This document shows positions 1 through 64,000 of a stretch of DNA of 64,000 bases, one piece after another (position 1 is the first letter of the stretch; every line of letters starts with the position of its first letter). A program made the position numbers and the translations under genes. Source of the DNA: Triparma columacea (Eukaryota; Sar; Bolidophyceae; Parmales; Triparmaceae); contig BRYA01000679.1 in NCBI GenBank assembly GCA_030267965.1, positions 1 to 64,000 on the forward strand, in the 5' to 3' direction. A model generated the notes under the pieces. The model did no database searches, was not told the origin of the DNA, and worked only from the letters and a program-made list of their open reading frames with translations.

Positions 1-3000
1 GTCGATCATCATTCCCAAAGCGTCCAGAGCCGAGTCGCTCATCTCGACGCAAGTAGGGTTAGGCGTCATCACATCCTCGATCGCGCTACTGTGGTCGAGA
101 TGCTTCGCCACGACCCTCCTCACGATATCAGTGTCGCTCACGATGCCAGCGAGACCTCCCTCTTCCCTTACAATCAAAGTCGCGTCGCACCTCTTGGCTT
201 GCATCGTCTTACAAACACTCAAGACGCTGTCTCCGATGTTGGCGGTCAATGCCTTTTTAGGCCTGAGTTTCCTAACTTCACTTGAATCGTCTTTGCTGAC
301 TAGGGTCTCTGCAACATTTTCTTTATCCTTCACAATCTTGTTGTCCACTACGCCCTTGAACTTCTTCCCGCCCTTTCCTGCCATCTTGATATTAGCCTTG
401 TTCTTGCCCTTTGCAGTCAAGACGGCACTACTCTTGGTCTGTTTCTTCTTCTTGGGCGCCTCCTCGCTGATTCTCTGGAATTCAATCTCTTTCTTCTTCT
501 CCTTTGAGTATTTTAATTCAAGGTCGTCAAGCTTCTCCTGGAAACTGCTTGCTTCGGCGAATTTCTTCTCCTTGACACACCTGTCGAGTCCCTCTTTGCA
601 CTTTGCCATCTGCTCCTTCATTTCCTTGCAAGTCAATAAAATCGACCTGCTTGACTCTAACTTTCCAAGGACAGCTTGCTTCTCGTCTGCCGAGGTAAAT
701 TCTTTTTTGGCGACGGCAACTTGAATCTCCTTCGAGAGATTTTCGATTTCAACATCAAGCTCAGCCCTGCTTCCGAACTCAACTTCAGTGTTCTCCCCTT
801 TCTTCTCCTCCAAGTGGACCTCATTCTCTCCTCCTAATTCCTCTTCTTCCTCCTTTGCCTTCTTCAGCTTCGATGCCCATTCGTCAGCCATTTTCTGCGA
901 CGATGCGGCACCAGCAAAGTCGCGCTTCTTGCTCTTCTCCGCAACCTCGGCCTCAAATTCTTTCACCTTGGCGTCAAGTTCGGTCAACGTTGGTAGCTCC
1001 TCCCTCTTGGCAACCAACTCGTCCAACTTGGCCTGCAGAGGGCCGCAATCGGCAAATCTCCTCCCCTCGACCGCGGATTCTAGGTCATTCTTGACCTCGC
1101 TGATAAGTTTTTCGAGCAGTCCCCTGGTCATGGGCCTCTTGGCTTCCACAGCTGCCTTGAGGCCTCCAATTTTAGCTTCGAGCGCAGCTGCGCCTTCAAA
1201 ATCTTTGTTGCCTATCGCGGCCTCGAGTTGCTCCTCCATGTCGTCGTGTTGCTGCTTGAGCTCCTCGTAAGTAAGCCCGCCGAATGGGTCCTTCATCTTT
1301 TCGACTGCCTTCCAAGCAACCTTCCTCCTCACGTGAGTCTGGAGCCTCTCGACGACAAATAGGGTCGCGGTGTAGCAGCTCTGTTGCTTGGCCATGCGGT
1401 GCAAGGCGGAGAGGGCTGTGACGGCTTTTTTCAATTTGAGGAACCTGCGCGCCATTATTCGGCCTTTACACCACCTCACGATGAGGGCTCCTGCCTCCCA
1501 GACACGGTGAGCAAAGTAACTTCTCTGGATAATCCGCGCGGACGAGGATTGGCGAAGCTTGGTGAGGGCCTCGAGCTTTTCGGCAAGCTGGTGGCGCAGG
1601 AAGACCTTGGAGTGTCCGACCTGCCAATCTGCGTCTGTGACCTTGAGCATCTTTGAGAGAGACTGGACGAGAGTCTCGACTCCTCCTCCGTCGACAGTCA
1701 TGTCGACAGTTCCTTCCCCGAGAATTTTGAACTTCTCAAAAAAGACCTCGTGACTCTCCCTTAGGCTGTAGCCTTCGCTCCTGATCCTGATTGTCTCCAT
1801 CATGCCAGCGTACCTGAGCTGGCGGAGGACCTCGCCCGAGTCAAGGGCGTTGGGTCTCTTCAAGAGGTTCGGCTTGATGCACCTAATGTAGTGAGGGGAA
1901 GTTTGGTCCAATTCTAGCATGAGTTTCTGAAGAGAGATTCGGAACTGTGTGGCAACGCTGACTCCCCTGATGCGGCTGCTGCGCCTGTTGTTAGCTCCGC
2001 GGGCTTGCTGTTGCTCCACGCCGCTGCCACCGTTGATCTTCGCCACCTGAAAGACTTCCTTGGCCAAGGGTATGCTGCTGGCAACGCCAAGGTCCTTGAG
2101 CTCGTTGGACAGGGTCTCGATATTTTTGTCGACGAAACCAGTTCCCGTGTATTTGACTTCTCCGGCGTAATGAATGATGGAAAACTGGTTGTCAAATCCG
2201 ACACGAGGGGTGATGTAATGGACATGCTTTGGGGTCGAATTGGAGCGTCCACCGAAGTTGTTATGCAACTGAGTGACGAACTTGGTGTCCTTTTCGGCGC
2301 TGCTTCCCATGCCACTCCATGCATCGTCGAGTGTTTGCAAGATGCCAACGATTCCGCTGCCTCCCTCCAGCAGTTCCAGGCAGGGCCTGTTGTCGTTGAA
2401 GCTGATGTAGGTCCAGTCGACTCCTTCCCTGGCGTACTCCTCCTGCTCGACCTCGAAGAGGTGGCGGTTGAAGTGGCGCTGGAGACTCTCGTTGGCGTAG
2501 TTGATGAGGAGCTGCTCGAAGCCATTAGTGTCAAAGTGCTCGAAGCCGTAAATATCGAGGACACCGATGAAGCCGAAGATGGAGTTCTCCTTGGTTACGC
2601 TGCCGGCGCGGGGGGAGAAGCCGTCTGTGTCATCCGCGTCCGTGGTGGGAACTTCGGCAGAGATGGTTTTGTTGAGGCTGTGCACGAGCCAAAGGAAGAG
2701 GGATTCGTAGATAAGTTTGGAGAGGGCGTCACGCTTGTCGGTGGCCTGGGAGACGGACTGCGCCTTGTAGACAGTAGAATCATTCATGACGATTTTCCGC
2801 TTGGTCATGGCGAGAGAGACAGCCTCAACATCGAGGCCGACGAGCTCGCACGTGCTCTTGAGAGATGCCATTGATGCATCTGTGACCTTGGTTCCATCCT
2901 CGCCGTCGGGCTCGAACTCTACGTTTCCGAGGTGAAGGACTCCGGCTACGAGGCCGAAGATGACGTCTTGCATGGACATGGTGAGGCCAATTTTTTCGAG

Positions 3001-4608
3001 GCAGGCCTTTGTCTCTTCGTAGGCCTTGGTGTCACGTTTGGACTGTCCCTTGGGAGATGTGAGGTATCTAAAGCCGGAGACCCCGCAGGAGAGCTTGAGC
3101 TACGAGCGGAGAGGAAAGGAAACGGGCAATAACGAAGCGACGATGGAGAGGTGCGTTAGTTTTTGAAGGGGAGGAGACAAACGACAAACAATGAGAGCTG
3201 CGAAATATAGCCTCGTCACTTCTCACCTTCTCCTTGAGTTTCTCATCGCTACCCGTGATGAGCTGGTAGAAAATGTGGTAATTTCGTTCGCCCTCTTCTT
3301 GCTTACAGATGCGCGTTTTCTCCAGGAGGTAGTTGTTGATGGACGCTCCGACGATCTTCTTGGAGGAGGAGAATTGGATCTTGATAAACTTGCCAAAGCG
3401 GGAGGAGTTGTCGTTGCGGAGGGTTCTGGCATTTCCGAAGGACTCGAGGAGGGGGTTGGTGGAGAGGACCCTATTGGCCAGGGTCGGTATGGAACCGGAT
3501 GGCGTGGGGGAGTTCGGGGCGGCAGCGGCGGTGGAGGAGTCGGTCACGTAGGCAAGGTACTGTGGGGGGGGGGGGGGTTAGGGGGGGCATTGGTGGTTTG
3601 GGGCGCGTCACTTGCTTTTCTTTGCGACTCCCCCCGACGCCCAACTCCTCGAACGCACCTGCATAATCAACTTCGTTGCCTCAGTCTTTCCGGCCCCACT
3701 CTCGCCGGAAATTATGATAGACTGGTTGACACCGGTGGTGTTCTCGTCTGCGTACCCTCCGGTTTTCTCACTGTTCCCGACTTCCATCAAGTTGTTGAGG
3801 GCCTTGTCTGCGACCTTGAAGAGGTGGGGGGGGAGCTGCTTGTCCCTGTCATCGTGGTACTTGAGCATAAGATCGGTGCTGTATTCGTTCTTGTTCCACT
3901 TGTAGGGATTAATGCTAATCAGAACGGAACCGACTCCAGTGTAAACTTCGTCCCTGCCGTAGCGGGTGCGGAGAGTGTGCAGGAGGGAGGGCTCCGTGAT
4001 AGAAGACAGCATCATGATGTCAGGAACGCCTGTCAGGTCCAGGGGATGCACGATAGGCAGTGAGCTCACAGAGGACACGGTGTGCAAGGAAGAGTCCGAG
4101 AGACATTTTACCATACACACAGTGGGGGGTGGGGGGGGGGGAGAGTTGGGTTTGGACGGGGGGGTCGGGGGTGCCTGGACCTGGAGTGGGGGTGGGGGGG
4201 GGTCGAGGTGGGGCATGGGGGGGCAGGAGGGGGCAGGAGGGGTTAGGGGGCTGGAAAAGGTTGTAACAACGACCCGAACAACAACAACAACCCAAATCAC
4301 CCAACAAACACTGTACTAACCTGCTTCACAAAGGTACAGGGCTGGTATATGTACGAAGAGTAGAAAATATTCGGCAACTTTAACCCCCCTTTCCCAGGGC
4401 TAGCGGCCGAGATGGCAGCAGCAGTGTTGGGTGAAGCGACCTTGGACAGACCAGAACCAGTTCCATCAGATGGGATGTAATGGTCGGGGACAAGATAAAA
4501 GCATTTCTTGGGCTTATCCGCAATGGAAGACGAAGAAGGAGTCGATTCATGCCTTGAGCTTGGCGGTGGTCTCGATCCGCTGCCCTTGCCTTTGGTTTTC
4601 TTAGCCAT
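1..4608 (-). CDS. Myosin heavy chain with IQ region, UVR-like repeats and CBS tail (partial, 3' end off window)
   Basis: Actin-based motor. Exons, read on the minus strand: 4608-4321, about 4117-3659, 3559-3227 and 3099 to the window edge. The N-terminus is poor in recognisable domains. The motor has P-loop GESGAGKTE, switch [11 protein letters not shown] and switch [10 protein letters not shown] followed by INYANE. After the converter come IQ-like basic helices. Next (about nt 510-1250) are roughly five helical-hairpin repeats with a D/EF..A..LQ.KL pattern, resembling UVR motifs. At the edge (nt 1-290) is a CBS domain with [12 protein letters not shown] and a following VMTPNP linker, so a CBS pair is likely. 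About 1390 residues are visible. Exon joins 2-3 and 3-4 are GT-AG and keep frame. Exon 2 lacks an AG acceptor at a sensible place (intron about 4118-4320), so its start is approximate. Motor identity is certain; the cargo or regulatory role of the tail is inferred. Confidence 0.93.
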
Positions 4609-5232
4609 TTTTTAGTCTCAAAAGTTTGAACGAGAAGGAGTCGAAGAAGAATTTTTTCTTATAGAAAGATTGGGAGTTTCGAGACAAATTGGGGGGCTCA
4701 CGTAAGATTAATGAAGCGAAGATTTGCTGACAATTGCGTTGCAGCCTTGCAAATTCACACCAGAAGTTTCCTTTGCTCTGTGTTGCTTTCCCCACTCACC
4801 TCGCCAAGCAGCTTGGATTTCGGAAGGATGGGCTTTGTGCAGCTCCATCTTTTTTTTTGGTGAGTGTCTTAATATGACGAGGAATCTCCAGCTTCTTAAT
4901 AAATTCGAGGGTTATTTTTGGTGGTGTAAAGGATCCTCGATAAATTTGTGCTTATCTTTCCTTGAGAGTCTCCAACTTCACAAGTGCAACTCTCCGTGCA
5001 ATCGCAGTTCAGAGGTTCTTCTCTCTTTTCCCCCCTTGTCTTTGTATCGACAGCATTGCGCTTATTATGGGATCGCCCAAAATATCAACCAAGTGTCCTG
5101 GGTTACGGGCCTCGTTGGCTACCAAAGGGCTCCTGTGAAAAGGAGCATCATCGCCCTTGATGGCTGCCTGTTCTCTGGGGCTTTAAACACCTCTCCTAAC
5201 CCTCATTTCAACTTGTTCGATCTTCCCAGATT
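4609..5232. promoter_or_regulatory. Divergent intergenic region, myosin / phosphoserine aminotransferase
   Basis: The 624 bp lie between two start codons facing away from each other, so they must hold both promoters and 5' leaders. I see no RNA gene, transposon or convincing TATA box. A plus-strand reading frame beginning near 4724 is unrecognisable and runs into the downstream gene in the wrong frame. Confidence 0.5.
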
Positions 5233-6622
5233 ATGCTTGCCCGTGCTTCTGTCCGTTCCGCTGTGAGCGCTCTCGCGTTCCGTCGTGCTGCTGTCCCTAC
5301 TGTACGCACTTTCTCCACCGCTGAGATTGTCTCAGCTGTCCCTTTCCCCACCACCCCCCCTCCTGCCTCTCCTGAGTTCTCTTCTGGCCCATGTAAGAAG
5401 CGCCCCGGCTATGATGTTGCCGCACTCCCCTCCAGGAACTTCGGCAGGTCGCACCGCAGTAAGGTGAGGTGAAGTTGGGTTGATTAGGTGAAGTTGAGGT
5501 GTCATTGAGGGTGTTTGGGGGTTACTGGTCGGTGGTTGGCTGCATCGGCCGCAAATCGCATTGTGTATACTCACACAAACACCAAATGCCTCCATATGCA
5601 CACCCCAGGTCGGCAAGGCAACCCTGAAGCACGCCATTGACGAGACCAAGAGGCTCCTCAACGTCCCTGAGGACTACCTTGTCGGCATTGTCCCCGCTTC
5701 CGACACTGGAGCCTACGAGATGGCTATGTGGAACGTGCTCGGCGCCCGCGACGTTGACATTTGCCACTGGGAGAGTTTCGGAAAGGGGTGGTTCGGAGAT
5801 GCCGTCTCCCACCTCAAGCTTAAGGACACCGTGACTGTCAACGAGTACACTGCCGATTATGGCCACCTTCCCGACTTGTCCCAGGTGAACCCCAAGAACG
5901 ACGTCCTCTTCACCTTCAACGGTACCACTAGCGGTGTTAGGGTCAAGGCTGGATGTGATTTCATTAGCGATGACAGGGAGGGCCTCACCCTTTGCGACGC
6001 AACCTCCGCTTGCTTCGCCATGGAGATGCCTTGGGAGAAGCTCGACATCACCACATACTCCTGGCAGAAGGTCCTCGGAGGAGAGGGAGCCCATGGCGTC
6101 CTCATCCTTTCCCCCAGGGCCGTCGAGCGCCTCGAGAGCTACGTGCCCGAAAACCGCCCCCTTCCCAAGATTTTTAGGATGACCAAGAAAGGCAAGGTCG
6201 ACGGAGGCATTTTCACCGGGGCTACCATCAACACCCCCTCCATGTTGGCCGTCGAGGACTACATTGACGCCCTCACCTGGGCCGACTCGATCGGCGGCGT
6301 GCCCGCTCTCATCCAGCGCAGCGTCGACAACCTCAAGGTCATCGAGAACTTTGTCGCCGAGAACGACTGGATCGACTTCCTCGCGGTCGACCCCGAGACG
6401 CGCAGTAGCACCTCCGTCTGCCTCACCCTCGAGCTTGACAGCGACCAAATCAAGAAGTTCGCCTCCCTCCTCGAGGAGAACGAGATCGCCTTCGACATCG
6501 GAGGATACAGGGACGCCCCCCCTAGTATTAGAATCTGGTGTGGGAGTACTGTCGATACCAGCGACGTCGAGAAGCTGATGCCCTACTTAACTTGGGCCTA
6601 CGAGACTGCCAAGGAGGCTTAA
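5233..6622 (+). CDS. serC: Phosphoserine aminotransferase, organelle-targeted
   Basis: PLP enzyme converting 3-phosphohydroxypyruvate plus glutamate to phosphoserine, the second step of serine synthesis. Two exons, 5233-5463 and 5609-6622, give 414 residues; the intron is GTGAG...CCCCAG in phase 0. The first ~30 residues ([20 protein letters not shown], then rich in R, S and T) look like a mitochondrial presequence; plastid targeting is less likely because there is no hydrophobic signal peptide. The PLP lysine lies in [12 protein letters not shown], about residue 231. The sequence fits the SerC subgroup found in alphaproteobacteria and Methanosarcina rather than the E. coli type, judged from the [13 protein letters not shown] and [11 protein letters not shown] regions. 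Convergent with the next gene. Confidence 0.93.
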
Positions 6623-6848
6623 AGGAAGAGGGACTTCGGTGGAGCTGGCAGCAGTTGAAATAAAGTGGTTCTAATTCTCATGTAATCGATTTTTTTGTAA
6701 GTTTTCATCTTTCTCTCGATCTCTTTGCATTAGGTTCCCGACGCACATTTCTTGTTTTGGCAATTATCGTCGGTAAAACAGTGTAGAGGAATATGGTATC
6801 CCTCAAGAAAGCAAACTTGAGTAAGTTTCTGCCTTGAACTGTGGCCAT

Positions 6849-8767
6849 TTATCCAGTAGTCTTGATGACCTCGCCATTCTCATCCACGGGCTTTCCGTCA
6901 TAACGGGTCTTGGCAAAAGCGGCCTTCTCCCTGGTGGCACTATCGGTGGCGTGATAGATGGTACGGATAAGCGAAGAGCTGCAACCTTCAGTTCGAGGGA
7001 GAAAGTGAACGGGCATGACGGACTCCACCCAGTCTCGCGAGGGGAAGTTGAGCATGTCGTCACCCCTTGCGTAGCAGCAGAGGCCGGCGTCGATGTCCTG
7101 GGCGCTTACGGCATTTTTTATGAAGGGCAAGGGGTCGGTGGAAGGGATCACGTAGATCATGTCAACGAATGGCTTGACGTTTTCCATCCTCGTCGTGAGG
7201 TTGTCAATGGGGTACTTCTTCTTGAGCTTGAAGTAACTGGTGATGGGGGGGGTGTGGGGTTAGGGTTCCGACGAGGTACAAGGGGCATGCATTGCGAGGC
7301 GCATATTGCGAGGCGCACAGATAACCAAGAGCGCGCGTCACGAGGAATGTAAATCACGATGCTCCACTCACCTTTCGTCATCGTGGATACCGGCCACGAT
7401 GAAATGCCCGAACTCCCTCAGGGACATGAGCACATTGGCGTGGCCACGGTGGAACAGGTCGAAGCAACCGATGGTGTAAACCTTGCGGTCGGACCAGCCG
7501 GAGGGAAGGAGGGGCTTGAGCGCGACGGTCGCATCGATCATCTTGAGAACCTTGGCGTGGAGAGACCTCAGGGCCCCGCCGTCAACAAGGAAGGGCAGCT
7601 TCCTCTCGATCTCAGCGAGCTTCTGCGCGGCGAGCAAAAGGGACCGCGAAAAAAGGTTGCGTTAGTGTATATATAGATGAAGTTGCTTTCCTCCGCCGTC
7701 GCTGTTGTAGTGACCCTCCCTCCCAATACCTTCCAAGATTTTCCATTCTCACCTGCTCCTGCGTCGTGGTTCCCATCACTTTGTCCTGCTTCTTGAGGAT
7801 CTTCCTGAAACCGGTGTGGTTAAGGGTGGTGAAATCGAGAAGCAGATTGAGCTCCCTCTCAAAGGTCCTCAGACTCTTTATGCTGTAGATGTAGTCCTTG
7901 AAGTGCTCGTTGTCGGCCGTCTGGCGGCAAAGATCCTTAAGAGAGACCGAGCGGGTGATACCCATGGCAGGCGAGGACACACGGGAGGAAGTGGAGGGAG
8001 ACTCCTCGGATGGAGAAGTGGAGATGTCGACAAGTTCATCCTCATCTTCAGAGGAGGAAGACGTATTTTGGATAAGGACCTCCTTGGTGGCAGCAAGCGT
8101 GGCTGCTGCTAGACTTAAATCACTAGGGCAACTGACCATGCCGCTGAGTCCATTCCTCGAGGTGCGACGAGAGAGGGAAGAGGTACCCTCCGAAACCTCA
8201 AGCTTGTTCAACCTCTCACGGAGCGTCTTCTCGTACTTTAATACCTCAGCTTCCTTACTGGAGTAAAATTTCAGGAGCTTTTCGACGCTCTCGTCCAGGA
8301 TGGCATCGAAAGATGCTCCGCCAATGGACCCAGGGGGGGGAGGAGGTGTCTTGCTTTTCAAGCTCTGCTTCAGCCTCTTGTAATCAATGGCATAGAATCT
8401 GGTGTGGGGTGGTAGAGGGGAGAAGATCGGGAGAGGAGGGGTTAGAGAAGGGGGGGATTTATTGGTTGAGGAGAGTTAGGAAGGAATGATTTTTGTAAAT
8501 AGCTTTGCCAAAGTTCCGCCTGGCCAGCAATGACCCATGAATACTGTCCTCCCTGGCCATTTGGCGCTCATTAGACCTCTTATATAAGCACTTAGTAATT
8601 GTAAGACCATATCCGAGTGAGGTAATCTTCAAAAAGATAGTCCTCAGCCCAAAAAATAACCATGGGACTCAAACGATAAAATGCAAAGAATTGATATATA
8701 TGAATGCGGGCATTACTCACTTCCACTCTTGTTGTACATTGGCGGCTAAGGTCTTGTTAAATTTCAT
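6849..8767 (-). CDS. SPX domain fused to a CTP:phosphocholine/phosphoethanolamine-type cytidylyltransferase
   Basis: Four exons (8767-8721, 8398-7753, 7622-7372, 7236-6849) give 443 residues; all joins are GT-AG and phase-consistent. A 47-nt first exon encodes MKFNKTLAANVQQEWK, the first SPX helix. Exon 2 continues with FYAIDYKRLKQ and ends near GFRKILKKQDKV, the third SPX segment; a Ser/acidic stretch separates the segments. SPX domains bind inositol pyrophosphates and report phosphate status. The C-terminal half is a nucleotidyltransferase: YTIGCFDLFHRGHANVL holds the HxGH motif (about residues 288-291), and RTEGCSSSLIRTI matches the ISTT-like motif. This family makes CDP-choline, CDP-ethanolamine or CDP-glycerol; the substrate cannot be told here. 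Inference: phosphate-regulated phospholipid head-group activation. Confidence 0.9.
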
Positions 8768-9094
8768 GCAGTTTGCGTGGGCGAGGTTTTTTCGTATTTA
8801 GAGTATATTGTGTTGGGGTTCTTGATTTTGGGGGAACAGCCAGTTGTTCCATCCTTCTTCAAGATAGTTCCATTTGATTTTAGTTTTGAAACGGCGGTGA
8901 TTTAATATGCGAAATGGGGAAACAATATAGTTTTAACACGTTGTGTGAAAAAATACTTTTCACAGTCCAGTAAGGTAATATGTTTGGGGTCTGTTATGAG
9001 GTATGATTTCAGCTTGACCGGATCGACTTGAGCAATTTGTCCCCATTCTACCAACTCTTACACTTTTCTGTACCCGTTTTGGTGGGGGAGGAAT
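8768..9094. promoter_or_regulatory. Divergent intergenic region
   Basis: The 327 bp between the SPX-cytidylyltransferase and the small WLG-motif gene are AT-richer than the flanks. I see no gene, RNA or repeat. The start of the plus-strand neighbour is uncertain, so part of this stretch may be transcribed or contain an upstream exon. Confidence 0.4.
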
Positions 9095-9678
9095 ATGTTT
9101 TTATTTGATGCTCGCAATATTTTCATCCTCTTCCTGTGCAATTCCGTCAAATCATTCCTTATAACGAAAAATATAACCCCAAACCCTGTTATCATTATTA
9201 CTCAGCCATTGTTTGCACACAATGGCGGACCTGACGCTACCTCTGGCTCCTCTGGCGATTCTGCCTCAGAAAGGGACGAGAGACTGCAACTCGAGCTTGT
9301 GTCAAGACTTGAAAACTTGTCTACAATAGACGAGTTAACATTTAAGGTCGTTGCTGCTCGCCTTGAGGAGCAGAATCTGCGCACAAGGTTGAAGGCGCGT
9401 CCTAAGTTCCTACCTCTGGTAGAGTGCAAGAAGTGGGTCCAAAGTTGGGGCCGCCGGTGGGAGTCGGAACAGGAGTGGCGAGAATGGATTGAAATGGGCG
9501 AGAAGGTGAGAGAACACACTTTTGAAAGTTTTATCCCCTTTCACCGCAACCTAACCTGACGATTCGCTCCCCCACTTCTCTTCCTAAGCGCAATGCTTAC
9601 ATTCCCTCTGATCCAGAGGAGTACTACACTCGAATGGGCGTGTGGAATGGTTGGGACGATTTTCTTGGATTTGATTGA
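9095..9678 (+). CDS. Small protein with EW..W...G..IPS.P..YY....W.GW.DFLG motif
   Basis: Two exons, 9095-9505 and 9589-9678, give 166 residues. The 83-nt intron is GTGAGAG...CCTAAG with a CTAACC branch-like site. The C-terminal half reads KKWVQSWGRRWESEQEWREW, a short linker, then IPSDPEEYYTRMGVWNGW and DFLG. I know this pattern (a Trp-rich helix, then IPS.P...Y...GW..W.DWLG) as a short module recurring in proteins of marine algae and some phage or helicase-associated proteins; its function is not established. The N-terminus (MFLFDARNIFILFLCNSVK) is hydrophobic, but the start is uncertain. Single copy of the motif; otherwise uncharacterised. Confidence 0.6.
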
Positions 9679-9822
9679 TATTATTTAAGAATGTATTCCG
9701 TTTTTCTGTGGACAATTTTTGCCCCTTCTTTAGTTCTTGTTAACCCTCGCCGTACCCCCACCCTGCTTGCCTCCCACCTTCCTCCCGTCCTCCCCCTTCC
9801 CCACACCCAAACCCAAACCCCC

Positions 9823-10984
9823 TTAATCGCACGCAATCTTGCTGTCGAAACTGCTCAAGGTAATAGCGAAGGCCTGAAAGGGGCTAATGGGCCACTGGAA
9901 GTCGCAGGTGAATTCGTCCTTGGCGACCCTTCCAAACTGGAGGATAATGTTGTCGTGATCTAGCTGGTCTACGAGCTGGAAGTTCTTGACACTGGCCATG
10001 GTGACTCTCCCGTTGAAATTGAGCACGTAGGCACCGACCTGGTCGTTCCACCTCGGGGGCTTGTTGATCAAGCTGACTAGATTCTTCATGCCGTAGTCGT
10101 CCTTATTTTTGAAAAGTGTCAGCATCTCTTCGTCCTTGTGCCGGGGCTTCCACACCACGATGCCCTTATCTTCGTGGACCTTGTTGATGCACACTTGCAT
10201 CTTCCTGGGTCCCCTGCTCCCGAGGACGTTGGAGGCATAAAGGATGCAGCCGAGCTGTACGTGTGCGGAGGAGGGGGGGAGCGAAGCGGCGACCAAGGAG
10301 GTTAGTGATGGGAGTGTCGGCCTTACACTTTCGGCTATCGATTCGCTCGCCGCCCCTCCCGCTCTCACCTCCTGCCTGACCTCCCCTGGCCCCCCACTGT
10401 CCTTGTAGTTGATGCCACTGTCGTAGATCTGGAACTCGGTTCCAACAAAGTTCGCCCTGACCTTGCCTATGTAATTAGAGCTGTTCTTGTTGTGGTCTCC
10501 GAGTTCACTGCTAATGAGGTAGTTGCTCGTAGTGTTGTTGGGCCTCTTCTTACTCGTCATGAGGAATCTATCTCCTTCCTTCAAGTAGACGCTGTAGGTG
10601 GGATAGAGCTTGTTAGTGCCGCTCTTGTTTCTCTTAATGTAGCACTGGATGATGCCTGCCCTCTTGGGGCAAGGCGACTTCAAGAACTTCTTCATGTTGT
10701 GGTCAAGGTCGAGCTCTGAGATGTCAAAGGGCTTCTCTTCAGCCGCTGGTCTGGTCGACTGATGGCTGAGGGGAACATCCTCCCTGAATGTTTCAGCTCT
10801 CGCGGCTGCGGCCATGCCCTCGAGGCTCGCCTTTTCACTGCTAGCTTGCCTCGAGTTCCTTTGCTGCTTCTCGCGCTCCTGAGCCCTCATGGCCACCTCC
10901 TTCTGACGCTCAGCTTCCTCTCTCTCCCTCTTCTCCCTCTGCCTCTGCACCTCCCTGTCTCTGTCCCTGTCCCTGTCCCTATTT

Positions 10985-11030
<46 letters not shown>

Positions 11031-11031
11031 T

Positions 11032-11070
<39 letters not shown>

Positions 11071-11191
11071 CTCTCCTCCTCTCCTTCTGTCATCCCTGTA
11101 CCTGTCGTCTCTGTACCTGTCACCGTCCCTGTCCCTGTCCCTGTCTCCTCCCCTCCTCCTGTCGTCCCTGTATCTATCATCTCTGTATCCA

Positions 11192-11241
<50 letters not shown>

Positions 11242-12313
11242 TCCTCCCCTCCTCCTCTCGTCCCTGTTCCTATCCCTGTCTCTTTCTCTCCTCCTTTCCT
11301 CCTCATATCTCCTATCTTCGGGATAGCCGCGGAACTTCTCCCCTCCTGCTCCCTTCCTCCCCTCCTCGTCACTTCCCCTCCTCCTTTCTTGCTTCTGCCT
11401 CCTCTTCAGCTCCTTCTCGTCGCCCCTCAAGTCGATCCCGCTGTCCTTGTTAATCCAATCGTTTTTGTTGCCAGCATCGTTGTAGCTGTTGGTCTGCTTC
11501 CCACTTATGCCTCTCATGAAGTCGGCCTTGACATTCTTGTTGGCGTTGGGGTCGCCCCAGCCGTCGTCGTCTTCCTCTTCCTCCTCGTCCTCCCTTTCTA
11601 CCGTCTTCTTCGGGGCCGAAAATTGCCTCATGGCGGGGGTGTTTTGGCTGTCCATGCCAGACATTAAGTTGGCTGCCGCCCTGGGGCCATCGCTCCTCAT
11701 CATCAATCCTGAGTTCATTTGCTTCGAGCGCCTCTTCATAGCCATCTCCCTCTGCTGCTGCAAGACCCTCGCCCGACTCGAAGCTGAGTTCTGCATCAGG
11801 CCACCACTTCCGAAGGTAGTGTCATCCTCCTTAGACTCGTAGGAGGGAGGGGCTCCGAGAACGTCACTTGGGCCTCCATAGCCCCTCGGCTCCTCCTTGC
11901 TCTCTGAGCTGTACTGAAACGACGAGGATGAGGGCATCGCATCTCCCTGGGGACTCATGTGCATCCCGGGAGGTACACCAGAGGGAGGTGCCATGCCCAT
12001 CTTCTTCTTCTTCTTCTTCTTCTTCCTCGCCGAGTCTGTGTTCTTGGCTTCGTCACGGTAGTCTGAACTCTTGGGTTCGGTCTCTAAAGAGTCAAGCTGC
12101 GTTCCATTGGGTTGGACAAGAGTGCGTTGAGGAGTGAGTACGGATTATCTGGTATTATCCGGGACGATAGGATTTCTTCTTTTGGATGAGACCCCGAAAT
12201 TAAGCCGATACCTCTAGGAGCATGTTAGGGTTTTTATCCCAACCCCTTCCACGAGGATAACTCACCTCTGCAACCAGGTCGTCCACCTCCATATCGTCAT
12301 TGTCCATAAACAT
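9823..12313 (-). CDS. Tubby-like protein with long Arg/Asp-rich N-terminal region
   Basis: Three exons (12313-12266, 12096-10369, 10254-9823) give 735 residues. The C-terminal ~250 residues are a tubby beta-barrel: [48 protein letters not shown], and the family ending [18 protein letters not shown]. Tubby domains bind phosphoinositides and, in TULP3-type proteins, carry membrane proteins into cilia with IFT-A. The N-terminus is K-rich and then has a ~150-residue (RD)n tract broken by [14 protein letters not shown] units, as in some spliceosomal proteins. The intron 10255-10368 is 114 nt with no in-frame stop, so unspliced RNA would add 38 residues inside the tubby domain; GTGAG...ACAG ends and a CTAACC site support splicing. 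The first exon is less certain. Confidence 0.9.
10930..11290. repeat. Low-complexity (CCCTGT)n tract coding for Arg-Asp dipeptides
   Basis: A near-perfect hexamer repeat CCCTGT on the plus strand, read on the minus strand as alternating Arg/Asp codons of the Tubby-like gene. It is broken by two longer units encoding [14 protein letters not shown], so there is also a higher-order repeat. Copy number is likely to vary between strains. Confidence 0.85.
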
Positions 12314-12977
12314 TTCGCTCAGATGTCGTCCTAGGGTGGGGATATGGAGCGTTGAAAGAGGTGGGGGGGGAAATTGGGTGAGAAATTTTGTTTTGTGGCA
12401 TCATAACGACATTCTCGAAATTTATATTTCCCATTGGTGGAGACACCCCCCTCACAGATCAAAAGCGGAAATTGTGATGTGTTCCAAATTTTAGTGATAT
12501 AACCCGTAAACAAATACTAAAGTTGGCGTTAAATGTGGAGTTTTGAGCCTCGACTCTTGAATCGGGCTGGCACACCAAAGGACCAGGAAGTTTTACCAAT
12601 TCCCGCCATCAAGAAGCGCAAACGTCGGTACGCGCGTGCCGCGTATCGACGTTTCTAACGCGGAGGTATCCCTGTGAATGTTTGCGCACCTTCTCAGACA
12701 ACAGCAAATGTATGCCTAATTCTGCCTGGGACTGTGTCAACTCGGTCAAAACTGGACCGAATCTGACTTTGGACGTGCTCTGCTGGGTGCTGGGACCAGA
12801 AAGAAGGGGCTTGATTTCACAGTTCGCCTGACGAGTTTTTGGGAATATATTTGGTGTTTCGAATCTGTCTGTTAAGTTTCTGGTCCTACCCGACCATCTC
12901 AACTATATTTAGCAAAGGAATCCACTTCTCCCTCCTCCAACAGTTTCACTTCTCGCAACAACAAAGGAACTCAAATC
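12314..12977. promoter_or_regulatory. Divergent intergenic region, Tubby / CCDC81-dynein linker
   Basis: The 664 bp contain the two divergent promoters, both for cilium-type genes. Apart from the strong hairpin at 12620-12654 I see no gene or RNA. Short reading frames on both strands are unrecognisable. Confidence 0.45.
12620..12654. other. Strong inverted repeat (15-bp stem, 5-nt loop)
   Basis: The arms are AAACGTCGGTACGCG at 12620-12634 and CGCGTATCGACGTTT at 12640-12654, around the loop CGTGC. Fourteen positions pair perfectly and one is a G-T wobble in the RNA. It lies in non-coding sequence about 320 bp before the CCDC81-dynein start codon. It could be a palindromic protein-binding site, an RNA hairpin, or a terminal part of a small element. 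Confidence 0.75.
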
Positions 12978-15900
12978 ATGGGCAAGACCCAAACTGCACC
13001 GGGTGGGAAGGGGGTCCTTAAGTCTGCACTCAAGAAGGATGGGTTCATAACCCTTCCTGGCGAGATGAAGAAGAAGGTATCGACCAAGACAGTTCCCTCA
13101 CAGCAGGCCCCTCCGCCGATCCAGATCCAGACTCCCCAGTCAAGTGCTACCGCGGCTGCTTCCTGCACTGGCCCCAGTGTGTTCACAATTGCGGATGCTA
13201 TAAAGCAGTGTGCGAACAACGTAATTGCGAGGTCCGCAGCCAATCCAACTTCCAACTACCGAAACTATGTTGTTGATGAGAGGACCTACGTAAACCTTTG
13301 GGCTTCGTTGTGTATGTTTCTCCGTAACCACAACTCCCATAAGCCGGGTCATTCTGTGTTGACTCCCAACCAGCACTACATTCCGACGCCTGTGAATATA
13401 ATTGGGATTGGGGTTGCTTCTCACAGGACTTTCAACCTCGGCATCAAGATCCCTGTCTTTGACCTTTCTCAAAAATTCGCCGTCAAGTATGACCTCGTTC
13501 AGCCGAAGACTATCTCCAACGGGAGGCCGTCGCAATCGTCGACTTTGAAGATTAGAGCCAAGGATTTGATAGACCCTTCTTGGAATGTAAACGTGGAAAA
13601 GGCCGAGTTTGCGATGCAAAGCTTGGTGGAGTGTATTGGCACCGCACTCAAGAGCGGCCGCCCGGTCAAGATTGACTTTGGGATCGGCACTCTTGATGGA
13701 AATAATTCAGTCTGCAACTTTAATTTCACACAACGGCCAGACACTGTAGAGGATCACAAGAAAAAGAAGTCTATCGGTGTGACTGGGAGGGCCCTCTCAT
13801 CCCCCAGGACGAGAAAGATCAGCGAGGCTGAGCAAGAGAAGATGAAGGCCGAAAAGTTGGCCACCAAGCTATCTCTCGATGTTAAGAAACTTAAATCTTC
13901 TGCACCCATCCTTCCCTTCTCGAAGGAGCCGACTCCCAGGACGGATGCAACGGTCACGCACCACATCGGTAGTGAGCAGCTTGAAGCCTGGGTCCCAATA
14001 TTCAGGAAAAAGGGCCCCCCTCTTCCCTCTCCCACTGCCCGAGCCGACGTGTCACAGGCTGATCAAGATGCCGAAGTTGGCGACGACAAGCCTCCACGAA
14101 GGGTGCAGCGCTCCGGTTCTATCTCTTTTGAGGCTGTCTTTGACGAGACTGCTCCACCCTTGCTGAATGAATTTGCCCGCCTCAAGTGCTCAACCATAAG
14201 CGGTGCTGACCTGCTTTCGTCCCCCAGTGACAAGATCGGGTCGTACTTCTCGCCTACTGCTGCCGCTCTATACTTGGACAAGGCTCTTGGGAGGATTTCT
14301 TGGGTAGAAGGTATGCGGAGGGGGGGCGATGCAGATCAGTTGGTTGACGTGATACCCGAGGACGACGTTTTTGGTTTGAAGGCTGTCAGGGAAGCTGAAA
14401 GGGCTATTGAGGAGGTGAGGAGGTCGGGGGGTGGGGAGAGGTGCAGCGTAGCATAACCAGTACGATATTGTGGGCGTTATAAGGCACCCAACGATACAAT
14501 TCTAACCACAAACGTAAATCTTTCGATTCGCTCGTTCATTGCAGAAGGAGAAACGGGAGATGCTGAAGAAGGAGTACCTGAGAAGACAGAGCCTGACGAC
14601 AATGCCCGCCGACGAATGTGAAGAAAGTAACAAGGGTGTTGAGGCAGGCAGCAAAATTGATGAGAAATTGGACGCCCCTGGTGCTGCCGACCCAAGCGTT
14701 GAGAACTTGTATGACGACGATATCTCGCCGAAACTTTCGACGAGGGGGGCAAAACGCTACCTGCACTACCTTAACAAGGGGAAGATGAGCAAGGATCTCA
14801 TTGCGCCCTTTGACGAGGCCGTGGTGAAGAGCCTCAAGACCAAGTTCGTCAGTGCACCGTCCACGAAGTTTGCCTCTTTCCTTCAAGAAATAGATACTAT
14901 GTACAACAATTCGATCAATAAGGCGACTCTTGATTACGTTCTGTTGTCAGATGCAGAGAGGATCAGACTTTCCATTGAGGAAATTCCCGCTGACGTGAGG
15001 ATTCCTAATTTTGGCAGTGACAACGGACCACTTGTAAGGCATCAGCCACCAGAGGTTTGGAGGACGGCTTTCGCGTCCGTGGGGGAGACTCACGAGGAGC
15101 GAGGGGTCATCTTGGCACCCCTGACCATCGTCAACGCAATGTGGCAAGATTTTTGTCACCTAAAGCTCGTGTCCGTCCCAACTAGCTACAAAGAGAGCCT
15201 GGAACAGAACAATGTCCAAATGAGCGTGGTCCAATTCGAGGAAAGTCAGCTAGCTCACATTCAGAGCGTTGTAGAAGAATTCAGGGATAACTGGCTTGTC
15301 AGCCTTCGGAATATGTTTGAGGACTGCGTTGAGAATGCTGGTGCTGCTCTTCAGGCTGACTTGGTGGACAGGTATATCAAGGCTTGGACAGTTGCCATGC
15401 AGTCGCAGTTGCGATCCGTCATCTCCAACTCTGTCGAGTCTCTCCTGGCCTTCTTTGAGATGTTTGCCCTCGAGCACGACGCTAACGTTCTGGAGAGGAG
15501 GAGGGTGGAGAAGATGGAAGGGGGGACGACGAAGCTTTCGGATTTTAAGTATAAGAGGCCCCCCCCTCCGTTCATCATTGACCTCATGACTGGTGAGAAA
15601 GGCGGCCAGTCTTGTGTTGTGCTCACCACGTCGAAGGAGCAGGTGGTGGAGAGGGTAACCAACATATTCGATACAATCACCAGTAGCTTCGACACCTTCG
15701 AGACAATGCACAATCTGACGAGAGGAGGGAGGACGAGGAGGCTTAAAATGTCAAGCAAGAGGGAGCCCTCAGTCACGGCAGCTAGAGCAAGGATTGTTCA
15801 GATTGTAGAGGAGAACATGATCTACAGCCAGAATTCACTAAAGAGGTACTCAAAGTTCGAGTACTTGTTCGACAGTAAGGCCACAGAAACTAACGCTGAT

Positions 15901-17736
15901 GCCCACTTGGAAGACGTTGAGGCTGCAATCCAGAGGTTTGCAGACTCGTCCCAGGAAATCCTGACCTTGCCTTCAAACATCCCCGTGGTGCTCATTAACT
16001 TCACTGCGTCCAGTTTTCATAAATCCCTCGTCTCTTTGACAGAAAACTGTCGACTGAAAACCATCGATAAGATCGTGCAAAAGTGCATGACTGTCAACAG
16101 TGGTGTGGCTAAGGCGGCCAGGATCCTTTGGAGTAAGCTGAGCAAGAAGCCGACGACGACAGACGAGCTGATCGAGGCCGAGCGCTTCTTGCAGAAGGTG
16201 AAGTCAACGGACTTGCCTGAGCTTGAGACTGAGGTGTCGGTAGTCAAGGAACAAGTAGAATTCCTACTTGCACAGCAGAACTTGCACGGAGACACTCTGG
16301 ACACAGTCAATGCGACATTTAGGCAGCTAAGAGAGCTCAAAGCCCAGTTTGAAAGGGCAGATCAAGTCGCACACAATCAGAGAATATCTTTCGAGACGAA
16401 CTGCAGGAGTAGGAAGAAGCAACTCCTTATCCAGCTTGGGAAGGTTGAGGCGGGGGTGAATGAGTTCAACTTCAAGTCTGACATGAAGAGCATGGTGCAA
16501 AAGTATCTCGAGGAGCTGGACCATTTGTCGAAGCAATTGCATGAAACCAAGCTAGGGGCGGACATCATCAACCAGGAGGAGACCAAGCTTGGGTGGAATA
16601 TTACTGAGTTCATGAAAATTTCCGCGGTTGAAGACAAGATGGAACCGTATAAGGACTTGTGGAGCATCGCCTTGACCTTCAGGAGCGAGTACGCTAGCTG
16701 GACGAGGTCGCCGATTTTCAACTTGGACGGCACTGAGGTGGAGAAGAACTTCAACATGATGCTGGAGAAAATGAACATGCTCAAGGGAGTCTTCGAGGAC
16801 AAGAATGCTGTTGGACCCGCCAACGTGGCCGAGAGCATCATCGAAAAGCTCGAGAGTTACTCTATGTACATTCCCCTCATCAAGGCCCTCACCAACAAGA
16901 GGCTCAACGAGCTGCACTGGAAGAGTATAGGGGACATCCTCGGGTTTGAGATTAGCAAAGACGACGCTAGCATTAGCTGGACCAACTTGATGGCCCAGGG
17001 GGCATTGAGTGAGGAGAACATCCAGCAGATCAAGGATTTGAACGACGCAGCCAACAAGGAGGTGGACGTAAGGATCTTCACAGAATACGTCAATACGATG
17101 GATGCCGACGCCGCGCTGTTCTCTGTCGTTCTGGGCGTCGACAACAAACATCCTTGGGCCCAGAGTTTAGTCTACATCTTCGACAAAGATATTATGGATG
17201 ACCAGATGACGAAGGTGGAGCGCCATCTTGAAAGTATTGAAAAGATTGAAAAGAGCGTCAATGGGGGGGATTTCTTGGAGAGATGCGTTGAGTACAAGAC
17301 GGTCTTCACATTTGTTTCGCAGTTCGGAGGTCTCCTTCTGGATACGGAGATTCTCTGGTTTGACATGGTCCACAGCAAGCATCTTACCAACGAACAGAAG
17401 CACCAAATTGCCCACAGCGACGAGGCATGGCGCGCTCTCGTGACAGAACTGGTAGAGGTAGATGGAACGAAAGATATTAGAGGTGTTGGGGGCGAAAATC
17501 TGGTGCAGGGACGGAGGTTCCGGGAACTGATGAAACTGAAGGATTCCTCCTTCGAGGAAAGGGCAAAGGAGATACGTGACGTGTTTGTGCACGTCAAGAA
17601 GGGAGAGGATGCGCGGAAGGTTATGAGGCGGATGAGCCGAAGGCAGTCCAACCTCTCAAAGACCTCTAAAGTGTTCGCTTCCAGCGGAGCCAACTTGAGG
17701 TCGGCTCTCAATTCTCTCGTGCCGGTTGAGAAATAA
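12978..17736 (+). CDS. CCDC81-type HU domains fused to a dynein heavy-chain linker-like region, no motor
   Basis: Two exons, 12978-14414 and 14545-17736, give 1542 residues; the intron joins phase 0. Residues ~50-275 resemble the tandem HU-like domains of the ciliary/centrosomal protein CCDC81, from TIADAIKQCANNVI and the VNIIGIGVASHRTFNLGIK stretch to PVKIDFGIGTL. Residues ~1090-1440 resemble the dynein heavy-chain N2/linker: YKDLWSIALTFRSEYASWTR, then VEKNFNMMLEKMNMLKGVFE, IPLIKALTNKRLNELHW and ISWTNLM. Real dyneins continue into six AAA modules. This frame stops at VPVEK with no P-loop, and the next gene is only 46 bp away on the other strand. Likely role (inference): structural axonemal or basal-body protein. 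CCDC81 and linker similarity are by eye. Confidence 0.8.
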
Positions 17737-17782
17737 ATTTGAATGTTAGTATAATAAAGGCGCAGCTGTTTATTACGATTTG

Positions 17783-20038
17783 CTACGTTCTGTGTACGAC
17801 GAAGGCCTTCCCCGTCGCCTCTTGGGTCTTTCTGAGGCTTCCCATAGTTCCCTTGTCCTCGTTCACTCTCTTCTCCCTGGCCTCGTTCTCCATTTGAATC
17901 TTTTTCAGGCGCTTCTCTTGGTTTTTCTTTCCACTTCCGTAGCCGTGAAACTGGTAGCAGAGCTGGCGGAAGGCTTCCTTACGCGTAAGCAATCGGCCGT
18001 GATCGTCGCGGTACTCGAGATTGACCTGCCTCTTAGTGTAGAGCATGTCCTTGTCAGTGGCCTTATTGCGGTCCAAGCGAACAACTGAATCGAGGTTCTG
18101 CTCTGCGTAGTCGCTGTACGTCTTCTCGTCGTTCGACCTTCCACGCAATTCCTCCTTCCCTCCGCTCTTGCCCTTGAGGTCGCCGGTAGCCTTCAGCATG
18201 GAGAGGATACCTGACATGCCTCGTGCATTACCTGTCTGAACGCCGAGCATGTTGGAGGCGACATCATTAGCAGCATCGGTTGAGGCATCGTCCTCCACTT
18301 CGCCGTCTTCCATGGCTGCCAATTTGGCTTCCATCTCGTCCTCGTCTTGAATGTTCCTCGCCATTTCTTCCATCTCTTGCATGGATAGAGTAGCCGATTT
18401 GGAGTCCCTCTGTGAAGTAGTGGCAATAGAAGAGGATATAGAGGCTGCAGAGGCAGAGGTAGAGGCAGCCGCGGAGGCTGAGGCGGCATCGCGGCTTTCC
18501 ATTGTTGTGCCAAGCTTCCTCGCAAATTCTGCTGTCGTGCCAAAGTCCACAGTCATCCCCGACTGGGCAGCGGCGGCCGCGGAAGGAATGTTGGCCGACT
18601 TTTTTATTAGATCCACAACGTCCGTCTTGATCGGGGTGGCGGAACCGTTCTTTTTCGCCCTCATTTCCTTGAGCTTTTTCATGCGCTCAGCCTTTTTCAT
18701 TGCGGCCGCAAGGGAGGGGTCTGCGGCCTCTGCTTGGGCGGCGGGTGGGTTATCAGAAGACGGAGCGCCCTCCCCTTCGTCAACATCCATCGCAGAGCTG
18801 TCGTTAACCTGTTCTCGAGCCTTGGCCCTCGCGTTACCCTTCTGCATGGTTTGGTGAAATTTGTCGACCTTCCTCTTCATGACTCGACTCTGCAGCTCGG
18901 CCTTCTCCTCAGCAGAAATTGTGGCGGAGGCCTTGGATGTGGGGGCATCGGCGTCATCGGCCGTGGCCTCCAACTCAGAGAGGAGGGATGGAGCTGGAGC
19001 TTTTGTCTTCTTCCTCTTCTTCTTTTTGAATTTCGAGAGAGGCTCCGCGGCCCCTTCTTCCTCCTCTTTCTCCTCAGCCTCTTTCTTCTTCCCTCTTTTT
19101 TTACCTTTCTTCTTTCCTTCCTCATTGTCCTCCTCCTTCTTTTTCGACTCCTTGGTTTTCTTCTTCTTCTTTTTCTTCATGGAATCCGCCTCCTCCTGGG
19201 TCATATAATCTGAGGCAAAACTAATGTCTGTGCGAAGGGAAAGAGGGAGCCCCCCACTAATTTGCTTGTCGAAGTCAGACGCCTCATCGGCCCCCGTGGA
19301 CGCCAGGGTTCCTGAAGAGTCCAAGACAAACCCGTGGCCTTTCTTCTCCTCGCCGTCGTTGTACTTTCCGAGGATTCCTGGTTGTGCGCTCGCCGAGCTG
19401 GGAACGCCTGACCCGCCAAGCTCTTCAAATTCGTCGTCGTCCCAGCCAGCATAACCCCCCGAGTACTTCATGGAGGACAGCATTTGCTTCTTCTTCTTAG
19501 CCTTAGTCATGCGCTCCGACTCGGCAAGGTTCACGTTTTCCAGCTTACCTTCCTCTTCCGTGATCCCCGTAAAGGTCCCGTTGGCGCCCGTCTCCAAGAT
19601 TGAAGTGTCAGACATTGTCAAGATGACCTCCGAGCCAGCCTCGAATGCAGCAGCTGAGTGTGAAACACTTAACCCAGATAGGTCAGAAGATGAGTACGCC
19701 GCCGAAGCCTGCGAATCCTCGGGCTCGGCGGCTGACTTTTGCTTTGCTGCCTGGGCCTTCTTGGAACGACTCTCACGAACCCAGTCAGCAGCAGAGCCAG
19801 AAGCCGCCGAAGTCGTCTCCGAAAGGGCTGTAAACTTCTCGTTGTTCTTTCTGTTTTGCTTTGATTCCTTAATTCTCGCGCGCACCGCATCAGCAGACTC
19901 AGTTTCTTCAGCAGCAGCCTTGCCCGTGTCTACAAATATTACTTTCTTGGCAGAACCATCGTTCAACGGTTTGAGTCCCAAAGAAATTCGAAGCTTATTC
20001 GTCTCCTCGAAGGATAAGGCAATCTCTTCCTCAGCCAT
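17783..20038 (-). CDS. SART1: SART1/Snu66 tri-snRNP splicing factor
   Basis: Component of the U4/U6.U5 tri-snRNP needed for spliceosome activation; nuclear. One uninterrupted frame of 751 residues, unusual in this intron-rich window. The start MAEEEIALSFEETNKLRISL resembles the family N-terminus (LSIEETNKLR.KLGLKPL). The conserved C-terminus reads VNLEYRDDHGRLLTRKEAFR, then QLCYQFHGYGSGKKNQEKR. Between are K/E-rich low-complexity stretches (about residues 280-350) and Ala/Ser-rich linkers. Length is close to other SART1 proteins. Its stop is 46 bp from that of the convergent dynein-linker gene, and its start is 101 bp from the divergent EF-hand gene. Confidence 0.93.
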   Translation of the reverse strand: MAEEEIALSFEETNKLRISLGLKPLNDGSAKKVIFVDTGKAAAEETESADAVRARIKESKQNRKNNEKFTALSETTSAASGSAADWVRESRSKKAQAAKQKSAAEPEDSQASAAYSSSDLSGLSVSHSAAAFEAGSEVILTMSDTSILETGANGTFTGITEEEGKLENVNLAESERMTKAKKKKQMLSSMKYSGGYAGWDDDEFEELGGSGVPSSASAQPGILGKYNDGEEKKGHGFVLDSSGTLASTGADEASDFDKQISGGLPLSLRTDISFASDYMTQEEADSMKKKKKKKTKESKKKEEDNEEGKKKGKKRGKKKEAEEKEEEEGAAEPLSKFKKKKRKKTKAPAPSLLSELEATADDADAPTSKASATISAEEKAELQSRVMKRKVDKFHQTMQKGNARAKAREQVNDSSAMDVDEGEGAPSSDNPPAAQAEAADPSLAAAMKKAERMKKLKEMRAKKNGSATPIKTDVVDLIKKSANIPSAAAAAQSGMTVDFGTTAEFARKLGTTMESRDAASASAAASTSASAASISSSIATTSQRDSKSATLSMQEMEEMARNIQDEDEMEAKLAAMEDGEVEDDASTDAANDVASNMLGVQTGNARGMSGILSMLKATGDLKGKSGGKEELRGRSNDEKTYSDYAEQNLDSVVRLDRNKATDKDMLYTKRQVNLEYRDDHGRLLTRKEAFRQLCYQFHGYGSGKKNQEKRLKKIQMENEAREKRVNEDKGTMGSLRKTQEATGKAFVVHRT

Positions 20039-20139
20039 CTCGAAAGCAGTGTTTTATTGACAGTTTTTGTTGTGGGTCTGAATGGAGACTGGAGACTGGA
20101 GAGGAGGAGGTTTGGGATGGATTTGGGGTGGGTTTTTAT

Positions 20140-21858
20140 ATGTCAAAAACAGCTCCGCTGACGTCAATGGATAGAAGCCTCGGGGTAATCGCATCAGAAG
20201 AAGGCAGCCTGGCTTCGTCCCACTCAACGCTGCCCTTGGATAACCGATCTCCAGGGTCCTACCTGCCGCAGCACACTGGGACTGTTGGGGGTTTTGGTAC
20301 CCACCAGCCTCATGACGATGACAGCAGTAGCGACGAGGATGATGATGAGTTTGAGAGGCGTGCCCAAGCTTCCCGGGAACGGGACCGCGTTGGGCGCGCT
20401 GAAAGCATTCACTTTCCAGTTTTGGGAGGGTCAACAACTTCCGCTGTGGCTGTGGGGGGTCCCCCGTCGTCCTTGACGTTTGGCGGCATGCCTTCGACGA
20501 TTGAATCTTCCGGGGGCTTGGCTTTCAAGGATCCTACTGCTCCCACAGGGCCGAAGGATTCGAGGCCTCTTTGGAAGATACAGGAGGCCAGGAGGAGGTG
20601 AGAAAACTTGATAGAAAAGACAGCACTGCGACGACGATGTTGCAAACGTAGTAAGGAGGGAAAAGTAACCATAGCTTACACATTAATGCATCCCATTTCT
20701 GCGGCTCGCTTCGCTCGTGGCAGGAAAAAGGTTAGAGAGAAAATGGTTGAGGGATTGACTCTGGAGGACTACAACATCGCCAGCATTAAGGGAAGACTGC
20801 TGGGTGAGAGAAGGGCCAGGGCTCCTGATATGAAAAAGATGATGCACATGCACAACACGCCGAGGGACAAGGAGGGGAAGAAAGTGGAAGTATTGGAATC
20901 GCACAAGATGGTTGCTGACAATATAATAAAGACTGCGGATCAGGGTACAGTTGACAACAGCGTGTCCCTCAATGAGCTGCAAGTTTTTTTGGAGGGTACC
21001 TTCTACGCGGGATTCATGAAGTGGCTAACTGGGAAGGAGGACGGTGACGCCAGCAGATTCCACTCCCTCGATGACGACGGAAACCACTCCATAGAGGTGG
21101 AGGAGCTGAGCGTTGCCGTTGCCGACTACTACAGCGGCTACCTAAAGGGTGTGGGTTGGGAGGAGGTAGTAGAGTTCGCGGAGAAGAGCAGGGAAGAGAT
21201 GGAGCAACAAAAGAAAATGAGGAGGAGGACCATCGCCAAGCAGAAGCGCATAACGATTCGGAAGGCCGAGGAGAAGAAGGCTAGGGAGGACCACAGGAAA
21301 AAGAAAGCTGCCGAGAAGCTCGTCAGCACTGACCACGAAAAACTGGATAAAATTAGGCATAGACTTTTGGCCGCTTCTTATTCGTCAACAACGTGGGGGA
21401 TGAATTTTAATCTCATGTTTGAGAGGTTCGATAGGGACCAGAACGGGGAGCTCGACCTAGAGGAACTGCACACGTTGGTGAGGAAAGTTCTCCATGTGCC
21501 ACCAACTGCGATTACGGACGTTGAGCTTGAGGCTCTCTTTTCTTTTCTAGATTATGACGGCGGAGGCTCGATCGATCAAGAAGAGCTCATCGCCTTCATC
21601 AAGAAAGGCGAAGAGGAGAAGATGGGGGTTGATTTGTTGCCCTCTCACCTAAAATATATGGGTCCAAAGAGGACTGAGCATGAAGAGCTTTGTGCTCTGA
21701 TTAATTTCAAGACAAAGGAGGAGAAAGAAAAAGAGGAGAAGGAAGAGCAGCCCCCCCCGGGGGAGATACCGTGGAATACCAGCATAATTTCAACACGGAC
21801 AGAGAAGCCGCTGGTGATGTGTCGGCACACCGGGTATATCCCCTTAGATAAACGGTGA
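20140..21858 (+). CDS. EF-hand calcium-binding protein, 530 aa
   Basis: Two exons, 20140-20597 and 20724-21858, joined in phase 2; the intron ends CGCTTCGCTCGTGGCAG, one of the recurrent intron ends in this window. Three EF-hand loops are visible: DDDGNHSIEVEE (about residue 268), DRDQNGELDLEE (about 388) and DYDGGGSIDQEE (about 429). Each has Asp/Asn/Ser at positions 1, 3 and 5 and Glu at 12, so all should bind calcium. A basic coiled-coil-like segment rich in K, R and E lies between the first and second. The N-terminal 150 residues are Ser/Gly/Asp-rich and look disordered. No enzymatic domain is visible. I chose the ATG at 20140 because upstream in-frame starts are not ATG. A flagellar or calmodulin-like regulatory role is possible but unproven. 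Confidence 0.85.
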
Positions 21859-21956
21859 AACAAAAATTGCTTTGACTTTTCTTTTTGAAAGAGAGTCTTT
21901 ATTTGCTGCGCTTTTTTCGCTGTATTCCGTGACCCTGCTCCTGACCATCCTTATTA

Positions 21957-23986
21957 CTACCCAAGGAAGGTTTGCTGGCTAAACAGGGACAGCGTTATGT
22001 TGCTGAGGAAGGCGGGGGTGCTCTTCATCCCAGTCAGGTAATGGATACTCTCGGGGTCGTTTTTCTGGCACCACTTTGCAAACTCGGTCTCGAGAAGTTC
22101 GTAGCATGTGTTGTCGGAAGAGGTGGAGGTGTTGGTAAAAAGGAGGTGGTCCCCCTCTTTCTCTGCGTACATTGATCGTAGCTTGATATTGCCGGTATTT
22201 GGGACAATGTCAACCTTGTAACCTGTCAGTTTGTAAACGGCTTCGCGATAGAGGGCTGTCTGCTTCTGGAATCCCATTTTGAGTCTTTGGTTCATCTTCT
22301 CGTAGTCTATCGAAGATTTCGATACTTTTGAGGGCGTCTTGGAAGGCGTCGGTAGGGGTGTCGAAGCCCTGGAAGAAGACCTCATAGTCGCGATTTCTGC
22401 CTCCAGCCTCTCCTTCTCCCCCTCAAGCTCCTCTAACATGGTCTTATACTTCTTTGCGATTGCTTCCTGTAAGGGGTTCTTTGACAGGTGGAGGATCCTG
22501 GTCTTCTCGCTGTTGTACGCTCCCTTCCCCATCATGATTTCGGCTTTGTCTGCCCTCTCCTCTGCCTTTTCCTTGAGGTCCCTTTGCCGTTCCATCTCCT
22601 TCTTCAACTTGTAAAACTTGTCCGTGACACTTCCTAGCTTTTCCCTTTCCTCCTCCAACTCCGAGGTTATGCTTTTATTTCTGTCCTCGGCCGTTTTGAT
22701 TTGGGTGCGAAGGGCTTGAACCGTCGGGCCTTCGGCAGAGTTCACCTCGCCAGTAGGAGCCTTATTGTCGCCTTCTCTCGACTCATACGTTGACATGAGG
22801 CCCGTGAGGGAGTTGTTCTCCATCTTTACCTGTCTTAGCTCTGTTTTTGTGGTGTTAAGCTCTTTTTCTATTTTGGAGCTCTCAATCTTGTTCGCCCTCA
22901 GCTCCTGGTCCTTCTCAGAGAGCTGGGACTCAATTAGCTCAAGGTCCCTCAGCAATTTCTTCGCCTTGCCCCTCTCCTGCAGCAACAAGTCCTCTTTCTG
23001 CAACAGAATTCTCTTCCCCTGCTCGATCCTCCTCACTATACCCGAAACTTCCTGGGGCATGTGCGATGAGGGTGATGATGAATCTGAAGAAAACTCAACA
23101 GACCCCAGCGCCTCCTCAATGTCCCGACGCCAGGACGCCCATATCTTCTTCGTCTCTTCGACCTCCCCTGCGTCGGACCTCAGACGGGCAACCTCCGTCT
23201 CGAGCGACTTGAGGCGCTCGTTCGCATGAGTGAGCGTCGCAGACAGGTGAGTCAAGGTGGTCGTCTTGGACTTTAGCTCAGCATTTTCCCTCGTTAGCGT
23301 GCGGACACTTCGTTCTAGCTTAGTTATTTGAACTCGACATTTTGCTTCCTCCACGGAAGATGCGGGGGGTGGAGAAGGGAGGGACGAAGAGACTAGGGGC
23401 TTCATATCAATGGGCTCAGGCTTTGGAGATAAACACGAAGCAGGGGACGACTCCAGAAGTTCTTTCAGTTTCTTATTCTCCTGTAACGGGCGCACGCGAG
23501 CGGGGGGGGGGGTTAAGCGGGGTATTATGACCAAGATGAGATTTACACCGACAGTGGACAAACTCATGAACTCACCTCCTTCTGCGCATCCAAAAGCGCC
23601 TCAACGGCATCAATTTTACCAGCTTCGACTCTCGTAGACTCAAGACCCGCTTGTCGCTCTTCTAACTCAGCGATGCGCGTCATAAGAGAAGTATTCTCAG
23701 CGATTGCCGCATCTCTCTCTGCCTTGCATGACGAAAGGATCTTCTCTGATGATGATTTTGTCATCTCGAGCATATCTAGAGCGGAAATTGATGTTAAGGC
23801 CAAACAATAGGGTTAGTTTGGAGAGAACGTCATACATGGTAGGCGAAAATGGTCTCCACCGTCTCGCTTTCCTTCCACCTTACCCTTCAAATCATCATTC
23901 TCGGCTTGTAATTCGCTGTTTGCATTCGTGAGCCTCTTCTCCAATTCCGATGGACCAGATAATTCAGTGCGTTGACGCTTGGACAT
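21957..23986 (-). CDS. MAD1: Spindle assembly checkpoint protein MAD1
   Basis: MAD1 recruits MAD2 to unattached kinetochores. Three exons (23986-23884, 23775-23576, 23480-21957) give 608 residues with consistent phases. Most of the protein is coiled coil. Near residue 440, RILHLSKNPLQEA matches the MAD2-interaction motif of animal MAD1 (VLHMSLNP). The C-terminal globular domain is clear: RLKMGFQKQTALYREAVYKL, then TGYKVDIVPN, LRSMYAEKEGDHLLF, and the final STPAFLSNITLSLFSQQTF. Slightly shorter than human MAD1 (about 720 aa), with the loss in the coiled coil. The start codon is only 76 bp from that of the divergent secreted-protein gene. Confidence 0.93.
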
Positions 23987-24062
23987 TAAAAAAGAAGAGG
24001 GAAAAAAAAAATTGTTTCTGAAGTTCATTAGGCTGGCCATTTTGTTTTCAATTTTGAAGTCG

Positions 24063-27032
24063 ATGTTGCTAAGGCTCGCCTTGACGCTTTCTCTTATACT
24101 TGTTTCCGGGGCAAGCCCGTCAAGAAGTATCGTGGGTATCTTGACCCCGCAGGGCATTAGGGTTGGACCTCTTTCCTCCTCTGATCTCCCGTTTGGAACA
24201 AATTTAAATGGGATAGAAGACGGTACCGATGACAACGTGGGCAAGATTCCGGTGACAAATTCCTCGCTTGCGAACACCATTAGGCACTACCACTTCTCCT
24301 CCTCCCTTCCTGTCCTTCCCTCCACCGTCCTTGTCGCATCTGGCCGAGCAGTTGTGGGGAAGGGTGACGATGCTGTGACGCTATATCCATGTGGTGGTGT
24401 TGAGGGAGGCGACTCGATTTGGTTGGGAACAGCTTACTCTTACGCTTCTAAAGTTTGGGTGGCTGGAATCAGGAAAAAGTTTGAGGGCGAGAAGGAGAAA
24501 AACCCTGGGTGCACGGTGGTCGTAAATAGAAAGTGGAGGGGACATAATGGGGACGACAACTACACTCTGGAGGACGTCCAGTGGTACAAGATAAAGGGAG
24601 GGGGGAGGGGTGTTGAGTTCAAGGATTTTGGACGCGATGGCAATGGCGATAGTGATGGTGGTAACGGTGGTGTGAGATTGGATGCGAGGCAATTAGTGGA
24701 GGAAGGGATAGGGGCTAGTGTATTGGATGTTGAGCTCAACGGAACATTGGCCGGGAGCTGGGGAAGAGGAGTTATTACCCTCGTGGGGATCAAGGAGGAC
24801 AATGGAAAGAAGAAGGATCAAGGTGCGACAGCGTATACGGCGACGTACACGACGGATTATGGAGACGTGGAAATGTTGGCCACGGACGGGGAGGCAAGGT
24901 TGGGGGTGATGGGAAGGGAGGGAAGGATGCCAGGCGGTGTCACCGTGGCAGGGGATGGAGGCGTGAAAATCAGGGACCAGGTTGGGAAAGACGTTTTGAG
25001 TACAACGGAGGATGCCCTCGTAATTGAATCGAATAGGACTGTGTTTGGCGATGCAAGCGCGGTTGTAGAGGGGAAGCAGCTCACTATTGAGGGGGAGGAA
25101 AAGTTGACAATAAAGGGCGGGAAAGTCGAGGTGGTAGCTGGGGTTCTGGAGCTGAAAAGCCACGATGGAGACATTAGCGAAGAAGATGTTGCCGAAATTT
25201 ACTCAGAGGTGGCGATAAAAATGGGGGGAAAGGGGGAGACAAGATTGTGGTCTGATGGATGGGTTGAGGTACAAGGATTAGGCGGCGTCTCCATCAACGG
25301 GAACGCTCTCAGGGTAAATAGCGAGGGGTTGGAGAGCGGGGGGTTGAAAACAAACTCAACTATGACATACTTGGAAGGGAAATTTGTGGTTGGAGGCGAG
25401 GACGAGGTTCTCGTGAAGACTGGGGGCGGTCTGGAGGTTGAAGGGAAGGATGGAGGCCTGGCCGGAAAGGTTACTCTTGAGGGCGTGGGCGGGGGTATCA
25501 CAATCTTCAACGAAATGGACCCAGAGCTCGTAATGAGTAGCCCGAACAGAACAAGCGGAATCTTGAGCTTCCGCAATTCTGACGACGGGGAAGAGAAGGG
25601 GAGGTTGGAGTTCTGGCAGGGCGGGGAAGCTGGGATTAGGAATGTGGGGGGAAAGAGGGACGGGAATGAGGAGGACGCATCGAAGTTCATGGTCGTTTTG
25701 GGCGGTAAGGAGAGGGTTAGGGTTGACGAAAAGGGGAGAGTCGGATTCGGGGAGGGGGCAAAGGAAGGCGATTTGAAGGCTGCACTACACATTAGGGATG
25801 GAGGAGGAAAAATCAAAAAAACACTCGACGACGTTGCCGTCCTGGTGGAGGGGAAGAAGGGCAATGTCGTGGGCATGATTGGGGAGGGAGGGAGGAAAGG
25901 GCATGTCAATGGTATCGTGCTTGGGGAGACTGGAGGGAAGGGGAAACCAGACTTCTGGGTCGTCAGTCAGAGAAGTGGTGAAGGAAAAGACAGGTTTGAA
26001 TCGAGTTCCCTTATTATTGGACACACTGACGACGAAAAAGATATCAAGGACGGTGGACTGGACAGACTTGACTTCCTGGAAGTTGGAGTCGCCATGTCCA
26101 AAGGTGGAAACGTGGGGATAGGAGTAGATAAACCCCAAGGAGCAAAACTTGTCGTCGGGGGTGAGGTTGGAGCTGCAAGGTATCTAGTATACAGTGATAA
26201 GAAGTTTATCCAGAGCAAAACCGCCCAAAAGGCAAGCGACTCCTTTGCCGCAATAAGAAATCTTGCTGTTTACAAGTGCCAGTACGACAATTCGCTTGAC
26301 GGGGCAAAGGCCTGGAGGGGAATGGGATCTGCAGTGGAGTATTGTCTCGTCGCCCAGGAGGTGGAAAAGGTCGATAAATTGATTGTGCAGGATGGGGCAG
26401 ATGGGGAGAAACTTATCAAGGTCAACGGAGTTCTAGCCCTGTTGGTAGGTGGGCTGCAAGAAGTTGCAAGTGGCGTAGAGGAAACTGTTGCATTGCTAGA
26501 TAAGCTAGATGGAGAAGTTGAGGTTAGTAAGGAGGATATCGCCAAGAGCAACCAGCATATTAAAAAGTTGGATGACGGACTGGAGGAGGTGACGAGTAAA
26601 GCCGAAGGACACAATCAACTCCTCGGCGAGGTCAAGGGAGAGGTCGAGGCCGTCAAAGAGGAAGTCCACAAGCTTAAGGCCGAGGCGGCCAAAGATGCCG
26701 CACTGAGGGGTGGCCTTGACGAGACCGTTGCGGGTTTCGTCAACTTGCTCGCACTGACCAATCAGAGACTAGAAGAACTGAGCGGTCAAGTTGCCAAGCT
26801 GCAGGATGAGGCGAAGGCCCGGGGAAGAGAGAAGGGTTCGGTTGGCCAAGATGAGGCGGATAAAGCCTTCTTCCTCGAAGAGGTTAACAGAAGGCAAATA
26901 GAATTCTTGGAATCTCAGGACATTCCAGTCAAAGACGCCCAGTTGAAAACGCTTAGAGTGAAGTGGAGGAATGAGGCGTACGAGGCGGTCAAGCAGAGGA
27001 GACAAGACATGAAATTCTTCGAGTCACAGTGA
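24063..27032 (+). CDS. Secreted beta-rich protein with peptidase S74-type intramolecular chaperone domain and coiled coil
   Basis: Single-exon gene, 989 residues. MLLRLALTLSLILVSGASPS is a clear signal peptide, which fixes the ATG. Residues ~270-700 are Gly- and Val-rich with short alternating beta-type segments and no Cys clusters, resembling the beta-helical shaft of tail fibres and adhesins. The stretch NVGIGVDKP, then RYLVYSDKKFIQSK, YKCQYDN and GSAVEYCLVAQEVEKVD is typical of the peptidase S74 / chaperone-of-endosialidase (ICA) domain, which trimerises phage tailspikes and then cuts itself off; eukaryotic MYRF uses it too. The catalytic serine would be the Ser of YSDKK. A coiled coil (about residues 795-930) follows. 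Likely a cell-surface or wall fibre; role inferred. Confidence 0.75.
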   Translation: MLLRLALTLSLILVSGASPSRSIVGILTPQGIRVGPLSSSDLPFGTNLNGIEDGTDDNVGKIPVTNSSLANTIRHYHFSSSLPVLPSTVLVASGRAVVGKGDDAVTLYPCGGVEGGDSIWLGTAYSYASKVWVAGIRKKFEGEKEKNPGCTVVVNRKWRGHNGDDNYTLEDVQWYKIKGGGRGVEFKDFGRDGNGDSDGGNGGVRLDARQLVEEGIGASVLDVELNGTLAGSWGRGVITLVGIKEDNGKKKDQGATAYTATYTTDYGDVEMLATDGEARLGVMGREGRMPGGVTVAGDGGVKIRDQVGKDVLSTTEDALVIESNRTVFGDASAVVEGKQLTIEGEEKLTIKGGKVEVVAGVLELKSHDGDISEEDVAEIYSEVAIKMGGKGETRLWSDGWVEVQGLGGVSINGNALRVNSEGLESGGLKTNSTMTYLEGKFVVGGEDEVLVKTGGGLEVEGKDGGLAGKVTLEGVGGGITIFNEMDPELVMSSPNRTSGILSFRNSDDGEEKGRLEFWQGGEAGIRNVGGKRDGNEEDASKFMVVLGGKERVRVDEKGRVGFGEGAKEGDLKAALHIRDGGGKIKKTLDDVAVLVEGKKGNVVGMIGEGGRKGHVNGIVLGETGGKGKPDFWVVSQRSGEGKDRFESSSLIIGHTDDEKDIKDGGLDRLDFLEVGVAMSKGGNVGIGVDKPQGAKLVVGGEVGAARYLVYSDKKFIQSKTAQKASDSFAAIRNLAVYKCQYDNSLDGAKAWRGMGSAVEYCLVAQEVEKVDKLIVQDGADGEKLIKVNGVLALLVGGLQEVASGVEETVALLDKLDGEVEVSKEDIAKSNQHIKKLDDGLEEVTSKAEGHNQLLGEVKGEVEAVKEEVHKLKAEAAKDAALRGGLDETVAGFVNLLALTNQRLEELSGQVAKLQDEAKARGREKGSVGQDEADKAFFLEEVNRRQIEFLESQDIPVKDAQLKTLRVKWRNEAYEAVKQRRQDMKFFESQ

Positions 27033-27122
27033 CAGTAATAAAATTTAAAAGTTCGTCGTCACAGAGTGATGTGTCTGGTGCACGAAATTAGCTTATTTAG
27101 CAGTAAGGAAGCCCATTGCACA

Positions 27123-30100
27123 TTAATACGACATCTTAGTTGGAGGTGGTCTGCTGGGTTTGTGATCGTAGTTATAATTGGTTTGGAATCGCCCTTCCCC
27201 GGCCCTAGCCACCTTCCCCTTGCCTAGCCCCACGACGTGTTTCCCTTTTCCCACGCCATATTCGAGCCCTGCCCTACCCATGGGTTGCTCGAGGAACCTC
27301 GTGTAATCGTCGATTGTGAATGGGCAGGAAGGGGTGCGATCTAGATAAAGTAGCTCGTAAAAACGCTTTGCGTCGGGGTGACTGTTAGCCGTTTTCTCAG
27401 CGGGATTGGCGTATGGGACTATAACTAAAGCGCCTGGGTTGGCATACTCGAGCACGCACTTTAAGCATGGGGATTCCAGGTATCTCTTAAGCTCCTCCTC
27501 GCCCAGATCTAAAGTTGGCATCACAAAGGTTTGGAAGCCGCTAGAGATTACGTACAAGTGTCCGGGACGAACATGCTCTCGGGTGAGCGGGAGGGATGCA
27601 TCGGAGAGGGCCTGAGGCCAGAATAAATCCCGTTTCGGTCGCCCCCTCCAAACTCTTGGGTCCCAGTCCCCGATCCCATCCCCAACCTCCCCTTCCCAGT
27701 TGACCTCTGAAAGGCTGATGAAAACGGGCCGCAAAATCTTCATCAACCTTCCTACGCCTCCGACCATCCACTCCCTTCCCCCCCTTCCCTCGGGATTATC
27801 CTTCAACAACACACTCTTCTCGCCTGCCATGCAAAGATCCGGCAGGACATTGGTGAGATGGGATGCGTCAGCGTGAGATTGGTATCTAGTGAAGAAGTTG
27901 CCTGCCTGTTTTCTGATCAGTTTCCTCTTCTCGTCTTCCGTTCTTTCTCTGCCCCTTGATCTTTCCATGGTCGCGTTGATGAACGTCCACATAATCATCT
28001 CCGCTCTCATGCCCTTGACCCACTTCTCGTCACCCTTCGCGGCTTCGAATTGCCTATTGCAAACGTTCATCCACCTCATACCTTCCTCGTCCGTGTAAAT
28101 TAGGGTGACCTGGGCCACCATTTTCCCGTTGAGCGACCTGGCGAGAGTTCCGAAGGTGGATTTGTAGAACTCGAGTTCGACACTGAACGTGTCATCTGGG
28201 TACATCCTTGGGGTATGGAAGGCTGCAGGTTCGTGGGTCGATGGCGGACGAGGAGGTCTGCCGTCTTCGTACTGTTCCAAGCTTGGAGTGGTGGTCATCA
28301 TAGTGAATTCTAGCTCGGGAGGAATCGAAGAGTCCACCCCAGGACCAACAATTTTCTTCACATTGAGTGCTCTGCTAACTCTGACCCTGCAGACGACGTC
28401 AGTCCATACACGCTCCTCCCCCTTGTACCCCTCACCCACCCCGACAGCTCGAATCCAACCATTGCATTTCTTAAGGTACAAGCGAGCTAATTCTAACTCC
28501 TTGGCGGAGATGAGGGAAGGAAGGGAACTTGCGTGAACGAGAATGTCCGCTCCCCCTAGGACGCTGGTCAGAAAGCATGCAAATTTGACACTCTCCGACA
28601 CTTTCTTCCCCAACCTCGGGTCTCCCACGAGGCGCTCAACAGTAGCGTTCGCCTTGTCGCAGTCCACCACCTTGAGTTGCTGGATAGAACAGGGCATAAT
28701 CACATCTTCGAAATCTGAAATACTAATTACTTGCTTGCCGCCTACGACGTTGATATCGTTGAGAGTCGCCACGATGACAAAGTCACCCGGCTGCACAGCC
28801 CCAAGGGGTGGTGGGGAGGAGATGAAGACGTGAACTCTGTGCGGGAGAGTCGGAATCGTTTGCATATTCGGGGCCACTAAATACCTTCTATGCGGCTCGA
28901 AGAGGTCGGTCCTGTCTGTTTTGCCTGTTTCTTCTTCTGTGTCGTCGAAGCTGTCGTTATAATCGTTCCAGTCTCTCCTCTTCTTCTTCTTCTTCGCGGC
29001 ATAATCGTACGGAAGGTCTGCATAATGGTTGCAAAACACGCAACTCCACCCACCCTTCTCGCAAAAATTGTAAGGGTTTAAGAACCCCATGCAATCGGTA
29101 CACCTTACATAACGCATCCCCCTCTCTAGCTCAACCGGCGCTGGGTCTGTTATGTGGTAAGGAGAGAAGGTGAGCCTGAGAGGGAGAGGAATGTTGGAGG
29201 AATCCATCGTTGGATAAGTTGTGTAAAGCGAGGAGATCAGTGTGAGATCATGGTCGCTGTCAGCGACCTTTTTAGTATCTGAAGTCTCCTCCGGTTGCGA
29301 TTGCGCCTGCGATTGCGCCTGCGATTGCGCCTGCGATTTAGACTGCGAATCAGCCAGTGGGTCGGCCTGCAGATCGGCCTGCGGATCGGCCTGCATACTG
29401 CGCTGTGAGAGAACTATAGGAGTCACAGGTTCGACGATCTCCTTCCTCTCCATGCCACCTTTGAAAATGCCAACTTTAGAACCAGGCATCCATGCTTTTC
29501 TTTCTGACGGTTCTTTCTGCACTGTCACTGTCGGCGTTTGCTTTGTCTTCTCTCTTTTCATCTCCGCGGACTGACTGCCTTCGGGGCCTTCAAAGAATTT
29601 GCGGGATGTAGAAATAGGAGTGGGTTGAATTGTAGTATTAGGGGGAAGAGAGGGAGGAGGGAGGGAAGGGGGCGGCAGTGGAGGGGGGGCGGCGTGGAGA
29701 GGAGGGAGTGCCGGTGGGGCTTTGGCGACGGCAAGCGCGGATTTATCGCAAACGGGGACTGTGGAAGCCGGCTTTTCCAACCTCGATTCAGAAAGACGAA
29801 TCACTTTGTGGGTGGTCGCAACCGGGGTGGGCTGAATTAGGTTGGATCGGAAGGGCGGAGGTGATGGTGGGGCTTGAGGTGGAGGTGGAGGTGGAGGTGC
29901 TTCTAATGGGGCTGTGTCGATAGTGAGTACAGGCCTTTCGCGAATAGGGCTTGTCGACAATGGCTTTGTCTCCCCAGCTTCAGAAGGAGGGTCCACCATT
30001 TTGTGGGAAGTTACAACAGGGGTGGGCTGAATCGGGTTAGATCGAAGAAGCGGGGGGGGGGGCATCGACAATGTAGGCGGTGGTACAGCTCGTGTCGGAG

Positions 30101-30479
30101 CTTTCCTCTCAAAGGGAGGTGGAGGAATGAGCCCAGATTCGAGAGGACGCTCCTCACCAGCTTTCTTCTCCTCGCTCTTAACATCGCCTTTAGAGCCAAA
30201 CTTTCCACCAAGCTCCGTCTTCTTCTTGTAAACGGAGACACCTGCGCCCCGGTCTCCCTCCTTTACAGCCTCCTCTCCTTTTACCGCGCTCCCTAACTTT
30301 GTCTCTGTAGGTTCCTTCAGTTTTGCTACATTGTTTTTGAAAACAAAGGGGGGAGGGGGCATCATCCCCACGCGCCTCTTCGTGGTTTGGATATTCCCGG
30401 CCGGGACCTTGCGGCCAGAACGTATAGGCGAGAAAGGAGCAGGGGGGAGGGAGTATGAGGAGGACGGTGGAGGAGACAT
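27123..30479 (-). CDS. Sec24-like COPII coat subunit
   Basis: COPII coats bud vesicles from the ER; Sec24 selects cargo. One exon, 1118 residues. A ~420-residue Pro-rich N-terminus (PPPP runs, and a QADPQADLQADPLADSQ / SQAQSQAQSQ repeat) is followed by the zinc finger RYVRCTDCMGFLNPYN with its second Cys pair in WSCVFCNHYADLPYDY. The trunk, beta-sandwich and helical regions follow with low but recognisable similarity (FYKSTFGTLARSLNGKMVAQ). A gelsolin-like segment runs from RDLFWPQALSDASLPLTREH to HLYVISSGFQTFVMP. A Gly/Lys-rich C-terminal tail is extra. Sec24 is preferred over Sec23 for the Pro-rich N-terminus and the gelsolin segment, but the protein is divergent. Confidence 0.8.
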   Translation of the reverse strand: MSPPPSSSYSLPPAPFSPIRSGRKVPAGNIQTTKRRVGMMPPPPFVFKNNVAKLKEPTETKLGSAVKGEEAVKEGDRGAGVSVYKKKTELGGKFGSKGDVKSEEKKAGEERPLESGLIPPPPFERKAPTRAVPPPTLSMPPPPLLRSNPIQPTPVVTSHKMVDPPSEAGETKPLSTSPIRERPVLTIDTAPLEAPPPPPPPQAPPSPPPFRSNLIQPTPVATTHKVIRLSESRLEKPASTVPVCDKSALAVAKAPPALPPLHAAPPPLPPPSLPPPSLPPNTTIQPTPISTSRKFFEGPEGSQSAEMKREKTKQTPTVTVQKEPSERKAWMPGSKVGIFKGGMERKEIVEPVTPIVLSQRSMQADPQADLQADPLADSQSKSQAQSQAQSQAQSQPEETSDTKKVADSDHDLTLISSLYTTYPTMDSSNIPLPLRLTFSPYHITDPAPVELERGMRYVRCTDCMGFLNPYNFCEKGGWSCVFCNHYADLPYDYAAKKKKKRRDWNDYNDSFDDTEEETGKTDRTDLFEPHRRYLVAPNMQTIPTLPHRVHVFISSPPPLGAVQPGDFVIVATLNDINVVGGKQVISISDFEDVIMPCSIQQLKVVDCDKANATVERLVGDPRLGKKVSESVKFACFLTSVLGGADILVHASSLPSLISAKELELARLYLKKCNGWIRAVGVGEGYKGEERVWTDVVCRVRVSRALNVKKIVGPGVDSSIPPELEFTMMTTTPSLEQYEDGRPPRPPSTHEPAAFHTPRMYPDDTFSVELEFYKSTFGTLARSLNGKMVAQVTLIYTDEEGMRWMNVCNRQFEAAKGDEKWVKGMRAEMIMWTFINATMERSRGRERTEDEKRKLIRKQAGNFFTRYQSHADASHLTNVLPDLCMAGEKSVLLKDNPEGRGGREWMVGGVGRLMKILRPVFISLSEVNWEGEVGDGIGDWDPRVWRGRPKRDLFWPQALSDASLPLTREHVRPGHLYVISSGFQTFVMPTLDLGEEELKRYLESPCLKCVLEYANPGALVIVPYANPAEKTANSHPDAKRFYELLYLDRTPSCPFTIDDYTRFLEQPMGRAGLEYGVGKGKHVVGLGKGKVARAGEGRFQTNYNYDHKPSRPPPTKMSY

Positions 30480-30549
30480 TCGGGGGAGAGGTTGAGTAAA
30501 ACTGAAAGGAGGGACACGGGAAGAAGATGAAAACGAAAACCCGCCGAAT

Positions 30550-30592
30550 GTATATATATATAAATTGTATTATATATGTATTGTATATAATA
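30550..30592. repeat. TA-rich microsatellite in a divergent promoter
   Basis: Short (TA)n and TATATA blocks between the Sec24-like and LarC-like genes. It may supply TATA-type elements for either gene; nothing more specific can be read. Confidence 0.5.
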
Positions 30593-30687
30593 ACCCTCAC
30601 TCGGGCAAGGTCAGGCTCAAACCAACTGCCTCTGCTCCACAGAGGCAAAAAACCAAAAAAACTCACTCACCTTCTCCACATTTTGAG

Positions 30688-32739
30688 ATGTCGCAATCGG
30701 TCACTTTAAACGATCACTTCAATCATGATGAACGGTTCGATAACTCTCTTCACTTTGATTTGTTCAGTGGGGTCGCTGGTGGTGAGAATGAAGAAATGGA
30801 AACCCTTGTCGATGCTTCTCCGCCGAGATTACTCTCCTCTAACACGCAACACACTACGAATATCGCTGTTATCTCTTCAGATATGTTGATGTCTTCTTTG
30901 CTCCATGCGTACCCTTCCCAGCTACCTTCACTTTTGTCTCTTCTTAAATCCATGTCGTCAATTTCTTCCGAATGGGATCTGAAGTATCAGAGCGTTTTGA
31001 AGGGTGACGGAATGATAAATGCAGGTTATGTGAAAGTTGAGAGTATATATGGAGCTGTTGATGCAGGTTTGCGCCACGACGTGGATGGTGGCGGTGACCT
31101 TCACAAGGATGAGAACGGGCATGATCACTCCCACAGCCATGGCCACTCTCACTCCCATTCCCACTCCCATTCCCACTCCCACTCCCACGGAGATGGACCC
31201 CTGAGGACTCTCCCCTCTGTACTTTCCATCATTTCGCCCCTCCCCCCCTATGTATATCACTATGCTGCCCAGTCCTTCCTCCACCTGGCCCACGCTGAGG
31301 CCAAGACGCACGGCGTTGGTGTCGATGAGGTTCACTTTCATGAGGTTGGTGCAATTGATAGCATAATTGACGTTTGCGGTTTGTGGTGCATGTGTTACCT
31401 CCTCAAGATTAACCCTGCGAAAATATCCTGCTCTGCCTTGCCGAGCTCTGAGGGTACTGTGTGGACGGAGCATGGAATTCTGCCTGTTCCTGCCCCTGCG
31501 ACGGCGAGGCTGATGGAGGGTTTCAAAGTCGTACCTGGTCCCAAGACAGCTTTCGGCGAGCTTTGCACACCCACTGGAGTCGCTATACTTCGGGCTGCGA
31601 TTTGGAACCCAGCTTCGATGTCCCTTGATAAAGACAGGGTTGGAAGGTGGAAGGGTACGGGAGGAAGAGTTGGGGTGGGCGCCGGCACAAAGGAGTTCGG
31701 GGGACACCCAAATGTCCTGCGGTGCTTTGTCACAGGAGTAGTTGAGGAGGGGGGGGGGGCATTGGCTACCCTTCCATCTCATCATCATCAACATCAACAA
31801 CGACAACAACAACAACAACGTGAAAGTATCCCAACAAAGAACACCCAAAGCTCTCTCCCTGTCGTGAAGCTAGAACAGGAAGAACTCGACGACGACGATT
31901 ACTGGCTGAAGTACGGTGTGGAACGCCGTAGCTCCGCCCCACCCACACCCACACCCACACCCACACCCACACCTGCCGCAAGCTTTCCGAACCGCGCATC
32001 TGCTGCAACCCCCCCTCTTGGAAAACACGAGAGTATTTACACACCCCTCCGATCACCACCGCGCGACAATGTCGCGCATCCTAACCATGACCATTACGAC
32101 GCGGACGGGGAGATGGTCCTGATCAGCAAGAAAGAATTGAAGAAAATGGTCGAGGACATGGTGACCGAGAAATTAATGCAATCGCGATCAGCTTCTGAAG
32201 CAGCAACTGGTCTCTCCATTCGTCCTTCTCGCTCTCCTCAGACCTTAGCCTCCTCCCCACCGTCAAAAATTGATTCGGCGTTCTGGGATACTTCTAATCT
32301 GCTTCACCTTCGTTGCAATCTAGACGACATCACGGCGGAGGTTATCGGCCATGTCTCGGAGATTCTCATGGATAGCGGGGCTCTAGATGTCTGGACGACT
32401 GGAATAACAATGAAGAAGAGTAGGAGCGCGTTCGAGTTCAACGTTTTATGCAAGGAAGAAGACGGGACAAGATTCCTCGAGGTAATGTTCCGCAACACGA
32501 CCACGCTGGGAGTGAGGTGCGAAAGTGTCAAAAGGGCTGCGCTGAGGAGAACGTTCCAAGAGGTTGACACCAAGTTAGGAGAGAAGGGGTCTGGAGTAGT
32601 CAGCGTGAAGATAGGGTGGCTTGGAGAAGATGCTGTTACAATCCACCCTGAATTTGAGCATTGCAAGCGGATCAGCAAGGATTCCGGGATACCCATCAAG
32701 GTCGTAATGGACGCCGCGCGCACTCAAGTATTAAAATGA
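30688..32739 (+). CDS. larC: LarC-like nickel-insertion protein (DUF111 family) with His-rich loop and large insert
   Basis: In bacteria LarC inserts nickel into the pincer cofactor (NPN) of lactate racemase, using CTP. Single exon, 683 residues. The N-terminus HFDLFSGVAGG corresponds to the family FDPFSGISGD. Next come a His-rich loop (HSHSHGHSHSHSHSHSHSHS, about residues 148-170), the conserved HFHEVGAIDSIIDVCG and GELCTPTGVAILRA. The C-terminal LarC2-like half begins HLRCNLDDITAEVIGHVSEI and includes TTLGVRCESVKRAAL. Residues ~350-535 form an insert with poly-Gln, PTPTPT and a K-rich helix. In Lactiplantibacillus the two halves are joined by a programmed frameshift; here they share one frame. 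No LarA, LarB or LarE is in the window, so the substrate enzyme is unknown. ATG 30688 is the first in-frame ATG before the conserved part. Confidence 0.88.
   Translation: MSQSVTLNDHFNHDERFDNSLHFDLFSGVAGGENEEMETLVDASPPRLLSSNTQHTTNIAVISSDMLMSSLLHAYPSQLPSLLSLLKSMSSISSEWDLKYQSVLKGDGMINAGYVKVESIYGAVDAGLRHDVDGGGDLHKDENGHDHSHSHGHSHSHSHSHSHSHSHGDGPLRTLPSVLSIISPLPPYVYHYAAQSFLHLAHAEAKTHGVGVDEVHFHEVGAIDSIIDVCGLWCMCYLLKINPAKISCSALPSSEGTVWTEHGILPVPAPATARLMEGFKVVPGPKTAFGELCTPTGVAILRAAIWNPASMSLDKDRVGRWKGTGGRVGVGAGTKEFGGHPNVLRCFVTGVVEEGGGALATLPSHHHQHQQRQQQQQRESIPTKNTQSSLPVVKLEQEELDDDDYWLKYGVERRSSAPPTPTPTPTPTPAASFPNRASAATPPLGKHESIYTPLRSPPRDNVAHPNHDHYDADGEMVLISKKELKKMVEDMVTEKLMQSRSASEAATGLSIRPSRSPQTLASSPPSKIDSAFWDTSNLLHLRCNLDDITAEVIGHVSEILMDSGALDVWTTGITMKKSRSAFEFNVLCKEEDGTRFLEVMFRNTTTLGVRCESVKRAALRRTFQEVDTKLGEKGSGVVSVKIGWLGEDAVTIHPEFEHCKRISKDSGIPIKVVMDAARTQVLK
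31120..31190 (+). repeat. His-Ser repeat codons in the LarC-like gene
   Basis: Tandem CACTCC/CATTCC units coding (His-Ser)n with a few Gly. The tract is likely to store or deliver a transition metal such as nickel, and may vary in length by slippage. Confidence 0.8.
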
Positions 32740-32818
32740 TAGTAGACAGCATTCGCTTGAAATCTACCCTTTCTTGTGTTGTTTGGTCTTAAAGAACACC
32801 AGCTTGTGCATCGCTCCT

Positions 32819-35800
32819 CTATAAATCCTCAATAACGCCTCCCAGTATCTCCGGCATCGGCCCCTCCTTGTCCCATCTGCTGTCCCATTCGTCCCAACCC
32901 TTGGCGGCAGCCTCTAGCTTGATGGATTTCAAGAGATGCTGCACGGAGGAAGTTTCTTGTTCGTTGAAATGCAAGCTACGGAAGATGTAGCACTGTAGCG
33001 GCGAACCTGAGAACCATTCTGGAACCTTGAAAGGCTTTTCCAATGGGGTGGCTTTGGGTATAATCTTAGACTTGCTCTTCGCTTCATCACTGGCGCTAGT
33101 ATTGATGTTGATCGTTAGCGGGATTTGAGGGCCTGAGCTTCGGAGGAGTTCGGGTTTTTTATTCCCAGCCCCAGTGCCGTTCGGGACTTGCTCTGCCGCT
33201 CTGCTATCCTTCAAGTTCTTGATGTCGTTCTGAGATTCTTGAAACCGCACGAGCTCTTCCTTTTTTTGCACATCGTCCGCGAAAGCCTTCCCAATGTTGA
33301 AAATCTGCTTGTCAGGCCGCCTCGTGAAGGAAGATACTATGGAGAGCAGTTTGTCTTCTGTGCAGGGCCATTTCTTCTCTCCTTCTATGTTCTGAAAAAC
33401 CATGAAAACCTGCGGCACTTCTGCCGGAAATGCGCCCCCAATTTCTGTGCCCTTTTTCCCGTACCTAGCATACTCGTAATCGTATTGGAGTCCGTTTGTA
33501 TAATAAACTGGGTCTATTGTTGCCCAAATGTTCCTTTCTTCGTCGTTCAGGGCCCCGGTATTGTTGCTACGATAGGTGAAGCGATAAGCGATGAGCGAAA
33601 GGGTTGGTGTTAGTAGGTTAAACTAATAAGTTTGGTGATTTTCGTGGTTGCCGAACTAGCGTTTACAAAGTGTAAAGCGCTGTGCTACTCTCCTTGGCCA
33701 ATCTCACCTCTTGCCCATGATCTTGGCGGCCTTGAAATATTTCTCCAGGTGCTTGCTGTACGTGTAATCTTTGAAGGACGTTCTAGTGTACGGGATGATC
33801 ATACAGCATGCTATGGGCACTCCCGAGGCATCTCCTTCCTCCAACAAAGACGCCATCTTCGCCCTACATCGCATGACACTCTGTTTATCGAATGGAGGGT
33901 TGATCTCGTAAGATGCACCTTCCTGGGGGATGGACTGTCGGTAGAACGAGCCTCGCGAGCCAAAGTAGCAATCCGTGTCTTCAAAGAGCGAGCAGTACTT
34001 TTCACCTGGCCAGCTTCTGTTCAGGGGACTAGCAAAGGCTTCATAGGTGCAACCCAACTCGGTCGTGAGGCCCATAACCGCCTCCATTGTGATGCTCGCC
34101 TGTGCACCCACCCCCAACTTGGAGAAAACGTTGTATCTGTTCAACACTAAAAAGATTCTAGAGAGCCTCCTTTGGTTAAATGGGTCGTCTTTGGCGAAAG
34201 TAGCGTAGCAATTGGCGAGCATCGACATGTGAGGAGCCCAGCAGGTCACCGAAAACCTTTCCCCCGCAAACTCGTCAAAGTAGGACAAGGAGAGAAGGTC
34301 ATACTTTTGCTCTTTCCTGATTCGATAATTCTTCGAGGATCGAAGTGACGAGAGCAACGGGTAGGGGAGGGGAGTTTAGATTGTAAGTTGGCAAACATGG
34401 TGAGATGGAGACAGCCTGGCAAGTCTGACACCGTTTGGCTCTTAATCCATTCTCACCTCCTTGGAAATCTTGGCAAAGTCGACTGTTAACTTCAATGACG
34501 CGTCGTCGAAGGGTTTGTTTCGGAATTTTAGTTTTATGGAGGCAAGTTGTCGTTGGAGTTCGAGAATCAGCCTGTAAATGTATTGCGCCATCTCAAGACC
34601 ATCTTTTGCATCGCTGATGTTTATCCTCTCCAACGATTTCGTAGGCCCTACCATTATCTGACCCATGAAGAACTCCAAGCTGTCTTGTTTCCCTTTCTCG
34701 TTAAGAGAGAGGAAGACTCTGTCGCCGTCCTCGTCTATTTTGACACGTGGGTCGTCCTTCAGGCTGCCGTGGACGAAGAATATCCAATTCTGGAGCACCT
34801 GAACGATAGCTTTCCTCAGATTTCCCTTTTCTGAGACGACGAGTGAAGCAAAGAGTGGAAGTTGTTAGGTTGAGGCTCTTGCCTTGTCAACATCGTTGTC
34901 GCCGTGATACCGCCTTGTTCTTTTGCCCATATTCACCTGCGTTCTTGAGTTGCGATCGGCCGTCAATCCCTAGGCAACAATCTATCCCGATGCTGCTCGT
35001 GCCCATAGCCACCTGCAGGGGGTCAATGATGAACTCAGACATCAAATCAAGCCTCTTGTAAGCGAGGTGAGGGTGCTCGTCGCTGTACGTCTGTTCTTTC
35101 GGGATAGATGCAGGGTTCATCTCCATTTGGAGTTTTCCCACCTTCCACGCGTTGTTGAGAGCGTTTTTAAAGGTCAGCCCGGCGCTCTCGGTCTCGGACA
35201 CTTTGGATTTTCCACTCTTGTCAGCATCGCTTGACTTCCTAGCCTTCTTGGGCTCTGCCTCGCGCATTCTTGAGGGAGCCTTCACTCTTGTCACATTCAG
35301 GGAGGAGGAACGAGGGGTACTCTTCGTTAACGTAGTAATAGCGCCCTGCTTCGGGTTCCTAGGTGAGTTCGAGGCGTTCTTCAATATTTGCTGGGACCTG
35401 CCAGAGTGGGCGTAGATGGTAGATTTCGAACTTCCCTCGCGAGCTATCGTCAAGGGGTTAAGCTTGGGTTTCTTGATCGTTTGCTTCGAATCATCCTTCG
35501 GCTTGCGGGGAACCTTGGAGACCTTCTTAGGTACGCTGATGGACACCGACGTGCGTATGGGCTACGAAAAGGGTGGCGTTAGTTAGCGATTGAGTTGGAG
35601 TGGAGGTATCAGGCGGAGCTTCTTGTTGTTCATTCGTACCTTTTCGTTCGTAATGGAGAGGGTTGGCATCACAATTTTCTTCTGGTTCTTGCTCGTGCTT
35701 GATGACCGGAACTCTATGCTGTCATCGTCGTCGTCACTGCCAAGAATAGATTCTCTCTCCTTGTCCCTTTTTCGCATTGCCTTGGTCTCTCTTTCCTTCT

Positions 35801-36377
35801 CCCTGTCCAGCTTCTCTTCCAGCCTCCGCTTTTTTTGGGATAACTTGGTCAGCCTCCTCTCCTCTTCCTTGGCTAGTGCCGCCGCCTTCTTCACCCCTTC
35901 CTCCCCCAACTCAGAAGTGCTACCATCATTCCACTCGATTACGTAGGTACAGTCCGCGTCGTCGTCGAACTCGTCGTCGTCCACAAAGTCGGAGGTCGAG
36001 CCTCCTTCCTTCAAAACCTGCACCACAGCCCCTTCTGTGATAGTGTCGTCCAACTCTAGCCTCGAAACTTGAGTGCCCTCTCCAAATGCGCTCTCCCCCC
36101 CCATCACCTCCTTCATCTTCTTCAACGTCCGCTTCTTCTTCACTTCTATCATACCGAGCTGCTCCTTCTTCTCCTTCTTCTTCTCCAGCATGTGGTAAGT
36201 TGTATCGTCCAGTTTCTCCTCCCAACCCACCTCCCTTCCCTTCGCCGGACAGATGAACCACCATGGGTGCTTAGATCCCCCTCTAATATCCAACCAGCCT
36301 TCGTAGTCACCGTGTCCCCCGTCGTAGTGATAGGTGACGCTCCTGCCATGCTTGAACCAGTCTGGGGGAGAGGGCAT
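32819..36377 (-). CDS. PCIF1: PCIF1-like cap-specific adenosine N6-methyltransferase
   Basis: In animals PCIF1 methylates N6 of 2'-O-methyladenosine next to the mRNA cap (m6Am) and binds phosphorylated RNA polymerase II. Five exons (36377-35640, 35561-34937, 34830-34457, 34330-33708, 33566-32819) give 1035 residues; every join is phase-consistent. The catalytic region holds FASPLNRSWPGEKYCSLFED, TDCYFGSRGSF and YEINPPF, the NPPF motif of N6-adenine methyltransferases. The upstream helical part (FDEFAGERFSVTCWAPHMSM) also fits. The N-terminal ~430 residues are not like animal PCIF1: no WW domain is seen, but there are a W/Y/G-rich start (DWFKHGRSVTYHYDGGHGDY), acidic and K/E-rich stretches, and a possible Tudor-like VIEWNDGSTSELG. 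Exon 1 could in principle be a separate gene, but its phase and splice sites join well. Confidence 0.88.
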
Positions 36378-36736
36378 CGTTCCTGAAATCGTCGTCAGCT
36401 TACGTAAATTCAAAGCCAAAAACCCTATCTATGCCTGTATCGTGAATAATGAGATGGCTACGTGTTAATATGCTGTGTGTGCTAACCTCAAACAGTGTCG
36501 TGTAGTCGTTTTGTGTTGTTCAACACAGAAGATTTATAACTCTTTTTCGGACTCAGTTTTCACCTCCAAAAAATTTCCTCTTTGCTTCATTCCCGCCCGC
36601 TTTCAGAACCAACTTATTTGTTGAGCATCGTCGTTTTTCTACCTGAATCGGCACTTGACCCCCCAGGAAGCTTGAAGAGCGTGTAACGACTTCCTGCCAA
36701 AATCCAAGAGCCAAGACTCCCGCAAAACCCTCAAAA
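36378..36736. promoter_or_regulatory. Divergent intergenic region, PCIF1 / NAD synthetase
   Basis: 359 bp between start codons, AT-richer than the genes. No gene, RNA or repeat recognised. Confidence 0.45.
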
Positions 36737-39311
36737 ATGTCATACACGACGAAGGTTTCAACGTGCTCGTTAAACCAGCATGCGCTGGCGTTCTCTTTGA
36801 ACCTTGCTAATCTGAAGGCTGCAGTGGATGCGGCGAAGGCAGACAACTCGAAATACTTGTTGACACCTGAGTTGTCTTTATGTGGATATGGGTGTGAGGA
36901 TCACTTCCTCGAGCCAGATACGGAGTCTCACTGTTGGGAGATTCTTGCGGAGCTGCTCCCTTCGACGTTGAATTGCCCTAACTTCTTGCTTGATGTTGGT
37001 ATGCCAATTGTTTTCAATGGGAGTCGGTTCAACTGTAGGGTGCTGGTCTGCGATGGTCGGATCGTGGGGATAAGGCCCAAGACCGTAATGGCGGACGATG
37101 GGAACTACAGGGAGGGGAGGTGGTTCACTCCTTGGTGCCGGGGAGTTGGTGAGTTGGAGGAATACTTGCTGCCCAAGGCTTTTATTGATTCTGTTCCGGG
37201 CTCCTCTCAGCGGACCGCTCCGTTCGGTTTGATGGTCTTCCGTACGTCCGACGGTCTCAAGCTCAGCGTCGAGACCTGTGAAGAGCTTTGGTCTCCGGAG
37301 AGTCCGAACATTGAACTCAGTTTGTTGGGAGTTGAGGTGATTGCAAACGGCAGCGGGAGCCACCATGAGGTGAGGACAACAAAATCGTGCGGGATAGAGT
37401 GTGTCGCGCACATGACTAATTTTCTTCACTTCTTCACTTGTCCCCCCCGCACGTTTCAGCTGCGTAAGCTCCACAGACGGCTCGAGCTCATCATTGAGGC
37501 CACGAAAAAGAACGGTGGGGTGTACCTCTACTCGAACCAGCGCGGCTGTGATGGCTCTCGAGTGTATTATGACGGGTCCTCAATGATTGTCTGCAACGGG
37601 CAGGTCCTTCGGCAGGGGGTCCAGTTTGGTTTGAAGGATGTCGAGGTGAGGATGGGGAAAATCAAAGCAACACATGATACAAACTTCTCAACTTATTCGC
37701 TCGCTCGTCGCAGGTCCTCACGGCCACGGTCGATGTGGAAGGTGTGAGAAGCTACAGGGCGTGTCGGCCGAGCTTTAGAATGCAGTCCGCGAGCCACTCG
37801 TGCCCTCGGGAGCAAGTCAATTTAGAGTCAATGAGGGCTTTCCTCCCAGCGGCCAGCGCCAGGCGGGACCTCAAGCCCACGGATCCGGTCGAGCTCACCT
37901 TTTCGACCCCTGAACAGGAGTGCCTGTTGGGGCCTGCCTGCTGGCTCTGGGACTACCTGAGGAGGTCCGGAGGAAGGTGAGTCTTCTTTTGCCTTTTTTT
38001 CCTGCTGTAGAACCTCACAATTCTAACCCCCTTTGGTTTGGTCGTCGCAGTGGTTTTTTCCTCCCCCTGAGCGGAGGTGCCGATAGCGCCTCCACCGCGA
38101 CCATCGTGTTTGCCATGTGCAAACTTGTCATGAAGGAGTTCCTCGCCGGGGACAATGAGCAGCTCAGGAGAGATGTGGTAAAAGTTGTGGGAGAGGGTGC
38201 CGTGGTCAGGACTGCGGAGGAGGTGAGAATGGTCACAACAACAACAACAACAACGCATCATAGCCACGACGGTGTTGCCGAAATGTTCAAAAGCCACGGC
38301 ATGACATCCGACCCATCACGCACTCCTTCCCGCTAATCACTTCGCCTCGCTCGCTCGTCGCAGCTGTGTAATTTGATCCTTCACACCACCTACATGGGAA
38401 CTTCGAATTCGTCGCAACAGACCCTTCGCCGTGCTGGCGTCCTCGCTTCCCACATTGGCTGCTACCACTTAAGCGCAAACATTGACGCCATGGTTTCGTC
38501 CGTCGTTGGAGTCTTCACAACAATCACCAATTGCCGCCCTTCCTTCGAGTCCGCCGGTGGGACCTCCGTGGAGGACCTTGCCCTCCAGAACATTCAGGCG
38601 AGGCTGAGAATGGTTCTTGCCTACATGATGGCCCAGCTACTGCCCTGGTGCCGAAAGCGCAAGGGATTCTTGCTCGTTTTGGGCAGCGGCAACGTGGACG
38701 AGTGCCTGAGGGGGTACTTGACGAAATACGACTGCAGCTCTGCCGACCTCAACCCCATCGGCTCGATATCCAAGGTTGACCTCAAAAATATGCTCAAGTT
38801 CGCCGCCGTGGAATATAATCTTGCAATTCTTGCAGAGATCGTCGCGGCCCCTCCCACCGCCGAGCTCCGCCCAAACGGCGCCAAGGAGGAGCACACCCAA
38901 AGCGACGAAGCCGACATGGGCATGTCGTACGAAGAGCTGGGAGTGTTTGGTAGGCTACGGAAGATATCACGGTGTGGCCCAGTTTCCATGTATCGCAAGC
39001 TCCTTCACATCTGGCCCGAGCTGACAGCCCAGCAGGTGGCCGACAAGGTTAAGCGCTTCTTCTTCTACTACAGCATCAACCGCCACAAGATGACCACAAT
39101 CACGCCCAGCTACCACGCTGAAGCCTATTCCCCCGATGATAACAGGTGAGACGAGGAGGGGAGGGTCAACGTGGAGTTCAGGAATGGAAGTCTCACCCAT
39201 CACGCTCCACACAGGTTCGATCAAAGGCCGTTTCTGTATGACGCGAGGTGGAGCTGGCAGAACAAGGTCATGGATACCCTCGCAAGTGAGGATCAACAAG
39301 GTTTGTGCTAA
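36737..39311 (+). CDS. NADSYN1: Glutamine-dependent NAD+ synthetase
   Basis: Final step of NAD+ synthesis: amidates nicotinic acid adenine dinucleotide with ATP and glutamine. Six exons (36737-37369, 37460-37645, 37714-37976, 38051-38222, 38364-39145, 39215-39311) give 710 residues, matching the eukaryotic two-domain enzyme. The nitrilase-type glutaminase triad is visible: Glu45 in [12 protein letters not shown], Lys115 in [18 protein letters not shown], and Cys181 in [15 protein letters not shown]. The synthetase P-loop is [12 protein letters not shown], followed by STANDS-type [20 protein letters not shown] and the C-terminal [20 protein letters not shown]. The first intron (37370-37459, 90 nt) has no in-frame stop. 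Introns 2-4 end in CGTCGCAG. All key residues are intact. Confidence 0.96.
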
Positions 39312-39386
39312 CAGTACCTGTATGGTTGATGTGAAAAAATGATGTCTTTGTTTTCGTATGATGATATTTGCTGCTTAGCACATAAA

Positions 39387-41572
39387 TTATTGTCCACATC
39401 TCCACACCTTGAACGTCTTGTCGAAGCCTGAACTCACGATGGTGTCCTCCGCGTCGTTCATGTCGACGCCGGTGACCTGTCCCGAGTGTCCCTCAAGCGT
39501 TTTGATGCACCTCCAATTTCTCGTGTTGAAGATTTTAACCTTACCGTCATACGACGAGGTTAAAAGGAGCTCGGAAGAAGACGGGGAGAACTTCACGCAG
39601 CTGATCAAGCCCGCATGGGCGGGCACTGTCTCCTTGATTTTTCTCGCCCTGAGGTCCCAGATTTTGACAGTCCCGTCATCGCCGCCCGTGGCAAGCTCGA
39701 AACCGTTGACGCTCCAACTGAAAAGGGGGCGAGAGTGAAGTGACGAGCGAAGTAGGTTAATTATGGTCATGTTACGCCAATCTCGTCGCGATGTTCTTTT
39801 ACTCACCTGGCCGAGAGGACCCTCTTGGAGTGGCCCTGGAAGTGCTGGATGTTTTTACCGCTTCGGAGGTCCCAAACATGTACAGCCCCCCCAAAGTCTG
39901 TTGTAGCCACGAGAGATCCGTCACCGTGAAATGCGATGCCGTAAGCCTCCGAGTAGTGGCCGTCCTGCAGTAGTAGCTCCTTTCCCGTCTCGGCCTGCCA
40001 CAGCCGCCAGGTGAGGTCGGAGGAGGTAGTTCCCACGTAATCTCCAGACGGGTGCCATGCAATTTTGCACAGCCTCTTCTTGTGACCCTCCAACTTCGTG
40101 CTGCGATGGGCGTGTGGTGGTAGGTTAGAACTGAATGGTCGCGTTGGAGGGGCTGAAGTGACGTTTAGTCACTGTTGTTGGTTCGCTGTTCTCACCTCTC
40201 TCCACTAGCACTCCAGACTACCCCCTTTGCGTCAAGGCTTGCGGAGGCTAAAGTGACACCGTCGGGAGCATAAGCCATTCCGGTGATCCTGTATGCAGAG
40301 ACGGGTTGGTGTGTTAGAAAATTACTCGTTTTGCTCTCTGCCTTTGGGCCCTTCTCACCTATCCTCGTGTCCTCCCTTCCATTCCTTATCGCACTTGAAG
40401 GTTTGGGTCTTGGCATCATGCTTCCAGTGTTTGACAACGCCGGTCCAACCGGCAGTTGCCACGGCCCCGTCCTTTCCAAAGATGGCAGTTGTGAGGAACC
40501 TGTTGTCGCAGAACTCACTAGCGTCAAGTCCAAAACTCTTGCAGTTGGTGAAAAGACTCCTGCAGGGGAGGGGGAGGGGGGAGAGAGGAGTGTGGGGCGA
40601 ACGAAGGGTTAAGTTAGGGTTAGTGACTGAGTTATCGTGATATAATTGCTCTTGCCCATTCTCACCTAGCGTAGTCCTCCTCGGACGTAATTCCGCCAAT
40701 GACATTCTTTCTCTTGAGGTAAAAGAATTCGTCGTCAATACCTTGCGTGGCCTCCCACTGCTCCAAGACATCATTGAACTTCGCGATAGCCGCAGTTGTG
40801 GTGAGGGAAGGGTTCGCATTCTTGAACGCGGTGAGGGTAGGCTTCTGGGGCGGGGCTTTGGACGAGGACAAGGCGGGGTCCTGTTGAGGCGAAGTGGATT
40901 AGAATTGTGCGACGAGGAAAGCGCGAGTCGTAAAAAGATTGTCATGGCCTCACCTCATCCAGGAGACGCTTGCGGGTGTTGGAACGACGATCCCGCTCCC
41001 GTGCTAGGCGCTCTTTCGACTTGGCAGTGCTGAACTGCACAATCTTCTTCCTCGCCTCGACCAACTCTTTTGTCGCTTCGGTATAAACAATCTCCCGCCT
41101 CTCTGGTTTTTGGCCTGTGCCCTCACCGTCAATGTCCATGGGGTCGTCGGACTGATCCGGAGCCGATTGGCCGAGAACCTTGATTTTACCAAGGCAAGTC
41201 CTCAGACGTTCTCTCACGTCGGCAAGGTTCTGCGAGGGAAATAGCAGCAAATGGTCAGTTGCAATGTACAAATCATCAGTCTCTCAGAGCTAATTCTTCT
41301 CAGTCCTCGCCCATTCTCACCTCGCCGAAGAGACGAATCGGCTCGCCGAGGGAACGTAGCTTGGCCTTAACCTCGTCAACCAGCGTCGGGACTACAATGG
41401 TACGCCCAGCCTTCTTTGCCTCAAGATCGAGCATGATGGAGGCATGACGCTCCTGCTCCTTCTTGCTGTGGGAGGATAGGGCTAGGACTTCTATGGAGGA
41501 CGTAGACATTGACACGTTCCCAATCATTGCGGGTGGAGGGGGGGGGGGGGGGGGAGGGGGGGGAGCAGACAT
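39387..41572 (-). CDS. PRP4: PRP4 / U4/U6 small nuclear ribonucleoprotein with WD40 propeller
   Basis: Tri-snRNP component that holds U4/U6 with PRP3. Seven exons (41572-41321, 41229-40954, 40880-40666, 40559-40359, 40288-40196, 40100-39807, 39717-39387) give 553 residues, all phase-consistent. After a poly-Pro start, TLVDEVKAKLRSLGEPIRLF, then GENLADVRERL, is the SFM splicing-factor motif of PRP4. WD40 blades follow: WSASGER, WRLWQAETGKELLLQDGH, VHVWDLRSGKNIQHFQGHS, VKIWDLRARK, VKIFNTRNWRCIKTLEGHSG, ending FKVWRCGQ. This is the most intron-dense gene here. Ends 75 bp from the convergent NAD synthetase. Confidence 0.94.
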
Positions 41573-41952
41573 GGAAATTAGCGGTAGGAGATAGTGTGGG
41601 CTATGGGATGGGGATGAAGATAAAGGAGGATTTAAGGAGTGTTTGGTAGCTGTATAAGGATTGGGGACAGGAGGTGGCGATAGGTATGGGAGAAAGGGGT
41701 GAGGTGACCTGGGAGGCTCAAATGTATTGGTCTGTGAATTGATGTTTTTTGCTCCACCCAAATCATTTAAGTTGAAGGCGCTACCTTTTGGGATTTAGCC
41801 ACCGAAGATTGCGGTTAACGTACTTTTTTAGAGGAACGTTTGCTGTTTTTTGGGCTGCTTGTTTACAAGCTAGAGAGAATTTTGTTGAAGCATCCATCGC
41901 CGATCGGCTAGAGAGAATTTTGTTGAAGCCATCCATCGCCGATTGTTTCGAT
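41573..41952. promoter_or_regulatory. Divergent intergenic region with a tandem duplication
   Basis: 380 bp between PRP4 and the transporter start. Besides the duplication at 41869-41943 nothing is recognisable. Non-ATG in-frame sequence reaches back to 41788 upstream of the transporter ATG, so the transporter start could lie further upstream if a non-AUG codon or an upstream exon is used. Confidence 0.4.
41869..41943 (+). repeat. Imperfect tandem duplication, 36/37-bp units
   Basis: Unit 1 (41869-41904) and unit 2 (41907-41943) both start GCTAGAGAGAATTTTGTTGA and end CCATCGCCGAT. Unit 2 has one extra C after GAAG. The duplication ends about 10 bp before the transporter ATG, so it lies in the 5' leader; the extra base puts the two copies in different frames. 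Confidence 0.85.
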
Positions 41953-43897
41953 ATGGATTGGACTATGTATATGGAGGATGAATACACCGAGGGGGTGGAG
42001 TTTCCAATTGCGCAGTTTAATCCCTCAATAGCAATAACTAGGCTGGTCTCCTTCGCTGAACAGAGCCCTTCAGGGTATGACACAAAGGTGAGAATGGACG
42101 AGGAGTGTAGAGTGAAGTGAAGTGAACCGAGACGAGCGAAGGGGTTTCGTTTGTTGGTCGGACGTGGCGAGTGTACATACTTGACGAGTCATCTCGATAT
42201 GCGACGCCATTATTCTCAACCACTGGCCATCCTTCTCTGATTCCCAGGCGCTCTACATTTTCACAATAAATTACGTGCTAGGGGTGGGGTGCCTCGGGGT
42301 GCCATACGGATTCGCTCGGACGGGAGTGGCGTTTGGAAGTTTTTTGGTGGTAGCTGTGACGGTGTTGGCATACGCGACGGTTTCATGGGTGGCGGAGACA
42401 GTGGGGAGGGCAGAGAGGCTCGCTGCGATGCCCTGTGAACAGGGTTCTAAGTGCTGGATCTGCCTCAAGGAACACAAAGAGAATGAAGTAAACACTCCGC
42501 TGTGCGTTCCGATCAGCGGGGGAGAGGGGGTGGAGGTGAAAGTCGATGTGGATGTGGGGCATAAGGTTTTAGGGCAGCAGGTTGGAAGGGGGTATGGGTC
42601 GTCAGGGAGGACGACGAAGGCCTCGAAGGCTAAGACGGAGTCCACTGACAGTAGCAACATGAACTGGGCCTCGGAGAAGAGCTACGAGGTGACGGAGCTC
42701 TGCACAAAGTTCCTCGGTTGGAGGCACAAGGTGCTTTACCAGGTTTCGCTCCTGGCTCTGATGTACGTGGGGCTCCTCGCGTATAGCCAGGTCTTTGCCA
42801 ACAGCATAAGCGCCGCAGTTGAGTGCGACTCGTGCTCAAGGGGTCTTTTGAGCGTGGTCTTTGCGGTTATCGTGGTACCCTTGAGCTGCTCGGACCTCGA
42901 GGAACAGGTTACCGTGCAGGCCATGATGGCCGTTGCGAGATTTCTGGCGATCTTCGTCATGGTTGGGGGAAGCCTGTACGCCTTAATGTTCGACAGGATT
43001 GACTCCCAGACATCGCGAGGGAGAGCGCCCTTCCTTGCGCCTGTCGTCACGGACGAGGAGGGCGAGTCGCTGATGAGCTACTCGTTTGCGTTCTCTGGAT
43101 TTGGGGTGATGTTCAGCACAGCACTTTTCTCGCAGCTCTTCCAGCACTCGGTCCCCGGGCTAATCCGACCCCTCCCCGAGTACCAGAAGAGGAAGGTACC
43201 GCAGGTTTTTATGAAAGCCCTTGCCACAACAATGACGCTCTACTTGGTCTTGGGGATAAGCGCCGCGTGCTACTTTGGATCAAGCACACGCAGCAGTGTG
43301 AACCTAAACTTCACGAACTTCAGCTATGGGATCGACCTTCAGGAGGCCCCCGAGTGGCAGGTGTGGCTAGTGAAGGTGCTGTCCAACGTCGTGGTACTCT
43401 TCCCGGCGGCAGATACCCTGAGCGTCTTCCCGCTTATAGCAAACACGCTGGGCAACAACCTTTCCACATCCTCCCCGGGAATGACCAAGAGGATCAGGAC
43501 GCTCCTGAAGGGCAGGGGGTGGGCGGGAGAGGAGCTCAAGACGCACACGGCAAAGGTTAACATGATCATTTGGAGGCTAATTGCTTCCGTACCGCCCATC
43601 CTTGCGTCAGTGTACGCCAAGGACCTAGCCTTCTCACTCCAGCTCGCCGGGCTTGCGGGGTTGTACGTCGCCTTCATCTGCCCGGCCCTTTTGCAGCGGG
43701 CCAGCTCCAACGCCATCAAGCGAAACTTCGGGGAGACAGAGGTTTGGACAATATACAGCGGATGGCAGAGCAAGAGGGAAGTCGAAATCGTGGTCCTAGT
43801 CTTTTCCCTGTTTGCCTTCGTTGTTGTCATGTCTCAGATACGGACACAATTCCTCGAAATGGTAGGGAGGGGGGGGGAGAGAGAGACGGAGAGTTAG
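41953..43897 (+). CDS. Amino acid/auxin permease (AAAP) family transporter
   Basis: Multi-pass membrane carrier for amino acids. Two exons, 41953-42087 and 42248-43897, give 594 residues. The first membrane helix has the AAAP pattern NYVLGVGCLGVPYGFARTG. About ten further hydrophobic segments can be seen, e.g. GSFLVVAVTVLAYATVSWVA, LLSVVFAVIVVPLSC, FLAIFVMVGGSLYALMF, YLVLGISAACYFGSS and the last VEIVVLVFSLFAFVVVMS. A hydrophilic loop (about residues 92-170, with C..C and K/T/S-rich parts) follows the second helix. Vacuolar versus plasma-membrane location cannot be told. The intron 42088-42247 starts GTGAGAATGGAC and contains GACGAGCGAAGGGGTT, the reverse complement of the intron 3' motif seen elsewhere. 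Confidence 0.85.
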
Positions 43898-43959
43898 ATA
43901 TATAAAGTTTTGTAGATCCAACGGGGATATTTAAATTGTGTCGATGTCGTCATGACAGA

Positions 43960-44350
43960 TTTTATGTGTCATTATGTTTTTTTTCCATTTGTGAGATGTA
44001 TTATCAATCCAAATTATTAAAAAAAGACCATAATTAGTTCTAGATCATCAAATTCTCATTTTTTGATATTAGGATCACAATCTGCAAAATTCAAAAATCC
44101 CAAATTTTTATTCAAAGCCACAATATTTACGTTATTAAAAAGCACTAACTTAACAAAATTTGATTAAATGATCAAAAATAAAATAATTGAATTAGGAAAA
44201 ACTTATATTGGACTAAAGAGAATAAAATATTAATGAAATTTTATTTTGCGATTCAATGAAAATAATGTTTTTAAAATGATACTTATTTATTTAGTCTGTG
44301 AATGTGATAAAGTGAAAATCATCAGTCTTGATATTGAAAAAAATTATAAA
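43960..44350. other. AT-rich island, about 22% G+C
   Basis: By direct count, the 60-base lines from 43981 to 44340 hold 13-27% G+C, against roughly half in flanking genes. No gene, RNA or clear repeat is seen; poly-A/T runs are common. It sits in the 680-bp gap (43898-44577) between two plus-strand genes, the one place where strand alternation fails before 61 kb. It could be a decayed insertion, a matrix or origin-like region, or simply a spacer. Confidence 0.7.
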
Positions 44351-44577
44351 AATTCTGTAACGAGGTGTTGCTGCGTGTAACCAAGAGGTTCGAAGAATCG
44401 GCGGGCATAGTGCACATTTTCGGGCGCAAAAGCGGCAAAACCTATCAGCAAAGAAGTGTTCACTTTTATAACAACTGCTGGACTGACACAATGATCCTTT
44501 TTACTAATACACACGCGCATCGTTTCTTCTTAACACTCGTACCGGCCTGAGTAGACCTTGATTTCAGCGCTTCCTAG

Positions 44578-45403
44578 ATGCCCTCAAGTCCTCCATCATC
44601 CCTTCTTTCTCTCCTCCCTCCCTCTGCAACTTATCTAGCAATGGATGACTTCAACTTGCCGGAGCCCATTTCCGCACCATTCACTCCGTGTTGGAAGGAT
44701 GGTCCCGGCCCTACAGCCACGTCCCATTACATAACCCCGACACTTGTCGGCGGTGGAATGGCGAACCTTGAGGATATCCCATCTCTGGAGAGTCACCTCG
44801 ACATAGTGGTTTGCCTTCGAAGCGAGTACACTTCTTCGCAGTACTTCACAAGCCCCGACATATACCCCAGATCCCTCGTTTGCCGAGGAATAAGGGCCGA
44901 CATGCTGTTCATCCACTTCCCAGCTCATGATTTCGAAGCATTTCCTGATGACGATGACCTCGTGAGAGTACGTGATGTAGTTGTGCGATATGCGTATGAT
45001 GTGCGTGTGAAGCTCATTCCCTTACCCCTTCCCCTCCCCCCTCCCCCTTCCTCCCCCACCCCCCCACTAAGGTTGTTGAGTTCGTCGCCCTTTCCTCTCT
45101 TCTTTATGGCAAGCGGTGCATGGTTCATTGTCGTGGAGGGCACGGTCGACAACTATTGTAGTGGCTCTTGTCATGGTTTTCCTACTCGAAGCTGCTAGTC
45201 ACTTCTCAAGTAAACCCGCTCCCACAAGTCATGATCAGGCAAGTCTCCTTCCTGTAGTGATGGCGAAGCTCTACGAGCTGCACGGAAGCAGGGAGTTTTG
45301 CAGATACCGATGCGATCTCCCTGAAAACGAGGCGCAGTTGGAACAGATGCGACGGTGCGAGAAGGATGTCCGAGCTGCTGCAAGAAAGGCACGTTCTATA
45401 TGA
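44578..45403 (+). pseudogene. Dual-specificity/tyrosine phosphatase-like gene with apparent frameshift just after the active site
   Basis: Exon 1 (44578-45000) reads MDDFNLPEPISAPFTPCWKD, then LDIVVCLRSEYTS and RADMLFIHFPAHD. The intron 45001-45071 starts GTGCGTG and ends CTAAG in phase 0. Exon 2 continues VVEFVALSSLLYGKRC, MVHCRGGHGR, which is the CX5R loop of cysteine-based phosphatases. One or two codons later that frame meets TAG. The adjacent frame carries the expected continuation TTIVVALVMVFLLEAAS and runs to 45403, so one base appears to be missing near 45147. Either an assembly error or a genuine inactivating indel. I give no corrected sequence. If intact it would be a ~250-residue small phosphatase; substrate unknown. 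Confidence 0.65.
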
Positions 45404-45437
45404 AAAACCACTTTTAATTTTTCACAATTAAACCAAC

Positions 45438-48400
45438 CTAGAAAAAATTATCGTCCTCTTCCTCCTCCATGGAATTAGAGAGGTACTGGTTAAGGTTCTT
45501 GCTGATTCCCTGACTTCCCTTGGCCTGTCCGAAGAGGTTGTCTAGTCGTTGCTTTTGGCTGAAGTTGCCCATGCTGACGCTCCTGGTCATACCCGCACTA
45601 ATGGTTTCGGCGTTTGCGCTCTTAGGGAGCGCATCGAGTAGGGTGTGTAGGTTTGAGTGCTTCAACCCAGCCCCGCCTTCACCTCCCACCCCTCCCCTGC
45701 CTCCCACACCCCCACCTAACGAGTGAAGGTCAACCGAGGAGAAGTATTTTCTCTCTCGCGCTGATACCTTTGTTAGCGCGTTAAGGAGCTCCGTTACTTC
45801 GTCGACGTCGTTGATGAAGGATGATGCCGCCGAGGGCTTCTTTCCGACAGTTGCCGTGAAGGACTTCATGTGCGCCGCGACGAGGCTGCGATGAGCAAAG
45901 CGAATCGCCAATAGGGTAGGGTGAGAAGGAATATAATTAGATGGGGAATTGTGTGTCGCAACCGCAACCGCAACCGCAACCGCAACCAATTCCGCAGCTC
46001 GCCACTTTCACCGTCCTCACCTCAAGGATGGCCTACTCATACTCCTCGCCTTCTTTCCTTGGACCTTCTGGAGCTCATTGTTGACAGCCTCCATCTCCTC
46101 GAACATGGGCTCATCGCAATTGTCGTCTCCAATGATGAGAGCGAAGTCGACTCGCTGGTTGCCAATACCCCCCCCCCCCGCCGCCTCTCCAGACCCTCCC
46201 CCTCCCTCCCCTCCCTCGTTTGCCAGCCCCTCCAGCACCCTTCTCAAAAGTACCCCCTTGGAGACTCCGACCGGCCTGACTTCAATGTAGCCTCCCCCCT
46301 CCCCCCCCCCCCCCCCTCTCAACACTTCGACATTGAAACTCTTCAGTACGCTTGTCAAGTGATCCTCGAGCTCTTTGCTCTGCAAGGCCCCGAACTCGGG
46401 GTCCGCGTCCTTGTACTGCCACAATACCTTGCTCTCGGTCTGCTCTATGTAACTCCCGTGGGTCCTGCTAGTGTAAACCTCCATGATTGTCAGAGCCGTG
46501 GGCCTCCAGCTCCTATCCTGTCCCTCAGAGTTCATTATCTCCCACTTCCTCTCGCCATCCGCCGCCGAACGGGTCGCCTGGTGAGGCCAGGAGTAGAACA
46601 TCCCGTGCTCGGCAGCGAGACCAAGGTTTGGCACAGCCCCGAGGGTCTCGGTGATGGCGGAGCGCTCCTTCCCAGAGACGACGAAGACGTTGTTGCGAGG
46701 ATCCGAGCACAGGGCAGTGAGGGTGCTAATGAGCTCCTCCTGTGACGATCGAAGCGAGTCGCGAAAGGGTTAGAATTAGAAACGAAAAAGACCAGAGAGA
46801 GGGACCGACTTGAGCATCATGTCGGTAACGTTACTGCTGCCATTGTTGACAGTGTCAACACTGAGAGCTCGTCGCCTCCCTCCTCGCTCCTTACTCCGGA
46901 CTTCACTCCTCACTCTGCCCCTCACTGACCTGAATCGTGGAGACCCTCTTCGTTTCTTTGTTGGTGGAAAGGATGAACTTCATCAGGCCCTCCTTGTCCT
47001 CGCTGTCGTTGATTATAGTCCCCCCGTAATCGAGCATAATGAGCCTCTTGTGGGAATTCCTGTAGCTCTTGGAAACTTGCGTGGTGTCTAGGGACTTGAA
47101 ACCCGTTTCCATGCCGAGAAGGCGGAACCCGAGCCCGAGCCCGGCCCCGGAGTACTGCTGCCCCCCAGTGTTCTTCTTGACCCCCTTGAGATCCAAGAGC
47201 ACCGCCAGGGCCCACCTCTGAGTGGTGACCCTCTTGACGAACTCCATGTCGTACTTCAGCCTCCTCCTGTGCTCCTCGACGTCCATGGAGAGGCTGCACT
47301 CGATGGCGTGAGCGATCTCGGCAACCTTCCAGGGGTTGATGTGGATACTCCCCCGCATGACCCTCGCAGAGGAAGCAAACTCCGAGAGAATGCAGACCCC
47401 CGGTCGGACCCCTACCGCAGTTTGGTCTCCGGCCTCAGCCCTGGCGTAGTTGTCGATCCCGACCTGGACAGCGTCCTGGTGGGCTACGCAGAACTCGAGG
47501 GGGAGCCTGTTGAAGCCGTCGCGAAGCGAAGAGATCATTACGATGTCGACGGCCCTCAGGAGGGCCATGCGCTGGTTAAGTCTGCAAGGAGTAATGGGTT
47601 AGAAATTGTCGTACCGATGTGGCGTCGGGATGACGTTTAGGAACAAGGTATCTCCATTGCAATGCTGCGGAGTCGATTTTGGCTCCTCCTTACCTCATCT
47701 CGGACTCGGAGCACTCCTGGAACTGAATAGTGTTGGGGAACTTGGCGTTGACCCTTTCCACGAGGGCCACGACCTCGGCCTTCGTGGCCTTATAGTCGTC
47801 CCCTCTCTCAAATGCAGAAATTCCGACCTGCACGAGGACGATCTTGTCGCGGTACTCGGGCCTCTTGTCGAGGAAGCGCTCCAAGCCAAGAATCTTCAAA
47901 GGCGTACCCTTGAGGCTCTCGAGCCTATCGATGGCGCCCATGATGATCTGTGATTGTTAATGGTCGAAGGAGGAGGAAAGGGGTTAGAATTTTGCTCCCA
48001 CGTGAAAAACAGAGGAGGTACTATTATCTCACCTTGCCCTTGAACTGCTCTCGGATGGCCCTGACCTTATCGGCCGTGGAGCTGTGGTCAAGGCATTTCT
48101 TGAGAAGAGGAGTTTCGACACCAGCATGGATGGACGTGATGGTGACCTGCCTGCCGTTGGTATCTATGGCGAGGTTGTGGCCGCCGTGGGTGTCCGGGAT
48201 CATACCATACGTGAGGCCGAGGAGACGGCGGCAGCACGTGAGGAAGTGGCGAGCGTACTCGTAGAGGTGGAACCCTACCTGGTCGGCGTTGAGCATGCCC
48301 CTGAGGATGTCCTCGCGGCACCAAAGTGTCCGGAAGATTTCTGAGGAGGGGAAGGGTGTGTGGAGGAAGAGCCCGATTTTCGCGAGCCATCCCACCTTGC

Positions 48401-50139
48401 GAGAGAGCATCGAGGGGAGGACCAGGAGCTGGAAGCCGTGGATCCAGATGAGGTCCCCCTCGTTAAAGTGCTGGACGATGGTATCGGAGAATTGCTTATT
48501 GATCTGGGTGTAGGCGCTCCAAAGGTGAGCCTGCCTTCCACCGTCTCCATGGATGGGCCCCGCGGCGTGGTCGCTGTCGTAATTGTTGGAGAACTCGGAA
48601 GAGTTCGACATAGATGTCGACATGGTCTCCGAAATTTCACTCTCAGGGGCGGCACCGGAGGTCGGTCCGTGCATGCTGTCGTCCATGACCCCCCCGTCAG
48701 CGTCAACCCCGCCGTAGTTGTAGACACTGGAAACATTATGGAAGACAGGCCAAAGGATACCCTTGCAGAAGCCGTTGTAGGCCTCCCCGAAGACCTTGAC
48801 GTCGCACCAAACCGGTACACAGTTGAATGGGGCGAGGCAACGTTCCACCAGGTGCCTCTCCTCGACCGGGACGCCCGACTCTGGGGAGTTATTATTACTC
48901 TGCTGCCCAAAGTTCCCGTGCCAGCCCCTCCACTTGACCGTGCCAACCCTGGTTACCCTCATGTGGGTCGACATGGAAAGGAGGTTCTCGTAGTCCCAGT
49001 CGGCCGTCCAGACTGGACCCCCCGTCTGCGACTCTGTGCGCTGCAGGATGATGGGAAGGAAGATACTCACGACTATGACGCCGTCCGACGAGAGCAGGTC
49101 AAGGTTCGCGGAGGGGGAAGGGGGCGGCGTGGAGCCATGGTCAGGAACGAAGGCCTTGGGCTCAGAGGGGGGGGTGGCGGTTCCGTCAAGTCCAAACTGA
49201 GGGGGAGGAGTGCGAATGAGATTAATAGTTTTTAAGTGACCGATTCGCCCCTCATCCGTTCTCACCTTGACCGTCTTAGTGTTTGGGGATCCATACGGCG
49301 AAGAGCTAGGCGAACCATCGGAGGATGCGAAGGAGAGCGAGCGCTGGCGATCGATATGCTTGGTAAAGGTACCTCTGTATGAGTTCGCAAGGCGCTTCGA
49401 GTTTTTCGAAGAGTCCAGGTCAGCACCACCGATGCACATGAATTCTACGCCGTGCTTAAGACTGCGAGGTGAAGCAGGACTCTCGTTCGAGGGCGAAGAA
49501 GGGGGGATGGTGATACCAGTTGGGATGGGGGCGCTAGGAGAGAGCCCTGAGTGCCGCAGGCTGTCCGAGACAAGCATGACAAGCTGCGGGGTTCGGGCGA
49601 GTGGGAGAGACATTAGTAACACTCACCATAACTCTCCCCACTCCCCTCCTTCACCTCTCCTCACCTCCTCTTCAGAATCACCACCATCAACGCAAAATAT
49701 CTTATCATCAAGGGGAGGCAGCGCCACCTTAAGAGTGCGAGGTGCTGAGGAATCCTCCCAGCGCGCAAAGCTCCCTCCCGAGAAGATGGCGTATTGGTAA
49801 GATAAGGTCAACGTTGGGGCCCCTGCATTGTTCACAGAGGTGGCCGGGATCTTTATGGGATTCACAGTCTCGTAATAGGGGTACGTATCGGGAGTAGTGT
49901 GCAAGGTTATCGCCTGTGTATACGGGGCACGAGGGGAGAGAGGGTGAGCGGCAGGGAGGGAAGTAAAGATGGGAGCTCAGGGAAGCTTTTAGGGGGGGTG
50001 GTGAATGTTTGGGCTATCTCAACCTCCTCACCTGATTCAGATCAGTCAGCCCAAGGGCGGATACTGAACCAACAACACGGAGGGAGTCTCCGTGCGATAA
50101 GGTCTCCGCCTTACAGGAAAAAACCACATTAAAAGTCAT
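45438..50139 (-). CDS. Trehalose-6-phosphate synthase/phosphatase with N-terminal starch-binding domain
   Basis: Makes trehalose-6-phosphate from UDP-glucose and glucose-6-phosphate. Eight exons (50139-50032, 49913-49665, 49583-49266, 49196-48033, 47947-47694, 47581-46930, 46739-46021, 45885-45438) give 1303 residues. Residues 1-119 form a CBM20: MTFNVVFSCKAETLSHGDSL, RVVGSVSALG, then YQYAIFSGGSFARWED. GT20 motifs include FNEGDLIWIHGFQLLVLPSM, IGLFLHTPFPSSEIFRTL and GVETPLLKK. The C-terminal phosphatase-like domain has MLDYGGTIIND (about residue 882) where DxDxT is expected: the second Asp is Gly. The later IIGDDNCDEPMFEEM motif is kept. The phosphatase part is therefore probably inactive and regulatory. 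A Ser-rich 150-residue tail follows. Confidence 0.93.
45957..45987. repeat. (CGCAAC)n microsatellite in an intron
   Basis: Five units of CGCAAC inside the last intron (45886-46020) of the trehalose-phosphate gene. The minus-strand acceptor side is CTTTGCTCATCGCAG. Confidence 0.85.
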
Positions 50140-50325
50140 TTCGTCACTATCCGGAGTGTGAGGATTATTTCCCTTCCTGGGGCACTACTATTACTACGAA
50201 GTGGAAATCTGCCCCACAAATTGGTGCTGAAAGAATTTAGGGGTCCTAGGAAGAACGAGGTCAATGGAGAGGTGAGCAAGGTAAAGGAAAAGTGAGACAC
50301 CTGAGACACCCCCTCAATTTTGGAA

Positions 50326-51406
50326 ATGGAAGATTCTATATCCAACGAGAATATTGCGCCCAAAAGAAAGGCGGCTAGCGAATTATGTGCTGATGAAGAG
50401 CAGGAGGTGAAGAAAATTTGCGCTATTTCTCGCGTCGTGACAGATCACACCCAAAGCAGTGGAGGGAAAGAAACGGAGGTAGGCCAAGAAAAGTCGGAAG
50501 AAACGGCGAAAGCGTCGGAAGACACGGCGAAAGGCAGGCCTAGCACCCCAAAAACGCCAGAGGGGGTTCTTGATGTGCCAATGTTCCTGGGTCTTGAGGA
50601 TGGGGCGAGGTTGGCGATCCTGTGGGACTTGGATGGGGAAGGGGAGGGGGAGAAGATTAGGAAGTGGTGGGGAGGGACGCTACTACCGTACGACGGAAGG
50701 ACGCACGCGATGACTGACGACGAGACAGGGGACAACGCGACTTGTGCCTTGAGGGTTATCGACTATGATGAGGCCCCAGAGTTGGGTTACGCAGAGAGGA
50801 CCCTTAGTGAGGTGGCTTTCCTGGGGGACCACCTCGTCTACGATCTGTCGGAGGACAACACGACCTGCTACAAGAGGGAGGGAGAGTCCTGGGAGCCTAG
50901 TGACGTTGACCTTGAGGAGGAGCCCGCCGAGGTGCTGGGGGCTGTAGGTGAGATAACCAAAGTCAGTAACCTTCTTGTAATTCGTCTCATAATGCTCACT
51001 ACCCCCCCACCCCCACAGTCTGCGACGGCGACGTCTACTCTGGTGACATGGAAAAGCTTGTCGACGGCATCTTCCTGTCCGTCCTCAAGAAGGTGTTCCC
51101 TATGTACTCAAGCAGCACCGCCTACCAACAGAGGCTCGTCGCGGAAACTTACGTCAAGAGCAAGGAGAAGGTCCTCGAAGTCATGAAGGTCAAGGTGAGA
51201 ATGGGCAGATACCTCCTTTCTTAAAATTCCACGCTGACTCTCCGAATGCGCAGCTAAGTGGGGTTACCAACATCACGAGGGAGCACATTCAAGAGATTAT
51301 GGAGGAGGTGGGGGCCGCAATCCAGGCCACAAAGGCTGGATCGGGGGAGGGGGTCGGGGGAGGGGGAGTCGCAGGGGCCGGTGGGGGCGGAGGGTCCGGC
51401 TTCTAG
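50326..51406 (+). CDS. Uncharacterised acidic protein with Gly-rich tail
   Basis: Three exons, 50326-50947, 51019-51194 and 51254-51406, joined in phases 1 and 0, give 316 residues. I do not recognise a family. Residues 1-80 are charged and Thr/Lys-rich with AETAK.SED repeats and could be nuclear. Residues ~85-205 look folded (DVPMFLGLEDGARLAILWDL, WWGGTLLPYDGRTHAMTDDE, LGDHLVYDLSEDNTTCYKRE) and could be a Tudor- or chromo-like beta barrel, but this is a guess. A helical region follows (VYSGDMEKLVDGIFLSVLKK, YQQRLVAETYVKSKEKVLEV), then a Gly-rich end. The second intron begins GTGAGAATGGGC, the recurrent start. Divergent from the trehalose gene, 186 bp apart. Confidence 0.75.
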
Positions 51407-51475
51407 TTTACGGGGGTCTTGAAATGACTTTCTTTGTATGGAACATATTTGCTATATCAACCCTCAAACCCCCCT

Positions 51476-53497
51476 TTAGTTGCCCATTTTCTTCAGCTCA
51501 TCGACGAACGCTGGGAAAGGGCCATACATCTCGCTCATTTCCCTAGGTTTGATCTTAAGGTGATTCCCGATACCGGCATCCGCACCAGCCTTCAGGAGGA
51601 CCGCGGCAGCGGCAGCGTTGCCTTCACGAGCAGCTATATTCAGTGGTGTCATTTGGGGGTTTTGACTGACGTGCTGTACTATTCGACTTTGAGATCCGCA
51701 CCTCCTTGCAAAGTTCATGGTGCCGTAGATTGTCTTCCAGTACCTTGTTGTCGGGTTTAGGCGGTAGTTCAGGTCTGCGCCATTATCGATAAGAAGCTGT
51801 ATCATCTCAGGGTTGCTGTCGTCCCCGAAGGTTGCGCAGCCAAGGGTGCTCATCCCGTTGCTGTTGACGTGGTTGACGTCTGACCCCTTCTCAATGAGAA
51901 GTTTGGCAATCTCCAAGCCTGCTTTTCCCCGCCCGAATAACACGCACCAATTTAGGCAAGTGGAACCGTTGAGCTTCTCAACCTCATTCAAGTCGGTTTC
52001 GGGGAAGCGTTCCAGCCAGTATTTGACGTTATCGACCTTGCTCCTCTGGCACGCATAGTGCAGGGCGTAAGCGCCATTAGTCTTGCATTTCGCTCTAGGG
52101 TCCGCACCTGCGTCGAGAAGCCTCTTAATAATGCTTGGAGAAGAATACATCATTGCAGAATGCAAGATTGTCTGACCTCTGACGCCGTAGCAAAAGGGAA
52201 AATCCTTCGTGAAGGGGGACTCAAGCTCTTCTTGGGTTAGATCTTTCGCTTTCAAATATTCAATCACACACTCTTCCTCCCTCCCAATAACCGCGAACCT
52301 GCAATGAGAGAAGCGAATCACAAAAAAGGTTAGGACCAAAGGTGAACATTTGTTGACAAGATCTCCAAGCCCCCTCCACGCTCGAACCTTGCAACTACTT
52401 GCCGAAAACTTACCTAAGCCTTGTCCAGCCAGACTCCGCAATCTTTCTCTCCTTTATTTTGCACATGTTTATGTAGCACATTTTATCACTGATATCGTAC
52501 GGTTCCATGGCATCCTTGTCACCGAAGACGCTCTTGCCTCCTGTCATCTCTTTCCTCATGACAAATAGGTAGCGGTAGACAATCTTATCTTCCCCCGTGA
52601 CCCTCATTTGGGAGAGCTTCTTGTCAATAATAGTTTTCACCACATCATTAACAACGTCACGGTTCTCTTCCACCGAATATTCTGCATCACAACAAACCAT
52701 CTTGTAGGAGTCGTAAGCGTACGTCAGATAGGGGGTAGCGACACCGGCCTGGACGACCATCACCGGGCAGCCTTCATGCCGTGACAACATTCGGGCCTGG
52801 AACTCGAGGTTGCACCACCCCCTGTTACGCCACGTTCGAAGATCTTTAGTCCCCGTCGTGGAGTGCGAGCACGAAGGAGTCAAGGCGATCATCATATCGG
52901 AATAGCTTATGTAGGCAGGGATGCTGCGGATCGCCTTGATCTGGTCCTCTCTTGCCGAAGGATCGTAGTGAGTTTGCGGCATGGAAATGTAATCGAACCA
53001 GATATAGCCCCTATATAAGGACCTCATCTCATCCTTCCCTGCGACGGGCAAAGCGTTGGGTAGTGTTAGAGATGAATTTTCAGAGAGAATGCCTGCCAGC
53101 GGTTGCTGATTCAATTTTTCCCGCTCTCACCAACTTCGTTGGTTATACCCGGCGACCCGGGATATGCTGCTTGTTGCGCGTAGTGCATCTGCACCGTTGC
53201 CACTTTTCCATCTCGCATCCTCAACATTAGCTCCTTCAATTCTGCGATGTGCTTGTTCTCAGGATCAGGGTGATTGTTGTCTAGCCACTCATGGGATACA
53301 TACGTCGTCAGCTGCTCAAACTCATACTTCCACTCTACTAGCATTCCCTGCTCGAGAAGCTCCTGGTGGCAGGGTATTGGACATGGGAGGTTGATGAAAT
53401 CCTGAGCATTTATGACATACATCGGATAAAGCAGGTCTACATTGGAACTGTACTTCCTCCGATGGGCAACACCTCCTGTGCCCCCGATCTTTACCAT
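51476..53497 (-). CDS. Ankyrin-repeat protein with N-terminal SHEWL/RGWC domain
   Basis: Three exons (53497-53131, 53038-52414, 52298-51476) give 604 residues. The N-terminal half contains TTYVSHEWLDNNHPDPENKH, then YIWFDYISMPQT, AIRSIPAYISYSDMMIALTP and WRNRGWCNLEFQARMLS. This pattern (SH.W....HPDP, W.DY.S.PQ, R.WC..E) is one I know from large protein families of dinoflagellates, haptophytes and stramenopiles; its layout recalls TIR/HET-type signalling domains, but function is not established. The C-terminal half has four or five ankyrin repeats: GQTILHSAMMYSSPSIIKRL, GAYALHYACQRSKVDNVKYW, then STLGCATFGDDSNPEMIQLL and TPLNIAAREGNAAAAAVLLK. No membrane segment. ATG 53497 is the first in frame; codons upstream to about 53518 are open but have no ATG. 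Confidence 0.82.
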
Positions 53498-53651
53498 TTG
53501 AAGGGCTCCTTCAGCCAATGGTGACCCTGAATGATGAATTTAGTCCAAGAAGAACTTAAATTTTGTTTCGGTTCCTCCGGCTAGGGAACCCGGTTTTTGA
53601 CAATTTGGTTGTAAAATCTGAAAACTGGTTTTAGCGATTTAAGCGATAACT

Positions 53652-54584
53652 ATGTCAAAACGTAGGCGTAGTAGTCTTTCTAGGAGTCGTGAGCACCTTG
53701 AAAATGTCCCAAACGACCAGGATGAGGAGTGAGTGACCATAGAAGTGCCAAAAATGGGCGATAGTGGCTCTTTTGGAGGCCCTTGTTTGACTTAATCAGA
53801 CTACTATTTCTGGGACCCACGTCGACGAGCTCCGGGAATCGACCGTTCCCGGCCGTTTCTTTTATGAATCCCATCGCAATGGTCCACAAGTTTCAAAAAT
53901 GACACCTCACCCACCCTTTCTTCCGAAACTTTAGATCTTGGAATTCCTTTGAAACCCTTTGCTGCGAAAACGGCGAATTAGTCGGACTTCCTTCTGACAT
54001 ATACAAAGGGTTGAACATGATCGTTGTCAGTATCATTTCTTCACCTGGACCAGATTATCAGCCCCCTTCTATAATTGGGGTTAATCAAGTAAACGCACTT
54101 TTCTATATGAAGTTCACTTTTCATAGCATTGTTACGGCTATTAACATACCACGTGAATATTCCCCTTTCCCCTCCCTTAACATCTCCGCCGCAATCATTT
54201 CCTCTCAATCCCACTTTTCCCCATGCTGGTAACTCCCCACACACCAACCCCACCCAAATTGCAAGTATTCCTGTCCCAAATCTCGTCGTACCCCACCCCC
54301 GTACAACCACCGAGCCCACGAACTATCCTTCTGCCGTCACGACCATGTTCCTGCCAAATAGAACAACTCCCCTCTCCTCCCCCCCCTCCCCATGCCGCTT
54401 CAGTGGGATGGGAGACGTTTCACTGGGATTCATAGAGGATCGAGCCTCCCTATATACCGCGCAGCAGGCTCATTGGCAGAAAACATACTTTTAGACGCAG
54501 AGGAGACGAGTAATCATGGCCTCAAATCGAGGAAATATAGCGATGAGGATGGCAGAATGTATCTCCAGAAGACAAATTAATTAA
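53652..54584 (+). CDS. Possible small RS-type protein, three exons (uncertain)
   Basis: A short Arg/Ser-rich start (MSKRRRSSLSRSREH) ends at a GTGAGT donor. Proposed exons are 53652-53728, 53935-54088 and 54495-54584, which join in consistent phases (2, then 0) and end in TAA, giving about 106 residues: LCCENGELVGLPSDIYKGLN in the middle and MRMAECISRRQ near the end. The introns (206 and 406 nt) are longer than usual here. I recognise no family. Support comes from phase agreement and from the alternating strand pattern, which predicts a plus-strand gene between two minus-strand genes. Alternatively the stretch is non-coding or a gene remnant. Confidence 0.35.
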
Positions 54585-54897
54585 TTTAAAAGACCGTAAG
54601 AGGGTATAAATTACGTCTACATAACACGAGCGTGGATTAAAAGCGCGTGACAAACCCTATAACAGAAGCAGTTTATTAGCCCTAACTTGTTTCACCCCAG
54701 GTCTCCTGGCCGAAGTTCCTGGTTCCCTTCAGAGTGCCCTCACCCCTCACCCTCACCCAAAAAAGTTTAATACATTGTGTCAGTAGCAAAACCAACTACT
54801 AGTTAGTGTTGACTTAACCCCCCCCCCCCCCCCCCATTGCTTCTTTGATTTTCTCCTTGTCTCGTTCTGCCGCATCACAACCTTTCCACTACACACC
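54585..54897. other. Intergenic region with poly-C run
   Basis: About 310 bp between the possible small gene and FabF. It holds a run of 18 C at 54818-54835 and otherwise nothing recognisable. Confidence 0.5.
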
Positions 54898-56454
54898 TCA
54901 TGCCTCATATTTGTCAAACACGAGGGCACAGTTGGTACCGCCGAAGCCAAAGGAGTTGGACATGACTCGCTTGAACTCGCCGTCCTTGCGGCTCGTCAGG
55001 ATGTTCATTCCCTCGGCCTCGTCGACGAGGTCTTCAATGTTGGCAGATTCAGCCATGAAGTTGTTCTGCATCATGATGAGGCAGTATATAGCCTCGTGGA
55101 CCCCGGCAGCACCAAGAGCGTGGCCGCTGAGGCTCTTTGTGGAGCCAACATTGGGCTGGTAGCCCTTCTCATTGAAGACCGTATTGATCCCAGAAAGCTC
55201 CATTACGTCACCGACAGGGGTACTTGTTCCGTGGGTGTTGACGTACTCAACAGGCTTCTCCCCCCCAATCTCGTTGGCCTGCGCTATCGCCTGCTTCATG
55301 CACGCCTGCCCCCCGAGGCCACTGGGCGCCACCATGTCGTAACCATCAGAGTTTGCTCCGTATCCCACCACCTCCGCGAGGATGTTAGCCCCCCTTGCTT
55401 TGGCGTGCTCGAGCTCCTCAAGGACCACCACTCCTCCCCCTCCGGCAATAACGAACCCGTCCCTGTTCTTATCAAACGCCCTGCTAGCTTTCTCGGGGGT
55501 GTCGTTTTTCCCTGTCGAGAGGGCACCCATGCAGTCGAACATGGAAGTAAACTCCCATCCCTCGTTCTCTCCCGCCCCGCAGAAGGCAATGTCGGCCTTG
55601 CCGAGCTGGATCTGCTCCATCCCGGTGCCGATGCAGTGAGCTCCGGTGGAACAAGCGGACGAGATGGAGTAGCTCATGCCCTGTAGTTTGAAGGCGGTGG
55701 CGAGGACAGCTGAAACCGTCGACCCCATGGACCTCGTGACACGGAAAGGCCCGACCTTGTTCTTCCAACGGGCCACCTGCGCCTTGACAGCGTCGACGGT
55801 CTCGGTGATATCAGTGATGGAGGTGCCTCCCTGGCCGAGGATTCCGGCGGCCCTTGGGTTCTCCTCGTACTGTTCAGGCGAGAGTCCGGCTGGGGAGGGA
55901 GAGGGGGTGGTTAGTACGTAGTAGCAAGAGGCTTGGGCGAGAGTAAAATCAACCTGCTTCCTACACGAGCTTTCACCTTGCCCCCACCCTCCGCCTTAGC
56001 CCCCCACCCCCACCCACTCACCGTGCTCAATGGCCCTCTGCATGGCAATGTAAGCATATTTTGCATTGTTGCCCATGAACCTCAGGCTGCTCTTCGGTAT
56101 GAGCTCCTTGAAGTCCTTGTCGTCGAGATCTGGCTTCCCCCTGACTTGACTCTTGATGCCCAGCTCCGCATACTCCTCAGAAAAGGTGATTCCGGACTTG
56201 CAATTGTAGAGAGAATCCTTGACGTCGTCAATTGTGTTTCCAAGGCACGAAGTGATGCCGTAGCCGGTAACGACTACCCTTTTCAAGCCACTGACACCAC
56301 CGCTCGTGACGGAACCAGAAGTAGCGGCGAAGAGCCCCGTGGAGAAGGGTGAGGTCGAAGGTCGGGGGGTGGGGCTGAGGTTGAAACCCTCAACAGCGAC
56401 CTTCAGGAAACTTAGGAGGAACAAAAACGACTTGAAGTTCATGTTCAGGCTCAT
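54898..56454 (-). CDS. fabF: Plastid beta-ketoacyl-ACP synthase II (FabF/KAS I-II type)
   Basis: Condensing enzyme that elongates acyl-ACP with malonyl-ACP in type II fatty acid synthesis. Two exons, 56454-56022 and 55889-54898, joined in phase 1, give 474 residues. The leader is a signal peptide (FLFLLSFLKVAVEG) then FNLSP, with Phe right after the likely cleavage site, and a Ser/Thr/Pro-rich transit region: the usual entry signal for a complex red plastid. The catalytic Cys is in SISSACSTGAHCIGTG; the two His of the C-H-H triad are in VEYVNTHGTSTPVGD and KSLSGHALGAAGVH. The C-terminal NSFGFGGTNCALVF is typical. Head-to-head with FabH, 421 bp between start codons. Confidence 0.96.
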
Positions 56455-56875
56455 TATGCCTTTATATTTGCACGGACGAAAAGGAAAAACGAGAAAGGAG
56501 GTCGTTTAGGAAGGTGATTGGGATTGGTCGGTCAAGATTTGGGGGTTGTCTGGCAGCTTTCTAATCAGCTCAGTCGATCTGATCGAATTTTATAGAATCA
56601 ATCTATAACAAGATATTAAATTGTTCTCGAGAAAGAGTTAGTTTTGAAATCAAGCTCGTATTTCAGGCAGGAAATTGGCCAACTAGAACACGTGTATGTT
56701 TGTTGGCAATGTCAGCAAAATCATACTTCTTAATTTCCCATTAATTTCCCAGGATTCCTCAATTCTGAGAATTCGTTCCACAGGTCTACATAACGTGCTG
56801 CTAGAATAATTGATTTCGAAAAAACTACGTAGAAGCTAACTCCACAACTTTAAATTTAGGGTTTTTAACTCCACC
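56455..56875. promoter_or_regulatory. Bidirectional promoter region, FabF / FabH
   Basis: 421 bp shared upstream region of two plastid fatty-acid-synthase genes, AT-richer than the genes and without coding potential. The shared position suggests co-regulation; no specific factor site is recognisable. Confidence 0.55.
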
Positions 56876-58173
56876 ATGGCCCAGTGTCATCGTCGTAGCC
56901 TCATGAATCCCGCTATTCTTCTTATCCTTCAGCTACTCATTCTCATAGGTCCTCATTCGACATTTTCTTTCACGCCACATCAACTTGTGAGGTCAAGGAA
57001 TACCCACAAGGACTTTAAAACCACTCTCTCAGCCAAGGGATCAGACAAGCTTGGCGTGTCTGCAGGCCCCACCTCTGGGATTCATCTGATCGGTACTGGT
57101 TCATCGACTCCTAAGACGTACATTTCAAACAGCGACCTCGAGGATGTCGTGGAGACTTCTGACGAGTGGATTATGACTAGGACTGGCATAGGAGGAAGAA
57201 GGGTTTTGCTTCATGAGGGGGAGGAGGTGAGTTCAAGGTACAACGTCGGGTCCTATTTCTTATCTAATTTATCCCCCCCCCCCAGTCACTCTCCACCCTC
57301 GGTACAGAGTCCGGTCGACAAGCCCTCGAAATGTCCAAGGTAAACCCCCTGGACATTGACATGGTGATCAACTGCTGCAGCTCCCCCGACGATATCTTTG
57401 GCGATGCTACTACCATCTCCTCCTCCCTCGGCTGTCACAACGCAGTTGCCTTTGACCTAACTGCGGCATGCTCAGGGTTCCTCTTTGGGATCGTAACTGC
57501 GACAAATTTCATGTCCTCCCCGGTCACCTCTCCCCGCCCCGTAAGGAACGTCCTAGTCGTAGGATCGGACGCTCTCTCCCGCTGGGTGGACTGGACGGAC
57601 CGCAACTCTTGCATCCTCTTTGGAGACGGCTCGGGGGCAATGGTCATGTCAAACGATCCGAACTACACGGACCAGCAGGAGCCCACGGGGGTCATGGGGT
57701 ACTCCATGCACTCGGACGGAAGGGGGCACGGGGATCTGAAATGCGAGACCGAGTCTCAACCTGTACCTGTGGCCACTCCCGGGGATGGTTTGAATCTGTC
57801 CAAGGGTGGTTACAGTCCAATCTCAATGAACGGGAAAAAAGTTTACGCCTTCGCCACCCGTGAGGTGCCGACTGTGCTCGAGGAAGCCATGGAGACAGCT
57901 TCTCTCAAGGTCGATGATATTGACCACCTCCTTCTTCACCAGGCCAATATCCGCATCATGGAGACGGTCGCCAAGCGCCTCGGGGTGCCCATTGGGAAGG
58001 TAGTAACAAATCTAGTTAAGTACGGAAACACGAGCGCCGGCAGCATACCGATCGCGCTCAACGAGGCCGTAAGGGAAGGGAAAATCAAGAGGGGGGATAT
58101 CATTGCTGCGGCAGGATTCGGGGCTGGGCTAAGCTGGGGGGGAGCAATTTTGAAGTGGTCGGGACCCAAGTGA
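56876..58173 (+). CDS. fabH: Plastid beta-ketoacyl-ACP synthase III (FabH)
   Basis: Starts type II fatty acid synthesis by condensing acetyl-CoA with malonyl-ACP. Two exons, 56876-57226 and 57286-58173, give 412 residues; the intron is short (59 nt) with a poly-C tract before CAG. A hydrophobic signal ([17 protein letters not shown]), then STFSFTPHQ, with Phe at the expected cleavage site, indicates complex-plastid import. The C-H-N triad is intact: Cys in [12 protein letters not shown] (about residue 178), His in [11 protein letters not shown], Asn in [25 protein letters not shown] near the start and [12 protein letters not shown] at the end are family signatures. Confidence 0.96.
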
Positions 58174-58245
58174 ACAAATTTGTGTGATTATTGGGCTAAA
58201 ACCCAACGTGGAGTTATTATTACTACCCATGTGTCCCCAACTTTT

Positions 58246-59838
58246 TCATTTTTCCAAGACGAAGAATCTCGCGTCGTGACCCAATATTTCTACACCCTCG
58301 AGCACATCGTCAAACTGGCCGACGTCCTTCCTGCCCCAGACGCACCTGACCTTGACGCCCTTCTCGCCTTTGAACCCAGGAATGTCGTCGAACTTGAGGT
58401 CCAAAGTCCTCTCGTCCACCTCGGAATTCATTATGAGAACAGCAACCTTGGAACCATCCCATGACAAGGGTTTGTAAAGGTACTGGTACGAGGGAGCCAC
58501 GTAACTGTCGTATTCAAGGGTAATGTTTTCGCTTGAGCTCAAGTAGGGTCCTCCGGGGTGGCCAAACCACGCCTGGTTGACTTCAATGGCCTCAGGGTTG
58601 GCAATGAGTTCCCAGACACTGTCCATCACGGTCGCATTATTGACATCCATGCTCAAGGTAAGGGGTGAGGAGATGATGCACCAAGAACCAAAGTGGCTGC
58701 GGCGAGTGCGAGATGGCGGGAGGGTTAGCTTGAGGCGACGGGCAAGAGGTTACAGTACACACAGTGCCCGTTTTCTTGTCCATTCTTACCTCCTACTCTC
58801 TTGCTCGTTCAACCCGGTGTCGTCGTCGCCACCTGGCCCATGATCGCATCCGATTTCAAGCATATCGGGGTACGACCAGCAACCAGGCCTCGAAAGGAGT
58901 GTGTCAGCGTACTTGTACGTCGTAGCAAGGTTTTCCATGACGCTGCCGTAGGCCGCCCTCACGTCTCCCGAGGTCCTAAAAAAGTTCCAAGGGCACCAGT
59001 CTAGAGTCGGCTCAAAAGGTGGGGCGCTGCAGAAGTTGTTAGTAATGTGGGAATGTAATATACTCCTTCGCTCCTCCCGTCCTTCGCTCCTCGCCCCCCC
59101 AGTCCATCGCTCTTCGCCCCCCCTCACCTTCCCCAGTGGCAATTCTCCATGGTAATGGCTTTCCCAGTAGCGTTGATGAGATCGTCGTAAAGCTCGAGGT
59201 TGAGCTGGCTTCCACATCCATCAAGCTTGACACCGTCAAAACCAAAGCGAATCAAAGCCTTAACGTCTCCCTCGTAAAACTTATCCTCGTCCGTATCATT
59301 TTCGGCACAAATGCAATTATTTCCGTACCAGCCAGCCGTCAAACCAATGGAGTGGGCCTTGTCAGTCATTGCCTTCATATCTGGAAAGAGCTCCTCGTTC
59401 ACAACAGGCGCTCCATCGTCAGTGTGGAAGGTGTACCCCTTCTCACCGTAGCTTCCGCACTTCTGCCAGTTATCATCCAAACCCACATCGCAGTAACCAA
59501 GGTCGCACAAACTCGTGGGTTTTCCATCAACTGTCCTGCTTCGGTCAACCATTCCGTCCATGATTGTTTCAATGAGCTCTTGAGTTACATCCGCTCCATA
59601 GAGGTTCCAAGAGCGCCAACCCATAGGGGGGGTAAGTGCCATACCGTTTTCTTTGGCTGGGAGTCGGAGGTTTGGGGTGAGAGGTGTGTGACAAGAATTA
59701 CTCTCGTTACTTGGGTCATCCCCATCATGGCCAGCAAAGGCCAAGCGCACGATTCGAATTATCTTTGCATGCACCCAGATATCGACCCTCACCTGTAGCC
59801 ACAGTGGCCAAAACGAGAGCGGAAATAACACGGAGCAT
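58246..59838 (-). CDS. Alpha-galactosidase, glycoside hydrolase family 27, secreted
   Basis: Cleaves terminal alpha-galactose from oligosaccharides or glycolipids. Four exons (59838-59793, 59656-59128, 59026-58790, 58696-58246) give 420 residues, the normal GH27 size. Exon 1 encodes just the signal peptide core MLRVISALVLATVAT. GH27 hallmarks: LTPPMGWRSWNLYG, GYCDVGLDDNWQ, then GWYGNNCIC, and FGFDGVKLDGCGS with the nucleophile Asp in KLDGCG. The acid/base Asp lies in the region SRPGCWSYPDMLEIGCDHGP. It continues SHFGSWCIISSPLTLSMDV and EAIEVNQAWFGHPGG. A C-terminal beta domain ends VLEK. Vacuolar or extracellular by its signal peptide. Confidence 0.94.
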
Positions 59839-60022
59839 AATTTGGGTGTCAATTAACCTAAAATTAGGATTCGGCTTATGGCCCTGGCGGAGTCTCCGGT
59901 CTCCGAAAGTCAATGTCTGCTACTGAAGCAGCAACTCAAGTGCTAATTCATTGCACACCTGGGCGCTGAAGCATTTATTTTCAGCTAACTGAGCCCGAAC
60001 TGTTCCTTCAACCCGTTTTACG

Positions 60023-61270
60023 ATGCCCCAGCGATTGTCGCTTCTAGAGAGGCAGAAAAAACTCCTGGCAGAGTCTGGCTTCTCTTCTGGACCCCCTTCT
60101 GCTTCTCCCACACCATCACCTCTGCCCCCCCGTGTGCCCCGACCCCCCGGAAAGTCACCGCACCGATTCAGTTCCTCCTTCACATCTCGGCAAGAGAAGG
60201 CCCTGTCGCGGAAAGGCCAGTACAATGCCTCATCAGAATCAAGAAAGGCTGAAGAGCTGGTATTCGAGGGAGAGGACGGCTCGGACGATGACGAGCACGA
60301 CAACGGGAATGACGGGACAAAGAGCATCGGGGGGAGAAGCATGGCGTCCCACGCCCCGTCTCTGCACCCCTCCATGGCAGGATCGGTCATGTCCCAGGCG
60401 TGCTCAGAGGTCACCATAGGCGCGGGCGATAACACCGGATATTGGGACTTCTGCCACCGCAAATCTACAAAGGCGGATTTAGGACACACTTGCCGGGAGT
60501 GCAAGATACCCTTCAACAAGTTGGGGCAGCCCATAACCGAACGAAGAGGGGCAAGGACCAGCATGCGTTACCACGCCGAGGTGAGGCGGGCAGGAGGAGC
60601 GATGCTACGACCGATGGGAGTAATTGACGACTGAAGAGGCTTTACTTCTCTCTCACGACCAGCACCCTATCCTCTGTGTGTGTCTGGACTTCTTTCTCAC
60701 CTTCATCCTCCCCTCTCCTCCCCCCTGTCTTCCCCCCCTTCCCCCCTCCCTCCCACTCTTCTAGTGCTTCTCAGGGTTCGCAGATCCACGCTCTCAGGCC
60801 AACTCCTCTATGCACACAGGCAAGCTCCGGGGTACCCAGTACGAGGCAGCCCCCCGGTCAAAGGCAGGCAGCAAGATGAGAGGTGAGAAGGACCAAAATG
60901 TTTAGCGGCAGAATGAAGGCATAAGTTCACCTATCCATTAACTCCATCGACGAAATGCACCCCCCCCATCGCAGCCTCGAAGCACTTTGAGAACGGAGGA
61001 GACAGAAACAGCGGAGGCGGGGGCGGAAAGATTGCAGCGTTCGCCGGGGGCAGCATGGGATTCGGGGACAAGTCTAGCAAAGAAAGGGCCTTCGTCCTCC
61101 CTGAGGTTTTGGGGGCCGAGGTTACCGGGGGTTTGTCCGCGGCACAGCTCGAAGAGCACAACAAAAGAATGACCGAACTTGACCTTTATGATGATAAGGA
61201 AGAGAGCAAAGTTACAAACACTTACGAAACATACGACGACGACGACGACGAGTCACCGAGAAGCACATAA
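60023..61270 (+). CDS. Protein with C..C / H..C zinc-binding module
   Basis: Three exons, 60023-60580, 60765-60882 and 60975-61270, give 323 residues. After a Ser/Pro-rich, probably disordered first 150 residues comes YWDFCHRKSTKADLGHTCRE, then CKIPFNKLGQPITERRGART, SMRYHAECFSGFADPRSQAN. The Cys-x2-Cys and His-x2-Cys spacing, the RYH..CFSG..DPR signature and the flanking basic residues suggest one zinc ion, in the style of PARP-type or LIM-like fingers. The tail is Gly-rich, then KERAFVLPEVLGAEVTGGLS and an acidic end (YDDDDDESP). Function unknown; nuclear or ubiquitin-related roles are both possible. The Cys/His module is split by the first intron. Confidence 0.78.
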
Positions 61271-61525
61271 TTTGGACGACACGTTTACTGTACAAAATAC
61301 AAAAAAAGAGTTTTCTCTTTGCGCTCTGCTCGCGTTTCGGACGTGTGGTGGTGTCGGATGGAAGTGGCAAATCACCCTTTGATTCTTTCATTCATTTCAT
61401 TTCTTCACTCTTTCATTGCATTTTGCATTACGTGCATAAAATTTATCCATCGTAGTCATTAACGATCACGATCACCAACACACAAAAATAACCCAAAGAA
61501 CCACGAATAAGATCATAGGGGCAAA

Positions 61526-63717
61526 ATGATTCACAAACAATCATCGAAGTTTCGAAGTTGTCTGTTTTTGATGGTTTTGCTCGTTATCAACCCAAATTCT
61601 GCATCTGCTAATGGAAACTGGCTCGAAAGAATCATGGGTAAAGGGAGATTAGACGTTGGAGAGTCGTACAATTCACCATCATTCAATCAAGTTCGAGGGT
61701 TGGATGAAGATGACAACTCATCACTCCCTCACAATGACGTATCTACACCGCCCTCTTCCAGACCTCACGTGCCTTATACTGGCTTTTTGGCTTTGCCTAA
61801 GGCCCCACTTATGACGTTGTTTGGTGGTTGGTTTCTGCTATCCTTAGTTAAGGAGCTGCGGTTGTTAATACAGGAAGTAGCAGACAGCGGCTTGGCTGAC
61901 CTAGACGGCAACGGACTGCCACCGGCTGTCGGAGCGAAGAAGAGGAGACACGGGTTGCCGCAGTCTGACCTCGATGACGTGGAGTCGTTCATGAAGGTGA
62001 GATGAGAAGAAGAAAGAGAGAGAGAGAGAGCAAGATAGAGGAAGAGAGAGGCGAGCGCAAGATAAGTTCTCCCAAAACCGCTGCTTTGCGATTCTCACCC
62101 TTATTGCAGCCTTCGACACCCATAATCGAGTCGCTTGTTGCTCGACTATGCCCACCAGCAAAGCCAGAGGCAGGTCCCTTTCTGGAGCAGTCAGGTCGCC
62201 CTGGACAGGGGGGCGAGGTCCAAACCTTCCAAAAAATGTACCAGAAGCGTGGTGCGAGGAGGACGGCGAGGGCCTCGGACCCCTCCAAAATCCCGCCTCC
62301 TCCCCCCTCCCCTTCCGAGAAGGTCGTCGCGACCTACCGTAACCTCCTGTCTCGCCTCACCAACTCCGAGCTCACCATGCTCTCCCAAATTCTCCACTCC
62401 CCCCCCTCAACCCCCCCTAAGATCGGGGGAATGTCCACCGTCAAGAAATACCTCCTCTCCACCCTCCTCCCCAAAAGGTCAAAGTACAAGTCTGCCCTCC
62501 TCCAACCTCCCACCGGCCTCCTCCTGTACGGACCCCCGGGAAACGGCAAGACTCTCCTCTGCTCTTTCGTCAGTCACTTCTGCTACGAGAACGCGAGGCC
62601 GTTTCTAACGGTCAGGCCTGGGACGTTCTACTCAAAGTTCGTGGGAGACACGAGCGTTAATGTGGCTACATTTTTCAGCGTTGTTAAGAAGCTTAACTGC
62701 TTCAACGCTCTGTATTTCAATATGTGGAAGGAGGTGAGACCGCAGGGGAAAGAAGGTAGCGGAGGAGCGTAGCCATGACGTCAACAATGTATAAGTCCAA
62801 TGCACATTAGTGCGATGCAAGCAAAACCTTCTTGCAACTCACTTCGATTTTTGCTCGCCCACCGCTCGCCTGCTGCTCGCTCGTCGTATTTTTCTCACCA
62901 ATCTTCCCAACCCCTTACACAATTCACTTTCAACACTTCATCCTAGGAGTTCATGAACGCTGGGGGTACTGGGAAGACCGCAGTTTTCGTGGACGAGGTA
63001 GATGGCCTCTTCAGAAGCAGGGGGGCTGGCGGGGGTGGTGGTTCGGAAGGGAACGAGGTTTACAGGGACTTCAAGACGGAGTTCATGCAGGCATGGGACG
63101 GGATCGATGGCGGGGAGGGGGGGCTGATCGTCATCGGCGCGAGCAACAGGCCGTACGATATCGACGAAGCGTTTCTGAGGAGGATGCCGAGGAGCTACAA
63201 GATAGGCCCCCCGAGCTACAAGACGAGGTTGAAGATCCTCGAGAGCATAACCTCAGACTTCCCGACAGACTCTTCGTCGCTGGGGCCTCTGGCACGGGAC
63301 ACGGAAGGCTACAGCGCCAACGACTTGAAAGAGGTCTGTAGGATCGCGGCGACGAACTGGGTTGAGATGGGGGAGCCAGGAGGCGAGGTCGGGGGAAGTG
63401 TGTTTGCGGACGCTCTGGAGAGGTTCACGCCGAGCGCCGTCAACAGCAGGGAGTACGCGACGGATGTCAGGGAGTACGAGGGTGCCTTTGGAGGGGGGGT
63501 GGAGGGGGTGGGGAGAATTGGGGGTTTGGACGGTCGTGGCTGGCAGGGGGGGGAGGAGGAGCAGGGGTGGGTGGGGGGGGCTGAGGAGGAGGAGGAGGAG
63601 GAGGACGAGGAGGAGGAGGAAGAGGAGGGGGAGGAGGGGGAGCAGGAGATCAATAGTAGCGACGACGAGGAGGTGCTTGGCGATTTTGACGACGAAGTTA
63701 GCGATGACGATGAGTAG
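61526..63717 (+). CDS. Membrane-anchored AAA ATPase, Msp1/ATAD1-like, with acidic tail
   Basis: Msp1/ATAD1 enzymes pull mislocalised tail-anchored proteins from membranes. Three exons, 61526-61996, 62110-62733 and 62947-63717, give 621 residues. N-terminal hydrophobic CLFLMVLLVINPNSASA may be a signal peptide, and LMTLFGGWFLLSLVKELRLL is a membrane anchor, so it may sit in the ER or a plastid membrane. The AAA core has Walker A YGPPGNGKT, Walker B AVFVDEVDGLFRSR, sensor IVIGASNRPYDID, and arginine fingers in FLRRMPRSYKI. Between the pore region (FVGDTSVNVATFFSVVKKLN) and Walker B is an extra ~25 residues (NALYFNMWKE, then EFMNAGGTG) spanning the second intron. The last ~75 residues are almost all Glu, Asp and Gly, unlike yeast Msp1. 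Confidence 0.85.
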
Positions 63718-63800
63718 AGATAAAAAAGTTGCTCTCTTAATCATGAAAATTTCAGCCTCAAATTTCTGTTTGTTGAGCAAAGTAAAAAAAGTACTACACA

Positions 63801-64000
63801 ATGGGAAATTGTTCCTGTTCAAAAGAAGACGCGACTACGGAGTTCGATGGCTTGGTACCCAGCGAGTTGTCGGGGAAGGATCAGCATAAGAAATCCAACC
63901 AATCTGACGCAATGCCCGGGGAGGCTATTCCTGAAATAGCAGCCAAGCCCCCCCCTCCCGACGAGAGCGTGGTATTCACTTGTCGGAAGAAGGGAAAGAA
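63801..64000 (+). CDS. Start of a probable N-myristoylated protein (partial)
   Basis: An ATG at 63801 opens a frame to the window edge (66 codons). It starts MGNCSCSKEDATTE: Gly2 with Ser at position 5 fits N-myristoylation, and Cys4 and Cys6 fit palmitoylation, a typical membrane anchor for signalling or flagellar proteins. The rest is polar with a PPPP stretch, and no family can be assigned. Same strand as the upstream ATPase, 83 bp away. Confidence 0.55.
   Translation, partial: MGNCSCSKEDATTEFDGLVPSELSGKDQHKKSNQSDAMPGEAIPEIAAKPPPPDESVVFTCRKKGK

Follow-up and report, generated by a model that had tools for sequence, protein, structure and literature searches.

Similar introns and intron ends in a window of Triparma columacea DNA

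Why should introns of unrelated genes begin and end alike? The question is raised by a stretch of 64,000 nt of Triparma columacea DNA (all of it analysed and hereafter called the window), and it bears on two larger ones: where new introns originate has been debated for a long time, and it is not settled whether introners travel as DNA or as RNA. Introns were predicted with a purpose-written gene finder, whose splice models (donor -3 to +6, acceptor -15 to +1) were trained on the same sequence. It recovers the window introns named by an earlier, sequence-only reading at the coordinates which that reading gave. The introns that matter here are the following.

7623..7752, - strand: intron, GTGAGAATGG start; branch-point-to-acceptor half aligns over 41 nt (83%) with L007:5655-5768, an intron on a different contig
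14415..14544, + strand: intron, 3' module CTAACC..GATTCGCTCGTTCATTGCAG; the next exon of the gene matches Pfam DHC_N2 (dynein heavy chain)
20598..20723, + strand: intron, 3' module with 1/12 mismatch (GGCTCGCTTCGCTCGTGGCAG)
33567..33707, - strand: intron, GTGAGATTGG start; 3' module with 4/12 mismatches
34331..34456, - strand: intron, GTGAGAATGG start; 3' module with 2/12 mismatches
37646..37713, + strand: NAD synthetase intron, first 26 nt like family X (see below); CGCTCGCTCGTCGCAG end
37977..38050, + strand: NAD synthetase intron, TTTGGTCGTCGCAG end; acceptor corrected by hand
38223..38363, + strand: NAD synthetase intron, GTGAGAATGG start; CTCGCTCGTCGCAG end
39718..39806, - strand: PRP4 intron, 3' module shifted off the acceptor (CTTCGCTCGTCACTT); GCGACGAG near the 5' side
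40560..40665, - strand: PRP4 intron, GTGAGAATGGGCAAGAG start
41230..41320, - strand: PRP4 intron, GTGAGAATGG start
42088..42247, + strand: intron, GTGAGAATGGACGAG start; inner arm GACGAGCGAAGG
45886..46020, - strand: intron, 3' module with 2/12 mismatches
46740..46929, - strand: intron, long 3' module CTAACCCTTTCGCGACTCGCTTCGATCGTCACAG; 5' arm one mismatch from GAGGAGCGAAG
51195..51253, + strand: intron, GTGAGAATGGGCAG start
52299..52413, - strand: intron, 3' module with 3/12 mismatches
53039..53130, - strand: intron, 3' module with 2/12 mismatches (GCTTTGCCCGTCGCAG)
58697..58789, - strand: intron, GTAAGAATGGACAAGAAA start (extended 5' module)

The sequence-only reading had named seven introns as starting with GTGAGAATGG, and all seven do so exactly (7623-7752, 34331-34456, 38223-38363, 40560-40665, 41230-41320, 42088-42247 and 51195-51253). 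Allowing one mismatch, this sequence occurs 24 times in the window against 5.55 expected, and TTCGCTCGTCGCAG, allowing three, 20 times against 5.72. The 15-mer GTGAGAATGGACGAG at the start of 42088..42247 has 26 exact copies in the genome, against 0 when reversed. At the other end, CTTCGCTCGTCG/CAG terminates 9 of the 48 predicted window introns with at most 4/12 mismatches. Five introns had been said to end with CTAACC followed by the motif. This is so for 14415-14544; three (20598-20723, 37646-37713 and 38223-38363) have the motif but lack CTAACC, and 33567-33707 has CTAAC with a looser match to the motif.

The junctions of two window genes were compared with related proteins, and with the nearest relatives the alignment is gap-free across them. 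The nearest relatives of the NAD synthetase (P0122, P0123) show no gap within 8 residues of 5/5 junctions, one of which had been hand-corrected ahead of the gap test, and the nearest relative of PRP4 (P0241) shows none at 6/6; P0242 (414 aa), another relative of PRP4 but a shorter one, shows gaps at 3/6. The correction consisted in dropping acceptor 38071, predicted by the gene finder, for 38050, at which the relatives align without a gap. The start of the NAD synthetase was also set by hand, to 36737.

Searched alone against the genome, 42088-42247 had no relative at E≤0.01 and 46740-46929 none at E≤1, although an absent match is weak evidence since these DNA searches skip very common words. 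Because these two introns, searched singly, lack a genome copy, the introner members in the window would seem to be for the most part decayed ones.

End modules across the genome

Genome-wide, exact GTGAGAATGG is found 894 times against 108 for the reversed control, and the 15-mer CTTCGCTCGTCGCAG 78 times against 0. An unbiased sample was drawn from 259 kb, 0.7% of the genome, which by extrapolation would correspond to about 27,600 introns genome-wide. It comprised 147 introns, reduced to 138 by dropping nine of L004, L008 and L020; one similar pair inside a single L018 gene was retained. The 3' module, with at most 4/12 mismatches, ends 23 of 135 unbiased introns against 1.7 expected, a figure in which a mild bias to the motif is possible, since the acceptor model spans the same last 15 nt. 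Neither the genome counts nor columns -31 to -16 are affected by this bias.

These columns were examined at the 15-mer loci, taking the first 30 of the 78 in contig order. Twenty-five are acceptors of predicted introns, three of these (L038, L045 and L050) with a weak upstream exon; the four genes among them that were compared with Pfam match known families (UDPGP; ABC_tran+ABC2_membrane_7; ABC_tran+R1_ABCA1; 7tm_3). When L021 (inside L001) and L037 (the tandem neighbour of L036) are left out, 28 loci chosen by their last 15 nt remain, and their unselected columns -31 to -16 carry 7.48 bits, against a mean of 1.48 and a maximum of 3.19 in 2000 draws of random introns. In motif discovery by EM, the pyrimidine tract drowned out other signals.

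One explanation is that these ends are an extended splicing signal and nothing else, the spliceosome preferring GTGAGAATGG and a TTCGCTCGTCGCAG acceptor on which unrelated introns converge. The shared signals do lie at the splice sites, introns of the sample mostly have no more than their ends in common, and the two window introns searched singly have no full-length relative. Against this, the block at +6 to +10 is correlated (10 exact against 2.7 expected, p=0.0002), and an interior 5' module, GACAAGAAG, is enriched in 3'-selected introns (5/24 against 4/136 unbiased, p=0.004; the 24 are the 25 loci with a predicted intron minus L021). The links to the 3' motif within the unbiased introns are not significant, either for AATGG at +6 to +10 (p=0.08) or for GACAAGAAG (p=0.19), and AATGG within one mismatch is not commoner in the 3'-selected introns (5/24) than in the unbiased ones (28/138). 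The similar introns beside unrelated flanks described below also speak against convergence, which is disfavoured and very unlikely as the sole explanation. A U1 candidate was located at C195:46116-46287; were the U1 5' end complementary to GUGAGAAUGG, this would favour some contribution of a splicing signal, at the 5' end only.

The 3' motif occurs chiefly in sense introns; between genes it stands at control level. With at most two mismatches in the 259 kb, it was found 26 times in sense introns (8 for the reversed control), 16 times in exons (24), 6 times antisense in introns (1) and 4 times in intergenic DNA (6). The six antisense matches fall in four introns, where they may be inverted arms.

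Family X

Besides end modules shared beyond the splice signals, the genome has dispersed introns that are nearly identical although their 5' flanks are unrelated. Family X is found at 11 places, counting that of the query, which are spread over 10 contigs and show 76-100% identity over 80 nt. The similarity begins at intron base 1 in 10/11 places; it reaches the 5' exon-intron boundary and ends there, as judged from 10/11 starts and 8/11 flanks. Among the eight 5' flanks compared, those of L075 and L076 (C286/C69) are paralogues, and the other pairs score at most 12, against a shuffled maximum of 13. Three of the eight have a clearly exonic coding score, three a middling one, and two are uninformative. 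The 3' ends and downstream flanks were compared at 2/11 places: both introns continue through CTTCGCTCG and differ in their last bases. Introners are recognised from a group of at least four similar introns, and family X provides at least seven independent sites among the eight flanks when C286/C69 is counted once. The sequence-only reading had proposed introners and had named the lack both of clusters of alignable introns and of polymorphic insertions as the observation that would contradict it; family X, at 11 dispersed places, is such a cluster and supports the proposal. Viral contigs contained no exact match to a 21-mer of family X or to a 22-nt 3' module.

The paired motif GTGAGAATG-N{60,90}-CTTCGCTCG, counted for gaps of 60-90 only, occurs at 48 sites against 0 in the reversed control. 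When compared to 80 nt, 21 of the 48 fall into clusters of 9, 8 (loose), 2 and 2. Groups of two or three such sites alone lie below the four-intron criterion.

Similar introns could also have been carried along by paralogous genes through duplication of genes or of exon-intron units. This holds for the C286/C69 pair and for L004 and L020, where 33-nt exons of a multigene family stand in tandem arrays (39 contigs have 150 matches to them). The remaining flanks of family X are unrelated, however (8/11 places compared), and the array introns had been removed from the 138-intron set. From these flanks, paralogous genes do not appear to explain family X, and duplication is a most improbable source of the pattern. 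When the 147 introns were clustered, the pairs that at first ranked best came from genes in which a unit of 33-nt exon and intron is repeated in tandem, and from other local duplications, a confounder for which the nine introns were dropped.

A further explanation is that ordinary repeats inserted into pre-existing introns and at times brought a new 3' splice site with them. In its favour, the matches of the L036 repeat, 47 at E≤1, mostly extend over no more than a part of the query intron, and several introns hold two or more tandem copies of the 3' module. It does not sit well with the start of family X similarity at the first intron base, nor with the L040 intron, which interrupts an ABC transporter within its Walker A motif and has an inverted repeat one base from both ends. 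I consider it unlikely.

A probable superfamily of introners

The genome very probably carries a superfamily of introners, that is, mobile spliceosomal introns that give rise to new introns and with time decay to ordinary introns. An introner copy would begin with GTGAGAATGG(A/G)CAAGAAG.. and finish with a branch-point-to-acceptor module of about CTAACgCAAcCCTTTCCGCGACTCGCTTCGCTCGTCGC. Inserted into an exon after AG, it would be excised exactly and leave the protein unchanged, the splicing of family X being predicted. Young copies, of which family X would be an example, should be alignable from the first base, and older ones would retain only their ends, making up a visible share of introns, those of the window included. 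The decayed introns would then be descendants of these elements, and there seems to be a series that leads from young copies through decayed ones to ordinary introns.

In keeping with insertion at AG, the phases of the introns (59/21/20%) are not distinguishable from the phases in which AG occurs in coding sequence (51/24/25%; p=0.20); AG percentages are partly built in, as the donor model favours AG before GT. AG on both sides of an intron is also the splice consensus.

RNA or DNA?

Introners might be copied through RNA, the excised intron being reverse-spliced, reverse-transcribed and recombined into the genome, and I give this route not quite an even chance. Two observations count against it: the inverted repeat of the L040 intron, a perfect 18-bp pair one base inside both ends, and the small antisense excess of the 3' motif in introns.

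The other route is that of non-autonomous DNA transposons with terminal inverted repeats, mobilised by a transposase, which insert at AG with an AG duplication of at most 2 bp that supplies the 3' splice site. This is a serious possibility, if somewhat short of even. The L040 repeat and the antisense matches are what it predicts, and so is the 5' arm GAGGAGCGAAG, present in 6 of 24 3'-selected introns against 6 of 138 unbiased ones (p=0.003). Moreover, GTGCGACGAGCGAAG occurs 21 times against once in the reversed control, a splice signal would not require a 3' module as specific as this one of 30 nt, and in a published survey (PMC9860276) the introner families whose ends are informative mostly look DNA-based. 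Against it, most copies lack inverted arms, and in 87 unbiased introns of at least 100 nt, internal inverted repeats are not in excess, self-pairs (14.48) scoring no better than shuffled sequences (14.51) or swapped partners (15.43). The terminal inverted repeats that had been hinted at seem confined to a subset, the six introns with the arm and the single perfect pair. In 42088-42247 itself, GACGAGCGAAGG does lie near the 5' end but is not part of a terminal inverted repeat, since the partner is missing from the intron's own 3' end, TCTGATTCCCAG. Target duplications of 3-8 bp at splice sites, also anticipated, were not found: at k=3, 4, 5, 6 and 8 there is no excess in 47 motif or 138 unbiased introns, hence none beyond AG. 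Finally, the intergenic motif stays at control level. If the DNA route is true, a transposase gene is expected between ends matching TGCGACGAGCGAAGCGAG.

Between RNA-level copying and DNA transposition the balance is almost even. A bolder and rather doubtful proposal is that at least a quarter of all introns in a lineage sister to the diatoms stem from one superfamily, whose interiors are interchangeable and whose ends are fixed (at the 5' end a GTGAGAATGGACAAGAAG block, at the 3' end a branch-point-to-acceptor block of 40 nt), and arose by reverse splicing at AG, the ends being recognition sequences of the spliceosome and not of a transposase. The genome is a good place to set DNA against RNA copying because the pattern is AG-anchored, duplication-free and mostly sense, with inverted arms in a minority.

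Comparison with known introners

Florenciella and Aureococcus are ochrophytes, as is the host here. The introner elements of Micromonas are those of Verhelst et al. 2013 (PMC3879977). The present elements are very probably introners of a known kind in a host that is neither Aureococcus nor Micromonas, nor a pelagophyte, but a bolidophyte of the Parmales, whose nearest named relatives are Triparma and Tetraparma. This small marine alga stands beside the diatoms, and several relatives from its order have been sequenced, so that intron birth and ageing could be followed directly.

As in the survey of Gozashti et al. 2022 (PMC9860276), similar introns form families whose members lie in unrelated genes, the element brings its own splice sites, and insertion mostly leaves the mRNA length unchanged. 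By contrast, the host is a bolidophyte, Triparma being absent from the survey's main text, and different groups have common end modules and differing interiors, unlike the introners described there. Inverted repeats without target duplication are recorded in that survey for Acanthoeca. The Micromonas elements lie in sense orientation in transcribed regions (PMC3879977), as the 3' motif mostly does in the 259 kb examined here, and like the present ones they include nested or merged copies. Intron transposition by reverse splicing has been proposed for them, in a paper whose main text does not contain the terms 'target site' and 'inverted repeat' (PMC3879977). Micromonas CCMP1545 has some 6,100 copies (PMC3879977), whereas the one young family measured here has 11 places and most motif introns have the ends only. 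Rapid decay to regular introns is described for the fungal introner-like elements (PMC4457414) and would be common to those found here; the fungal ones, reported in PMC9860276 as lacking TSD or TIR, differ by their unrelated host group and by the inverted arms that a subset keeps here. Florenciella copies co-opt both splice sites (PMC9860276), whereas here the 5' splice site is the first bases of the element. Lastly, Aureococcus copies add codons (PMC9860276), whereas the 11 junctions compared here with nearest relatives add no residues.

Intron sample and host genome

Introns were predicted in the window and in 20 stretches on other contigs (259 kb in total) with a self-written gene finder using short splice models. 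The donor model (-3 to +6) stops short of the extra 5' bases in question, while the acceptor model (-15 to +1) takes in the last 15 nt of the intron; what is said of the 3' end is therefore based mainly on genome counts (37.85 Mb, 789 contigs) and on columns farther upstream. The procedure gave 93 genes and 189 introns, 147 of which have a good coding score on either side, and it recovered the very introns located by the sequence-only reading. The spliced FabF protein (window 54898-56454) shares 472 of 474 residues with a catalogue protein, its next-best relatives being those of Triparma verrucosa (88%), T. laevis f. longispina (86%) and Tetraparma gracilis (84%). Because FabF is closest to Triparma and Tetraparma proteins, the host is placed among the bolidophytes (Parmales), the sister group of diatoms. 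The word "intron" is absent from the main text of the Parmales genome paper (PMC10328945), and among the papers searched none joins "introner" with "bolido-" or "Triparma", a listing in the supplementary tables of PMC9860276 being possible.

The sole U1 snRNA candidate (C195:46116-46287, + strand) scores 61.5 bits, under the Rfam cut-off of 69.5. At 10900-11300 of the window, a minus-strand gene has a charged repeat tract from a long CCCTGT run (plus strand).

Shared intron ends

All seven introns said to begin with GTGAGAATGG do so. This 10-mer occurs 894 times in the genome, against 108 for the reversed word; the corresponding figures are 26 against 0 for GTGAGAATGGACGAG and 78 against 0 for CTTCGCTCGTCGCAG. 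Among introns not chosen by motif (unbiased introns), CTTCGCTCGTCG lies at -15 to -4 with at most 2/12 mismatches in 11 of 135, against 0.02 after shuffling. With at most 4/12 mismatches it is found in 23 of 135, and this number less the 1.7 expected after shuffling may represent the introner-derived share of introns, a larger share being possible. In 28 loci picked by their last 15 nt only, with a common 3' end of about CCCTTcCGCgaCTCGCTTCGCTCGTCGCAG, the 16 unselected columns upstream hold 7.48 bits, against 1.48 in random introns. Exactly AATGG stands at +6 to +10 in 10 introns out of 138, where independent columns would give 2.7 (p=0.0002).

Similar introns at dissimilar sites

Across the genome, GTGAGAATG and CTTCGCTCG occur together at 60-90 nt spacing at 48 sites (reversed control, 0), 21 of which lie in similarity clusters. 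The tightest cluster, family X, occupies 11 places on 10 contigs; 5' flanks were compared for eight places and the 3' boundary for two. Two of the eight flanks are a paralogous pair, and the other flank pairs reach a similarity of at most 12, against 13 for shuffled sequence, i.e. none above chance. Before GTGAGAATGG, the flanks end in GGCAG, TCCAG, CACAG, GGCAG, AGGAG (the paralogous pair), CCAAG and GATGG, and their coding score is clear in three, middling in three and uninformative in two. Alike predicted introns at unlike flanks are the signature of introners, mobile spliceosomal introns that create new introns; family X thus supplies the alignable clusters at unrelated sites that the sequence-only reading had envisaged.

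Another repeat, L036, gives 47 matches with E<=1, most of which are incomplete. Eleven lie on contig C117 (48.8 kb; L038), which is a local hot spot of copies, with at least three in adjacent introns of one coiled-coil-like gene.

The strongest intron pairs in the 259 kb were set aside as confounders, chiefly a multigene family of tandem 33-nt exon plus intron units. This family (L004:1350-4789, - strand; L020:5330-6558, + strand; 150 matches on 39 contigs) has short exons, often of 33 nt (11 residues), with similar introns of 130-410 nt between them. Among the matches listed, all minus-strand ones lie below position 10,000 of the contig and plus-strand ones higher; the family perhaps points outwards like subtelomeric genes, match positions having been set against contig extent for C420 only. 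Two predicted introns at L008 (2163-2607 and 3477-3834, - strand), 83% identical across 358 nt, could instead reflect a duplicated segment that the gene finder misinterpreted.

For two window introns searched alone, 42088-42247 and 46740-46929, the genome yielded no relative. Alignments of several further window introns with motif introns elsewhere score above any shuffled window intron (best 32 against 19), some of these alignments being plain purine or pyrimidine runs. The window thus seems to hold mostly decayed introners.

Linked modules and the mode of copying

Introns selected by their 3' end carry the 5' module GACAAGAAG in 5/24 cases, against 4/136 unbiased introns (p=0.004); for the inverted arm GAGGAGCGAAG the figures are 6/24 and 6/138 (p=0.003), and one or the other is present in 10/24. 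Unbiased introns by themselves show no significant linkage of 5' sequence to the 3' motif (p=0.08, for AATGG, and 0.19), and AATGG is no more frequent in the 3'-selected introns (5/24) than in unbiased ones (28/138). Acceptors of predicted introns coincide with 25 of 30 motif loci, the upstream exon being weak in three. Four host genes examined have the Pfam domains UDPGP, ABC_tran + ABC2_membrane_7, ABC_tran + R1_ABCA1, and 7tm_3. The intron at locus L040 interrupts the Walker A motif of its host gene (GPSGA^GKSS), and its two ends, each from one base inwards, form a perfect inverted repeat of 18 bp. The terminal inverted repeats hinted at from sequence alone are partly supported, for a subset (L040 and the arm-bearing 6/24). 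The L040 repeat is the strongest support for movement by DNA transposition, which a broad survey prefers for most introners (PMC9860276) and which I rate somewhat short of an even chance here.

Target duplications of 3-8 bp, looked for at splice sites, did not appear: no direct repeat longer than AG flanks the motif-bearing introns. A 2-bp AG duplication may accompany insertion, the flanking AG being also splice consensus and favoured by the donor model. Introns show no phase difference from the AG dinucleotides of coding sequence, which is what AG as the sole target rule would give. In the 259 kb, the 3' motif (<=2 mismatches) is found 26 times in sense within introns (reversed control, 8) and 6 times in antisense (control, 1), with no excess in exons (16 against 24) or intergenic sequence (4 against 6). 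The antisense matches are spread over four introns, most of them in the 5' half; either inverted arms or insertions in antisense could account for them. The absence of both longer target duplications and an intergenic excess is the strongest point for copying through RNA, by reverse splicing of the excised intron, to which I give close to an even chance. Reverse splicing is held responsible for the Micromonas elements, described as sense-oriented only (PMC3879977).

Introns at L032, L034 and L051-L070 have tandem 3' modules, with units ending GACTCGCTTCGCTCGTCGC, and upstream of them repeated purine-rich units ATCAGAGGAGCGCAAGGC; together these are potential stems.

In NAD synthetase and PRP4, 11 of 11 junctions (one after its acceptor was corrected by hand) align gap-free within 8 residues with the nearest relatives, so that insertion seems to leave the protein unaffected; in the alignment with a shorter PRP4 relative, three of six junctions show gaps.
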